A stretch of DNA of 47,686 bases from Methylobacter sp. (GTDB taxonomy: Bacteria; Pseudomonadota; Gammaproteobacteria; Methylococcales; Methylomonadaceae). The DNA lies in assembly GCA_025361585.1 (NCBI GenBank), contig JANYKK010000166.1, positions 1 through 47,686 on the forward strand, given 5' to 3'. The stretch's first letter is position 1. Each line of letters begins with the position of its first letter. Both the position numbers and the translations under genes were made by a program. The notes beneath the pieces were generated by a model. The model ran no database searches, was not told the origin of the DNA, and worked only from the letters and a program-made list of their open reading frames with translations. Below are positions 1 to 47,686 of this stretch, piece after piece.

Positions 1-897
1 ACCAAGCAGCGTATCACCAATCCCTCAACGCATTTGGGTATAGGCGACGACTGCGCGTTGCTGTCCATTCCCGAAGGTTTCGAGCTGGCCGTGACCACCG
101 ACACCATGGTGGAAAACGTGCATTTTTTTGCCGGGGCCGACCCGGAATTATTGGGTCATAAATTGCTGGCCGTCAATTTGAGCGATCTTGCCGCGATGGG
201 TGCCTTACCAATTTCCGTGACATTGGCTTTAACCCTGCCTAAAGTTGATAAAAGCTGGTTGACGGCTTTTGCCCACGGGTTTCTAAATCTGGCTGAACGC
301 TATTCGGTGGATTTGATCGGCGGCGATACTACGTCAGGCCCGTTGACTTTGACCGTTCAGGCTATGGGTTTAGTGCCGAAGGGCAGGGCGCTGATGCGTT
401 CTGCGGCACGTCCAGGTGATTTTATCTATATGACTGGTTGTTTGGGCGATGCGGGGCTGGGTTTAAAGATTAAGCAAGGATATAACTGTGCAAATCCCGA
501 GGCGGCGTTAACGCGGTTTAACCGGCCCGAGCCGCAAGTCGAGGCGGGGCAGGCTTTGGTTGGTATTGCCCATGCCTGCATCGATTTATCGGACGGCTTG
601 GCGGGCGATCTGGGGCATATTCTGGAGCAAAGCCGAGTCGGCGCGTGCCTCGATTGGGACGCGTTGCCGATTTCTGAAGCGGTGCTAACTTATATCAACG
701 ATACCGGCGATTGGTCTATGCCGCTGACTGCAGGGGACGACTACGAGCTGTGCTTTACCGTAAGCCCGGAGCAGGTCGATAAGCTGAGCATAGCGGCCAC
801 CAAAATCGGCGTCATCGAATCCGAACCGGGTTTGCGCCTGAATAAGTCCGGGCATATCCAACCATTAGAGGTCAAAGGCTTTGAGCATTTTTCTTAA
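1..897 (+). CDS. thiL: Thiamine-monophosphate kinase ThiL (5' end outside the window)
   Basis: ThiL phosphorylates thiamine phosphate to thiamine diphosphate in the cytoplasm, the last step of vitamin B1 cofactor synthesis. The frame is open from base 1, so the first codons lie outside the window. The visible part starts just before the GIGDDCA motif. Further family motifs follow in order: VTTDTMVENVHF, NLSDLAAMGALP, GGDTTSGP, DLSDGLAGDLGHI and GDDYELCF, which form the Mg/ATP and substrate sites of this PurM-like fold. A TTG at 34 would cut into the first motif and is not the real start. The end overlaps pgpA by 17 bases, the same gene pair as in E. coli, so the two are probably translated from one mRNA. 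Confidence 0.96.
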   Translation, partial: TKQRITNPSTHLGIGDDCALLSIPEGFELAVTTDTMVENVHFFAGADPELLGHKLLAVNLSDLAAMGALPISVTLALTLPKVDKSWLTAFAHGFLNLAERYSVDLIGGDTTSGPLTLTVQAMGLVPKGRALMRSAARPGDFIYMTGCLGDAGLGLKIKQGYNCANPEAALTRFNRPEPQVEAGQALVGIAHACIDLSDGLAGDLGHILEQSRVGACLDWDALPISEAVLTYINDTGDWSMPLTAGDDYELCFTVSPEQVDKLSIAATKIGVIESEPGLRLNKSGHIQPLEVKGFEHFS

Positions 898-1387
898 TAC
901 CCAATTGGGTAAAAACAAACTGACGCCTAGGCAGATATTGTCCGATCCGATCCTGTTTTTGGCTTTCGGTTTCGGCTCCGGATTGGCAAAAAAAGCCCCC
1001 GGCACCCTGGGGACTTTGGCGGCGATACCGGTTTACTGGCTGTTTGCGCAAACCCATCTGTATGTTTACAGCCTGTTAACGCTGATCGTCACCATTACAG
1101 GTATCTGGATTTGCGACATCGCCGCAAAAAAGCTCGATGAACATGATTTTGGCGGCATCGTCTGGGATGAGATCGCCGGTTATTTGATTACGATGTGGCT
1201 GGTTCCATTTTCCTGGCAAGCAATGGTATTAGGTTTCATTCTATTCAGGTTCTTCGACATACTCAAACCGTGGCCGATCAAGTGGATAGACCGGCAGGTA
1301 CACGGCGGCTTGGGCATCATGTTCGATGATGTGCTGGCGGGGCTGTTTGCAGGCGGTTTATTGTTATGGGCTTCAAGCTATTTCTAA
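881..1387 (+). CDS. pgpA: Phosphatidylglycerophosphatase A
   Basis: PgpA removes phosphate from phosphatidylglycerophosphate to give phosphatidylglycerol, at the inner membrane. The 168-residue product has the family marks: PGTLGTL near residue 40, WDEIAGYLI near 97, and FRFFDILKPWPI followed by GIMFDDVLAG near 127-152. It also has several hydrophobic segments, as expected of this integral membrane enzyme. I choose the TTG at 881 because AGAGGT at 867-872 is a good ribosome binding site about 8 bases upstream and no ATG fits better. It overlaps the end of thiL and is probably translationally coupled to it. Confidence 0.95.
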   Translation: MSIFLNTQLGKNKLTPRQILSDPILFLAFGFGSGLAKKAPGTLGTLAAIPVYWLFAQTHLYVYSLLTLIVTITGIWICDIAAKKLDEHDFGGIVWDEIAGYLITMWLVPFSWQAMVLGFILFRFFDILKPWPIKWIDRQVHGGLGIMFDDVLAGLFAGGLLLWASSYF

Positions 1388-1414
1388 GCTAGTTTTCTTA
1401 ATGAGTTACCCACA

Positions 1415-1618
1415 TTACTTCCGATTTATTGCTTGCCGTTGCCGCTCTTTAATCGCATAAAGCTCCAAAGCAACTCGCCGTCTAGCGTATCGGAAATAAG
1501 CCCGATCTATTAATTTATGTATCCTATTTTCGCGCTCTATTGAATAGTCCGAAACGCGGTCAATGTCTAATATTTTCAGATAAAACTCCCAGGCCTCATC
1601 GGTTAGCTTCCTAAGCAT
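1415..1618 (-). CDS. Small charged hypothetical protein
   Basis: I do not recognise this gene. From the ATG at 1618 it encodes 67 residues rich in Arg, Lys and Glu with predicted helical character and no signal peptide or membrane segment. The frame is open to 1681, which would add 21 hydrophobic residues that look less natural. The ribosome site is weak (GGGA about 12 bases upstream). It lies alone in the gap between pgpA (convergent) and the PAS-SpoIIE gene. It could be a real small cytoplasmic protein or a chance frame. Confidence 0.4.
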   Translation of the reverse strand: MLRKLTDEAWEFYLKILDIDRVSDYSIERENRIHKLIDRAYFRYARRRVALELYAIKERQRQAINRK

Positions 1619-1698
1619 TATTTGGGTTCCCAATTTACGCAATAAGCATAAATTCAGGTTAACACAGAGAATCGTAAGCAATCCCCGACAAGCGACTA

Positions 1699-3930
1699 TT
1701 AATGCCGTTTAAAAACCATTAATGTAATATCATCGTTAAACGATGCGCTGCCCCGAAATTGTTTAAGCTGTTCCAGCAGCGCCGCAATAATGGCTTGCGG
1801 GCTTTGCTGCGCCTGTTGAACCAGAATATCGCTGACGCGCTGTAGGCCGAAAAACTCGCCATCGCTGTTTTCCGCTTCGGTTAAGCCGTCGGTATACAGC
1901 AGGATTATGTCGCCTTGGGATAAGGCTACGGTTTTTTCCTCGAAAACCACGTTTTTGTTTACGCCTAGAATTAATCCTTCCGCATCCAGCTGCCTGCATT
2001 CGGTTTGGAAAGGGCTGAGCAATAGCGGGGAAGGGTGACCGGCATTGGCAAAGCTTAGCAGCTGATTAGTGATGTCGTATTGCAGATAAAACAACGTGAT
2101 AAAGTAATCGGATCTGTCCAAATCCTCGAACAGGAAATTATTCAGTACGCTTAGGGTTTCGGCAGGCGTGCCTAAGCCGCTGGCTTGGGTTCGTATGGCG
2201 CTGCGGGTTTCAACCATAAACAGGGCCGGGCCGACAGAATGGCCGGAAACGTCGGCAATAATCATGTCCAGACGGTCTTCATTGCGGTAGAAGTAATCGA
2301 AATAGTCGCCGCCAACCTGATCGGCAGGCAGGCAGAAACCTGTGACCTCAAAATGAGCGGATTTAATCGGTACCGAGGGCGACAGCGACGCCTGAATGCG
2401 CTGGGCGATCTTGATTTCGCTTTGGGCAATGGCCAGATTGACCTGAGCTTGGCGGATTTGGGCTTCGGTAGCTTTGCGCGTGGTAATGTCCACGATGGTG
2501 GTCAGTATCAGTGTTTCTTCATGGCTATCGATCAGGCTGAGGCCTATTTCAACGGGAAATTCAGTTCCGTCTTTGCGTAATCCGTAGAGCTCTCGACCCA
2601 CTCCCATCGGCCTGGAAATAGGGGCGGCGAGATATGCTTGGCGCAAACCGATATGAGCACTTCGAAAACTTTCAGGCACTAATATTTCGATCGGTTGTCC
2701 AATGAGTTCAGTGCGTAAGTAACCGAAAGACGCCTCTGTTTGCGCATTGACCATCACTATCGTTCCTGATTCGTTGACCATGATAATCGCGTTGGGCGAG
2801 GACTCCACCGCTTGGCGAAAGCGGTGCTCCAGGCGCTTGCGCTCGGTAATGTCGTGGATGAAGCCGCTGAATATATAGGCGTTCCCGACTTTTAACGGGG
2901 AAAAGCTCAGTTCAACGGAAAATTCAGTGCCGTCGCGGCGGATGGCGGACTGTTCAATCAGCTTATTTAATAACGGCCCATGGCCGGTGCGCAGGAATTG
3001 TTCCAAGCCCTGCCGATGCGAATCGCGCTGCGCGGGCGGGATAATCAGCTGTTCAAGTCGCTGGCCGACCGCTTCATCCTTAGACCAGCCGAACATTTTT
3101 TCGGCGGGCCGGTTCCAGTCGTTAACGATGCCGTAAGAATCCATAATCACGATGGCATCTAAGGAGCTTTCGATAATCAGCCGGACGCGTTTTTCGCTTT
3201 CGATCAGAGCATCCTGAAAATGCTGTCTGGCGGTGATGTCCCGATCAACGCCCCGCCATTTAAGCAGTGTTTCTTGAGTATTGAATATCGGTAATCCGGT
3301 CGATTCGGTCAGTATGTGGCGGCCGTCTTTATGCAGGTAGTGGGACAGTAACGCATAAAAAGGCCGATGGCTGGTTGCGTAGTGTTGTTGATTGACCTTA
3401 TCCTGAGGCGCTAAAAATTCGGTATAGTGCCTGCCGATTACTTCATCCGGGCTGTAACCCAGTATTTGAGCAACCGCAGTGCTGCAATAACTGTAGTAAC
3501 CATTCGGGTCTTGTTCCCACAACCATTCGCCGGTCATATCCGCCATCTGCCGAAAACGTTCTTCACTTTCGGCTAATGCCGATTCGGCGCTGAAATCTTC
3601 TTGAATCAGTAAAACAACGTTGCTTTCATTGGGCGTTAGCTTGGATAAAACAGATAACGAGATGAATGCCTGGATTTTGTTATTGGCTTTGGTGACTATT
3701 TCACCCGTGAAGTTTTGACTTATGTTGTTATCCGCCACATTGGCTAATGCGGCCTGCCATAACGTTTGGTCGTTTCCGGCAGCGTAGATGATATCAACAG
3801 GTTTGCCGATCAGCTCTTTCTCGCTGTAGCCTAAAAACGTGGCAGCGTCAGAGGTAAGTTGTTTAATGCGCGGCGTAGAGCCTTGTGGGCTTATCAGCTC
3901 AATGATAATGATTTGGGCTGGCTGATGCAT
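1699..3930 (-). CDS. PAS-domain sensor with C-terminal SpoIIE/RsbU-type PP2C phosphatase
   Basis: This is a large soluble signalling protein. About four PAS domains come first, at roughly residues 10-115, 125-240, 250-365 and 370-490 of the chosen frame. Between them are the usual PAS-PAC connectors (GVDRDITARQ, GFIHDITERKR, VDITTRKATE). A short coiled linker (AQSEIKIAQRIQASLSP) leads to a PP2C-like phosphatase with the metal-binding motifs VGGDYFDYF, IADVSGHSVGPALFM, NAGHPSPLLL, LLYTDGLTEAEN and FNDDITLMV. Proteins of this plan usually dephosphorylate an anti-sigma-factor antagonist in response to a signal sensed by PAS. No such partner is adjacent here, so the target is unknown. The frame is open to 3990, but the ATG at 3930 begins the conserved part. 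Confidence 0.9.
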   Translation of the reverse strand: MHQPAQIIIIELISPQGSTPRIKQLTSDAATFLGYSEKELIGKPVDIIYAAGNDQTLWQAALANVADNNISQNFTGEIVTKANNKIQAFISLSVLSKLTPNESNVVLLIQEDFSAESALAESEERFRQMADMTGEWLWEQDPNGYYSYCSTAVAQILGYSPDEVIGRHYTEFLAPQDKVNQQHYATSHRPFYALLSHYLHKDGRHILTESTGLPIFNTQETLLKWRGVDRDITARQHFQDALIESEKRVRLIIESSLDAIVIMDSYGIVNDWNRPAEKMFGWSKDEAVGQRLEQLIIPPAQRDSHRQGLEQFLRTGHGPLLNKLIEQSAIRRDGTEFSVELSFSPLKVGNAYIFSGFIHDITERKRLEHRFRQAVESSPNAIIMVNESGTIVMVNAQTEASFGYLRTELIGQPIEILVPESFRSAHIGLRQAYLAAPISRPMGVGRELYGLRKDGTEFPVEIGLSLIDSHEETLILTTIVDITTRKATEAQIRQAQVNLAIAQSEIKIAQRIQASLSPSVPIKSAHFEVTGFCLPADQVGGDYFDYFYRNEDRLDMIIADVSGHSVGPALFMVETRSAIRTQASGLGTPAETLSVLNNFLFEDLDRSDYFITLFYLQYDITNQLLSFANAGHPSPLLLSPFQTECRQLDAEGLILGVNKNVVFEEKTVALSQGDIILLYTDGLTEAENSDGEFFGLQRVSDILVQQAQQSPQAIIAALLEQLKQFRGSASFNDDITLMVFKRH

Positions 3931-4288
3931 GTTTTTCAGCTTACAGGATGTGGGGGCGAAAGCGCTTCGTTTGCGGTGGATACGGTACACCCTACAAGCT
4001 GATGCATGATCGCGGCGGGGGCTAATTGGGTAAAATTAAACAAGCTCATCGTTCGTTCACCTGGATCGCCATCAATAATAAATGCAGAAGGCTTATTCCC
4101 GATAAGCCCAGCTTCTGTTCGATGATAAAAAACTCAACATCATTTAGCAATCTATATTTACTGCGTTTGCTCCGGCTGCCATCCGGGAAGGTTTATGCAG
4201 TGGACTTGTTTTTAGGTGATGATACGGATTGATGGCAGCTGGTTTTGACTTCACTATAGAACTACCAAGTACATTCGGAGTAATCGTT
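3931..4288. other. Non-coding gap between divergent signalling genes
   Basis: This gap of about 360 bases separates the divergent PAS-SpoIIE and PilZ genes. It must hold both promoters, but I see no convincing -35/-10 pair. A 68-codon frame at 4026-4232 has neither a ribosome site nor protein-like composition. Confidence 0.5.
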
Positions 4289-4741
4289 ATGGCAGACAAA
4301 ACCACCCGCAATCAAGTTCGTTACGAAAGAAATGACATTGATGCAGTGTTTAAAAAAGCACCTGTTTTTTTCAATCAGGTACAGCCGGTTAAGATTATTA
4401 ACATCAGCAAGCAGGGCATTGCCATCTGTAGTCATCAGGCGCTAAAAACAAACAACCGCCTTGAATTAACGCTGTGTTTTATAAAGGGTGAGCGCTTTTT
4501 TTTGAATGGGCAGGTTGTGCATACCTTCGATAAACAAAGCAATGCCCAATATGATGAGTTTGTAGAATTGTTTTTTGAGGGAGCTGCACCGGCTGTCCCG
4601 TTACCTTTTAAATACGGTATCCATTTTGAGCAACAATATTCCCGGTTTAGGGATTATCTGGTTGAGTCCGGTTGTAAAAACGGCTTTGAAATTCAGCGGT
4701 GCGATAAGTCGCGCTGGCGGCGGCGCATTTATCAACGGTAA
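4289..4741 (+). CDS. PilZ-domain protein (probable c-di-GMP effector)
   Basis: This 150-residue cytoplasmic protein has an N-terminal basic motif RYERND near residue 10, a NISKQGIAI motif near 40-48 (the D/N-x-S-x-x-G signature) and a closing beta strand YGIHFE. Together these are the PilZ fold that binds cyclic di-GMP. The C-terminal 40 residues are basic and unassigned. The ATG at 4289 has CGGAG eight bases upstream, so I prefer it to the longer frame that opens at 4229. It ends two bases from the end of convergent yajD. Another c-di-GMP gene lies in the window (GGDEF-EAL at 31.6 kb) but is not linked to it. Confidence 0.8.
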   Translation: MADKTTRNQVRYERNDIDAVFKKAPVFFNQVQPVKIINISKQGIAICSHQALKTNNRLELTLCFIKGERFFLNGQVVHTFDKQSNAQYDEFVELFFEGAAPAVPLPFKYGIHFEQQYSRFRDYLVESGCKNGFEIQRCDKSRWRRRIYQR

Positions 4742-4743
4742 AG

Positions 4744-5121
4744 TTATTTCTTGGCTAGCAGGGATTTCAGGTCGGCAAATGGGTTATGTGTGGCGGCAGG
4801 CGTAGCGGATTTGCCCGTTGACGAGCCCTCAAAGCGGGTTTCTTCGTATCTTGAATGTTCATTATCATGGCAATAAATGCATAATAATTCCCAGTTGCTG
4901 CCATCGGACGGATTGTCGTCGTGGTTATGGTTTTTATGATGCACGGTTAGTTCGGTCAGGTTTTTATGGTCGAATTCGCGGGTGCATCGACCGCATACCC
5001 AAGGATATAACTTAAGCGCTTGGCCGCGATAGGATTGCTCCCTGAGTTCCTGGTTGCGCCGCGCATCGGTCACGATTTGATCAAGCTTGTTTCTGTCGGG
5101 TTGGATTTTTTTGATGGTCAT
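4744..5121 (-). CDS. yajD: HNH nuclease family protein YajD
   Basis: The 125-residue product matches E. coli YajD along its length. It has the core KLYPWVCGRC, the HNH motif around ELTVHHKNHNHDDNP, then GSNWELLCIYCHDNEH and the C-terminal NPFADLKSLL. The two CxxC pairs would bind zinc, and the His-rich ββα-metal motif is that of HNH endonucleases. The cellular role of YajD is not established. It is longer at the N-terminus than E. coli YajD by about a dozen residues. It is monocistronic and convergent with the PilZ gene. Confidence 0.93.
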   Translation of the reverse strand: MTIKKIQPDRNKLDQIVTDARRNQELREQSYRGQALKLYPWVCGRCTREFDHKNLTELTVHHKNHNHDDNPSDGSNWELLCIYCHDNEHSRYEETRFEGSSTGKSATPAATHNPFADLKSLLAKK

Positions 5122-5205
5122 GTCTGTATTTTCAGTAATGCGTATGGCTAAATTCTAACAGAAAAGTAACTATTAATTGTAGTTAGCATTCGATGAATAG
5201 CTTAA

Positions 5206-5763
5206 TCAACGTAGCCGATTTCCGCTTACTGCATCATAAATAGCAGTTTCCTGCGCCAGTTCGCCGACTTTGCCGTGAACGGTAAAAATATCGGCATCGG
5301 CGAAGGTTTTTAGCAGTTTTCTCGATTCTTTGATTGCGGGCCGGGTCGTGGGATTGGCGCTGGTGGAAACGAGCGGGCTACCGAATTGGGCGCATAAATT
5401 ACGGGCTATGGGGTGGTTGGTCACTCTGACGGCCAGGGAGTGATGTTCGCCTGTCAGCCATTTCGGCACCCAAGGCTGGGCTGGAATAACCCAGGTGACA
5501 GGGCCGGGCCAAGTGGGCGTGATGCGGTCGATGATGGTTTGATTTAAAACGAGGTAGGGACGCAGTTGTTCCAGGGATGAAGCGATAAGGATCAGGCCTT
5601 TTTCTATCGGGCGTTGCTTGATGTCGAGCAGGGTCATCACCGCAGTTTCGTTGAGCGGGTCGCAGCCCAAGCCGTAGACGGCTTCTGTGGGGTATGCGAT
5701 CACGGTTCCGGCTTTGAGATGACGGACGGCGGTTTTTATTTTGAAACTTGAGTGATAGGGCAT
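5206..5763 (-). CDS. tsaC: Threonylcarbamoyl-AMP synthase (Sua5/YrdC family)
   Basis: TsaC makes threonylcarbamoyl-AMP from threonine, bicarbonate and ATP, the first step of the t6A modification of ANN-decoding tRNAs. The 185-residue protein has the YrdC fold motifs YPTEAVYGLGCD (24-35), KQRPIEKGLIL, the WPGPVTWVIP loop, the AVRVTNHP strand and the STSANPT motif, which together hold ATP and threonine. It is the short TsaC type without a Sua5 domain. Its ATG lies one base behind the stop codon of vapC, so it is almost certainly expressed from the vapBC mRNA or through it, which is an odd partner for a normally essential gene. Confidence 0.95.
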   Translation of the reverse strand: MPYHSSFKIKTAVRHLKAGTVIAYPTEAVYGLGCDPLNETAVMTLLDIKQRPIEKGLILIASSLEQLRPYLVLNQTIIDRITPTWPGPVTWVIPAQPWVPKWLTGEHHSLAVRVTNHPIARNLCAQFGSPLVSTSANPTTRPAIKESRKLLKTFADADIFTVHGKVGELAQETAIYDAVSGNRLR

Positions 5764-5764
5764 T

Positions 5765-6166
5765 TTATTCTACCCAGTTTTCTAACAACAACCCCGGTAC
5801 ACGCTCAAACTCACGCAGATTGTTGCTAACTAATGTCAGCCCTTGGCTGCGGGCTTGGGCGGCAATATGTAGGTCATTCACGCCAATGGTCTGACCGGTT
5901 TTCTCCAATGCGGCGCGAATACTGCCGTAATGGTAAGCAGCCGTATCGCCATAAGGTAGTGTTATCAGGCGGCTACAAAAATCTTCAACCACCTCCAGAT
6001 TGCGGGTAGGGAATTGGCTTTTTTCAGCTCCATGTACCAGCTCGGCGAGAGTGATTGCGGATACAGCCATTCGATTATGTTGTTTATTGAACATTGCCAG
6101 AACTTCAATTGGGCGTTGTTTGATCACATAAATGACAATATTGGTATCGAGCAAATATTTCAACAT
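5765..6166 (-). CDS. vapC: Type II toxin VapC (PIN-domain ribonuclease)
   Basis: This is a 133-residue PIN-domain toxin of the tRNA(fMet)-cleaving VapC type. The acidic active site is intact: the first Asp in LLDTNIVIY, Glu in TLAELVHGAE and Asp in GVNDLHIAAQA, with the C-terminal REFERVPGLLLENW typical of this subfamily. VapC enzymes of this class cut initiator tRNA in the anticodon loop and stop translation until VapB is resynthesised. It lies 14 bases behind vapB and directly abuts tsaC. That specificity is known for close relatives and is inferred here. Confidence 0.93.
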   Translation of the reverse strand: MLKYLLDTNIVIYVIKQRPIEVLAMFNKQHNRMAVSAITLAELVHGAEKSQFPTRNLEVVEDFCSRLITLPYGDTAAYHYGSIRAALEKTGQTIGVNDLHIAAQARSQGLTLVSNNLREFERVPGLLLENWVE

Positions 6167-6180
6167 CTGAAAAACGACGC

Positions 6181-6414
6181 TTACAGGCTGTCGCGTTCGC
6201 TTTGTTGCTGGCTGGCTCGTTCGCTCATGAAATCCTCGCTAACTGAGGTATCGCTCAAGAAGAAGCTGTCCCAAGTCGATTCTGCGGGAGCAATGACACG
6301 CTCCACGCCGACTACTCGCACATTAACTTTTTTTACGGAATCGGGAAAGCGCATTTCGGCTGGCAAGCGAACTGCCTGACTGCGGTTATTGGTGAATACG
6401 GTGCTGGTTGTCAT
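6181..6414 (-). CDS. vapB: Antitoxin VapB (AbrB/SpoVT-type)
   Basis: The 77-residue antitoxin has the N-terminal swapped-hairpin DNA-binding motif VFTNNRSQAVRLPAEMRFP of the VapB/MazE family and an acidic, flexible C-terminus that would thread into VapC. It is expected to neutralise VapC and to repress its own promoter as a VapBC complex. It is the first gene of vapB-vapC-tsaC. A promoter with an embedded inverted repeat lies 30-60 bases upstream. Confidence 0.92.
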   Translation of the reverse strand: MTTSTVFTNNRSQAVRLPAEMRFPDSVKKVNVRVVGVERVIAPAESTWDSFFLSDTSVSEDFMSERASQQQSERDSL

Positions 6415-6443
6415 GTGTTATCCCATTGTTGCTATATACGCTG

Positions 6444-6473
6444 ACTATATCCCTAATGAGCAATTAGAGTCAA
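6444..6473 (-). promoter_or_regulatory. vapBC promoter with candidate operator
   Basis: On the minus strand TTGACT (-35) and TATAGT (-10) are 18 bases apart, each one base from the sigma-70 consensus. The spacer contains the inverted repeat CTAAT-N5-ATTAG (6453-6467), a good candidate for VapB binding and autorepression. Confidence 0.65.
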
Positions 6474-6514
6474 ACAGTTTTCGACAATCCAGCTAAGGAC
6501 GAATCGGTTCGCTC

Positions 6515-8842
6515 CTATACAGTTCCAGGCTCTTTAGGCCCTTGCACATCTGCCGGGTCGCCTTCGTAGGGCGTCGCGTATTTACAGTCTTTTTGCGGAC
6601 AAACCTTTTCTACGCCGCGCCGTTTGGTTTCTTTGACGGTCAATATAGGCCATGCGCATTCCGGGCAGCTCTCTTTGATCGGCGCATTCCATAATGCGTA
6701 ATCGCATTTTGGGTATTCCGAACAGGAATAAAATATCTTGCTGTTCCGCGATTTGCGTTTGAGGATACTGCCTTTTTTGCATTGCGGGCATTCGACGCCG
6801 GTGTCCATCGGTTTTTCCAACGGCTCGATATGCTTGCATTTGGGATAGCTGCTGCAACCGATAAATTTGCCGTAGCGTCCGGCCTTGATGACTAAAGGCG
6901 ATTCGCATTTAGGGCAGGTTCGACCTTCTACAATTTCGGGCTCGTCGGTAGCGCCTGCGTCATCGTTCAGGTTCCGGGTATAGGAGCATTCAGGATAATT
7001 GGTGCAGCCGATAAACCGGCCATTTCGGCCTAAGCGGATGGACAGCGGGCTGCTGCATTCCGGGCATTTTTCGTCGATCGCTTCTTGGGTGACATCTTTG
7101 CGTTGGACGCTTTCTTCTTTCTCATGAATCAGTGCGGCGAAAGGTTTCCAAAAATCGTGCATTAACGGAACCCAGTCTTTTTCTCCCCGCGATACCGCAT
7201 CCAGCTCGTCCTCCAGGTTGGCGGTAAAATCGTAATCGACGTATTTGGTGAAATGCTCGGTCAGGAACTTGTTGACGATACGGCCGACATCGGTCGGGTA
7301 GAAACGTTTGCTGTCCAGCGTGACGTATTCGCGGTTTTGCAAGGTCGAAATAATCGACGCATAGGTCGACGGCCTGCCGATACCGTGTTCTTCAAGCGAC
7401 TTTACCAAGCTGGCTTCGCCGTAGCGTGGCGGCGGCTCGGTAAAATGCTGTGCGGCATTGATGTCGTTAAGCTGGACGGGGCGGCCTTCTTCCATTGGCG
7501 GCAGGAAGCTCTCCTTGTCGTCGCTCTCGTTGCTGTCGTCTTTGCCTTCCAGATAAGCGGTCATGAATCCGGGAGAGGCTATTGTGGAGCCGGTTGCCCG
7601 GAATACATGCTTGCCGTCGGCGCAAGTTAAATCGACGGCGACCATATTCAACGTGGCATGGATCATCTGACAGGCGATGGTGCGCTTCCAGATCAGCTCG
7701 TAGAGCTTGAACTGTTCGATGCTCAGTTGGTTTTTTATCTGGCTGGGCAAGTACCGGGGGTTGGTTGGGCGTATGGCCTCGTGCGCTTCCTGGGCGTTTT
7801 TCGACTTGGTCTTGAAGACTCTCGGTTCTTTGGGCACATTTTCAGGGCCGTAGTTTTCGGCAATCAGGGCGCGGATTTCTTCGACGGCGTCTACCGACAG
7901 GTTAACCGAGTCGGTACGCATATAGGTAATCAAGCCAGCGGTTTCGCCGCCTATATCGATGCCTTCATAAAGTTGCTGGGCAACGATCATGGTGCGCTTG
8001 GTAGTAAAACCCAGCTTACGCGAGGCTTCCTGTTGCAGTGTCGAGGTGATGAACGGCGGGGCAGGGTTGCGTTTTTGCTGTTTCTTTTCCAGCTTGGCGA
8101 CCATTAATTGGCCGTCGGCGGCATCCAGTAAGGTTTGCTTGGTTTTTTCCGCCAGCTCTTCATTGGTAATGCTAAATTGGCTGATTTTTTCGCCGTCAAA
8201 CTGGCTCAGCTTGGCTTTGAAGGTTTGCTCCTGCGCCGTCAATGCGGCATCAATCGTCCAGTATTCACGGGATTTAAAAGCCTCGATTTCCAGTTCGCGC
8301 TCGACGATCATGCGCAGGGCAGGGCTTTGTACGCGGCCCGCCGACAGACCGCGGCGGATTTTTTTCCATAACAGCGGCGACAGGTTAAAGCCGACCAGAT
8401 AGTCCAAGGCACGACGTGCCTGCTGGGCGTTGACCAGATTGATGGCTACTTGTTCCGGGTTGGCAATGGCTTCGATGACGGCTTTTTTGGTGATTTCATG
8501 GAATACAACCCGATGCACCGGCTTGTCTTTGAGCAGTTTTTTTTCTCTCAGTAGTTCAAGCAAATGCCAGGAAATAGCTTCTCCTTCTCTATCAGGGTCA
8601 GTCGCCAGATATAAGGTGTCTGCGGTCTTAAGGGCTTTGGCGATAGCTTGTACATGTTTTTGGTTGCGATCAATGACTTCATATTTCATCGCGAAGTCGT
8701 TGTTCGGGTCTACTGCGCCTTCTTTGGGGATCAGGTCGCGTACGTGTCCGTACGAGGCCAAAACGTGAAAGTCTTTGCCCAAATATTTTTCGATGGTTTT
8801 GGCTTTTGCAGGCGATTCTACAATGACGAGATTTTTACTCAT
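6515..8842 (-). CDS. topA: DNA topoisomerase I
   Basis: TopA relaxes negatively supercoiled DNA by cutting one strand through a tyrosine link. The 775-residue protein begins with the Toprim domain (IVESPAKAKTIEKYLG; DPDREGEA near 82-89). The catalytic tyrosine is Tyr307 in GLITYMRTDSVNLS. SAGRVQSPAL and EAHEAIRPT follow in the usual positions. The C-terminus has four CxxC zinc ribbons (near 592, 646, 690 and 730), the last more divergent, plus an acidic tail. The length is slightly below E. coli TopA (865). It is the last gene of a LysM-dprA-smg-topA run on the minus strand, the common gammaproteobacterial order. Confidence 0.98.
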   Translation of the reverse strand: MSKNLVIVESPAKAKTIEKYLGKDFHVLASYGHVRDLIPKEGAVDPNNDFAMKYEVIDRNQKHVQAIAKALKTADTLYLATDPDREGEAISWHLLELLREKKLLKDKPVHRVVFHEITKKAVIEAIANPEQVAINLVNAQQARRALDYLVGFNLSPLLWKKIRRGLSAGRVQSPALRMIVERELEIEAFKSREYWTIDAALTAQEQTFKAKLSQFDGEKISQFSITNEELAEKTKQTLLDAADGQLMVAKLEKKQQKRNPAPPFITSTLQQEASRKLGFTTKRTMIVAQQLYEGIDIGGETAGLITYMRTDSVNLSVDAVEEIRALIAENYGPENVPKEPRVFKTKSKNAQEAHEAIRPTNPRYLPSQIKNQLSIEQFKLYELIWKRTIACQMIHATLNMVAVDLTCADGKHVFRATGSTIASPGFMTAYLEGKDDSNESDDKESFLPPMEEGRPVQLNDINAAQHFTEPPPRYGEASLVKSLEEHGIGRPSTYASIISTLQNREYVTLDSKRFYPTDVGRIVNKFLTEHFTKYVDYDFTANLEDELDAVSRGEKDWVPLMHDFWKPFAALIHEKEESVQRKDVTQEAIDEKCPECSSPLSIRLGRNGRFIGCTNYPECSYTRNLNDDAGATDEPEIVEGRTCPKCESPLVIKAGRYGKFIGCSSYPKCKHIEPLEKPMDTGVECPQCKKGSILKRKSRNSKIFYSCSEYPKCDYALWNAPIKESCPECAWPILTVKETKRRGVEKVCPQKDCKYATPYEGDPADVQGPKEPGTV

Positions 8843-8854
8843 TTATTTAAAAAA

Positions 8855-8950
8855 GGTTCAAGGTAAAAGGTTCAAGGTGAAAGGTGAGGTTTAAGGAGCA
8901 AGGTGAAAGTTGTTTGTTTTCAACCTTGAACCTTGCTCCTTGAACCTTGA
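8855..8950. repeat. Purine-rich inverted repeat between smg and topA
   Basis: The gap is filled by repeats of AAGGTTCAAGGT-like units and their complement. The core is an 18-base stem, AGGTTTAAGGAGCAAGGT at 8887-8904 pairing with 8930-8947 (one G-T pair), around a 25-base loop. Direct copies of the unit lie on both sides. It would form a long hairpin in the smg-topA mRNA, where it could act as an attenuator or processing site. Confidence 0.75.
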
Positions 8951-8953
8951 ATC

Positions 8954-9421
8954 TTAATGCAAATAAGTTGGAATAAGGTCATAGACAATATCTTCCATTC
9001 TGGAGAATGCGATTTCCTCATCCGGTTGGCTGAGCAACACCATTAGCACGATCCATTTTAGTTTTTCCATCGAGATTTCTTCATTTTCCAGCGCCATGGC
9101 CCGGTCAATCACGATTTCCCGGTTGGCAGAACTCAGGATGCCGCTGTTTTCCAGGAACATGATTAGATTGCGGCATTCAAGATCCAGCCTGGCTTTTTCC
9201 TGACTGCAAAAAATGCGGAATACCGGCGTTGCCGATGTTTTTATCGCTCTTTGCAGGCTGAGTGATTCCAGCCAGTCGAAAGCTTTATTGACTTCGATTT
9301 GCTCGAAGCCTGCTTCCAGCAATTCCGTTCTGACGACATCGCTGTCAGGCAGAATTTCAATTTCATCTTCCATGTAGTTTTCGAATAAGTACATCAGGAC
9401 ATCAAAAATATTTTCTTTCAT
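8954..9421 (-). CDS. smg: Smg protein (DUF494 family)
   Basis: The 155-residue protein starts with the family signature MKENIFDVLMYLFENYMED and has the size and helical make-up of Smg proteins, which always accompany dprA and topA in Gammaproteobacteria and Betaproteobacteria. Its biochemical role is unknown. Spacing to dprA is 14 bases, so both sit in one mRNA. An 18-base hairpin stem separates it from topA. Confidence 0.93.
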   Translation of the reverse strand: MKENIFDVLMYLFENYMEDEIEILPDSDVVRTELLEAGFEQIEVNKAFDWLESLSLQRAIKTSATPVFRIFCSQEKARLDLECRNLIMFLENSGILSSANREIVIDRAMALENEEISMEKLKWIVLMVLLSQPDEEIAFSRMEDIVYDLIPTYLH

Positions 9422-9435
9422 AAGCTCTTGGTTGG

Positions 9436-10542
9436 TTATTTGATTCGAGTATAACAGCCGCCGGGGCTTGATTCTATGTAACCTTGCAGTTCCAGAATCA
9501 GTAACATGGACGAAATAACTTCGACGGATTCGTTGGCATTTTCAACCAGAGTATCGATGGAAGTTGGACTAAACATGACAAGATTCAATAATGTTTGTTG
9601 CTCCAGGTCAAGTGTTGATTGCATTGTTAACGGGGCGAAATCTTCATCTTGTTGATAATATTGACTTAGTTCCTCAAGAATATCTTGAGTGGTTTCGACA
9701 AGTTTTGCGCCTTCGCGAATCAGCGCGTTGCAGCCGCGGGCCAGCGGGTTATGAATGGAGCCGGGGATTGCGAAAACTTCGCGGTTTTGTTCCAACGCCA
9801 TTCGCGCAGTAATCAGCGATCCGCTTTGCTTGGCGGCTTCAACGACCAATAGCCCCTGGCACAAACCGCTGATAATACGGTTGCGCCGGGGAAAGTGGTT
9901 GGCTTTGGCGGTTGTGCCGGGCGGAAATTCGGAGATCATCGCGCCGGTGTTAACGATTTCAGTGGCTAGGTCTTTATGTCTCGCCGGATAGACGCGATCC
10001 AGCCCGGTTCCGGCTACCGCAATCGTATAGCCTTGAACTTTTAATGCGCCCAGATGGCTGGCGGCATCTATGCCTAAAGCCAGTCCGCTGGTGATTGTAA
10101 AACCGCAATGGCTTAGGGTCTTGGCAAAGTTAAAGGCGATGTCGATGCCTGAAGTCGACGGGTTGCGGCTACCCACGATGGCGATTTGCGGTAGCGACAA
10201 CAGTTCAGGATTGCCACGCACAAATAAAAGCGGCGGAGGATCGGCGATTTCTTTTAATAGTGGTGGATAGCTTGCGTTATTGAGGGTGATAACCGTGTTG
10301 TTTTCTTGACTGAGCCAATTCAGATCGTAGTCGATCAGCGTCCAGTCAGGATTCTTGATCGCATTGACGATGTCGCTTTTTAAGCCTAAGGCGCTTAATG
10401 CGGAAGACGATTCTGCAAACAACTGCGCCGGGGTATGGCTTTCAAGTAGGCGGAGAAACGTCCTGCAACCAATTCCTGGCGTACGCAATAGCGCAAGCCA
10501 GTATTTTATGTCCGGTTCGGTTTGATGGGCGGTAATGTTCAG
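9436..10542 (-). CDS. dprA: DNA processing protein DprA (Smf)
   Basis: DprA binds incoming single-stranded DNA and loads RecA during natural transformation. The Rossmann-like core is complete: VGSRNPSTSG, TSGLALGIDAASHLGAL, VAGTGLDRVYPARH, SEFPPGT, HFPRRNRIISGL and GSLITARMALEQNREVFAIPG. A winged-helix-like C-terminal domain follows. The N-terminus is unusual. No ATG precedes the conserved stretch IKYWLALLRTPGIG. The frame is open only from just before a CTG at 10542, which overlaps the upstream stop as CTGA. A TTG at 10488 would delete about 18 residues, including the conserved YWLALL. I therefore place the start at the CTG, coupled to the LysM gene, with ATT at 10536 as the alternative. Confidence 0.9.
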   Translation of the reverse strand: MNITAHQTEPDIKYWLALLRTPGIGCRTFLRLLESHTPAQLFAESSSALSALGLKSDIVNAIKNPDWTLIDYDLNWLSQENNTVITLNNASYPPLLKEIADPPPLLFVRGNPELLSLPQIAIVGSRNPSTSGIDIAFNFAKTLSHCGFTITSGLALGIDAASHLGALKVQGYTIAVAGTGLDRVYPARHKDLATEIVNTGAMISEFPPGTTAKANHFPRRNRIISGLCQGLLVVEAAKQSGSLITARMALEQNREVFAIPGSIHNPLARGCNALIREGAKLVETTQDILEELSQYYQQDEDFAPLTMQSTLDLEQQTLLNLVMFSPTSIDTLVENANESVEVISSMLLILELQGYIESSPGGCYTRIK

Positions 10543-11660
10543 GGGGTTTTAACTTTGTCTAAAACATGCAACGCTTGGGTCGCTTTCATGACCAGCGCGT
10601 AACTGACGCGTTCGAATGGGCGGAAAATCATCAGGGTGCCAGCCACTTCATCGGGCAGGTTAACCATATCGTTTTTAACCGAGCTGTAGTCATCCCTGAC
10701 GATGTTGCCGCGTTGATAAATATTCAGCTCGTGTCCGGTTAAAATGCCGTCGGCAGTGCCTTTGTCTATTACGACCACGTTATAGCGACCGATTTGTGAA
10801 ACACCGCCAAGTACGCTGATAATGCTGCCTTTGATGCTTTCCTCAGGCGGCCGGGGGAAAAAATTTAATGCAATATCCTGCTCGGCATTGGGCATAATCC
10901 GGTCGCCGATGCGAATTTCGCTGTCTGATTTGGTGATGGTCAGCGTTGCCGGGTCGCCGGGTTGTTGCAATGAGGCATCGGCAATGTATTGCGCCTCATA
11001 ACCCAGTGTGTCTCCGCTATCAGGGCTGATATAGGCGTTTCCTGGTCGATAAATTGTATAGGCCAAGCTTTTCGGTTCGGTGATCGAGCGCACATAAACA
11101 CGGTCGCCAGTGCCTACAATCAGATGCTCACCGGCAAAGTCGACGACATAAGGCGCATTGGTGAGTTCATTTTTATCGACCACTTTGGGCGATGACAGGA
11201 AGCTGGCAATGTTTTCGGTAGGGATTAACTTGATGGCCTGTTTCAGCTCGGTTTCACGAATGCAAGGCAGTAGCTTCCCCTGTTCGGAAACGGCAAAGTC
11301 TTTGCGTCCGTGTTTAAAGTCTTGTTCCCGAAGCACGCAAGGCGTATTGGGGGCGGCGGCCTGGGTCTGGGGCGCATCGCTACGGGAAAGATTCAGCTGC
11401 GGTTTGCCGTTGACCATCGAAAAGTAAAGCGTATCGCCCGGATAAATCAGATGCGGATTTTTGATTTGGGTATTGTGACTCCATAACTCAGGCCATTGCC
11501 ACGGGTGCTTAAGGAACTTGCCGGATATGTCCCATAAGGTGTCGCTTTTGACGACAGTATATTGATCGGGGTGGGACGGGTTTAGTTGTATGTCATCCGC
11601 CCATGCGCTGGCGCTGATGAGGAGGGAAACTATCAATCCGGTGAGTGTTCGAAAAGCCAT
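10539..11660 (-). CDS. Secreted LysM-domain protein
   Basis: The 373-residue protein has a signal peptide (MAFRTLTGLIVSLLISASAWA, cut before DD) and a single LysM domain at about 33-80 (YTVVKSDTLWDISGKF ... NPHLIYPGDTLYF), which binds peptidoglycan glycan chains. The remaining 290 residues are beta-rich, as in the LysM proteins usually found before dprA. It is expected in the periplasm, bound to the wall. The ATG at 11660 has AGGA eight bases upstream, so I prefer it to the frame opening at 11702. Its stop overlaps the probable dprA start, indicating coupling. Its molecular task is not known. Confidence 0.88.
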   Translation of the reverse strand: MAFRTLTGLIVSLLISASAWADDIQLNPSHPDQYTVVKSDTLWDISGKFLKHPWQWPELWSHNTQIKNPHLIYPGDTLYFSMVNGKPQLNLSRSDAPQTQAAAPNTPCVLREQDFKHGRKDFAVSEQGKLLPCIRETELKQAIKLIPTENIASFLSSPKVVDKNELTNAPYVVDFAGEHLIVGTGDRVYVRSITEPKSLAYTIYRPGNAYISPDSGDTLGYEAQYIADASLQQPGDPATLTITKSDSEIRIGDRIMPNAEQDIALNFFPRPPEESIKGSIISVLGGVSQIGRYNVVVIDKGTADGILTGHELNIYQRGNIVRDDYSSVKNDMVNLPDEVAGTLMIFRPFERVSYALVMKATQALHVLDKVKTP

Positions 11661-11736
11661 GTTTGGGTTCCTGTCGGGTCTTTTTGTGCGATCTGAATTC
11701 AAAGTTTAGATGAAATCAGATAGAATTCCAGTATTC

Positions 11737-11781
11737 AGGCGAGATCCCAGAATGAACACGTTCATATCTCGGAAATCGCCT
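11737..11781. repeat. Nested palindrome between divergent LysM and def genes
   Basis: Three nested inverted pairs share one centre: AGGCGA/TCGCCT outside, GAGAT/ATCTC in the middle and ATGAAC-AC-GTTCAT inside (11752-11765). It lies in the divergent control region. It could be an operator for both directions or a REP-like hairpin. Confidence 0.55.
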
Positions 11782-11804
11782 CAACTATTATAGTGGAGAG
11801 TTTG

Positions 11805-12311
11805 TTGAATATTCTATCTATTCTCGAGTTTCCTGATGAGCGGCTGCGTAAGAAGGCGGCAATCGTTCAAAAGGTCGATGATAAAGTCAAAAAATTGGTC
11901 GATGATATGCTTGAAACCATGTACGAATCACACGGCGTAGGATTGGCCGCAACCCAGGTCAATGTGCATCAGAGGGTTGTCGTGATCGATGTCAGCGAGG
12001 AAAAGGACGCCCCGATCTGTTTAATCAATCCTGAAATTATTGAAAAGGACGGCGTCAAGGAGTCCGAAGAGGGCTGTCTTTCGGTGCCGGGTTTTTTTGA
12101 AAAAGTGGAGAGGGCCGAGCATATCATCGTCAGGGCGTTGAACCGGGACGGCGAGTCGTTTGAATTAAGCGCCAGGGATTTGCTGGGCGTGTGCGTCCAA
12201 CACGAACTGGATCATTTGGACGGAAAATTGTTCGTCGATTATATCTCGCCGCTAAAACGGCAGCGGATTAAGAAGAAATTGGAAAAAGCTCACAAGATGG
12301 AAACCAACTAA
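11805..12311 (+). CDS. def: Peptide deformylase
   Basis: Def removes the formyl group from the N-terminal methionine of new proteins. The three motifs are intact: GVGLAATQV (motif 1), EGCLSVPG (metal Cys) and QHELDHLDG (HExxH, two metal His and the catalytic Glu). I choose the TTG at 11805 because GGAGAG lies at 11795-11800 and the resulting start [14 protein letters not shown] matches the family. The frame is open from a GTG at 11793. At 168 residues it equals the usual length. It forms an operon with fmt two bases downstream. Confidence 0.96.
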
Positions 12312-12313
12312 GC

Positions 12314-13264
12314 ATGAAAATCATTTTTGCCGGAACGCCTGAGTTTGCCGTGCCTTGTTTGCAGACATTGCTGGATTCGGAACACGAAGTTTGCGCCGTT
12401 TACACCCAGCCTGACCGCCCGGCGGGCAGGGGGCGCAAGCTGCATCCCAGCCCGGTCAAGGAGTTGGCCTTAGCTGCCGGAATCCTTGTTTTTCAGCCGC
12501 TCACGATGAAAACCAGTGAGGACTTGCAGCAGATCAGCGCATTGAATGCCGATTTGATGGTGGTGGTCGCCTACGGCATGATTTTGACGCAGGCCGTTTT
12601 GGATGCGCCCAAACTCGGTTGCATCAATGTCCATGCGTCATTGTTGCCGCGCTGGCGGGGAGCTGCGCCGATTCAGCGCTCATTGATGGCGGGCGATCAA
12701 AAAACCGGCGTCACCATTATGCAGATCGTGCGCAAACTCGATGCAGGCGACATGCTGCATAAGGAAGAATGCGAGATCGGCGAGACCGACACGGCCAGCG
12801 ACTTGCATGACAAATTGGCCGCGTTGGGCGCCATCGGCCTCGCCAAAGTGTTGGCGCAAATTGAGACCGGAACTGTCCATGCCGAAGCGCAGGACGAGGC
12901 GCTGGTGACCTATGCCGAAAAACTGGAAAAAAGCGAAGCCGTTATCGATTGGACGCAACCAGCCAGAGATATTGCCCGAAAAGTCAGGGGATTAAACTCA
13001 TGGCCGGTCGCGCAAACGCTCTATCAGGACAATGTGTTACGCATATGGCAGGCCGTGCCGGTAAATGATGATCCCATTATTGTAGGGGCGACCGGCCGGT
13101 CGCCCTTAAAACCCGGCACCGTACGCTGTGCCGATAAACACATGGATGTGGCGACCGGAAACGGATTTTTAAGGCTACTGGAAGTGCAGTTGCCGGGCGG
13201 GAAGCGCATGCCCGTCCAAGCTTTTTTGAGCGCCCACGATGCTGACGGGGCAAAACTCGGTTGA
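12314..13264 (+). CDS. fmt: Methionyl-tRNA formyltransferase with a repeat-derived insert
   Basis: Fmt formylates initiator Met-tRNA with 10-formyl-tetrahydrofolate. The N-terminal catalytic domain has the nucleotide-fold start KIIFAGTPEFAVP, INVHASLLPRWRGAAP with the catalytic Asn-His pair, and DAGDMLHKEE. The C-terminal tRNA-binding domain ends with LRLLEVQLPGGKRMPVQAFL. Residues 257-265 (VGATGRSPL) are encoded by a palindromic dispersed repeat at 13082-13107. They fall in the linker before PGTV, where other Fmt proteins have a short variable loop. The reading frame is kept, so the enzyme is probably functional. Its TGA overlaps the TTG start of rsmB. Confidence 0.96.
   Translation: MKIIFAGTPEFAVPCLQTLLDSEHEVCAVYTQPDRPAGRGRKLHPSPVKELALAAGILVFQPLTMKTSEDLQQISALNADLMVVVAYGMILTQAVLDAPKLGCINVHASLLPRWRGAAPIQRSLMAGDQKTGVTIMQIVRKLDAGDMLHKEECEIGETDTASDLHDKLAALGAIGLAKVLAQIETGTVHAEAQDEALVTYAEKLEKSEAVIDWTQPARDIARKVRGLNSWPVAQTLYQDNVLRIWQAVPVNDDPIIVGATGRSPLKPGTVRCADKHMDVATGNGFLRLLEVQLPGGKRMPVQAFLSAHDADGAKLG
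13082..13107. repeat. GTAGGGGCGACC palindromic repeat inside fmt
   Basis: It contains the perfect 20-base palindrome GGGCGACCGGCCGGTCGCCC (13086-13105). Related copies lie between genes at 30657-30682 and 44951-44977, with the same GTAGGGGCGA start and GGTCGCCCTT end. Confidence 0.85.
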
Positions 13265-14562
13265 ATACACGATTAGTCGCGGCCAAGGTATTGTCCCGTG
13301 TTTTGCAGGACGGGCAGTCATTGACCGCCGCTCTCGATAATGCCTTGTTAGCCGTAGAGTCGGTCAAAGACCGGGCCTTCATTCAGGCGCTGTGCTACGG
13401 TGTTTGCAGACAATATCACCGGCTGGATTTCATTTTAAGCCAATTGCTGGATAAGCCGCTCAAAGATGCCGATGTTAAGGCGCTGGCTTTAGTAGGTTTG
13501 TACCAGCTCAACTTCATGCGGGTAAAGCCGCATGCGGCGGTATCCGAAACGGTTTTGGCCGCACGAAAAAAGCCGTGGGCCAAATCGCTGATCAATGCAT
13601 TACTCCGAACTTATCTGCGTGAGCAGGAAGGGCTGGAACGCAAGGCCGATAAATTCCAGGTTGCAGCATTGAGTCATCCCGACTGGCTGATTAAACAAAT
13701 CGAACAGGATTGGCCGGAGCAGGCGTTGACGATATTACAGGAAAATAACCAACAGCCGCCGATGGTGTTGCGGGTTAACCTGTCGAAAACCAGTCGCGAG
13801 GACTATCTGCAATTATTAGCCGGGCAGGACATAGCAGGGGAATCCGTCAGCTTTTGCCCATCGGCGATCAAGCTGGATAAACCGGCGCCGGTAGACTTGC
13901 TGCCCGGATTTGCTGGCGGGCTGGTTTCTGTTCAGGATACTGCTGCGCAATTAGCAGCTGGGTTGCTGGATGTGCAGCCGGGACACCGGGTGCTGGATGT
14001 CTGCGCCGCACCGGGCGGAAAAACCGCACATATTCTTGAAACTCAGCCACAACTAAAAGAGCTGGTCGCCGTCGATATAGACGAGGCCAGGATGCAGCGG
14101 GTCAGCGAAAATTTGCAGCGTCTGAATTTGCAAGCCAAACTGGTGGTTGGCGATGCGGCCAATCCTTCAAGCTGGTGGGATGGTCAGTCGTTCGACCGAA
14201 TTTTGCTGGACGCGCCGTGTTCAGCCTTGGGCGTTATCCGCCGTCACCCCGACATTAAATTATTGCGCAGAGCAGAGGACATCGGGCAGTTGCAGGCCTT
14301 GCAAAAATCCATCCTGCAAGCCATCTGGCCGCTGTTGGCCCCCGGTGGATTGTTGCTCTATGCGACTTGTTCCGTTTTAAAGCAGGAAAACGAGCGGCAG
14401 GTTCAAGCTTTTTTAGTCGAACACGCCGATGCAGTAGAGTTATCTATAGATGCCGACTGGGGAATCTCCGGGATATGCGGCCACCAGATTTTGACTGGCG
14501 AATCGGCAATGGACGGGTTTTATTATGCGTTGCTTAGTAAAAGTCCTAAACAGCATGTCTGA
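13261..14562 (+). CDS. rsmB: 16S rRNA m5C967 methyltransferase RsmB
   Basis: RsmB methylates cytosine 967 of 16S rRNA with S-adenosylmethionine. The N-terminal NusB-like RNA-binding domain (about 1-140) is followed by the Rossmann methyltransferase with VLDVCAAPGGKTAHIL (AdoMet site), LVAVDIDEARMQR, LLDAPCSALGVIRRHPD (a catalytic Cys) and LLYATCSVLKQENERQ (the nucleophile Cys). The TTG start overlaps the fmt stop (TTGA). The last residues SPKQHV look like an added tail read from the edge of the hsdR remnant that follows. Confidence 0.96.
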   Translation: MNTRLVAAKVLSRVLQDGQSLTAALDNALLAVESVKDRAFIQALCYGVCRQYHRLDFILSQLLDKPLKDADVKALALVGLYQLNFMRVKPHAAVSETVLAARKKPWAKSLINALLRTYLREQEGLERKADKFQVAALSHPDWLIKQIEQDWPEQALTILQENNQQPPMVLRVNLSKTSREDYLQLLAGQDIAGESVSFCPSAIKLDKPAPVDLLPGFAGGLVSVQDTAAQLAAGLLDVQPGHRVLDVCAAPGGKTAHILETQPQLKELVAVDIDEARMQRVSENLQRLNLQAKLVVGDAANPSSWWDGQSFDRILLDAPCSALGVIRRHPDIKLLRRAEDIGQLQALQKSILQAIWPLLAPGGLLLYATCSVLKQENERQVQAFLVEHADAVELSIDADWGISGICGHQILTGESAMDGFYYALLSKSPKQHV

Positions 14563-14725
14563 AAACCAGAACCCCGAACAGAAAGCCCGCGACACCATTG
14601 ATGCGCTGCTCAAGCAGGCTGGCTGGGTTGTTCAATCCTCCAAGAAGATTGACCTGAATGCCGGGATTGATGTTTTTATGCCTTTTCTTTACGTCTTTTA
14701 TGGTAAATTTGTCCATTCTTCTTGA
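14555..14725 (+). pseudogene. Remnant of a type I restriction R subunit (hsdR), N-terminus only
   Basis: The 40 codons from the ATG at 14555 to about 14674 read as the conserved start of HsdR proteins (ENQNPEQKARDTIDALLKQ, then AGWVVQSSKKIDLNAGI). HsdR then normally continues into the PD-(D/E)xK nuclease domain. Here homology stops and 16 unrelated codons lead to a TGA. No hsdM, hsdS or further hsdR sequence is present. The small frame begins inside the last codons of rsmB and its TGA overlaps a TTG start of the next gene, so it may keep translation coupled across the insertion. The family assignment rests on recalled N-terminal similarity over 40 residues. Confidence 0.65.
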
Positions 14726-15336
14726 TTAATAAGATTCCCATTTTGTTAAAAAACTTTTTCTTGTCTGCTAGTTTGTGCGGCGTTTTTTTGTGGTTGCTGC
14801 CTGTTCTGAGCCATGCGGATGCTCCTGTCCTGAGCGTAGCCGAAGGTTTTGGCGTGAAGGTGAAAAATGCCGAAATTGCCCTGCAAGGCGATAGCTATCT
14901 GCTGTCTGCGGATATAGATTATCGCCTCAGTGTGCGGGCAAAGGAGGCGCTGCAAAATGGTGTGCCTTTGTATTGGGATATACATATCAAGACCCTGCAA
15001 CATCGGGACTATTTCTTGGACAGCACGTTGGCTAATGCCGTCATTCGTTACCGCATCCAGTATCATGCTTTGCTGAATATGTACCGGGTTAGGGATGAGG
15101 GTAGCCGCGAGCTGTATAATTTTTCTACACTGTCTGCGGCGTTGGATCTGATGTCAACGATACGCAATTATCAGGTGTTGGATAAGTCGGCTTATGTGCC
15201 GGGAAAACGCTACGCCGTCGGCATAAAAGTAACACTCGACCGGGATGCCTTGCCTTTGCCGCTACGCCCGGTTGCCTATGCTAACTCTCAATGGTATTTA
15301 TCCAGCGACTGGACATTATGGCCTTTGACAAAATAA
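14722..15336 (+). CDS. DUF4390 exported protein, ntrYX partner
   Basis: This is a protein of about 200 residues with an N-terminal signal or anchor segment (FFLSASLCGVFLWLLPVLSHA), then a beta-rich domain typical of the DUF4390 family, which sits just before ntrY in many Proteobacteria. Its function is unknown, but constant linkage suggests an envelope role connected to NtrY. The start is uncertain: TTG 14722 overlaps the stop of the hsdR remnant, TTG 14743 also fits, and neither has a clear ribosome site. Directly after the signal peptide the residues PVLSVAEG come from a dispersed repeat. The end overlaps ntrY by 19 bases. Confidence 0.85.
   Translation: MINKIPILLKNFFLSASLCGVFLWLLPVLSHADAPVLSVAEGFGVKVKNAEIALQGDSYLLSADIDYRLSVRAKEALQNGVPLYWDIHIKTLQHRDYFLDSTLANAVIRYRIQYHALLNMYRVRDEGSRELYNFSTLSAALDLMSTIRNYQVLDKSAYVPGKRYAVGIKVTLDRDALPLPLRPVAYANSQWYLSSDWTLWPLTK
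14828..14846. repeat. TCCTGAGCGTAGCCGAAGG repeat motif inside the DUF4390 gene
   Basis: This 19-base string resembles a repeat half-site found in many bacterial genomes, where it gives VLS-type peptides when translated. It is the only copy I see in this window, so the assignment rests on recall of the motif. Confidence 0.5.
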
Positions 15337-17465
15337 CCCCCCCCGTCAGCCTGTCTATATTGGTTCTGTTTGGCCTGATTTTGCTGTTGTTGCAGCTGAT
15401 GAGTTCGGCTACGCAGGAATCTTCAGAGTTGAATGCGATGTATTCATGGCTGATTCTCGTCAACGCGCTGGGCTCGGTGGTATTGTTGGGGCTGGTTGGC
15501 GCTAATATTTACTCTTTGACGCGGCAGTTAAAAAAACGCGAGGCGGGGTCAATGCTGACCACGCGCATGGTGTCGTTGTTTGTGGTGTTGGCTCTGGCGC
15601 CTGCCGTTATTGTATTTTATTTTTCGATGCAGTTTCTGCATCAGGGCATTGATAGCTGGTTTAATGTGGAGATAGATCGGGCGATGGAGGATGCGCTGGA
15701 GCTTAGTCAGACATCGTTAAACCAGCGGATGCGCTGGAATTTGAAAAAAACCCGGCAATTGGCCGAGAAGCTGGAGGAATCGCCGGAAACGCAGGTGACG
15801 CTTGAGATAGAAAATTTGTTAGAGCTTTCAGGGGCATCCGAGATGACCCTGCTTTCCCAGAAGGGCATGATTATTGCGTCAAGCAGCATCAACCCCAGCG
15901 ATATTTTGCCGAGTTTGCCGGATGAGCATATGTGGTTGCAGTTACGGCAAAGCGGAGAGTATGCCGCTTTGGCCCCGGTGCGCGAAGCTGAATTAATGGT
16001 TCGGATCATTGTTATGGTTAAGGGAGAAGAACCGCAGTATTTACAAGCCTTATATCCGGTGCCGGTGAGGATGGCCGATTTGGCCGATTCGGTTGAATTT
16101 GCCTTTGTGCGTTATCAGGAGATGCATTTTTTAAGGCACTCGTTAAAGTTGAGCTTCTCGTTGGCTTTGTCGCTGGTCTTGCTGATGAGTTTGTTAGCGG
16201 CTATCTGGGTGGCTTTTATCAGTATCCGTAATATTATTGCTCCGGTAAAGGCGTTGGTTAAGGGAACACAGGCGGTAGCTTCCGGGCATTATCATCAGGA
16301 GTTGCCGGTTATCGCGCAGGACGATTTGGGCTTTCTGGTCGAGTCCTTCAATGAGATGACCCGGCGTATTGCCAGAGCCAGTGATGAAACCCGAATGGCC
16401 GGGATTGAGGTGGAAAACCAACGGGCTTACTTGGAAACGATACTGGCAAATTTAACGACCGGGGTGATCAGTTTTGATGCGATGTATAAAATCCGTACAG
16501 CGAATCAGGCGGCTTACCGGATTTTTCATATTCATGTGAACCAGTTTATCGGCCGGACGCTGCTGGAGCTGGTGCAGGGTTATGCGGAACTGGCCGAACC
16601 GTTAAAATCGATCCAGCGTTTAGTGGAGCAAGCCGATGATATATGGCAGCAGCGGATCGCTTTTTTAGGCCCCAACGGTCGGCAGGAATTGTTGTGCAGA
16701 GGCACGCCGCTGTTTTCCCAGGAGGGTTATCGAGTCGGGGCTGTGGTGGTATTTGATGATGTGACCGATCTGATTCAAGCACAGAAGAATGCGGCCTGGG
16801 GAGAGGTGGCCAGAAGGCTGGCGCATGAAATCAAGAATCCGTTAACGCCGATAAAATTATCGGCAGAACGCTTGCAGCACAAGCTGGCTGAAAAATTGAC
16901 CGACTCCGATGCAGAGATGTTGCAGCGCTCAACCACCACCATCGTGCAACAAGTTGAAGCGATGAAAGAAATGGTCGATGATTTTTCAGAATACGCCAAG
17001 CCTTCCCAAAAGCAGACCGTGGACATTGATTTGCCCGGCTTGGTTAAGGAGGTGTTAGCGCTTTATGTGTTAAAGTCGGGCGTTAAATTTAAAACCGATT
17101 ACGATTCCGGTTTGTTGATGATCAAGGGCGACCCGGTTAGCATCAGGCAGGTGCTGCATAACCTGATAAAAAATGCGCTGGAAGCGATAGATGCCAAGGG
17201 TTTGATCGAGATAAGCCTACGCCGGGTGCAAAAAAATAATACCGATTTTATCGAGATAGCGCTTTATGATGACGGGCCGGGTATTAAGGATGAACAAATC
17301 GAACAAATCTTTGAGCCCTACGTCACCACCAAGGCCAAGGGTACAGGATTAGGCTTGGCGATAGTCAAGAAAATAATTGAAGAACATGGCGGGGCGATTT
17401 GGGTCGACACCAGCCGTATAGTGGGAGCGGGATTTATCATCCAGCTTCCGGCGTGTAATTTCTGA
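15318..17465 (+). CDS. ntrY: Nitrogen-regulation-type sensor histidine kinase NtrY
   Basis: NtrY is the membrane sensor of the NtrY-NtrX pair. Transmembrane segments lie near residues 12-34, 43-64 and 83-104, with another near 280-305 after a periplasmic region. HAMP (IRNIIAPVKALVKGTQAVASG), a PAS domain and a HisKA domain with His503 in ARRLAHEIKNPLTPIKLS follow. The ATPase domain is complete (NLIKNALEAI, DDGPGI, TTKAKGTGLGLAIVKK). I take the ATG at 15318 rather than the frame opening at 15291. Codons 7-9 contain a run of eight C (15337-15344), which is prone to slippage. NtrX follows 13 bases later. Confidence 0.95.
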   Translation: MAFDKITPPVSLSILVLFGLILLLLQLMSSATQESSELNAMYSWLILVNALGSVVLLGLVGANIYSLTRQLKKREAGSMLTTRMVSLFVVLALAPAVIVFYFSMQFLHQGIDSWFNVEIDRAMEDALELSQTSLNQRMRWNLKKTRQLAEKLEESPETQVTLEIENLLELSGASEMTLLSQKGMIIASSSINPSDILPSLPDEHMWLQLRQSGEYAALAPVREAELMVRIIVMVKGEEPQYLQALYPVPVRMADLADSVEFAFVRYQEMHFLRHSLKLSFSLALSLVLLMSLLAAIWVAFISIRNIIAPVKALVKGTQAVASGHYHQELPVIAQDDLGFLVESFNEMTRRIARASDETRMAGIEVENQRAYLETILANLTTGVISFDAMYKIRTANQAAYRIFHIHVNQFIGRTLLELVQGYAELAEPLKSIQRLVEQADDIWQQRIAFLGPNGRQELLCRGTPLFSQEGYRVGAVVVFDDVTDLIQAQKNAAWGEVARRLAHEIKNPLTPIKLSAERLQHKLAEKLTDSDAEMLQRSTTTIVQQVEAMKEMVDDFSEYAKPSQKQTVDIDLPGLVKEVLALYVLKSGVKFKTDYDSGLLMIKGDPVSIRQVLHNLIKNALEAIDAKGLIEISLRRVQKNNTDFIEIALYDDGPGIKDEQIEQIFEPYVTTKAKGTGLGLAIVKKIIEEHGGAIWVDTSRIVGAGFIIQLPACNF

Positions 17466-17478
17466 GGGATCGTAAAAT

Positions 17479-18840
17479 ATGACCACACACATACAGCGTA
17501 TATTGGTTGTCGATGATGAGCCGGACATTCGCCGCTTGGTCTGTGAAATTCTAGAGGACGAGGGCTATCAGGTTGCTACCGCTGAGAATGCTGCTACAGC
17601 CAGGGAGTTGAAAAAGTCCAAGGCTCCCGATTTGATCTTGCTTGATATTTGGATGCCGGATACCGACGGCATTACCTTGCTGAAGGAATGGGTGGCGGAA
17701 GAAGCCCTGCTTTGTCCTGTGATTATGATGTCGGGACACGGTTCGGTTGAAGCGGCTGTTGAGGCAACCCGCCTGGGCGCTTATGATTTTCTTGAAAAGC
17801 CGTTGTCGATGGCAAAATTATTATTGATCGTGGAAAGGGCGCTGGAAGCTAGTAGTCTGCAAATAGAAAATGCGGGGCTTAAGCAACAGTTGGCTACCGA
17901 TGTTGAGCCGGTCGGCAGGAGTGCGGCTGTTGCCAGAATCAAGGATCAATTAAAGCGGCTGGCTCAGCATGATGCCAGGGTGTTGTTCGTAGGCGAGGCT
18001 GGCGTGGGCAAGGAAATGTACGCCCGGTATCTGCATAATAACAGCGCACATCGAGACGGCCCTTTTGTTGATGTGGCGGTAGGCAGCATATCGCCGGAAA
18101 ATTCGGCGGTTGAGTTTTTCGGCAAAGAGGACTCGAGCAAGGTTTATCCAGGTTTGTTGGAGCGGGCGCATAAGGGAACGCTATTTTTAGGCGAAATCGG
18201 CGGCATGGATAAGGAGACCCAGTTAAGATTGCTCGGCGCACTGGAATCGAGTTCTTTTCTGCGGGTAGGCGGCGGCGAGGCGGTTCGTGTTGATGTCAGG
18301 GTGGTGGCGTCGAGCCGCATTGCGTTGGATGAAGAGGTCAAAGCCGGTCGTTTTCGTCAGGATTTGTATTATCTGCTTAATGAAGTGTCGCTCGATATTC
18401 AGCCGTTACGTGAACACAGTGAGGATGTGCCGGCGTTACTGAGTTTTTATGTCGATTATTTTGTTACCCAGGATCGATTGCCTTTTCGGAGGTTTTCTAT
18501 GGCTGCGCAAAATTTTTTGCGCAATTACAGCTGGCGCGGCAATGTGCGGGAATTAAAAAATCTGGTGCAGCGCTTGATGATACTGGGTGCAGGTGAAGAT
18601 ATAGAGTTAGATGAAGTGAAAGCGTCGTTGGGCGCGGTGATTGGTGAAGCTGTCTCATCTTATTCTGTACCTGAGTTTTATAACTTACCGTTAAAAGAGG
18701 CCAGGGATCATTTTGAGAAGGCTTATCTGGAATACCACTTTGAGCGTACCGGCGGCAGCGTTGCAAAATTGTCTGCCGCAGTGGGCATGGAGCGAACGCA
18801 TCTGTATCGTAAATTGCATTCATTGAATATTAAATTATAA
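17479..18840 (+). CDS. ntrX: Response regulator NtrX with degenerate AAA+ domain
   Basis: This is a 453-residue response regulator. The receiver domain carries the phosphoacceptor Asp56 in DLILLDIWMP and Lys107 in DFLEKPLS. The AAA+ domain keeps Walker A (GEAGVGKE, 172-179) but differs at the sites needed to drive sigma-54. The GAFTGA loop is absent (FGKEDSSKVYPGLLE stands there). The Walker B Asp is replaced (LFLGEIGG). The arginine-finger position of YYRLN reads YYLLN. The C-terminal Fis-type helix-turn-helix is intact (AAVGMERTHLYRKL). It is therefore likely a DNA-binding regulator that acts without sigma-54 remodelling. Its partner is NtrY directly upstream. Confidence 0.95.
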   Translation: MTTHIQRILVVDDEPDIRRLVCEILEDEGYQVATAENAATARELKKSKAPDLILLDIWMPDTDGITLLKEWVAEEALLCPVIMMSGHGSVEAAVEATRLGAYDFLEKPLSMAKLLLIVERALEASSLQIENAGLKQQLATDVEPVGRSAAVARIKDQLKRLAQHDARVLFVGEAGVGKEMYARYLHNNSAHRDGPFVDVAVGSISPENSAVEFFGKEDSSKVYPGLLERAHKGTLFLGEIGGMDKETQLRLLGALESSSFLRVGGGEAVRVDVRVVASSRIALDEEVKAGRFRQDLYYLLNEVSLDIQPLREHSEDVPALLSFYVDYFVTQDRLPFRRFSMAAQNFLRNYSWRGNVRELKNLVQRLMILGAGEDIELDEVKASLGAVIGEAVSSYSVPEFYNLPLKEARDHFEKAYLEYHFERTGGSVAKLSAAVGMERTHLYRKLHSLNIKL

Positions 18841-18904
18841 GGTGGGCGAAATGTGTGCGTTTTTTGCTTTTGACCTTCGCATTTAGCCTGAATCACAAAT
18901 AAAC

Positions 18905-18933
18905 TTGAAACATCCGGTGTTTCTTAGTAAAAT
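18905..18933 (+). promoter_or_regulatory. Promoter of rplM-rpsI
   Basis: TTGAAA and TAAAAT are separated by exactly 17 bases, a strong sigma-70 pattern, about 45 bases before the rplM ATG in the only gap of this region. Confidence 0.75.
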
Positions 18934-18977
18934 CTCGTTTTTTATATTTAAGCCTTTAACAGTAAGCCTAAGCAACG

Positions 18978-19406
18978 ATGAAAACATTTAGTGCAAAGCC
19001 AGCAGAAGTTAAACGTGATTGGTACGTAGTTGATGCAGAAGGGAAGACGCTGGGTCGTCTTGCTTCTGAGATTGCGCTACGCCTTCGCGGAAAACATAAA
19101 CCAGAATACACACCGCATGTTGATACCGGTGATTACATTATTGTAGTGAATGCAGAGAAGATAGGCGTTACCGGCAATAAAGAAAATGATAAATTGTATC
19201 AGCGCCATACTGGTTACATTGGTAATCTTAAGACTGTTACTTTGGGTAAATTGAGAAAAACGTTTCCTGATCGTATTCTTACTACAGCAGTTAAAGGGAT
19301 GTTACCTAACAATCCATTGGGTCGTGCAATGTTCAAGAAATTGAAAGTGTATGCAGGTCCTGAACATGATCATCAGGCTCAACAGCCACAAGTATTAGAA
19401 TTATAA
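18978..19406 (+). CDS. rplM: 50S ribosomal protein L13
   Basis: This 142-residue protein matches L13 throughout: [20 protein letters not shown] at the start, [33 protein letters not shown], and [19 protein letters not shown] near the end. L13 is an early assembly protein of the large subunit. It forms the usual two-gene operon with rpsI ten bases downstream. A good promoter lies upstream and a strong terminator follows rpsI. Confidence 0.99.
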
Positions 19407-19416
19407 GCGGGTAATT

Positions 19417-19809
19417 ATGGCAGCAGCTCAGTATTACGGAACAGGTCGTCGCAAATGTGCAATAGCACGGGTTTATGCGACAAAAGGTACCGGAAAAATC
19501 ACCATTAACACAAAAACTATCGAAGAATATTTCGGTCGTAAAACCGACCAGATGGTTTCTCGTCAACCTTTAGGTTGCGTCGATATGGAAGGTAAATTTG
19601 ACGTTAACGTCATCGTTAAAGGCGGCGGCCCATCAGGCCAAGCCGGCGCTATTCGTCACGGTTTGACGCGTGCGTTGATGGTATACGATGAAGCTTTGCG
19701 TCCTGCGCTTAGAAAAGCCGGTTTTGTTACCCGTGATTCGCGTATTGTAGAACGTAAAAAAGTGGGTCTACACAAAGCAAGAAAGCGTCCACAGTACTCG
19801 AAACGTTAA
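19417..19809 (+). CDS. rpsI: 30S ribosomal protein S9
   Basis: This 130-residue protein starts [15 protein letters not shown] and ends with the very basic tail [12 protein letters not shown], which reaches the P-site tRNA in the small subunit. Family motifs [19 protein letters not shown] and [18 protein letters not shown] are present. It ends the rplM-rpsI operon just before a terminator. Confidence 0.99.
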
Positions 19810-19852
19810 TCGACTACTTCCATGTAGTAACTCGCGTTACGCATGTGGAAAT

Positions 19853-19888
19853 AAAAAAGGCTGCATTCGTAAGGATGCAGCCTTTTTT
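19853..19888 (+). terminator. Rho-independent terminator of rplM-rpsI
   Basis: A perfect 14-base stem (AAAAAAGGCTGCAT, 19853-19866, with 19875-19888) with an 8-base loop ends in a T run. A second, weaker hairpin precedes it at about 19818-19850. Confidence 0.93.
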
Positions 19889-19991
19889 TATGCCCATTTA
19901 AAATAGGAGTGGCTGTGAGTTTAGTTTATCTCGAATGGTGCCGTTATATCCTGCTTTATCCTATGGCGCTGAGTTACGTTTCAGGCATTGC

Positions 19992-21005
19992 TTAAGCCAG
20001 TTTTACCAGTTGCCCACAAGCCGCAGACTGCAAGGCGGCAACGATGATTTGGCAATTGGCTTTGGCATCTTCCAGCGACAGTTTTGGCGCGGAGGCATTT
20101 AATACACAGTCGCTGAAATGCTCGATTTCCAACCGGAAGTGATTCGCGGCGGGTAGCTGTTCTTCAGCTTGTTCACCACCCTCGATCCACCATGAAACCA
20201 CCGGTACGTCACTTGGCATAGACCATACGTTGTGGCATTTAATGCCGCCTTGGGTGCCGATGATTTCATATTCGCAGCGCCTTGCGCGCTCGAAGCTGAA
20301 ATCGAAATGCGCGTATTTTCCGTCGCCGAAATCGATGATACCGCTGGTCGCAATATCAGCGCCGCTTTCGATATATTTGGCTATGGCGGTCACCGAGATC
20401 GCTGGCTCGTTAAAAAACATCCGTGCCGAATGGATCGCATAACAGCCGATGTCCCACATCGCGCCACCGCCGTTTTTGACGCTTTCGGCCAAGCGATAAA
20501 TCCGCGCTGGACGCATCATGAACGAATAGCTGGAGCGTACGGATCTGACTTCGCCGATCAACCCCGACTCAATTAGTTCCTGCACTCTGGCATGTTGCGG
20601 GTGGAAGCGGTACATAAAGCCTTCCATCACGGTGACGTTATGCCGTTGAGCGGCAGTTTGAATGGCCTCAATGTCGGCGACAGTTAATGCCATAGGCTTT
20701 TCGCATAGCACATGTTTGCCGTGCTCGATGGCGCGCAACGTCCATGCGGCATGTTCGTGGTTGGCTAGCGGCAGGTATACGGCATCGACGTCGGGATCAT
20801 CAAACAACGTTTGGAGATTGTCATAAGTGCGCACCTGCTGCTGTTGCGGCGCGTATTGCGCCAGCGTTTGTGCCGCAGCACCGGGGCGGCGGCTGGCGAC
20901 GGCAACCAGCTCGGCATTGGACGCTTCGACAATGGCAGGCATTAGGCGTTCGTTGATGCGCGCCGCACCTAAAATACCCCAGCGCAGTTTGGTTTTGTTA
21001 TTCAT
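19992..21005 (-). CDS. Gfo/Idh/MocA-family NAD(P)-dependent oxidoreductase
   Basis: This 337-residue enzyme has an N-terminal Rossmann domain (RWGILGAARINERL; substrate loop LPLANHEHAAWTLRAIEHGKH; the catalytic EKP motif in VLCEKPMAL) and a C-terminal alpha/beta domain with GGGAMWDIGCYAIHSAR, which holds the active-site Asp and His. Family members oxidise or reduce sugars and related polyols. The substrate cannot be read from sequence. It stands alone in front of the DUF5062 gene, without sugar transport or catabolic genes beside it. Confidence 0.9.
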   Translation of the reverse strand: MNNKTKLRWGILGAARINERLMPAIVEASNAELVAVASRRPGAAAQTLAQYAPQQQQVRTYDNLQTLFDDPDVDAVYLPLANHEHAAWTLRAIEHGKHVLCEKPMALTVADIEAIQTAAQRHNVTVMEGFMYRFHPQHARVQELIESGLIGEVRSVRSSYSFMMRPARIYRLAESVKNGGGAMWDIGCYAIHSARMFFNEPAISVTAIAKYIESGADIATSGIIDFGDGKYAHFDFSFERARRCEYEIIGTQGGIKCHNVWSMPSDVPVVSWWIEGGEQAEEQLPAANHFRLEIEHFSDCVLNASAPKLSLEDAKANCQIIVAALQSAACGQLVKLA

Positions 21006-21030
21006 ATGCTTTACCTTTAGTGAGCCGGGT

Positions 21031-21291
21031 TTATTTCAACAGGGGATGATCTTGCGGTAATTGCCGCGCTATCCATAACGCTAATTTATGCTTCATATTC
21101 ACGCCGTTTTCCTGGTCAATTGCCAACGGCTGAATAAGCTGGTCATTGACCAGCAGACGATAAAGACATTCGGTCTTGTCTTTTGCTGAGTTGCTTGCTG
21201 AAAAACCAGTATAGCCGCGATTCTTCGCATAATTTTCAGCAACCTCAAGCGCCTTTTTTAGCAACTGAGGTTCGTTTTTTAACTTAGTCAT
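21031..21291 (-). CDS. DUF5062 family protein
   Basis: This is a small 86-residue protein. LKNEPQLLKKALEVAENYAK at the start and NMKHKLALWIARQLPQDHPLLK at the end match the DUF5062 family of marine and related Gammaproteobacteria. It is soluble and helical, with no known function. It lies 25 bases before the oxidoreductase gene on the same strand, so the two may share an mRNA. Confidence 0.8.
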   Translation of the reverse strand: MTKLKNEPQLLKKALEVAENYAKNRGYTGFSASNSAKDKTECLYRLLVNDQLIQPLAIDQENGVNMKHKLALWIARQLPQDHPLLK

Positions 21292-21329
21292 TGATGCCCG
21301 TCCTTATGTGCCTTAATAGTTTCATTCTA

Positions 21330-22082
21330 TCAGTGATTATCATTTTCTAACGTTTGTTGTAAAAATTCCCACTGCCGGTCAATAAAGCCTTGCAGGGGAT
21401 GGTACTGGTCTTTGTAGTTCATTTTCTGGCAGTCGGCAATCCAAAAACCCAGATACAACCAGTCCAGGCCCAGTTTTTGTGCGTATTGTATTTGCCACAG
21501 CACCGCATAAACGCCGGGGCTGTAACTTGAAAACTGGGGGTCGAAGAAGGTATAAACAGCGGAAAGGGCATTATCAAGGCAATCTACAATAGCCACCGCG
21601 GCCAGATCATCGGCACAATAAAATTCGATAAAGCGGGTGTTACACCATGAACTGCCTAAAAATTTAATGTACTCTTCAGGGCTGCTGTTCGCCATGTTGC
21701 CCTCGGCATGGCGCTGTTTTTGGTAACGCAGATAAAGGTCGTAATGGGCTTGTTCGAAAACGGCAGGCTTGATGACTACGGTGGTTTGCAGGTTCTTTTG
21801 CAGACAACGCTTTTGGCGGCGGTTGGGTTTAAATTGCGCAACCGGCAGGCGCACCGCAACGCATTGAGAGCAGTCTTCGCAACGGGGAGCGTAAACGTCA
21901 TCGCCGCTACGCCTGAAGCCATAGGCGATAAGTTGCGAGTAAATCGTGGTGTCGATCTCGAATGAAGGGTTCACAAACGCGGTTTGCGCTTGTTCGCCAT
22001 CCAGGTAGCTGCAAGGGTGCGGGGCGGTAAGCAGTAAAGGAATAGAGGCCATAAGAGTTGCTGTTGTAAATTCAAGTTGCAT
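21330..22082 (-). CDS. bpt: Aspartate/glutamate leucyltransferase (arginyl-tRNA-protein transferase family)
   Basis: The enzyme transfers an amino acid from charged tRNA to the N-terminus of proteins and so marks them for the ClpS-ClpAP N-end-rule pathway. Motifs of the bacterial Bpt type are PHPCSYLDGEQAQTAFV, the double-Cys signature RCEDCSQCVAVRLPV, KRHAEG-like KQRHAEGNMAN, and YLGFWIADCQKMNYKDQYHPLQ. The ATG at 22082 has AAGG six bases upstream and gives 250 residues. An internal ATG at 22052 would match shorter family members. In this class Leu is usually added to Asp or Glu termini, which is inferred here. Confidence 0.92.
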   Translation of the reverse strand: MQLEFTTATLMASIPLLLTAPHPCSYLDGEQAQTAFVNPSFEIDTTIYSQLIAYGFRRSGDDVYAPRCEDCSQCVAVRLPVAQFKPNRRQKRCLQKNLQTTVVIKPAVFEQAHYDLYLRYQKQRHAEGNMANSSPEEYIKFLGSSWCNTRFIEFYCADDLAAVAIVDCLDNALSAVYTFFDPQFSSYSPGVYAVLWQIQYAQKLGLDWLYLGFWIADCQKMNYKDQYHPLQGFIDRQWEFLQQTLENDNH

Positions 22083-22179
22083 GATGCCTTATTTACTACG
22101 CTTGCCCAAATCTATCATGTTTCGTCTCGTTAAAAAATAAACGGCCGCGTTCATTTTCATATCGGGCTTTCCTGTTCGA

Positions 22180-22223
22180 GACACCCTTCGGGTAAATGCA
22201 AATCTGTTCCAGACAGATTTGTC
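22180..22223. repeat. 44-base double-hairpin repeat, intergenic copy
   Basis: It matches 41932-41975 at 40 of 44 positions. It holds ACCC-TTC-GGGT and CAAATCTGT-N5-ACAGATTTG. This copy lies between bpt and gshA; the other is inside a gene. Confidence 0.85.
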
Positions 22224-22239
22224 ATGTCCGCGATAATAT

Positions 22240-22267
22240 TTCTTCAAGCCGCTAAACCCTTTATAAT
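22240..22267 (+). promoter_or_regulatory. Candidate gshA promoter
   Basis: A perfect TATAAT at 22262-22267 lies 40 bases before the ATG. The best -35 is the weak TTCTTC at 22240-22245, 16 bases upstream. Confidence 0.45.
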
Positions 22268-22307
22268 AGTCCACTTATACAAGGACTATAGGGCATGCAC
22301 CCATTCT

Positions 22308-23894
22308 ATGACTAATTTGAATAACGCGCTTTCGACACGATTGGATCAACTGAACGCAACCGGCCATCAGCAGCTGCTTTGCGGTGGACTTAAAGGGATA
22401 GAAAAAGAAAGCCTGCGCATATCCAAAGACGGATTCATCGCCCAAACACCGCATCCCAAAGCATTAGGCGCAGCGTTGACCCATCCGTACATCACCACGG
22501 ATTATTCTGAGGCGCTGATCGAATTGATTACCCCGCCGTTTGCCGATGTCAAAGACTCGCTGGACTATTTGCGCAATATCCACCAGTTTGTTTACGAGCA
22601 TCTGGACAATGAAATTCTACTGGGCGCAAGTATGCCTTGCGGCATTAACGGCGATGAAAGCATCCCCATCGCCGAATACGGCTCGTCCAACGTAGGTAAG
22701 ATGAAGCATGTTTACCGGCATGGCTTATGGCACCGTTACGGCAGGACCATGCAGTCGATAGCCGGTATTCATTTTAATTATTCGGTGCCTGAAGCTTTGT
22801 GGCCTATTTTGCATCAAGCAGAAAATAGCCCGCTGGATCAGGAAGCCTTTAAAGACGATGCCTACTTCGGTTTGATCAGGAATTTTCAACGCATGGGCTG
22901 GTTGATTTTGTACCTGTTCGGCGCGTCACCGGCTATCTGCAAAACCTTCTTCAACAGCCGTCCGGCGTTGATGGCGCAGTTTGAAGAATTCGACAACGGT
23001 ACGCTGTACCATCCTTATGCGACATCGTTACGGATGAGCGACATCGGCTACAAGAGCAAAAACCAGGCTGGCTTGAAAATCGATTACAACTCGATAGACG
23101 GCTATGTCGCAAGCTTGAGCGCGGCCATTAGTACGCCTTATCCCGAGTACGAAAAAATCGGTACGGTGGTCGACGGCCAATACCGGCAATTGAACAGCAA
23201 TATCTTGCAGATTGAAAACGAGTTTTACAGCACCATGCGGCCTAAACAGATTGCCCGATCAGGCGAAAAGCCGACCATGGCGTTAAAGCGTCGCGGGGTG
23301 CGTTACATAGAAATGCGCTCGCTGGATCTGGACTTGTTTAACCCAATCGGCATCGACGAAGGCAAAGCCCGTTTTATCGAGGCGCTGCTGTTGACTTGCC
23401 TGATGCAGGACAGCCCGAAAACCTCAGATCAGGAGCATCAGGTTAACAACGCCAATCAACTGGCGGTTGCCAATTTCGGCAGGAAGCCGGGTCTGGAGCT
23501 TGATAAAGGTCAACAAAAAATCCCGTTACGGAATTGGGCGGCTGAAATTCTTGGTTCCATGCAGCCGGTATGCGCGATTCTGGATCAGGACGATGCGGCT
23601 AAACCCTACAGCGCCGCGTTGGCAAAGCAGCAGTCGGTAGTCGAAAATCCCGACTTGACCGCATCGGCACGCATGTTGGAGCAGATGACTCAGCTGCGGC
23701 AGCCATATGCCCGTTTCGCATTAAATGCCTCGGCTGAACATGAGCAGTATTTTAAGCGCAATAAATTGGATGAGGCCAACACGCAGCAGTTTATCGAAAT
23801 GGCCGCCGCCTCTCTTGCCAAGCAGCAGGAAATCGAAAGCAAAGAGCAAATCCCTTTTGACGATTTTTTACAGCAGTATTTTTCACAAAGCTAA
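22308..23894 (+). CDS. gshA: Glutamate-cysteine ligase
   Basis: GshA joins glutamate and cysteine with ATP, the first and controlling step of glutathione synthesis. The 528-residue product is of the E. coli type-1 family: [69 protein letters not shown] and [21 protein letters not shown]. The ATG at 22308 gives the family start. The frame opens upstream at 22224, inside the promoter region. cysH follows 10 bases later, joining cysteine supply and use in one transcript. A gamma-glutamyltransferase gene (ggt) is 5 kb downstream. Confidence 0.96.
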
Positions 23895-23904
23895 ATTTTA
23901 CCCA

Positions 23905-24627
23905 ATGACTACATTCGATATAGACCAACTGCAAAACGAGCTGGATCGTAAAAATCCTCGCGTGATCCTGAAAAAAGTGCTGGAGCTGTTCGATAATATT
24001 GCGATCTCTTTCAGCGGCGCGGAAGACGTGGTGCTGATCGACATGGCAGTGGCTATCAGGAAAGACATACAGGTTTTTTCTCTGGATACCGGGCGCCTGC
24101 ATCCTGAAACCTACCGGTTTATCGAAAAAGTCAGGAAGCATTACCAAATCGACATCGAGTTATTGACGCCAGACCGGGAGGTTTTGGATGCTTTCGTCAA
24201 ACGCAAAGGCCTGTTCAGTTTTTATGAAGACGGCCACCAGGAATGCTGCGGTATCCGTAAGGTTGAGCCGTTAAAACGCAAATTGGCCCATGTCGACGCC
24301 TGGATTACCGGGCAACGCAAAGACCAAAGCCTGGATACCCGGCAAGACATTCCTGAAGTGCAGATAGACACGGCATTTTCCACCGAAGAGCACCAGTTGG
24401 TTAAATTCAACCCCTTGCTGAACTGGAGTTCGGCGCAGGTTTGGGATTATATCGAAGCCTATCAGGTTCCCTTTAACGAGCTGCATGAAAAAGGCTACAT
24501 CAGCATAGGTTGTGAGCCCTGCACCCGTGCCGTGCTGCCTAACCAGCACGAAAGGGCAGGGCGCTGGTGGTGGGAAGAGGGGACAAAAAAAGAATGCGGC
24601 TTGCACGCCGGTAATCTGAAAAAGTAA
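23905..24627 (+). CDS. cysH: Assimilatory adenylyl-sulfate (APS) reductase
   Basis: CysH reduces activated sulfate to sulfite using thioredoxin or glutaredoxin. The 240-residue protein has the PP-loop-like start [28 protein letters not shown] and [10 protein letters not shown]. The catalytic Cys is in the C-terminal KKECGLH. The paired cysteines ECCGIRK and CEPCTRAV hold a 4Fe-4S cluster, which marks the APS-using type rather than the PAPS type of E. coli. The frame extends back into gshA, but the ATG at 23905 gives the conserved length. A hairpin-rich repeat begins 18 bases after the stop. Confidence 0.95.
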
Positions 24628-24645
24628 TTGTTTTCTTGACTAGTG

Positions 24646-24810
24646 AGATGCTTCCGCTGGTCGTCATACTGGCATGGATGCCAGTATCCAGCCATATGGA
24701 TGTGAGTGCATGATTCGGCATGGTGTTTAAATTGAGCGCATGGTGCTTTGGAAAATTTCGGCAACTGCCGGAATAACGGAGTTTTTGCGTTGGTTGAAGC
24801 ATCTTGTTAA
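24646..24810. repeat. MITE-like repeat, copy A (after cysH)
   Basis: The ends are inverted (AGATGCTTC at 24646 and GAAGCATCT at 24796). The core CGTCATACTGGCATGGATG and neighbouring bases are nearly identical, in reverse orientation, to the copy at 39256-39456. On the plus strand it forms TACTGGC-ATGGAT-GCCAGTA (24667-24686) and CAT-ATGGAT-GTG (24693-24704). Confidence 0.8.
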
Positions 24811-24829
24811 GCGGGATGTTTTTTTAATA

Positions 24830-25609
24830 TTAACGCCGTCTTTTTAACGCCCAATAAAAAATCAACGTCCCAAACGCGGCGGTCAGGTGCTTTAGCGAGT
24901 GTCCGCTGAGCAAGCCGAAAACGCTGTATAGTCCGGCATCGAACAGCTCCATCAGTTTCGATGCCGTATAAGCGCCGACGATGCCCCAAATATATCTGTC
25001 GTGATTCAACTTCGACTCAAACAGCCACAAGATCAGCGGTATCAGTAAAACCGGTAAAAACTGCACCAGCGCGTAAGGGCGTAAATCGCCGTGACCGGCC
25101 TGTTCCGTCAGATACCAGTAAATCACTGAAGCCGCGCCAAATAGCAGCAATGGGGCGAATAGCTTACCGGCCAGCCGGGCCGAAATATATTCCCCGACAA
25201 TGGCGCTGAACAACGCCATAAATGCAATCGTCATCGGCAGGCGATCCCAAAGCAGGGTCTGGTTGCCGGGCTGGTAATGGTAGTACATAGAACCGAAACC
25301 GGTTAAAAACACCCCGATAAAAAATGTCAAATACATCGGTCGCAATTCGGCCAATCCGCCGGTTGCCTGATGCAATGCGACCAGCCGCATGCCCATGACG
25401 CCGATAATCACGAACGGTATATTGGATAGCACGTTGAAAAAATTAGCGATGCCGAACATGCGGCGCTGGTCGGCGAACTGATGGTAGCCCGGCTGCTGGG
25501 CAATCGGATCGATGCTGAAAACTGCGATCATGACGACAACAATAATCGCCAGCATGACCTTCAGGCGGTTATCGGTAGGCATAAAAGTCATGGGATGAGT
25601 GGAAGCCAA
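24830..25609 (-). CDS. Ceramidase-like multi-pass membrane hydrolase (CREST superfamily)
   Basis: The 259-residue protein has about seven hydrophobic segments. It carries the conserved polar residues of the alkaline ceramidase/PAQR (CREST) superfamily: SNIPFVIIG in the second segment, GFGSMYYHYQPGNQTLLWDR with Ser, His and Asp, and HSLKHLTAA near the end. In that superfamily these residues bind a metal and hydrolyse lipid amides. The bacterial substrate is unknown. Three ATGs near the start (codons 1, 7 and 10) are possible. It is monocistronic and convergent with cysH across repeat copy A. Confidence 0.8.
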   Translation of the reverse strand: MASTHPMTFMPTDNRLKVMLAIIVVVMIAVFSIDPIAQQPGYHQFADQRRMFGIANFFNVLSNIPFVIIGVMGMRLVALHQATGGLAELRPMYLTFFIGVFLTGFGSMYYHYQPGNQTLLWDRLPMTIAFMALFSAIVGEYISARLAGKLFAPLLLFGAASVIYWYLTEQAGHGDLRPYALVQFLPVLLIPLILWLFESKLNHDRYIWGIVGAYTASKLMELFDAGLYSVFGLLSGHSLKHLTAAFGTLIFYWALKRRR

Positions 25610-25784
25610 AGATGCTTAATTTAATAGAACAGTTGCCGTCGTCTAAGTCCTATGGTTTTTAGTTATCCCGGTAGCCCGTTATTTTGGTATATTCTCAGGC
25701 AAGTCGTGTGGGTTGTCTAAAAGGACAGTTAACTTGCGCACCCGCAGGTAATTAATAACAAACTTACTTTAGGATGGAGATAGT

Positions 25785-25871
25785 ATGTCAGCAATATTTT
25801 ATGTTTTAACCGTTATTTATGTCATTTATGTCGTTTATACCGTCATAACGGATCAGAAAAAAGGTACGTAA
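25785..25871 (+). CDS. 28-residue single-span membrane peptide
   Basis: The ATG at 25785 follows GGATGGAGA, a strong ribosome site, by four bases. The 28 codons encode a short start, about 18 hydrophobic residues rich in Val, Ile and Tyr (IFYVLTVIYVIYVVYTVI) and a polar end DQKKGT. This is the layout of small inner-membrane subunits and regulators. I cannot link it to a known family. It stands alone in a gap between two minus-strand genes. Evidence is the ribosome site plus composition only. Confidence 0.55.
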   Translation: MSAIFYVLTVIYVIYVVYTVITDQKKGT

Positions 25872-25911
25872 TTTTCCTTGTTCACAAGCATCGCATTTCC
25901 TTTTTCCACAA

Positions 25912-26304
25912 TCAATACTCTTTCTGTTCCGGGCTTTCGGCCTTGAACAGCTCGGAGATAAGCTCGATTTCAGCCGCGAATTGAGGTATCACGGGGATTG
26001 TCCAGGCTTTGCCTGCGATGCGGGATAGTATGTTACTCAACCAGATCCGGTTCGATTGCGCTTGTTGAATGATTAATTGATACGATCCGTGATCGCTGAC
26101 AATGGCAAAATCTTCCAGCCAAACATCAATCGTTTCAACTTCACCGACAAGCTGTATTTGAACGTATGCTTTTCGTGTATCGAGGTCAAAACTAAAAGCT
26201 GTTAATTCTGCAATGCCCTTAAGTATTATATTTGCCACCCATATGATCATTATATTGGGTGTGCATTTTATGGCCATTTTTATTAAACCGGTTTTAAAGC
26301 TCAT
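25912..26304 (-). CDS. Hypothetical protein with N-terminal hydrophobic segment
   Basis: I do not recognise the family. The 130 residues begin with a moderately hydrophobic stretch (TPNIMIIWVANIILKGIAEL, about 15-34), followed by alternating strands (FSFDLDTRKAYVQIQLVGE, ETIDVWLEDFAIV) and helices, ending in a charged tail. Composition and codon use are normal for the region, so it looks real. It may sit on the inner face of the membrane. No operon partner is visible. Confidence 0.65.
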   Translation of the reverse strand: MSFKTGLIKMAIKCTPNIMIIWVANIILKGIAELTAFSFDLDTRKAYVQIQLVGEVETIDVWLEDFAIVSDHGSYQLIIQQAQSNRIWLSNILSRIAGKAWTIPVIPQFAAEIELISELFKAESPEQKEY

Positions 26305-26444
26305 TTTTATCCTTATATCAGTTAAGTTTTAATTTTTAATCGTTCTTTGCTTTGGTCGTTAAGCACAAAACGACAAATGCTACCAAACTCCACGGCTTAA
26401 TCCTATTTTGTTAGCAAAATTCGTTAGAGTCGCGTGGTGCGTTC

Positions 26445-27089
26445 TTAGTTCTTCATCATCCCCAAAACCATCGCAATATGCGCGAGTTCGGCGACGCTTG
26501 ATACTTTAAGTTTGCTTCTGATTTGCGTGCCGTAGTTGGCGACGGTTTTATAGCCCAGGCACAGTTCCTCGGCGATTTTGTGGGCGGTCAGTCCTTTTGC
26601 CAGCAGCAAAAATACGTCGAATTCCCTGGCAGACAGGCTGTCTACAATGGTTTGGTAATCGGTCTCGCTGTTTGGCATGGGCAGGTTTTTCATCAAGCCC
26701 TGTTCGATATAAATCTCGCCTAGCGCTATTTTCTGTATTGCGGTGACCAGGATTTCAGGGGCGCTGTTTTTGGTGATGTAGCCTTTCGCACCGGCCTTCA
26801 TGGCCCTATCGACGTAAACCATTTCGTCGTGAACGCTAAATACCAGTATCTTGGCGCTGCTGTCGCGGTTGCAGATACGGCGGATGCTTTCCAGTCCGCC
26901 GATGCCGGGCATGGATAAATCCAGCACCATCACATCCGGTTGTTGTTCCAGATACAGCTGGCAGGCCGCCTCGCCCCGGTCGGCTTCGGCGATGACGTCA
27001 ATATCGGCTTCGGTCGACAGCAACATCCTGAAGCCAGCTCGTACCACGGCATGGTCGTCAACCAGGATGACTTTGATCTTGTCTTTCAT
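26445..27089 (-). CDS. NarL/FixJ-type response regulator
   Basis: This 214-residue regulator has a receiver domain (VILVDDHAVVRAGFRML; phosphoacceptor Asp in VMVLDLSMPG near 57; Lys in GAKGYITKNS) and a LuxR-type helix-turn-helix (LSAREFDVFLLLAKGLTAHKIAEELCLGYKTVANYGTQIRSKL). Its ATG overlaps the end of the histidine kinase gene by four bases, so the pair is translationally coupled and the kinase is surely its partner. Target genes are unknown. Confidence 0.94.
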   Translation of the reverse strand: MKDKIKVILVDDHAVVRAGFRMLLSTEADIDVIAEADRGEAACQLYLEQQPDVMVLDLSMPGIGGLESIRRICNRDSSAKILVFSVHDEMVYVDRAMKAGAKGYITKNSAPEILVTAIQKIALGEIYIEQGLMKNLPMPNSETDYQTIVDSLSAREFDVFLLLAKGLTAHKIAEELCLGYKTVANYGTQIRSKLKVSSVAELAHIAMVLGMMKN

Positions 27090-28405
27090 GGCAACGGAAT
27101 GGTTGCGATGATGCTCATGCCTTGTTGCGGCTGAGTTTGTATCGTGAACTCGCCGCCCAGGCTGTTGATTCTTTCCTTCATGCCCAACAAGCCGAAGCCG
27201 GTTTTAACCTGGTCGACTGCGCAGCCTAGGCCGTCGTCGGTCACCTGTAGCCGCAGCGCCTTTTGATGGTCTATTTCCAGGCTGATCGTAGCTTGGCTGG
27301 CCTGCGCATGACGGACAATATTGGTCAGGCATTCCTGCACGATCCTGAATATCTGGATGGTAATGTTTTGCTCCAGGCTATCCACTTCGTCAGGGCAGTC
27401 GATAGTGAGTTTCAGCTCGGGGTTCCTGAGCGACCAATGGTTTAACAGGTCTTCCATCGTGGCTTTTAGCCCCAGTTCGGTTAACACCAGCGGGTGCAGC
27501 TGGTGCATCATCGAGCGCACCACGGTCATTAAATGATCGCAGATGTCGATGATGGCATCAGTAGGTCTCGTTCCCATAGCTCCGGCTTGGGAACGCCCGG
27601 CTGTCACCGCCATGACTTTAATCGCGGTCAGCGACTGCCCCAGTTCATCATGCAGCTCCTGCGACAGCCGTTGCCGTTCTTCTTCCTGTATCGCCAGCGT
27701 ATGTTGGGTTAACGCCCGGTTTTCCTGTTGGCTGGCATTGAGTTCGCCGGTCATGTGATTGATGGCCTTGGCGATGCTGTCATATTCCTGGATCGAAAAA
27801 TCGGGCAGTTTTTGCCGGTACTGTCCGGTTTCAATGACTTTCAGCGCATCGACGATGACGGCAATGGATTTGAGTGCTTTGTTGAAAGCCAGGTTGACGG
27901 CCAGGAAGGTAAACAGGGTTAAGAGAAAAATCGAGCTGAAAAAGCCGAGGCTTTCTTGCCAAACTTCGGTGATCTCGTCCAACGGGTTGGCCTGAATAAG
28001 CAGGGTGATTTGCTCGCCGGTGAAGCGGGTGATTTGATGCTCCACCTTTGGGTAGTCAGCGCCAACCAGATTGATAAACCATTGCGGCGGCTGTTCGTCA
28101 TTATTGGTTTGCGGGTTTTTATGGGCAAAGCCGATGGTGCGCCCCGAAGGTTCTTTCAGTTGAATGCTCAAGTGCCGGGTTTGGTTCAGCGAATTAAACA
28201 TCGGCAGCCACTCGGTTTCATTAAACGGCGTTTGCGAGGCTTGCGAAAAACCGAAAGTGATCAGCTGCACGGCCAGATTGATCGATGAATCGATCTCTTT
28301 GTTCACCGCATCGCGTGCCTGCCAGATCGCTATCGAGCTGCCCAGCAGCAGAATACACAGGGAGGAGAACAGTATTCTTAGGTTGATTTGGTAGCGTAAG
28401 CTCAT
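27086..28405 (-). CDS. NarX/MoxY-like sensor histidine kinase with repeat-derived insert
   Basis: The product is about 440 residues. A transmembrane segment near 10-30, a periplasmic region of about 130 residues and a second segment near 163-185 lead to a HAMP-like linker. A HisKA_3 domain follows (phospho-His in RLSQELHDELGQSLTAIK), then a HATPase domain (VQECLTNIVRHAQAS, DDGLGC, GFGLLGMKERI). The N-terminal part resembles the sensor region of LapD/MoxY proteins, from memory only. Between the two helices of the His-carrying domain, residues GRSQAGAMGTRP come from a palindromic repeat. Starts at 28405 and 28441 are both possible and neither has a good ribosome site. Confidence 0.88.
   Translation of the reverse strand: MSLRYQINLRILFSSLCILLLGSSIAIWQARDAVNKEIDSSINLAVQLITFGFSQASQTPFNETEWLPMFNSLNQTRHLSIQLKEPSGRTIGFAHKNPQTNNDEQPPQWFINLVGADYPKVEHQITRFTGEQITLLIQANPLDEITEVWQESLGFFSSIFLLTLFTFLAVNLAFNKALKSIAVIVDALKVIETGQYRQKLPDFSIQEYDSIAKAINHMTGELNASQQENRALTQHTLAIQEEERQRLSQELHDELGQSLTAIKVMAVTAGRSQAGAMGTRPTDAIIDICDHLMTVVRSMMHQLHPLVLTELGLKATMEDLLNHWSLRNPELKLTIDCPDEVDSLEQNITIQIFRIVQECLTNIVRHAQASQATISLEIDHQKALRLQVTDDGLGCAVDQVKTGFGLLGMKERINSLGGEFTIQTQPQQGMSIIATIPLP
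27569..27595. repeat. CGTTCCCA...TGGGAACG palindrome inside the kinase gene
   Basis: CGTTCCCA-T-AGC pairs with GCTTGGGAACG around a TCCG loop (11 pairs, one bulge). This form is a familiar dispersed repeat in bacterial genomes. It is read in frame here. Confidence 0.75.
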
Positions 28406-28524
28406 AGGAGGAACATTTCGGCAAAGTGCGATATTATTCATTCATAAAGGTTTATTCGCTATAGGAAAAAATCTTTTTTTACGGTTAGGCTGTTTTTGAC
28501 TTCGTTGTCATACAGGTTTTTCTG

Positions 28525-28765
28525 ATTAGCGAGGAACTTCAGCTAGCAACGTCATGCCGGCAGGGACAGATATTTGCTCCTGCAATATCTGCATTCCCCA
28601 CATCCCTGTGGGTTATGCCGGTATCCAGTGCCATGGATGGTAACTTGGCAACGATGCAAGCGCTTGATCGAGGCGTGTTTGCCAATTAGCAGCTTCACAT
28701 CCATGTGGCTGGATTCTGGCATCCCTGCCAGAATGACGGTGTTCCGCAGATACTTGTGTATAACG
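28525..28765. repeat. MITE-like repeat, copy B (before ggt), with nested element
   Basis: It shares CGTCAT...GCCGGTATCCAG, CCATGGATGG and the block 28696-28739 with copies A and C; the ends are less well kept. A ~51-base double hairpin (about 28563-28613) sits in the centre of its left palindrome. Hexaloop hairpins lie at 28597-28612, 28696-28707 and 28714-28733 (minus) and 28629-28642 (plus). Confidence 0.75.
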
Positions 28766-28872
28766 ACGAGCGTAGCATATGGGGACGAAGTGAGCTTCAT
28801 CATACGCATCAATCCGACGCGTTCCCGCAAATGTGGTTTAATTACGCAAATTAAATTTGCCCAGAGAAAGAG

Positions 28873-30546
28873 ATGTTAAAGAAATATAGCGCGGCGCTGC
28901 TGTTCACGTTGGTTTTCGGGATCGCGCAGGTTTATGCCGATGGGACTAAGGCCGCGATTGCCAGCGCCCATCCTTTGGCGACGGCGGCCGGTTTTGAAAT
29001 CATGGACAAAGGCGGCAATGTGTTCGATGCGACCGTGGCGGTTAGCGCAACATTGGCGGTTGTCGAACCCTCGGGTTCCGGGCTGGGCGGTGGCGGTTAC
29101 TGGCTGCTGCACCGGGAGCAGGACGGTTTTGAAACGATGATCGACGGGCGCGAGAAAGCGCCGTTAGCGGCTCATCAGGCGATGTTTCTGGATAAGTCGG
29201 GCAAAGTGATCCCCCGATTATCGCTTGATGGCGCGTTGGCTGCGGCCATCCCCGGACTGCCTGCGGCGCTGGCGCATCTGTCGGAAAAATACGGACGCTT
29301 GCCGCTGGCGGAAAGCCTGCAACCTGCGATCAGGGCGGCGGAGACAGGTTTTGCCATTGGCGAAAAATACCGGAAGCTGCTTAAGTTCAGGGCTGAGCTG
29401 ATAAAAAAGCACCCATCGACGGCACAGATATTCCTAAGCGGGGGCAAGATCCCCGAGAATTACTCAATACTCCGGCAGCCGGATTTGGCCGATACCTTAA
29501 AGCAATTGGCAGGCTCAGGCCGGGATGGATTCTACGGCGGCGAGATAGCCGACAAGCTGGTGGCAGGCGTCAACAAGGCGGGCGGCATCTGGACCAAGCA
29601 GGATCTGGCGGATTATCAGGTTGTTGAGCGGGAGCCGGTAACAGGCAATTACCGCGGCATAAAAATCACCAGCGCCGCGCCGTCGTCCTCCGGCGGCATC
29701 GTATTGATCGAAGCGCTGAATATTCTGTCTGGCTATGATCTGAAACAGGCCGATGAACTGACCCGAAAGCATCTGATTACCGAAGCTCTGCGCCGTGCTT
29801 ATCACGACCGGGCTTTATATATGGGCGATTCGGATTTTATCGGGATGCCGGTTAAGCGGTTGTTGAATGAAGATTACGCGGCCGGATTGCGCAGCAGTCT
29901 GCGCCCGGACAAGGCGCTTCCCAGCGCGATGTTGTCGGGCGAAATCGGGCCGCAGCCCGAGGGCGTCAACACCACGCATTTTTCGATTATTGACGAACAG
30001 GGCAACCGGGTTGCCGCAACGCTAAGCGTCAATTTTCCGTTTGGTGCGGGCTTGGTGGCGGATGGAACCGGTGTGCTGCTGAACGATCAAATGGATGATT
30101 TTGCCAGCCTGCCGGGCGCGATGAACGGCTACGGGTTGGTAGGCGGCATCGCCAATGCAATCGCGCCGGGCAAGCGCATGTTGTCCAGCATGACGCCCAC
30201 TTTCCTTGACGACGGCAAAAACGTTGCGGTATTGGGAACGCCCGGCGGCAGCCGGATCACGTCGATGGTGCTGCTGGCCGCGCTGGATTTTGCCCAAGGC
30301 CACGGGCCGGATTCATGGGTGCAAGTGCCGCGTTTCTATCATCAGTTTATGCCCGATGTGTTGGAATATGAAAAAGGCGCGCTGACTGCGGATGAGCTTA
30401 CCGGTCTTGCCGCAATGGGACATCAGCTGAAAGAGGCGCGTTACAATTATGGCGATATGCAGGCGGTGCAGTGGGATAAAACCACCCATCAATTGTTTGC
30501 GGCCAGTGATCGGCGTGGCGAGGGCAGGGCTGTTGTTGGGCAATAG
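28873..30546 (+). CDS. ggt: Gamma-glutamyltransferase (glutathione hydrolase) precursor
   Basis: Ggt cleaves the gamma-glutamyl bond of glutathione in the periplasm and splits itself into two subunits. The 557-residue precursor has a signal peptide (KYSAALLFTLVFGIAQVYA), then AAIASAHPLATAAGFEIMDKGGN and SGLGGGGY. The self-cleavage site precedes Thr367 in VNTTHFSIIDEQGN, the catalytic Thr of the small subunit. PGKRMLSSMTPT and GTPGGSRI near the C-terminus bind the glutamyl group. The residues needed for maturation are present. The start follows AGAGAAAGAG closely. It is preceded by repeat copy B and divergent from the two-component genes. Confidence 0.95.
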   Translation: MLKKYSAALLFTLVFGIAQVYADGTKAAIASAHPLATAAGFEIMDKGGNVFDATVAVSATLAVVEPSGSGLGGGGYWLLHREQDGFETMIDGREKAPLAAHQAMFLDKSGKVIPRLSLDGALAAAIPGLPAALAHLSEKYGRLPLAESLQPAIRAAETGFAIGEKYRKLLKFRAELIKKHPSTAQIFLSGGKIPENYSILRQPDLADTLKQLAGSGRDGFYGGEIADKLVAGVNKAGGIWTKQDLADYQVVEREPVTGNYRGIKITSAAPSSSGGIVLIEALNILSGYDLKQADELTRKHLITEALRRAYHDRALYMGDSDFIGMPVKRLLNEDYAAGLRSSLRPDKALPSAMLSGEIGPQPEGVNTTHFSIIDEQGNRVAATLSVNFPFGAGLVADGTGVLLNDQMDDFASLPGAMNGYGLVGGIANAIAPGKRMLSSMTPTFLDDGKNVAVLGTPGGSRITSMVLLAALDFAQGHGPDSWVQVPRFYHQFMPDVLEYEKGALTADELTGLAAMGHQLKEARYNYGDMQAVQWDKTTHQLFAASDRRGEGRAVVGQ

Positions 30547-30656
30547 GTTACTTAGTCTGGGTGGGCGATTGAAGTCGCCCCCCCCCACAGCAGCAGTCAT
30601 TTTGTTTGATCGTTAAGATAATGGCAGCGATGTGCCATGTAGTAATTAGAAAAGTC

Positions 30657-30682
30657 GTAGGGGCGACCGGCAGGTCGCCCTT
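30657..30682. repeat. GTAGGGGCGACC palindromic repeat, intergenic copy
   Basis: Its sequence is the fmt copy with one change (GGCAGG for GGCCGG). It lies 40 bases before the phosphopantetheinyl transferase start. A related hairpin GGGCGA-N6-TCGCCC followed by a C9 run is just upstream (about 30564-30590). Confidence 0.8.
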
Positions 30683-30721
30683 GTGATGTAGGCCAAATGC
30701 CCAATCCAGTAGGATTATGAG

Positions 30722-31414
30722 TTGAATACCGACACTATCCAAATATGGCACGGCACGATTGCCGCCGAGGACGCCGATTACCCAAACTACTGGCGCGTTC
30801 TCGATGCCGACGAGCAAGCCCGTGCCGGAAAATTTAAAAACGATGTGCTGCGCAATCGCTACGTCGAAGCGCATGGACGATTAAGGAAAGTATTGGCGCG
30901 GATACTCAACGAACCGCCGGAAAAGATCAACATAAAAACCGCTGAACATGGCAAGCCCTATCTCGCCGATGTGCCTGAGCTGGCGTTCAATCTGTCCCAT
31001 TCCGCAAATGCCATGGTGATCGCCATAGGTCGAAACTGTCGGTTGGGTGTGGATATTGAGTTTTGTAAACCGAGAATCAGCTTTGCCGGGCTGGTTGACA
31101 AATGTTTTGCCGATGAAGAAATCGCCTATTGGAACAGGCTGCCTGAGGCACAACAAATACTTGAGTTTTATCGCTACTGGACGCGCAAAGAAGCCTTCGT
31201 TAAAGCCACAGGACACGGTATCAGTTTAGGCTTGAATCTTTGTGTTGTTAATCCTGAAAATCCGACTGAATTTTTAAGGGTTCCAGCTGAGTGCGGCCAA
31301 GCTTCAATCTGGCACGTACAGGATTTAGAGTTAGGGCAGGGCGTTTGCAGTGCAGTAGTGGCGGACAAGGATATCGTTGGGGTTAGTCTTATGGCTTTGG
31401 AATCATGGGCTTGA
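30722..31414 (+). CDS. Sfp-type 4'-phosphopantetheinyl transferase
   Basis: The enzyme moves phosphopantetheine from CoA to a serine of carrier proteins. The 230-residue size and the motifs FNLSHSANAMVIAIG, LGVDIE (metal Asp and Glu) and YWTRKEAFVKATGHGI (Glu and Lys of the active site) place it in the Sfp/HetI group, which serves polyketide, peptide or fatty-acid-like synthases. No such synthase is in the window, so its partner is elsewhere. The start is a TTG at 30722 with AGGAT about seven bases upstream. The earlier ATG at 30718 is followed at once by a stop. Confidence 0.92.
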   Translation: MNTDTIQIWHGTIAAEDADYPNYWRVLDADEQARAGKFKNDVLRNRYVEAHGRLRKVLARILNEPPEKINIKTAEHGKPYLADVPELAFNLSHSANAMVIAIGRNCRLGVDIEFCKPRISFAGLVDKCFADEEIAYWNRLPEAQQILEFYRYWTRKEAFVKATGHGISLGLNLCVVNPENPTEFLRVPAECGQASIWHVQDLELGQGVCSAVVADKDIVGVSLMALESWA

Positions 31415-31576
31415 AATATCTGGAATCTTTGTATTAGAGCAGGCAAACAGTTTTCTCGTTTAACCTGCCTCTAAATTGCGACGTGGTAAAACCACTTCAA
31501 TCCCTCATTGCGCCTTATGCCCTCTTTAATTCTGCAAAGAATGGGCTACTCCTGTTGTTAATTCAGCGAACAGGAA

Positions 31577-32815
31577 ATGAAGAAAGCCCATCGCAACAAT
31601 TCGCCATTGGCGCTGATGTTTCTCGATCTTGACGAATTCAAGGCTGTCAATGATACGCTGGGGCATGATATGGGCGATGTTTTGCCTAAGGAGGTTACGC
31701 AACGGATATGTGCTTGCGTGCGTGAAGCCGACACCGTGGCGCGTTTGGGAGGGGACGAGTTTACCGTTATATTGGCCGATCTGGACGAGCGGTACCAAAA
31801 CGTTGAACTGGTTGCCGAGGCTATTTTGCGCAAACTCGTCGAACCTTTCTCTTTGGCTGATAACGTTGTTCATATATCAGCCAGCATCGGCATTACCTTT
31901 TACCCCGAGGATGCCGTCACTTTTGACGAATTGCTGAAAAATGCCGATCAAGCGATGTATGCCGCTAAAGATCAAGGCCGTAACCGTTACCATTATTTCA
32001 CCCCTGTCATGCAGGAGGCTGTTCAGAAACGGATGCGGATCGCCAATGATTTGCGCGTGGCATTGGCCGACAACCAGTTCCAGTTGTATTATCAGCCTAT
32101 CGTGGAGCTGGCAACCGGCGCTATCCGTAAGGCGGAAGCGCTGATCCGCTGGCAGCACCCGGAATATGGCCTTATCAGCCCGGCGGCCTTTATTCCGATC
32201 GCCGAAGAAACCGGCATGATCGTCGAAATCGGCGACTGGGTATTTCGGACGGCAGTTAATCGGGTCGCGCACTGGCGTGCGGCGTATTGCGCCGATTTTC
32301 AAGTCAGCATCAATAAATCCCCCGTGCAATTTGCAGGCAGGGGCGTGTCGCATGACATCTGGCTGAACCAGCTCACTGAATTGGGGTTGCCTGGGGAGAG
32401 CGTCGTTATAGAAATTACCGAGGGTTTATTGCTGGACGCCAGCAACTCCACGAAAGACAAACTGTTGATTTTTCGCGATGCGGGCATACAAGTGGCCATT
32501 GATGATTTCGGTACCGGCTATTCGTGCCTGACTTATCTGCAAAAACTCGACATCGATTACCTCAAGATTGACCAGGCATTTGTTTTCAATTTGACGCCCG
32601 CTTCTAAAAACATGGCGCTATGCACGGCCATTATCGTTATGGCGCACGAACTCGGACTGAAAGTTATTGCAGAAGGGATAGAAACAAATGAGCAGTACGA
32701 ATTATTGGCCGCTGCAGGCTGCGATTATGGACAAGGATATTTTTACTCCAGGCCAGTAGCGACTGAAGAGTTTGAGGAACTGTTGAAAGGCGCCCATCCC
32801 AAGTTTGCCCTCTGA
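31577..32815 (+). CDS. GGDEF-EAL cyclic di-GMP protein, 5' truncated
   Basis: The GGDEF domain (MFLDLDEFKAVNDTLGHDMG; RLGGDEFTVIL) and a complete EAL phosphodiesterase domain follow one another. The EAL domain has its Glu in EALIRW, Asn in SINKSP, Glu in VIEITEG, IDDFGTGYS, Lys in YLKID, AEGIET and GQGYFYSRP. The protein begins only about ten residues before the first GGDEF strand, so the usual DxLTGLPNR segment and any sensor domain are missing. A stop codon stands in frame at 31559-31561. Upstream codons in another frame may be a decayed remnant. It is either a pseudogene or a trimmed EAL enzyme. Confidence 0.8.
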   Translation: MKKAHRNNSPLALMFLDLDEFKAVNDTLGHDMGDVLPKEVTQRICACVREADTVARLGGDEFTVILADLDERYQNVELVAEAILRKLVEPFSLADNVVHISASIGITFYPEDAVTFDELLKNADQAMYAAKDQGRNRYHYFTPVMQEAVQKRMRIANDLRVALADNQFQLYYQPIVELATGAIRKAEALIRWQHPEYGLISPAAFIPIAEETGMIVEIGDWVFRTAVNRVAHWRAAYCADFQVSINKSPVQFAGRGVSHDIWLNQLTELGLPGESVVIEITEGLLLDASNSTKDKLLIFRDAGIQVAIDDFGTGYSCLTYLQKLDIDYLKIDQAFVFNLTPASKNMALCTAIIVMAHELGLKVIAEGIETNEQYELLAAAGCDYGQGYFYSRPVATEEFEELLKGAHPKFAL

Positions 32816-32893
32816 TCTGTCAACATTGCCGCCCTCAATACCTGCTTGATATAGCGGTGTTGCCATGATGGCAGGCAATGCTTTCCCGCATTT

Positions 32894-32921
32894 GGAGGCG
32901 CTTGATGATTCAAGCGTCTCC
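32894..32921. terminator. Hairpin between convergent genes
   Basis: GGAGGCGCTTGA pairs with TCAAGCGTCTCC (one G-T) around TGAT. It could end transcripts from both sides, though no long T run follows. Confidence 0.55.
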
Positions 32922-32942
32922 ATCCACTTTTATCGGATAAGG

Positions 32943-34127
32943 TTATTCAAGCTCTTCCAACTGCACTCTGCGGTTGTTGGCGCGACCTGCTTCAGTATCA
33001 TTGGTGTCGATAGGTCGGGTTAAGCCGTAGCCTCGGGCAGTCAATGTTCCCTTTGCATGGGCCCGGCTTAAGTAGCCTTTGACGGCCTGTGCGCGGCGCT
33101 CGGATAATCTTTGGTTGTAAGCCGCCGTGCCGGTGCTGCTGGTGTGGCCTTGCACCTCAATACGTACGCCGGGATTGTGGTTGATGACCATAACGGCATT
33201 ATCGAGTTCTTCATAATAGACGGGCTTAATGTCGCTTTTATCGTTGTCGAATTTCACATCGACAATCCAGCAGCCGAATTGGTTAACGTGAGCGCCTTTT
33301 GGGGTGATTGGGCATTTATCGATGCAATTGTTGATGCCGTCGCCATCGTCATCTTGGGTTGAGCAATCGGCAACCGGCTTGCCGGGTTTTAAGAAAACGC
33401 TTTGCACGAATTTTGCCATGCTGTTGCTGGTGAAAATCTGTTCGGCAGTGACGCTAAAGCCGCAACCGGAAATGCCTGAGAGATTGTTTAATACGGTTTG
33501 GCCGGATCTTTCCTCATCATTACCTACCCAGACTGTATATACGCATAACCGGTCGCCATATTGTTTTTTAAGGGATAGCACGGAGGCGGCAGGATCGGAA
33601 TTTAGTTCATGGCCGTCGCTGAGTATCAATACGGCGATGTTGCCGGTCATGGTTGATAAGTCTTCGGAGCTAGCCTCAATACCGCTAACCATCGGCGAAC
33701 CGCCGCTTGCGCAGGTCAGGCTGTCCACGCCGCTACCGAAAGTTGATTTGGAGTAGGGGGTCGGCGCTTGGTTAAGCCGGGTGAAGCCCCAGTCCAGGCA
33801 GGGGCCGAAACCAAAGCTGCGGATGCTTGAAGTCAGCTTCAGGTCGGGGATGGTCAGATTGATCCGGTTCAGAATTTCTTTTTCAACGGCTAGCTTGGTA
33901 GCGGTGGGTTGGGCCGGGTAGCCTACGCCATGATAATGTTCCGCCATTGATGACGAGGAATCATTGAGTACAAAGAAATTATCTGTTTTTTGCACATATT
34001 GTCCTGAGGCAACCAAACCGGTTAGTTCATGAGGGTGAAAAGTCTCGAAAGTGCTTAAAGGTTGCGAGGCGCAACCTGATATAAGTACGCTTGTAATGGC
34101 TGTCGCGATGATAAGTGTTTTTTTCAT
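32943..34127 (-). CDS. OmpA-family lipoprotein with vWA-like domain
   Basis: The 394-residue protein has a lipoprotein signal (ITSVLISGC, lipid-bearing Cys19). A von Willebrand A-like domain follows (FFVLNDSSSSMAEHY as the metal-site strand; AVLILSDGHELNSDP), then a calcium-type thrombospondin-3-like repeat DDDGDGINNCIDKCP. The C-terminal OmpA domain binds peptidoglycan (VRIEVQGHTSSTGTAAYNQRLSERRAQAV, ending NNRRVQLEELE). It is thus an outer-membrane lipoprotein tied to the wall with a periplasmic binding domain. The DxSxS metal site is DSSSS here. GGGAGA six bases before the ATG supports the start. No operon partner. Confidence 0.9.
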   Translation of the reverse strand: MKKTLIIATAITSVLISGCASQPLSTFETFHPHELTGLVASGQYVQKTDNFFVLNDSSSSMAEHYHGVGYPAQPTATKLAVEKEILNRINLTIPDLKLTSSIRSFGFGPCLDWGFTRLNQAPTPYSKSTFGSGVDSLTCASGGSPMVSGIEASSEDLSTMTGNIAVLILSDGHELNSDPAASVLSLKKQYGDRLCVYTVWVGNDEERSGQTVLNNLSGISGCGFSVTAEQIFTSNSMAKFVQSVFLKPGKPVADCSTQDDDGDGINNCIDKCPITPKGAHVNQFGCWIVDVKFDNDKSDIKPVYYEELDNAVMVINHNPGVRIEVQGHTSSTGTAAYNQRLSERRAQAVKGYLSRAHAKGTLTARGYGLTRPIDTNDTEAGRANNRRVQLEELE

Positions 34128-34349
34128 GATGTTCTCCCGGTTATTCAGTTGGAATGCTGGATGGTTTCAGGATATAAGAAATAGGCTGTTTATATAACTA
34201 GTACAAACACTTATTGGAAAAACCAAGCCGCGATTGCAGATTAACTTTAGGATTGGGTGTGAAAAACGATGTTAAAATAGCTTTAAGGCGGCATAAAAAA
34301 TTGTCGCCAAGCAAATCTCGACAGAATCATACTAACGAAATACTATCAA

Positions 34350-35753
34350 ATGACTATAAAAACACGTTTTGCCCCGAGTCCAACCGGTTATCTGCATGTG
34401 GGCGGCGCCCGCACCGCTTTGTTTTCCTGGCTATATGCGCGCAAGCATGGCGGGAAGTTTATTTTACGGATCGAGGACACCGATCTTGAACGATCCACGC
34501 AGGAGTCGGTCGATGCGATTTTGGAAGGCATGACTTGGTTGGGGTTGGAATACGACGAAGGCCCGTTTTATCAAACCCACCATTTCGACCGCTATAAAGA
34601 AATTATCCAGCAGTTGCTCGACCAAGGCGACGCCTATTATTGCTATTGCAGCAAAGACGAGCTGGAGCAGTTGCGCACCGAGCAAATGGCGAATAAGGAA
34701 AAACCGCGCTATAACGGCAAATGCCGGGATTTGACTGGCGCGAAAGGCGACCGGGAAGCGGTGATCCGCTTTAAGAATCCCGTAGACGGCGCAGTCACCA
34801 TTCCCGATCTGATTAAGGGCGACATCGTGGTTGCCAATAAAGAACTGGACGATTTGATTATCGCCCGGGGCGACGGCACGCCGACCTATAATTTGACGGT
34901 GGTGGTTGACGATATGGATATGAAAGTCACCCATGTCATTCGCGGCGATGACCATATCAACAATACGCCGAGGCAGATGAACATTCTTAAAGCCTTGGGT
35001 GCGGAACTGCCTAAATACGCGCATCTGCCGATGATACTGGGGCCGGACGGCGCGAGGTTGTCTAAACGCCACGGTGCAGTCAGCGTGATGCAGTTTCGCG
35101 ATGACGGCTATTTGCCCGATGCCTTGCTGAATTATCTGGTGCGTCTGGGCTGGTCACATGGCGATCAGGAGATTTTTACGGTCGATGAAATGGTCGAGCA
35201 TTTTGACTTGGAAAATGTCAATGTGTCGGCGTCGGCGTTTAACACCGAAAAGCTGTTATGGCTGAATCACCAGTACATCATGAACAGTGACCCGGCGCAT
35301 GTGGCGCGCCATTTAAGCTGGCACATGGGCGAGCTGGGCATCGATCCTACCGAAGGCCCGAGTCTGGTCGAGATGGTCAAGGCGCAACGGGAACGCTGCA
35401 AGACGCTGGTTGAAATAGCCGCTGCCAGCGTTTATTTCTACAAGGATTTTGATGTGTACGATGAAAAGGCTGCTAAAAAGAATTTCACTCCCGGCTCGGA
35501 TGAAGTTTTGGCCAAGCTGCACGATGAATTTGCTGCGGTCAGCGAATGGAATGGCGAAGCCTTGCACCAGATTGTAGTGAATCTTGCTGAAACCCTGGAG
35601 CTGGGTTTGGGCAAGGTGGCTCAGCCGTTGCGTGTTGCTGTTTGCGGCTCGGCGGTTTCCCCTGCAATCGATATAACCTTGTCGTTGCTGGGCAAAGAAA
35701 AAACCTTAGCCAGGATTCAGCGTGCCATAAGCCATATAAAAAATTCAAATTAG
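34350..35753 (+). CDS. gltX: Glutamyl-tRNA synthetase
   Basis: GltX charges tRNA-Glu. The 467-residue class I enzyme has the HIGH-type motif in [18 protein letters not shown] and the KMSKS-type motif in ARLSKRHGA, with [10 protein letters not shown] and [13 protein letters not shown] between them and an anticodon-binding helical C-terminus. The zinc-site cysteines [11 protein letters not shown] are present. It is followed within 50 bases by tRNA-Ala and then two genes for its own substrate, tRNA-Glu, an arrangement that could coordinate their supply. Confidence 0.98.
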
Positions 35754-35755
35754 TC

Positions 35756-35784
35756 TTGGCCTCGATGGCTAATTGCTGTAGAAT
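35756..35784 (+). promoter_or_regulatory. Promoter of the tRNA cluster
   Basis: TTGGCC and TAGAAT are exactly 17 bases apart, starting right after the gltX stop and ending 18 bases before tRNA-Ala. Confidence 0.6.
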
Positions 35785-35802
35785 GCCGGTTCTCAGCTTA
35801 GA

Positions 35803-35878
<76 letters not shown>

Positions 35879-35899
35879 AAAGTTGATAAACCAGTTTTA

Positions 35900-35975
35900 G
35901 TCCCCATCGTCTAGTGGCCTAGGACACCGCCCTTTCACGGCGGTAACGGGGGTTCGAACCCCCCTGGGGACGCCA
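35900..35975 (+). tRNA. tRNA-Glu (anticodon TTC), first copy
   Basis: The 76-base tRNA has acceptor GTCCCCA/TGGGGAC, anticodon stem CCGCC/GGCGG with loop CTTTCAC (TTC) and an encoded CCA end. It is identical to the copy at 36053-36128, including 12 bases in front. Confidence 0.97.
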
Positions 35976-35986
35976 CTATACATAAG

Positions 35987-36010
35987 GCCTATGTCTATAG
36001 GCTTTTTTTA
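35987..36010 (+). terminator. Terminator after the first tRNA-Glu
   Basis: GCCTAT-GTCT-ATAGGC is followed by seven T. It would end or weaken transcription before the second tRNA-Glu copy. Confidence 0.75.
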
Positions 36011-36052
36011 TGACAGTTGATATTGTTGTGCAGGCTGACTAAACCAGTTTTA

Positions 36053-36128
36053 GTCCCCATCGTCTAGTGGCCTAGGACACCGCCCTTTCACGGCGGTAAC
36101 GGGGGTTCGAACCCCCCTGGGGACGCCA
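36053..36128 (+). tRNA. tRNA-Glu (anticodon TTC), second copy
   Basis: It is an exact duplicate of the preceding tRNA-Glu. The 12 bases before it (AAACCAGTTTTA, 36041-36052) also repeat those before the first copy, so a segment of about 88 bases was duplicated. Confidence 0.97.
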
Positions 36129-36135
36129 TTAATTG

Positions 36136-36168
36136 AAAGGGTTATCAGAGATGATAACCCTTTTTTTT
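36136..36168 (+). terminator. Terminator of the tRNA cluster
   Basis: The 11-base stem AAAGGGTTATC (36136-36146) with 36153-36163 has a 6-base loop and runs into a T tract. Confidence 0.9.
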
Positions 36169-36330
36169 GCCTGTCGATTTTGTTGTTAAGCGATTAGCAA
36201 GAAAGGGCGTGGAGAGTCAAGCTGGTTCGGTTTTGACTTTAGTGTCGCATATTACCGTTTTATCATCGATTGATACTCGGGCGAGTTCTGCATCAAATAA
36301 AGCGGAATAATAAAAGATTCTGCTGCTGGG

Positions 36331-37341
36331 TTACCTACATGAGATAGGAAAAGAAAAACTGTTGGCCACCGGTTCAATTTGAAAAATTCGGTTTGGCATG
36401 CGCGTGTTATAGTCTTTTTCTATCCCTTCGTGATTGCGTTCGCGTAATTTAAAAGAATTACAATCGGCTATTAGGTGCGTGCCAAAGGGCGTTTCAATTG
36501 CATCCTGCACCCATTTGACCGGGTAGTAACGACTTGTGCCAGGAATCTTTTTTTGAAGGGTAAAGTCTTTATCGAACAGCAACACTTCGCCTTTGCGTGA
36601 ATTCGATAGCATATAGCCTGCGGAATGGGGTCGAATGTGGTGTGCGCCGTTCAAGTCTTTGATTACAATCTCATGCTTTAATGTGGCCCTGTCAATTCTG
36701 GCAACTACCCCTTGATAAAATAAAATAGTTAGAATTTTTGTCGGATCATAAGGATCGACAATGGCCGAGTTAAGATGGGTTGTTTGCAATCGGCCTGGAT
36801 AATTTTTGAGCCGATGATCCTGTTGCTTATCAATGATTCGCGTACCGCCGCCATAGGCTTGATCGTAACCCTGTTCCGTGCCCCACCAAGACCAGATAAG
36901 ATTGCCGTCTAAATCAAATTCCAATAACGCATCAATGCCGCTAGCTGTAACTAATAACCCTTTTTCGGTTCTATGCAGTGAGCGAACCTGAGTGAGTAAC
37001 GGATTGCGTATTTCCAGATCGATCTCGCCTTTATCATTGAGCCTAACAATATGCTCATCCCCTGGCACGCCATCCTTGAAACACGGTAATCCGGTAATAA
37101 AATACAAACCTTCGCCGACAACATACTGCATGCCCAAAGGTTTGACTGGATGATAACTACCTAATGATTTAATGCCGCCCAGTTCACCATTATGTTCAAA
37201 CAGTTCAATTTTTCCACCTGGCGAGCCGCTAAAAACGTCATTAGAGCGATCTGCACCTCTAAGTATTCTGTTTAATCTAAATTTTACATAGTCCCAATTA
37301 GTTTGAGGATAAGAGACAACAAATTTTATCGAATTATTCAT
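36331..37341 (-). CDS. Predicted beta-propeller protein of unknown function
   Basis: I do not recognise the family with certainty. The 336 residues have no signal peptide. They show repeated blade-like strands (LLEFDLDGNLIWSWW, KGEVLLFDKDFTLQKKI, ILTILFYQGVVARID) with Trp and His patches (TTHLNSAIVDP, GAHHIRPHSAGY) reminiscent of arylsulfotransferase or NHL-type propellers. The gene is clearly more AT-rich than its neighbours and lies directly behind the duplicated tRNA-Glu genes, which suggests horizontal arrival. AAGAGC about eight bases before the ATG is a fair ribosome site. It is monocistronic. Confidence 0.7.
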   Translation of the reverse strand: MNNSIKFVVSYPQTNWDYVKFRLNRILRGADRSNDVFSGSPGGKIELFEHNGELGGIKSLGSYHPVKPLGMQYVVGEGLYFITGLPCFKDGVPGDEHIVRLNDKGEIDLEIRNPLLTQVRSLHRTEKGLLVTASGIDALLEFDLDGNLIWSWWGTEQGYDQAYGGGTRIIDKQQDHRLKNYPGRLQTTHLNSAIVDPYDPTKILTILFYQGVVARIDRATLKHEIVIKDLNGAHHIRPHSAGYMLSNSRKGEVLLFDKDFTLQKKIPGTSRYYPVKWVQDAIETPFGTHLIADCNSFKLRERNHEGIEKDYNTRMPNRIFQIEPVANSFSFPISCR

Positions 37342-37635
37342 TAAATGCTCTTTTAGGCGAGAATCGCTGATTATTCACAAATTGAATTTAGTTCAAAAGA
37401 GTGAAAAAGTAGCGCGGTGCTCAGTATCAATTTAATGCGGGTCAATTGTCGGGAAAAACGAGCATTCTAACTTAAGTTTATCAGGATAGTGAAATCAACT
37501 AATTCAATCAATAGGTGTCATTGCCTATCGGGTGCGCCCACTATTGAAATGAATTCCTTTCATCGCAAAGCCCTGGAGATTATTTTAGCGGTTATTTTGG
37601 GCTACAATGCGTAACCCGGTTTGAGAGCAGACATA

Positions 37636-39246
37636 ATGAAAATACGAATGAAGAAAAGCTGCGTTTATTGCCTGATTAGCCTTGCGCTGCTTAGTTGTAC
37701 AGCGGCAGACAGCGTCAAGCCTGTGGCTGCTAAAGTCAAAAACGTGATCATGATTATCGGCGATGGCATGGGGCCGCAGCAGGTGGGCTTATTGTTGTCG
37801 TATGCCAGACAGGCCCCGCATAGCGTTATCGCTAGCCGCACCACCGCGTTAGACCGGATGATGGAGCAGGGCCGATTGGGTATCTCGATGACCTACACCG
37901 CCGACACGCTGGTAACCGATTCAGCGGCATCGGCAACGCAGCTGGCGACGGGGAAATTTGCCGGTGCGGAAATGATAGGTTTGGATAAAGACGGCAATCC
38001 TCAGGAAAATATTATCGAAAAAGCTCGGCTCATGGGTAAAGCGACCGGTTTGGTTTCGGATACGCGCATTACCCATGCAACCCCTGCCGCTTTCGCCGCA
38101 CACCAGACACACCGCAGCCAAGAAAACACCATCCCGGAAGATTTACTGGCAACCGGAGCGGATGTCATGTTTTCGGGTGGTTTAAGTTTTTGGCTGCCAG
38201 AGCAGGCCAATGACAAAAAATCCGCGCTGCACCAGCAATTGGCGCAGATGACAGGCAACAGTATCGAGATCAAATCATCGCGCAAAGATGCCAAAAACTT
38301 GTTAACTATTGCACAGCAACAAGGCTACACGCTGGCGTTCAATAAGGCGCAGTTGCAACAGGCTACCGGCAAAACGTTGGGCTTGTTTGCCGCGTCCGGC
38401 ATGGCAAACGGCATTGTCGAAACTCAAAATCGTGGTGACGCTTTGCATACCGAGCCGACTTTAAAGGAAATGTCACTGCAAGCCCTGAAGATTCTAAGTC
38501 GCAACGAACAGGGCTTTTTCCTGATGATCGAATCGGGGCAAATCGATTGGGCCGCGCATCGCAATGACACCGGCCTGTTGTTGCATGAAATGCTGCGCTT
38601 TAACGACACCTTGAATGCAGTGCTGGACTGGGCGGAAAACCGGCAGGACACGCTGATCATAGTCACCGCCGACCATGAAACCGGCGGTTTCGGCTTTAGT
38701 TATTCCGGCGTAGACATCCCCAAACCGCACACTCTGCCGGGAGCTGCATTTGCAGGCGGAACCTTGTTTCAGCCTAACTTTAATTTCGGCAATCCTGATG
38801 TATTGGACAAAATTTACGCGCAACAACTGAGCTATCACGATATTTTCATCCAGTTTGACAAGTTGCCTAAAGACCAGCAAACGCCGATAAAACTGACCGA
38901 ACTGGTTAATCGCTACACGGAATTTAAGATCACTGAAGCGCAAGCGGTAAAAATCCTGGCAACCGAAGCTAATCCGTTGTATCGGGCAGGGCATATGTCG
39001 CTGGGTGAGAAAACAGTACCAAAAATGGAAGTCAACGGCGCGTTCTTCGTTTATCAAAAAGAGAATCGCGAAAACCTGCTGGCGCAGGCCGTCTCCGTCA
39101 GCCAGCAGGTAGTCTGGGCGACCGGAACCCATACCAGCACCCCGGTGTTCGTTTTTGTAAAGGGCGAGGAGCAAACTATGCAGCCTTTCGCCAAAATCCT
39201 GCATCACACCCAGCTGGGCCGGTTGACGATTGATGCGTTGAATTAA
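37636..39246 (+). CDS. Alkaline phosphatase family protein, probable lipoprotein
   Basis: It hydrolyses phosphate monoesters outside the cytoplasm. The 536-residue protein has a signal peptide with a lipobox-like end (LISLALLSC). The PhoA-type site follows: IIGDGMG (metal Asp), the nucleophile Ser96 in LVTDSAASATQLATG, HATPAAFAAHQTHR, MIESGQIDWAAHRND, TADHETGGF and GTHTSTPV, which together bind two Zn and one Mg. It resembles the larger marine-type enzymes more than E. coli PhoA. The frame opens at a TTG (37621); I choose the ATG at 37636. No Pho box is visible upstream. A MITE-like repeat begins ten bases after the stop. Confidence 0.93.
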   Translation: MKIRMKKSCVYCLISLALLSCTAADSVKPVAAKVKNVIMIIGDGMGPQQVGLLLSYARQAPHSVIASRTTALDRMMEQGRLGISMTYTADTLVTDSAASATQLATGKFAGAEMIGLDKDGNPQENIIEKARLMGKATGLVSDTRITHATPAAFAAHQTHRSQENTIPEDLLATGADVMFSGGLSFWLPEQANDKKSALHQQLAQMTGNSIEIKSSRKDAKNLLTIAQQQGYTLAFNKAQLQQATGKTLGLFAASGMANGIVETQNRGDALHTEPTLKEMSLQALKILSRNEQGFFLMIESGQIDWAAHRNDTGLLLHEMLRFNDTLNAVLDWAENRQDTLIIVTADHETGGFGFSYSGVDIPKPHTLPGAAFAGGTLFQPNFNFGNPDVLDKIYAQQLSYHDIFIQFDKLPKDQQTPIKLTELVNRYTEFKITEAQAVKILATEANPLYRAGHMSLGEKTVPKMEVNGAFFVYQKENRENLLAQAVSVSQQVVWATGTHTSTPVFVFVKGEEQTMQPFAKILHHTQLGRLTIDALN

Positions 39247-39255
39247 ACAGTCCGC

Positions 39256-39456
39256 TTAGCAAGATGCCTGAGATAATGAGATAGCTCAAAAAAACACGTC
39301 ATTCTGGCATAGATGCCGGATCCGTTAGAGCGCGAAGCGAATCCAGAGCCATGGACGGTTGCAAATACCTCTTAGGCATCTCATGCATTCACATCCATGT
39401 GACTGGATACTGGCATCCATGCCAGTATGACGGTGCTGGCTGAGGCATCTTGATAA
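39256..39456. repeat. MITE-like repeat, copy C (after the phosphatase gene)
   Basis: It is 201 bases long with terminal inverted repeats: TTAGCAAGATGCCTGAG at 39256-39272 against CTGAGGCATCTTGATAA at 39440-39456 (15 of 17 match). Internal hairpins are TACTGGC-ATCCAT-GCCAGTA (39408-39427), CAC-ATCCAT-GTG (39390-39401) and AGCC-ATGGAC-GGTT (39347-39360). No transposase is encoded. Confidence 0.85.
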
Positions 39457-39538
39457 TCTGGTTAAATGATCATGTCATCAAATCTTAACGTGGCTAACTC
39501 AGAATACCCCTTGAATCATTTGACAAGGGTTAGTTGCC

Positions 39539-39661
39539 ATGAACAAATTCATACTGAATAATCTCAACGTAATGACCGCATCATTGGCTATGTCTGTTTT
39601 GGCTTTAGTTGTAGCCTGGGGTGTTGAGCTACTGGTTAAGGAATTGTTTCGCTTGGGGTAG
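39539..39661 (+). CDS. 40-residue single-span membrane peptide
   Basis: The ATG at 39539 has AAGGG about nine bases upstream. The 40 codons give a polar start (MNKFILNNLN), a clean hydrophobic span (TASLAMSVLALVVAWGVELL) and a charged end (VKELFRLG). This is a plausible small inner-membrane protein. No family is recognised. The stop runs straight into a hairpin, as in a complete small transcription unit. Confidence 0.5.
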   Translation: MNKFILNNLNVMTASLAMSVLALVVAWGVELLVKELFRLG

Positions 39662-39680
39662 GGTGCGCATCGCGCACCCT
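39660..39680. repeat. AGGGTGCGC-ATC-GCGCACCCT hairpin
   Basis: This perfect 9-base stem with a 3-base loop overlaps the stop codon of the small peptide gene. It has the form of a widespread GTGCGC-type repeat and may serve as a terminator. Confidence 0.7.
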
Positions 39681-39810
39681 TTACGAATGCCAACGACTGG
39701 GCGTAGAAAAAGAGTGCGGCGCCCCTACTGAACTCAATAGTTCAAGCCGGGTACGGACAGCGTACTCTATGACCATGGCATTATTTCAACCGGCTTAAAA
39801 CCGGCAACAA

Positions 39811-40764
39811 CTACAACCACCCCTTCCGCTTAAAAAACCAATAAGGCGCAATTCCCGACAGCAGCATTAAGCCCAGCGCACTGGGATAACCCAGCTGCAA
39901 ATTGAGTTCCGGCATGTGCTGGAAATTCATGCCGTAAATGCTGGCGACCAGGGTAGGGGGCAGGAACACTACGGCGGCAATGGAAAATATTTTTATAATC
40001 TTATTTTGGGCAATGTTGATAAAGCCTTGGGTCGAGTCCATCAGGAAGTTGATTTTATCGAACAGGAATGTGGTATGCGACATCAAGGTATCCACGTCGC
40101 GCATGATCTCCCGTGCCGTTTCCTGCAACTCGGGATGGTCGCGCAAATGCCGTTGCAGAAAGGATATGGAGCGTTGCGTGTCCATCAGGCATAGCCGAAC
40201 CTTACCGTTGCTGTCTTCCAGTTTGGCCAGTTGATCGATGGCATTTTCAAGGTCGGAGTCAATTTCTTCCAGTACCAGATAGCTGACGTCTTCCAGTTTG
40301 CGATGAATGTCTTCCAGCGCATCGGCGAGGTTTTCCACTTTTTGCTCGAAGATAAGCACTAACAATTCCTGCGGCGAATGCGCCGCTACTTGCCCATGCC
40401 GGGCGCGCATACGCAGCAGGCGAAAATCGGCCAACGCACCTTCGCGCAGGGTGATTAACCGGTCGTTTTGCAAGATAAAGGCGACGGTTGCAGTGCTGTG
40501 CCGTCCTTCGCTTTGAGCAAGAAACAAGGAGCGCACATGGACGCCGGTGTTGTCGGTAAAGTAACGCGCGGAGGACTCGATTTCTTCTACGTCATCCGAT
40601 TCGGGCAGCGTGGTGCGCAGGAATGCTTGCAGCTGGGCGCGTTCATTATCGCTGGGATCGTGGGCGTCTATCCAGGCGGCTTGGGCGACCGCTTGCTTGA
40701 GCTGATCTTCAGGCGGTGTTTGTTCTTTGAGCCGACCTTTGTCGAAATTGAATAGTCGTAACAT
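39811..40764 (-). CDS. corA: CorA family divalent-cation transporter
   Basis: CorA forms a pentameric Mg2+ channel in the inner membrane. The 317-residue protein has the long cytoplasmic domain with coiled helices (LADALEDIHRKLEDVSYLVLEEID), then two C-terminal membrane segments. The selectivity motif YGMNF follows the first one (IFSIAAVVFLPPTLVASIYGMNF), and the basic end FFKRKGWL is typical. Co, Ni or Zn transport cannot be excluded. sixA lies 33 bases upstream on the same strand, so the two probably form an operon. Confidence 0.95.
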   Translation of the reverse strand: MLRLFNFDKGRLKEQTPPEDQLKQAVAQAAWIDAHDPSDNERAQLQAFLRTTLPESDDVEEIESSARYFTDNTGVHVRSLFLAQSEGRHSTATVAFILQNDRLITLREGALADFRLLRMRARHGQVAAHSPQELLVLIFEQKVENLADALEDIHRKLEDVSYLVLEEIDSDLENAIDQLAKLEDSNGKVRLCLMDTQRSISFLQRHLRDHPELQETAREIMRDVDTLMSHTTFLFDKINFLMDSTQGFINIAQNKIIKIFSIAAVVFLPPTLVASIYGMNFQHMPELNLQLGYPSALGLMLLSGIAPYWFFKRKGWL

Positions 40765-40797
40765 TAGGGAATTCCCGTTTTTTATGCATTTATTTAT

Positions 40798-41307
40798 TTA
40801 TTCAGGCAGGCTATCCGGGCGAATCAGCGTGACCAGTTTGGCGCTGCCTTCGGCCAGCTCTGTCCAGTCGCCATCAAAGGTGAGGTGGGCCAAAGCGGCG
40901 GTAGGCAGGCATTTTCCGTTGGCCGATAACGGAATCGTATGGGGGGTTAATTTTAACAGCAAGTCTTCCAAACCGGGGTTGTGGCCGACCAACAGCACGC
41001 GGCGTTGATGACCAACGGTTGTTAATAGGGCAAGCAAGGTCTGGGCGGTTGCTTCATAAATACGCGGGTCGCAGACAATAGCCGATTCGTCTATATCCAG
41101 TTGCCTGCAAACCCGCCGTGCAGTTTCCAGGGTGCGTGTTGCCGGAGAGCTGAGTATGGTGTCGGGGATCAAGCGCTGCTCATATAACCAACGTCCTATC
41201 CGTTTGGCGGCGCGGCGTCCGCGTTTTTTTAATGGACGGGAAAAGTCATCCATCTCAACCGACCAATCCGACTTGGCATGACGTAATAATAAAAGTTCGT
41301 GGGTCAT
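40798..41307 (-). CDS. sixA: Phosphohistidine phosphatase SixA
   Basis: SixA is a small histidine-phosphatase-superfamily enzyme that removes phosphate from phosphohistidine of signalling proteins. The 169 residues start LLLLRHAKSDWS, with the catalytic His in RHAKS. They continue with SSPATRTLETARRV and VLLVGHNPGLEDLL, where the second active-site His lies. It is preceded by a gap of about 250 bases and is probably cotranscribed with corA. Confidence 0.9.
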   Translation of the reverse strand: MTHELLLLRHAKSDWSVEMDDFSRPLKKRGRRAAKRIGRWLYEQRLIPDTILSSPATRTLETARRVCRQLDIDESAIVCDPRIYEATAQTLLALLTTVGHQRRVLLVGHNPGLEDLLLKLTPHTIPLSANGKCLPTAALAHLTFDGDWTELAEGSAKLVTLIRPDSLPE

Positions 41308-41560
41308 AAAATAGTTTTGTCAATCAGGGTGATGTCGGACATATATAAGCCTGCAATACTATACCAGCTTATCGTTACAAACTTATTACTCTAAAGTAAA
41401 AAAATAGCTGAAAGTTAGCCAGTTTGAGTCATACGGTATTTTAGGGCTGGGCTTGATCGGTGGTACTACTTATTGATTGAAGGGGGTGACTTCTCTATGC
41501 TACAGATGGTTATGCAATATCAACAGGGTTTTAAGTTAACTAATAACAATGAGGTGAGTC

Positions 41561-41827
41561 ATGTCTGTAAAAGAAGATTTTGAAAATTTGTTGGATAAGT
41601 TGCAAGTAGAGCGCGATGAAATTAATTTAAAAATGCATCTGGCTTCGATGGAAGCTAAGCAGGAATTTGAGGACGCCGAAAAACAATGGCACCGTTTAAA
41701 AATCAAAGCCGCTGAAATAGCGGATGAGTCGGTGGATACCTCCGAGGACTTTATTGCCAAGGCCAAGATAGTCGGTGAAGAACTTAAAGATGCTTACTAC
41801 CGCATTGGCAAACGCTTGGCCGATTAA
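41561..41827 (+). CDS. Small coiled-coil protein
   Basis: These 88 residues are almost wholly helical and highly charged (KEDFENLLDKLQVERDEINL, EFEDAEKQWHRLKIKAAEIA), with heptad spacing over most of the length and no Cys. GAGGTG shortly before the ATG is a strong ribosome site. Similar small helical proteins occur in related bacteria without known function. It lies 74 bases before the VTT-reductase on the same strand and could be cotranscribed. Confidence 0.75.
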   Translation: MSVKEDFENLLDKLQVERDEINLKMHLASMEAKQEFEDAEKQWHRLKIKAAEIADESVDTSEDFIAKAKIVGEELKDAYYRIGKRLAD

Positions 41828-41901
41828 GTTTTTACGAGGGTAATAATCAAGGCTATGGAGAATTCCTGTTAATATGTCCTAAAATCGGCAAGGAGAATAG
41901 C

Positions 41902-44112
41902 ATGGGTTTTTCACGTCAGACTATCCGGCCTGACGCCCGTCGGGTTAATGCAAATCTGTTTCAGACAGATTTGTCGCGTTGGGCGCTACTGGCTACTATC
42001 GCCGCCTTGATTGCGGCTTTTTTTATCTTTGATCTGCAACAGTATTTAACGCTGGAAACACTCAAGGCGCAGCAGGCGGCTATTGATATTTATCGCAGCA
42101 ATCACCCCCTTTTGGCGGTTGCAATCTATGCGTTGATTTATATAGCGGTGACTGCTTTGTCATTGCCGGGCGCGACAATTTTGACCCTGGCCGGTGGTGC
42201 TGTGTTCGGTTTGTTTTGGGGGGTGCTGATCGTATCCTTTGCCTCTACGATTGGCGCAACGCTGGCTTTTTTGTCGGCGCGTTTTTTGTTTCGCAATGCG
42301 GTGGAGTCGCGTTTCGGCGACCGCCTGACTGTCATCAATAAAGGCATGGATCGGGACGGCGCGCTGTACCTTTTTACTTTGAGATTGGTGCCGGTTTTTC
42401 CGTTCTTCGTGATTAATCTGGTGATGGGTTTAACCAGCCTGAAGACGCAGACGTTCTATTGGGTCAGCCAGATTGGCATGTTGGCGGGCACCGTGGTTTA
42501 TGTGAATGCAGGAACTCAGCTGGGCAAGCTGGAGTCCTTGTCGGGTATTTTGTCTCCCGGCTTGATCGGCTCTTTTGCTTTGCTGGGAATTTTTCCGCTG
42601 CTGGCTAATAAAGTCGTCGAAGCCATCAAGGCGAACAAGGTCTATGCACAATGGAGTAAGCCGCCGCGCTTTGATAGCAACATCGTGGTGATCGGTGCGG
42701 GCTCAGGCGGTTTGGTTACCGCGTACATCGCCGCCGCCGTCAAAGCCAAAGTCACTTTGATTGAAAAGCACAAAATGGGCGGCGATTGCCTGAACACCGG
42801 CTGCGTGCCATCCAAAGCCTTAATCCGTTCCGCCAAGTTGCTGGTACAGATGCGCCGGTGTGCCGATTTCGGCATCAAGAAAGTCGACACCAAGGTGGAA
42901 TTTGCCAAGGTGATGAAGCGGGTGCAATCGGTTATTAAAACCGTCGAGCCTCATGATTCCGTGCAGCGGTACACAGACCTTGGCGTGGAGGTTGTCGAGG
43001 GTGATGCCCGGATTATTTCACCCTGGGAAGTGCAGGTGAAAACGGATGGCGAATCCCGGATCATCACTACGCGCACCATCGTTATCGCCGCCGGAGCGCG
43101 GCCATTCGTCCCGCCGATTTCCGGCATAGAGGACATCGATTATCTGACTTCCGACACGGTGTGGGATTTGCGCGAATTGCCCAAGCGGCTGGTCGTGCTC
43201 GGCGGCGGGCCTATCGGCTGCGAACTGGCGCAAAGCTTTGCCCGGTTAGGCAGCGAGGTTACCCAGGTCGAAATGTTGTCTCGATTGTTGATTCGGGAAG
43301 ATGCTGAAGCCTCAGAGGCCGTGATGGCGAAGTTTCGCTTGGAAGGCGTTAATGTATTGGTCGGTCATACTGCCAAAGGTTTTATTGTCGAAAACGGCGA
43401 GAAAATTTTGCTTGCCGAGTATGACGGTAAGGAGCAGCGCATTCCTTTCGATCAGCTATTAGTGGCGATAGGCCGGGTTGCCAATATTCAGGGTTACGGC
43501 CTTGAACAGTTGGGCGTTGAAACTTCAGCTAACCGCACTATTGAAATCAATGAATTTCAGCAGACCAATTACCCGAACATTTTTGCCTGTGGCGACGTAT
43601 CCGGCCCGTTCCAGTTTACCCATGTCGCAGCTCATCAGGCTTGGTATGCGGCGGTGAACGCGCTATTTGGCAGCGTTATAAAATTTCGCACCGATTATTC
43701 GACAATTCCCTGGGCGACCTTTACCGACCCTGAAGTTGCACGGGTCGGCCTGAATGAGCAGGATGCTTTAGCCAAAGGTATTGCCTATGAAGTCAGTACC
43801 TATCCTATTGATGACCTTGATCGAGCGATAGCCGACGGCGTAGCGCACGGTTTCGTCAAAGTTTTAACCGCGCCGGGAAAAGATAGGATACTCGGCGTAA
43901 CCATCGTCGGCGAACAGGCCGGGGAATTGATCGCCGAATTTGTGCTGGCGATGAAATACAATATCGGCCTGAACAAGTTGTTGGGTACCATCCATATTTA
44001 TCCGACCCTATCGGAAGCCAACAAATATGCGGCCGGAGTGTGGAAGCGTAACCATGCGCCGAAAGGCCTGTTGAGGTGTGTTGCCAAGTACCATGATTGG
44101 CGCAGAGGCTAA
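41902..44112 (+). CDS. Fusion of a VTT membrane domain and a mercuric-reductase-like flavoprotein
   Basis: The 736-residue protein has two parts. Residues 28-235 are a VTT/DedA-like membrane domain (ALSLPGATILTLAGGAVFG; RLVPVFPFFVINLVMG). Residues 255-736 are a pyridine-nucleotide disulfide oxidoreductase: FAD motif VIGAGSGGL, redox pair Cys296/Cys301 in GGDCLNTGCVPSK, NAD motif VLGGGPIGCELAQ and dimer motif TIHIYPTLSE. It lacks a mercury-binding N-terminal domain and the C-terminal Cys pair of MerA, so its substrate is open. AGGAGA six bases upstream fixes the ATG. Residues 11-25 (DARRVNANLFQTDLS) are encoded by a 44-base repeat. Confidence 0.93.
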   Translation: MGFSRQTIRPDARRVNANLFQTDLSRWALLATIAALIAAFFIFDLQQYLTLETLKAQQAAIDIYRSNHPLLAVAIYALIYIAVTALSLPGATILTLAGGAVFGLFWGVLIVSFASTIGATLAFLSARFLFRNAVESRFGDRLTVINKGMDRDGALYLFTLRLVPVFPFFVINLVMGLTSLKTQTFYWVSQIGMLAGTVVYVNAGTQLGKLESLSGILSPGLIGSFALLGIFPLLANKVVEAIKANKVYAQWSKPPRFDSNIVVIGAGSGGLVTAYIAAAVKAKVTLIEKHKMGGDCLNTGCVPSKALIRSAKLLVQMRRCADFGIKKVDTKVEFAKVMKRVQSVIKTVEPHDSVQRYTDLGVEVVEGDARIISPWEVQVKTDGESRIITTRTIVIAAGARPFVPPISGIEDIDYLTSDTVWDLRELPKRLVVLGGGPIGCELAQSFARLGSEVTQVEMLSRLLIREDAEASEAVMAKFRLEGVNVLVGHTAKGFIVENGEKILLAEYDGKEQRIPFDQLLVAIGRVANIQGYGLEQLGVETSANRTIEINEFQQTNYPNIFACGDVSGPFQFTHVAAHQAWYAAVNALFGSVIKFRTDYSTIPWATFTDPEVARVGLNEQDALAKGIAYEVSTYPIDDLDRAIADGVAHGFVKVLTAPGKDRILGVTIVGEQAGELIAEFVLAMKYNIGLNKLLGTIHIYPTLSEANKYAAGVWKRNHAPKGLLRCVAKYHDWRRG
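41932..41975. repeat. 44-base double-hairpin repeat inside the VTT-reductase gene
   Basis: It matches 22180-22223 at 40 of 44 positions. It contributes 15 residues in frame between the start and the first membrane segment. Confidence 0.85.
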
Positions 44113-44262
44113 ATATATCTTACGGTTTTCAAAAGCCTGATATTAATCAAGGCTACTTTTGGCTATAATCTGGGGTAACTTTTAAACCCGCGCAGTGCAA
44201 CGCAAATAAAACGTAGTTTTGTTCAGCATCAGGGTCAGGTTCCAGTTAACAGGAGTAACCAT

Positions 44263-44946
44263 TTGAACCCACAGAACAAGATTTTATTCGCAGGCGATCC
44301 GCACGGCGATTTTAAGCCGCTGATAGCGGCGGTGCTTCAATATAAACCTGAAGCCGTCGTGCTGCTTGGCGATTATGATCTGGATATGCCCCTGGAAGCC
44401 TGCTTGCAGGAAATTGTCGGCTTGACCCAAATCTGGTGGATTGCCGGAAATCATGATTTTGAAACGCCCAGCAAACATAAGCATTTGTTTGATTCGGCCT
44501 TGGCCGATAAGGGCTTACACCTAAAGGTTACTGAAATTGCGGGACTCAGGGTTGCCGGTTTAGGCGGTATTTTTTTGGGCCGGGTTTGGTACCCGCCGCA
44601 AAAACCAAAATGGCGGGACAAGCAGCATTATCTGCATAATCAGCCTGCCAACCTCAGGCATTCGGCTTTGTCGTTAAAATACAAGGCGGCGATTTGGCAT
44701 GACGAGTTCGAGGCGTTAAAGGCGCTGAAAGCGGATATTCTGGTGACGCATGAAGCACCGGGATCGCACCGGCACGGCTTTGATGTGATTGGCGAACTGG
44801 CTGCCGCGATGGGGGTAAAAAATATTTTCCACGGCCATTTGCATGAAAATTATGCCGCTATTGTTAAACACAATATCAGGGTGGTCGGCGTGGCGGACAG
44901 GGAAGTAGTGGATTTGGTGGGGAATACGTTAAGTTCTATAAATTAA
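44263..44946 (+). CDS. Calcineurin-like metallophosphoesterase
   Basis: This 227-residue cytoplasmic enzyme has the full two-metal signature: FAGDPHGDF (DxH), LLGDYDL (GD), IAGNHDFE (GNHD), LVTHEAPG and FHGHLHE (GHxH). Such enzymes split phosphodiesters or phosphomonoesters; the substrate is unknown. The TTG start at 44263 follows AGGAG by seven bases, and no ATG is suitable. It is monocistronic, and a composite repeat begins right after the stop. Confidence 0.9.
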   Translation: MNPQNKILFAGDPHGDFKPLIAAVLQYKPEAVVLLGDYDLDMPLEACLQEIVGLTQIWWIAGNHDFETPSKHKHLFDSALADKGLHLKVTEIAGLRVAGLGGIFLGRVWYPPQKPKWRDKQHYLHNQPANLRHSALSLKYKAAIWHDEFEALKALKADILVTHEAPGSHRHGFDVIGELAAAMGVKNIFHGHLHENYAAIVKHNIRVVGVADREVVDLVGNTLSSIN

Positions 44947-44949
44947 TAC

Positions 44950-45063
44950 AGTAGGGGCGATCCGGCAGGTCGCCCTTGTAAATCGTATGTTGTAAAAGGA
45001 CGGCCTCGGCAACAGCTCCCTGCGCTGCCCTATCTCCTGCATCCGTGCAGGATCGTCCCTACT
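44950..45063. repeat. Composite repeat: GTAGGGGCGA element holding a nested double hairpin
   Basis: The outer arms AGTAGGGGCGATCC (44950-44963) and GGATCGTCCCTACT (45050-45063) match at 13 of 14. Inside are the third GTAGGGGCGA palindrome (44951-44977) and a ~50-base double hairpin (45007-45056) related to 46769-46815. It lies in the gap between convergent genes, 5 bases from the ybiT stop. Confidence 0.8.
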
Positions 45064-45067
45064 AGCC

Positions 45068-46654
45068 TTACGCTTGGCTACTCAAATAATCCTCATAATT
45101 ACCGTTAAAATCGACAATCCCGTTCGGGGTCAGTTCGATAATCCGAGTCGCCAGCGACGACACAAATTCCCGGTCATGGCTGACGAATATCAAGGTGCCT
45201 GGATAGTTTTCCAGCGCGGTATTCAATGACTCAATCGACTCCATGTCCAAATGGTTGGTCGGTTCATCCAGCACCATGATGTTGTTCTTTTGCAGGATCA
45301 GCTTGCCGAACAGCATGCGGCCTTGCTCCCCGCCGGAGATGACTTTAACTGATTTGTTGATGTCGTCGGCGCTGAACAATAACCGCCCCAAAGTGCCGCG
45401 GATGGTTTGGTCGTCATCCGTTTCCTTGCGCCATTGCCCCATCCACTCGATCAGGGTCATGTTTTCGGCGAAGTCTTCGGCATGATCCTGGGCATAGTAG
45501 CCTACCTCCGAGTTTTCCGACCATTTGACCACGCCGGTATCCGGCTTTAAATCGCCGACCAGGGTGCGCAGCAGGGTGGACTTACCGATACCGTTAGGGC
45601 CCAAGACTGCGACGCGCTCTCCGACGGCGATCATCAGGTTCAGGTCTTTAAACAATGGTTGTTCGCTGTAGCCTTTGCTCAGTCCTTCGACTTCCAGCGC
45701 CAAGCGGTGTAATTTCTTGGTTTGGTCGAAGCGGATAAACGGGTTAACCCGGCTTGAGGGTTTAACCTCATCCAGCTTGATTTTATCCAGCTGTTTGGCG
45801 CGGGAGGTGGCCTGTTTTGCTTTAGACGCGTTCGCCGAGAAACGGCTGACGAAAGTTTGCAATTCGGCGATCTGGGCTTTTTTCTTGGCGTTTCCGGCCA
45901 GCAGGCGTTCACGCACTTCGGTTACCGCGATCATGTAGTCGTCGTAGTTGCCGGGATAAACGCGCAGCTCGCCGTAATCCATATCGGCCATGTGGGTGCA
46001 GAGGCTGTTCAAGAAGTGACGGTCATGCGAGATGATAATCATCGTGCAATTGCGCTGGTTCAGGATGTCTTCAAGCCAGCGGATGGTGTTGATGTCCAGG
46101 TTGTTGGTCGGCTCATCGAGCAGCATGATGTCGGGATTGGCGAACAAGGCCTGTGCGAGCAATACCCGCAGTTTCCAGCCGGGAGCCACGGCGCTCATCG
46201 GGCCGTTATGCTGTTCCAGCGGAATGTCCAGACCCAGTAATAACTCGCCAGCCCTGGCTTCTGCGGTATAGCCGTTGAATTCGGCGAACACAGATTCAAG
46301 CTCGGCGGCGTGCATGTAATCGTCTTCGGTAGCTTCCATGTTGGCGTAAATTGCGTCGCGCTCGGACATGGCCGCCCACATCTCGGCGTGGCCCATCAGC
46401 ACCACGTCCAGCACGCGCTGGTCTTCGTAGGCGAATTGATCCTGGCGCAAGTTACCCAGGCGCTCGTTAGGGCTGATGCTGACGTTGCCCGCTGACGGTT
46501 CCAGGTCGCCGCTCAATATTTTCATGAAGGTCGATTTGCCGCAGCCGTTTGCGCCGATCAGGCCGTAACGGTTGCCGTCGCCGAATTTGACCGAGACGTT
46601 TTCAAACAGGGGCTTTGCCCCGAACTGCATGGTGATGTTAGCTGTAGAGATCAA
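45068..46654 (-). CDS. ybiT: ABC-F family ATPase YbiT
   Basis: This is a soluble ABC-F protein with two ATPase domains and no membrane part. Relatives bind the ribosomal E site and ease stalled translation. The 528 residues follow E. coli YbiT closely: start [20 protein letters not shown], Walker A GANGCGKS and GPNGIGKS, Walker [11 protein letters not shown] and [10 protein letters not shown], and second signature ISGGEQGRM. The first signature is degenerate ([11 protein letters not shown]) exactly as in YbiT. The linker [20 protein letters not shown] is the P-site tRNA interaction motif. yaeQ is upstream on the same strand, separated by a repeat. Confidence 0.96.
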
Positions 46655-46707
46655 GTTTTTGTTCCGAAGATTGAAAGTAAAAGACTGTTTTGTTGTAAAG
46701 AGATTAA

Positions 46708-46825
46708 TTCACCACGAAGGCACGAAGAGCACGAAGTTTTAATGATATTCTTCGTGTTCTTCGTGCCTCGGCAATTGCTCCTGCATTGCTCTACCTCCTG
46801 CATCCATGCAGTCGTTCGTGGTGAA
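46708..46825. repeat. CACCACGAAGGCACGAAG inverted repeat interrupted by a 47-base element
   Basis: The left arm (46708-46736) pairs with 46750-46768 plus 46816-46825, one mismatch in 29. The right arm is split cleanly by 47 bases (46769-46815), which form a double hairpin like those at 28563 and 45007. Confidence 0.85.
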
Positions 46826-46835
46826 AGCTTTTAAA

Positions 46836-47372
46836 TTAATTAAGCCAAGCCTCAGGCACTATAGTGGCTGTGTTTTGCTCGTCGCTGACCCAAATCTGTC
46901 CGTCCTGGATGCTGATTTGCAGTTGCATGGTACGCTTTACCATTGGTGCGAGCTGGTCGGTCGCTTCCTTGGGCAGGTTAATGACTGTCAGGTTTTTAAA
47001 GCGATCCAGCTTGGTTTGAATCTGGTTCCACCAGACAGTATTGCGTCCGCCGTAAGTGTAAATGATGACTTTATCGGCACGGCTGGAGGCCTTGCGGATG
47101 CGTTTTTCATCGGGCATGCCCACGTCAATCCACAGTTCAATGTCGTCGGTCAGGCTTTTTTGCCAAAGATCGGGTTCATCGTCGGTGCTCAGGCCTTTGG
47201 TGAATTGCAGGTGTTCATCGGCATTGATCGCAAAAGCCAGCAGGCGCGCCATCATCCGCTCTTCGGTCTCCGAAGGGTGCAGGGCAATGGTCAGGTGATG
47301 CGATTGGTAATAGCCTCTGTCCATGTCCGAAATCTGACAGTCGGCTTTATAGATGGTTGACTTAAGCGCCAT
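46836..47372 (-). CDS. yaeQ: YaeQ family protein
   Basis: The 178 residues follow YaeQ throughout: MALKSTIYKADCQISDMDRG, HHLTIALHPSETEERMMARL, DIELWIDVGMPDEKRIRKAS, KVIIYTYGG and the terminal IVPEAWLN. YaeQ has a PD-(D/E)xK nuclease-like fold, but its biochemical role is not settled. It is followed by the interrupted repeat and ybiT on the same strand. Confidence 0.95.
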   Translation of the reverse strand: MALKSTIYKADCQISDMDRGYYQSHHLTIALHPSETEERMMARLLAFAINADEHLQFTKGLSTDDEPDLWQKSLTDDIELWIDVGMPDEKRIRKASSRADKVIIYTYGGRNTVWWNQIQTKLDRFKNLTVINLPKEATDQLAPMVKRTMQLQISIQDGQIWVSDEQNTATIVPEAWLN

Positions 47373-47437
47373 TGAGCGGTTTTTTACGGCTTTGAAAAAT
47401 AAAGGCCTATTCTAACAGATTTTAGCTTTCACGTGTT

Positions 47438-47686
47438 TTACAGTAGCAGTTTATCGTCGATGGCGATAAAACGGCTGGCCGCATTAATCAGTGAGGGTGC
47501 CGTCAGCGTCGGGACGCCATACACTTCTGTCGTTACGCCGTAAACGGTTCGGGCTTTGTCCAATAACAGGTCGAAGTCGCCGTCGCCGGATAACAAAATA
47601 ATCACATCTGTCTTGGCGGCATAGTCGATCACATCCAGCGTGATGCCCACGTCCCAATCGCCTTTTGCGGAACCGTCGCTACGCTG
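47438..47686 (-). CDS. NYN-domain (LabA/DUF88) protein, start outside the window
   Basis: The frame is open to the window edge, so the first part of the protein is missing; the GTG at 47650 is internal. The visible 82 residues are the C-terminal half of a NYN domain: SAKGDWDVGITLDVIDYAAK, VIILLSGDGDFDLLLDKAR and the final strands EVYGVPTLTAPSLI. The acidic residues in GDWDVG and SGDGDFD are the metal site of PIN-like RNases. The RNA target is unknown. Confidence 0.85.
   Translation of the reverse strand, partial: QRSDGSAKGDWDVGITLDVIDYAAKTDVIILLSGDGDFDLLLDKARTVYGVTTEVYGVPTLTAPSLINAASRFIAIDDKLLL

What the first reader, a model, noticed from the sequence alone, without database searches (positions are those of the whole stretch)
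28563..46815. Double-hairpin element with fixed loops and compensated stems, always nested in other palindromes
Three copies lie at about 28563-28613, 45007-45056 and 46769-46815. Hairpin 1 has stems AGATATT/AATATCT, GGC..AGC/GCTGCC and GCAAT/ATTGC but always a TCCTGC-type loop. Hairpin 2 has stems CCCAC/GTGGG, TCCTGC/GCAGGA and CTGC/GCAG but always the loop ATCCNT. The stems differ while pairing is kept, which points to selection on a folded RNA or single-stranded DNA. Each copy interrupts a different inverted repeat: the MITE-like copy B, the GTAGGGGCGA element and the CACCACGAAG repeat. That fits a small element that inserts into palindromes. I do not know a described family with this form.
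Basis: partly seen in the sequence, partly recalled or inferred. Interest (0 to 1): 0.75.

Follow-up and report, generated by a model that had tools for sequence, protein, structure and literature searches.

The report
Tiny two-hairpin mobile DNA element
The three spots hold copies of a roughly 47-letter piece of mobile DNA made of little more than two hairpins with nearly fixed loops; it recurs in many related bacteria, usually sits cleanly between a C and a T without a copied target, and often lands inside the loops of other such elements.

Summary
Observation confirmed and extended. The sites are copies of a dispersed 47-49 nt double-hairpin element: 37 exact pattern matches in this genome, 0 with the reversed pattern, and matches in 96 of 369 sampled gammaproteobacterial genomes, up to 213 per genome. 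Stems differ and covary (96.6% of cells pair, at most 43.1% when partners are slid). Loops are nearly fixed even when searched with the loop left free. B and C are one subfamily; A is another. Insertion is clean: of 103 type I copies, 86 have C on the left and 88 T on the right. Siblings nest at one loop bond, GCTCC^TGC (15 cases in 9 genomes). Flanking palindromes are enriched (14 of 103 versus 3.0% of random sites) but not universal. Best reading: a non-autonomous hairpin element moved in trans, probably as single-stranded DNA by an HUH/Y1 enzyme. That enzyme was not found: no Y1 gene lay between element ends, some carriers showed no Y1 gene, and replication-strand bias was inconsistent. Closest kinds: SDRs, REP/REPINs, mitochondrial double-hairpin elements. 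My searches of an open-licence library showed no description of this family.

The parts
28567..28615 (+). Copy A, type III double-hairpin element (49 nt); hairpin 1 28567-28591, hairpin 2 28597-28612
   Evidence: flanks GGGA^ and ^TGCCGG as in sister copies L002-L006
28554..28624 (+). Host of copy A: CGTC-tagged REP-like palindrome interrupted in its loop (arms 28554-28562 and 28616-28624)
   Evidence: the same host in L002-L006; CGTC repeat class from passages of PMC3733652, the match to that class judged by eye
45006..45050 (+). Copy B, type I element, weak hairpin 1, right end degenerate (GCAGGATCG instead of GCAGTCG)
44951..45064 (+). Host of copy B: two GTAG-tagged REP-like palindromes in opposite orientation; the right one is interrupted by copy B
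   Evidence: uninterrupted REPs of this type in L048 and left of the copy in L034
46768..46814 (+). Copy C, type I element (47 nt): hairpin 1, linker, hairpin 2, tail TCG; the first T could equally belong to the host
   Evidence: orthologous copy in L340
46708..46825 (+). Host of copy C: CACCACGAAGG... palindromic repeat, interrupted in its right arm at TGCC^TTCGTGG
   Evidence: uninterrupted palindrome at the orthologous site in L348, and a similar one at the B site in L345
45068..46654 (-). Gene between copies B and C, 528 aa, ATP-binding-cassette protein (ABC-F type by recall, not scanned here); anchor for orthologous sites

Best explanation
These are copies of a superfamily of very small non-autonomous mobile DNA elements (47-49 nt): a left hairpin with loop GC-TCCT-GC, a short linker, and a right hairpin with loop CA-TCCN-TG. 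Shown: dispersed copies, nearly fixed loops, covarying stems, clean insertion without target duplication at the sites compared, a C^T junction for the TCGG-starting subfamilies, and nesting at one bond in sibling loops. Inferred: an HUH/Y1-type enzyme acting in trans (TnpA_REP or IS200-like) recognises the folded hairpins on single-stranded DNA, cuts at C^T and joins the strand to another exposed C^T, often in a hairpin loop. The enzyme has not been identified.
For: Copies. Covariation: 96.6% of 708 cells pair, 177 cells changed on both sides, covariation score 0.614 against at most 0.140 when slid. On all 172 distinct pattern-found copies, 748 of 860 hairpin-1 and 495 of 516 hairpin-2 cells pair; slid versions reach at most 0.49 and 0.59. 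Loops with the loop left free, in 1.6 Mb of evenly spaced pieces of four genomes: GCTCCTGC in 30 of 35 type I/II first hairpins, CATCCNTG in 24 of 31 type I and 25 of 27 type III second hairpins. Target: C left in 86 of 103, T right in 88 of 103 type I copies; C left in 31 of 35 copies filed as type II. No duplication: L341 (empty) versus L344 (filled by a shortened copy) at one orthologous site; 15 cases at GCTCC^TGC. For comparison, TnpA_REP enzymes are reported to cut at CT (one also at CA), and the E. coli one needs GTAG and a stem bulge (passages of PMC8266576). The complement of the type I/II linker (CTAC) supplies GTAG 5' of hairpin 1, and hairpin 1 has an unpaired stem base. Tandem 47-nt arrays in Shewanella fit, because the left junction C^TCGG is itself a C^T.
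Against: No autonomous relative: none of 96 Y1 loci (some are the same gene twice) lies between element ends; 3 of 96 have a match in their flanks, one probably chance; no gene-bearing version in 1.09 Mb of loci. No Y1 match in 2 of 12 carriers (G004, 2 copies; G012, 10 copies) nor in 3 of 24 others that I picked (G302, 7 matches, 93% complete; G304, 7 matches of a perhaps different repeat; G111, 6 matches, 73% complete). The HTH-tailed TnpA_REP clade is only mildly enriched: 24 of 34 genomes with at least 3 matches versus 156 of 335 others, p 0.011 (stricter cut 10 of 34, p 0.043), kinship ignored; own genome G000 has none. Replication-strand bias, expected for lagging-strand insertion, is strong in G261, of opposite sign in G007 and absent in G001. 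Type III lacks GTAG and follows G-rich flanks, not C^T. Group 3 REPs are perfect palindromes, so a bulge is not diagnostic.
Confidence: 0.45

Rival explanations
1. The element spreads through an RNA copy: a folded transcript is reverse-spliced or reverse-transcribed into target DNA, as was proposed for cyanobacterial SDR elements (recalled).
For: Very small size, compensatory stem changes, no target duplication and self-nesting parallel the SDR description (recalled; paper not held). Some carriers show no Y1 gene.
Against: No reverse transcriptase or ribozyme partner was sought. The C^T junction and the GTAG beside hairpin 1 resemble Y1 substrates. No Rfam family matched the sites at gathering scores.
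Confidence: 0.2
2. Copies are kept for an RNA or protein-binding function. The complementary strand puts GGA in both hairpin loops, as in CsrA/RsmA sites (recalled), so transcribed copies could act as binding sites or sponges.
For: On the complement the loops read AGGA and NGGA; type IV reads TACAGGGATGTA, like the CsrA consensus (recalled). Loops nearly fixed, stems covary.
Against: No preferred orientation to neighbouring genes: 27 -|E>|-, 19 +|E>|+, 17 convergent, 12 divergent among 75 intergenic copies, with crude ORF calls. The base before GGA is often not a purine. Clean insertions and nesting need a mobility mechanism anyway. No CsrA binding was tested.
Confidence: 0.1
3. No dedicated mechanism: copies are amplified passively inside REPs and MITE-like repeats and by recombination or slippage at hairpins.
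For: Type A copies in this genome share one CGTC-REP/MITE-like host and may have spread with it. Tandem arrays could grow by slippage.
Against: The same element lies in unrelated hosts with the same ends and C^T junction, in distant genera and in sibling loops at one bond in 9 genomes.
Confidence: 0.15

Closest known systems
SDR elements of Nostoc punctiforme (Elhai et al. 2008; recalled, full text not held)
   Same: Very small, conserved fold supported by compensatory changes, nested in each other and in minitransposons, no autonomous partner known.
   Different: SDRs are 21-27 nt and cyanobacterial (recalled). This element is 47-49 nt, has two hairpins with nearly fixed loops, is found in Gammaproteobacteria, and has a C^T junction in two subfamilies.
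REP/REPIN elements with TnpA_REP (RAYT) transposases
   Same: Short palindromic repeats mostly outside genes; GTAG beside a hairpin (types I and II, on the complement); CT at the junction.
   Different: Two unlike hairpins on one strand instead of inverted REP copies; no RAYT gene flanked by it; type III lacks GTAG.
Mitochondrial double-hairpin elements (Allomyces, fission yeasts)
   Same: Two adjacent hairpins, potentially mobile, near-identical across species (passages of PMC10085805).
   Different: GC-rich and organellar; no shared sequence was tested or is claimed.
IS200/IS605-derived non-autonomous elements (PATE-like; name recalled)
   Same: Left and right hairpins, no target duplication, insertion beside a short motif.
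   Different: No parental IS with the same ends was found; little room for guide tetranucleotides at both ends; 47-49 nt in total.
GTAG- and CGTC-tagged palindromic repeats
   Same: Repeats of these kinds host copies B and A; some REP dimers are reported inside palindromes (passages of PMC3733652).
   Different: Tagged single hairpins, not a two-hairpin unit with fixed loops.

Membership tests
REP/REPIN mobilised by TnpA_REP | GTAG (or similar) tetranucleotide 5' of a hairpin | tested here: inconclusive
   Present on the complement in types I and II, absent in type III (alignment).
REP/REPIN mobilised by TnpA_REP | TnpA_REP gene flanked by the repeat | tested here: not met
   0 of 96 Y1 loci flanked on both sides; 3 of 96 with any match in the flanks.
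REP/REPIN mobilised by TnpA_REP | Cleavage at CT | tested here: inconclusive
   C^T junction in most type I copies and C on the left in most type II copies; cleavage itself not assayed; type III differs.
REP/REPIN mobilised by TnpA_REP | Mostly outside genes | tested here: inconclusive
   58 of 133 copies inside ORFs of 90 aa or more versus 4551 of 5580 random sites: clear avoidance, but crude ORF calls.
IS200/IS605 non-autonomous element | Parental IS with the same ends and a Y1 transposase | tested here: not met
   None in 96 Y1 loci or 1.09 Mb of loci; not an exhaustive search.
IS200/IS605 non-autonomous element | No target duplication | tested here: met
   One orthologous empty/filled pair and nested copies with known hosts.
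IS200/IS605 non-autonomous element | Orientation tied to the replication fork | tested here: inconclusive
   G261 p 8e-6 (first 100 of 213 positions), G007 opposite sign p 0.005, G001 p 1; G006 skew too patchy.
SDR elements (Elhai 2008) | Size 21-27 nt, confined to a cyanobacterial subgroup (recalled) | tested here: not met
   47-49 nt, found in Gammaproteobacteria; cyanobacteria were not searched as a group.
Mitochondrial double-hairpin elements | Common origin with fungal mitochondrial DHEs | not tested
   No DHE sequence was fetched.

The most novel reading that the evidence does not exclude
A superfamily of hairpin-only mobile DNA of 47-49 nt, among the smallest in bacteria, whose nearly fixed loops are both the recognition signal and a landing pad for sibling elements, so that families parasitise each other at one loop bond (GCTCC^TGC); it is moved by an unidentified enzyme, possibly not of the Y1 type, and is shared across gammaproteobacterial genera.
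Probability: 0.35. Interest if true: 0.85.

Novelty: new variant of a known kind. Interest (0 to 1): 0.7.

Why it matters
How DNA under 50 nt moves in bacteria is poorly understood. Here the ends, the usual target (C^T), empty and filled sites and a covarying fold are defined, so the question becomes directly testable in cultured strains. Carriers in which no Y1 gene was found offer a way to separate candidate enzymes.

Tried and rejected
HTH-tailed TnpA_REP as the cognate enzyme: only mild enrichment and several carriers without it. Its placing in subclass 2.1 (which passages of PMC6006769 say has no REP nearby) is my inference from length and C-terminal sequence; NCBIfam names one protein REP_Tyr_transpos above cut-off and the other below it. 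Y1 genes flanked by the element: none. Gene-bearing version with the hairpins far apart: none in 1.09 Mb; the separated ends seen were nested insertions, point variants or partial copies. Terminator or fixed UTR element: no preferred orientation. Known Rfam family: only tRNAs in the window at gathering scores; near copy C 18 sub-threshold matches, nearly all microRNA families and lying on the host palindrome. Vehicles: no match in 50,697 phage records; 3 viral contigs with type I, 0 with a type III pattern; 3 of 72,556 plasmids, one full-length; 2 of 5426 E. coli genomes, partial. Papers: 0 print any of six 17-19 nt strings; searches on repeats, REPs, double-hairpin elements, Shewanella and methanotrophs showed no description of this family in the titles and abstract starts listed (10-20 per search, of up to 643 papers).

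Rows dropped and selection: copies were found by patterns that require the loops, so loop invariance and the four invariant pairs are by construction, with the loop left free, is the test of loop conservation, anchored on known stems and linkers. Alignment A1 holds 56 of the 87 signature-distinct copies plus the window copies; left out were type IV-like rows, irregular or nested ones and some that pair well. In one search two of five measures do not clearly beat the shuffles (pairs changed on both sides 191 of 500; pair types 10 of 500). One search misfiled a few type I copies as II or III. One search looked only for guests with GCTCC on the left, so it does not say how often nesting happens elsewhere; copies in one genome may descend from one event.
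Full report
What is there. The window holds three copies of a two-hairpin unit. Copy A (28567-28615) is 49 nt; C (46768-46814) is the 47-nt type I form and B (45006 to about 45050) a type I copy with a degenerate right end. As single-stranded DNA each folds into the two hairpins better than nearly all shuffles. In the same genome (3.28 Mb, 81% complete) the core pattern occurs 32 times plus 5 with a CCC variant, and 0 times reversed; three contig-end matches share flanks and may be one copy.

Distribution. In 12 such genomes counts ran from 2 to 95 with 0 for the reversed pattern. In a sample of 369 genomes of the class, 96 had a match and 34 had three or more; the reversed pattern matched once in each of 2 genomes. 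One relative of the same family has 213 matches. Single matches can be chance or coding, and the repeat matched in G304 may be unrelated.

Structure. Subfamilies differ in stems: type I (TCGGCAAY.GCTCCTGCRTTGC-linker-CTGCATCCNTGCAG-TCG), type II (same start, another right hairpin, often ending TTA), type III (CAGA....GCTCCTGC....TCTG, right hairpin, end such as TTA or TCA) and a divergent type IV whose first stem does not pair in this register. On 59 distinct rows 96.6% of cells pair; slid partners give 20-43%; 8 of 12 pairs show changes on both sides and 4 are invariant, the latter imposed by the search pattern. On all 172 distinct pattern-found copies 87% of hairpin-1 and 96% of hairpin-2 cells pair. 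Relatedness inflates shuffle tests, so the slid control and the several pair types per position (for example CG 23, AU 22, GC 10 at one pair) carry the argument. Loop conservation was tested with the loop left free in 80 evenly spaced 20-kb pieces of four genomes (1.6 Mb): GCTCCTGC in 30 of 35 type I/II first hairpins, CATCCNTG in 24 of 31 type I and 25 of 27 type III second hairpins; variants such as GCTCCATGC and CGTCCATG occur. Type III first loops in that call were counted in both registers, GCTCCTGC in 20, with variants GCTCCATGC 3 and ACTCCTGC 3.

Ends and target. For 103 type I copies with distinct left flanks the base before TCGG is C in 86 and the base after GTCG is T in 88; the exceptions include tandem copies. 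Of 35 copies filed as type II, 31 have C on the left; of 36 filed as type III, 28 have G at -2 and 30 G or A at -1. Empty and filled sites: at the site orthologous to copy C, L341 reads TAGAAC^ACGGATG while L344 has a shortened element exactly there; L348 has an uninterrupted CACGAAG palindrome where the window's is interrupted. Of 30 orthologous loci read, 1 has an element at site B and 3 at site C, the window included.

Nesting. In 15 cases from 9 genomes an element sits at GCTCC^TGC; in most the host is a recognisable sibling hairpin 1 whose sequence continues without loss or duplication. In 8 cases a type III element sits in loop 1 or loop 2 of a type I copy read on the other strand. Several cases in one genome may share one origin. 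Palindromic surroundings centred on the junction are enriched (14 of 103 versus 3.0% of 2060 random sites) but not the rule.

Context. Copies avoid ORFs (58 of 133 inside versus 4551 of 5580 random sites; crude ORF calls) and show no preferred orientation to neighbouring genes.

Mechanism. The anatomy (two terminal hairpins, an unpaired stem base, GTAG beside hairpin 1 on the complement in types I and II, C^T junctions, no duplication) resembles substrates of HUH/Y1 enzymes, in particular TnpA_REP, reported to cut at CT (passages of PMC8266576). Against this: no Y1 gene is bounded by the element, some carriers show no Y1 match, the best candidate clade is only mildly associated and absent from this genome, and strand bias relative to GC skew is strong in G261 (15+/31- in positive arcs, 32+/7- in negative arcs, first 100 positions), opposite in G007 (14/5 and 3/11) and absent in G001 (12/8 and 18/13). 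Mobility is well supported; the enzyme is open.

Known relatives. No paper in the open-licence library prints the sequence strings tried, and the listings showed no description of this family. By recall the Nostoc SDR elements are the nearest bacterial analogue; mitochondrial double-hairpin elements share the form (passages); REP/REPINs share parts of the anatomy. It fails defining tests tried here for REPINs (RAYT linkage), IS200 derivatives (parental IS) and SDRs (size, host), so I file it as a new variant of very small palindromic mobile repeats.

Noticed in passing
L197 (E. coli ZF34 chromosome) 4001-4037, and two plasmids (Moellerella, Salmonella): The right 37 nt of type I match at 97% inside pglX genes annotated as BREX methyltransferase, perhaps an old insertion remnant within a coding region.
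   Followed up: partly
G001 (Shewanella sp. KJ10-1), e.g. L058, L109: Type I forms head-to-tail arrays of up to 5 listed units with a 47-nt period, often at one recurring host sequence (GTAGGCATAGTTGCTC^TACGTCAAAAT).
   Followed up: partly
G007:C1:2262498-2262759: Six type IV copies in tandem with a 46-nt period.
   Followed up: no
window 46708-46825; L340, L345, L348: At orthologous intergenic sites other species carry other repeats (for example ACGGATGACACGGAT), as if repeat families replace each other.
   Followed up: partly
window 28679-28734, 39386-39428, 24666-24702: Weak model matches made of a CACATCCATRTG-type hairpin next to a CGTC-REP-like palindrome; possibly a relative of hairpin 2 alone.
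   Followed up: no
G006, e.g. L334 17429-17478: A separate recurrent repeat with GGGGCTCCTGCCCC and CGGCATCCCTGCCG hairpins shares the loop motifs in M. tundripaludum.
   Followed up: no
G261 chromosome, 1.6-3.0 Mb: All 22 collapsed copies in this arc have the same orientation, a replication-strand bias not shared by all genomes.
   Followed up: partly
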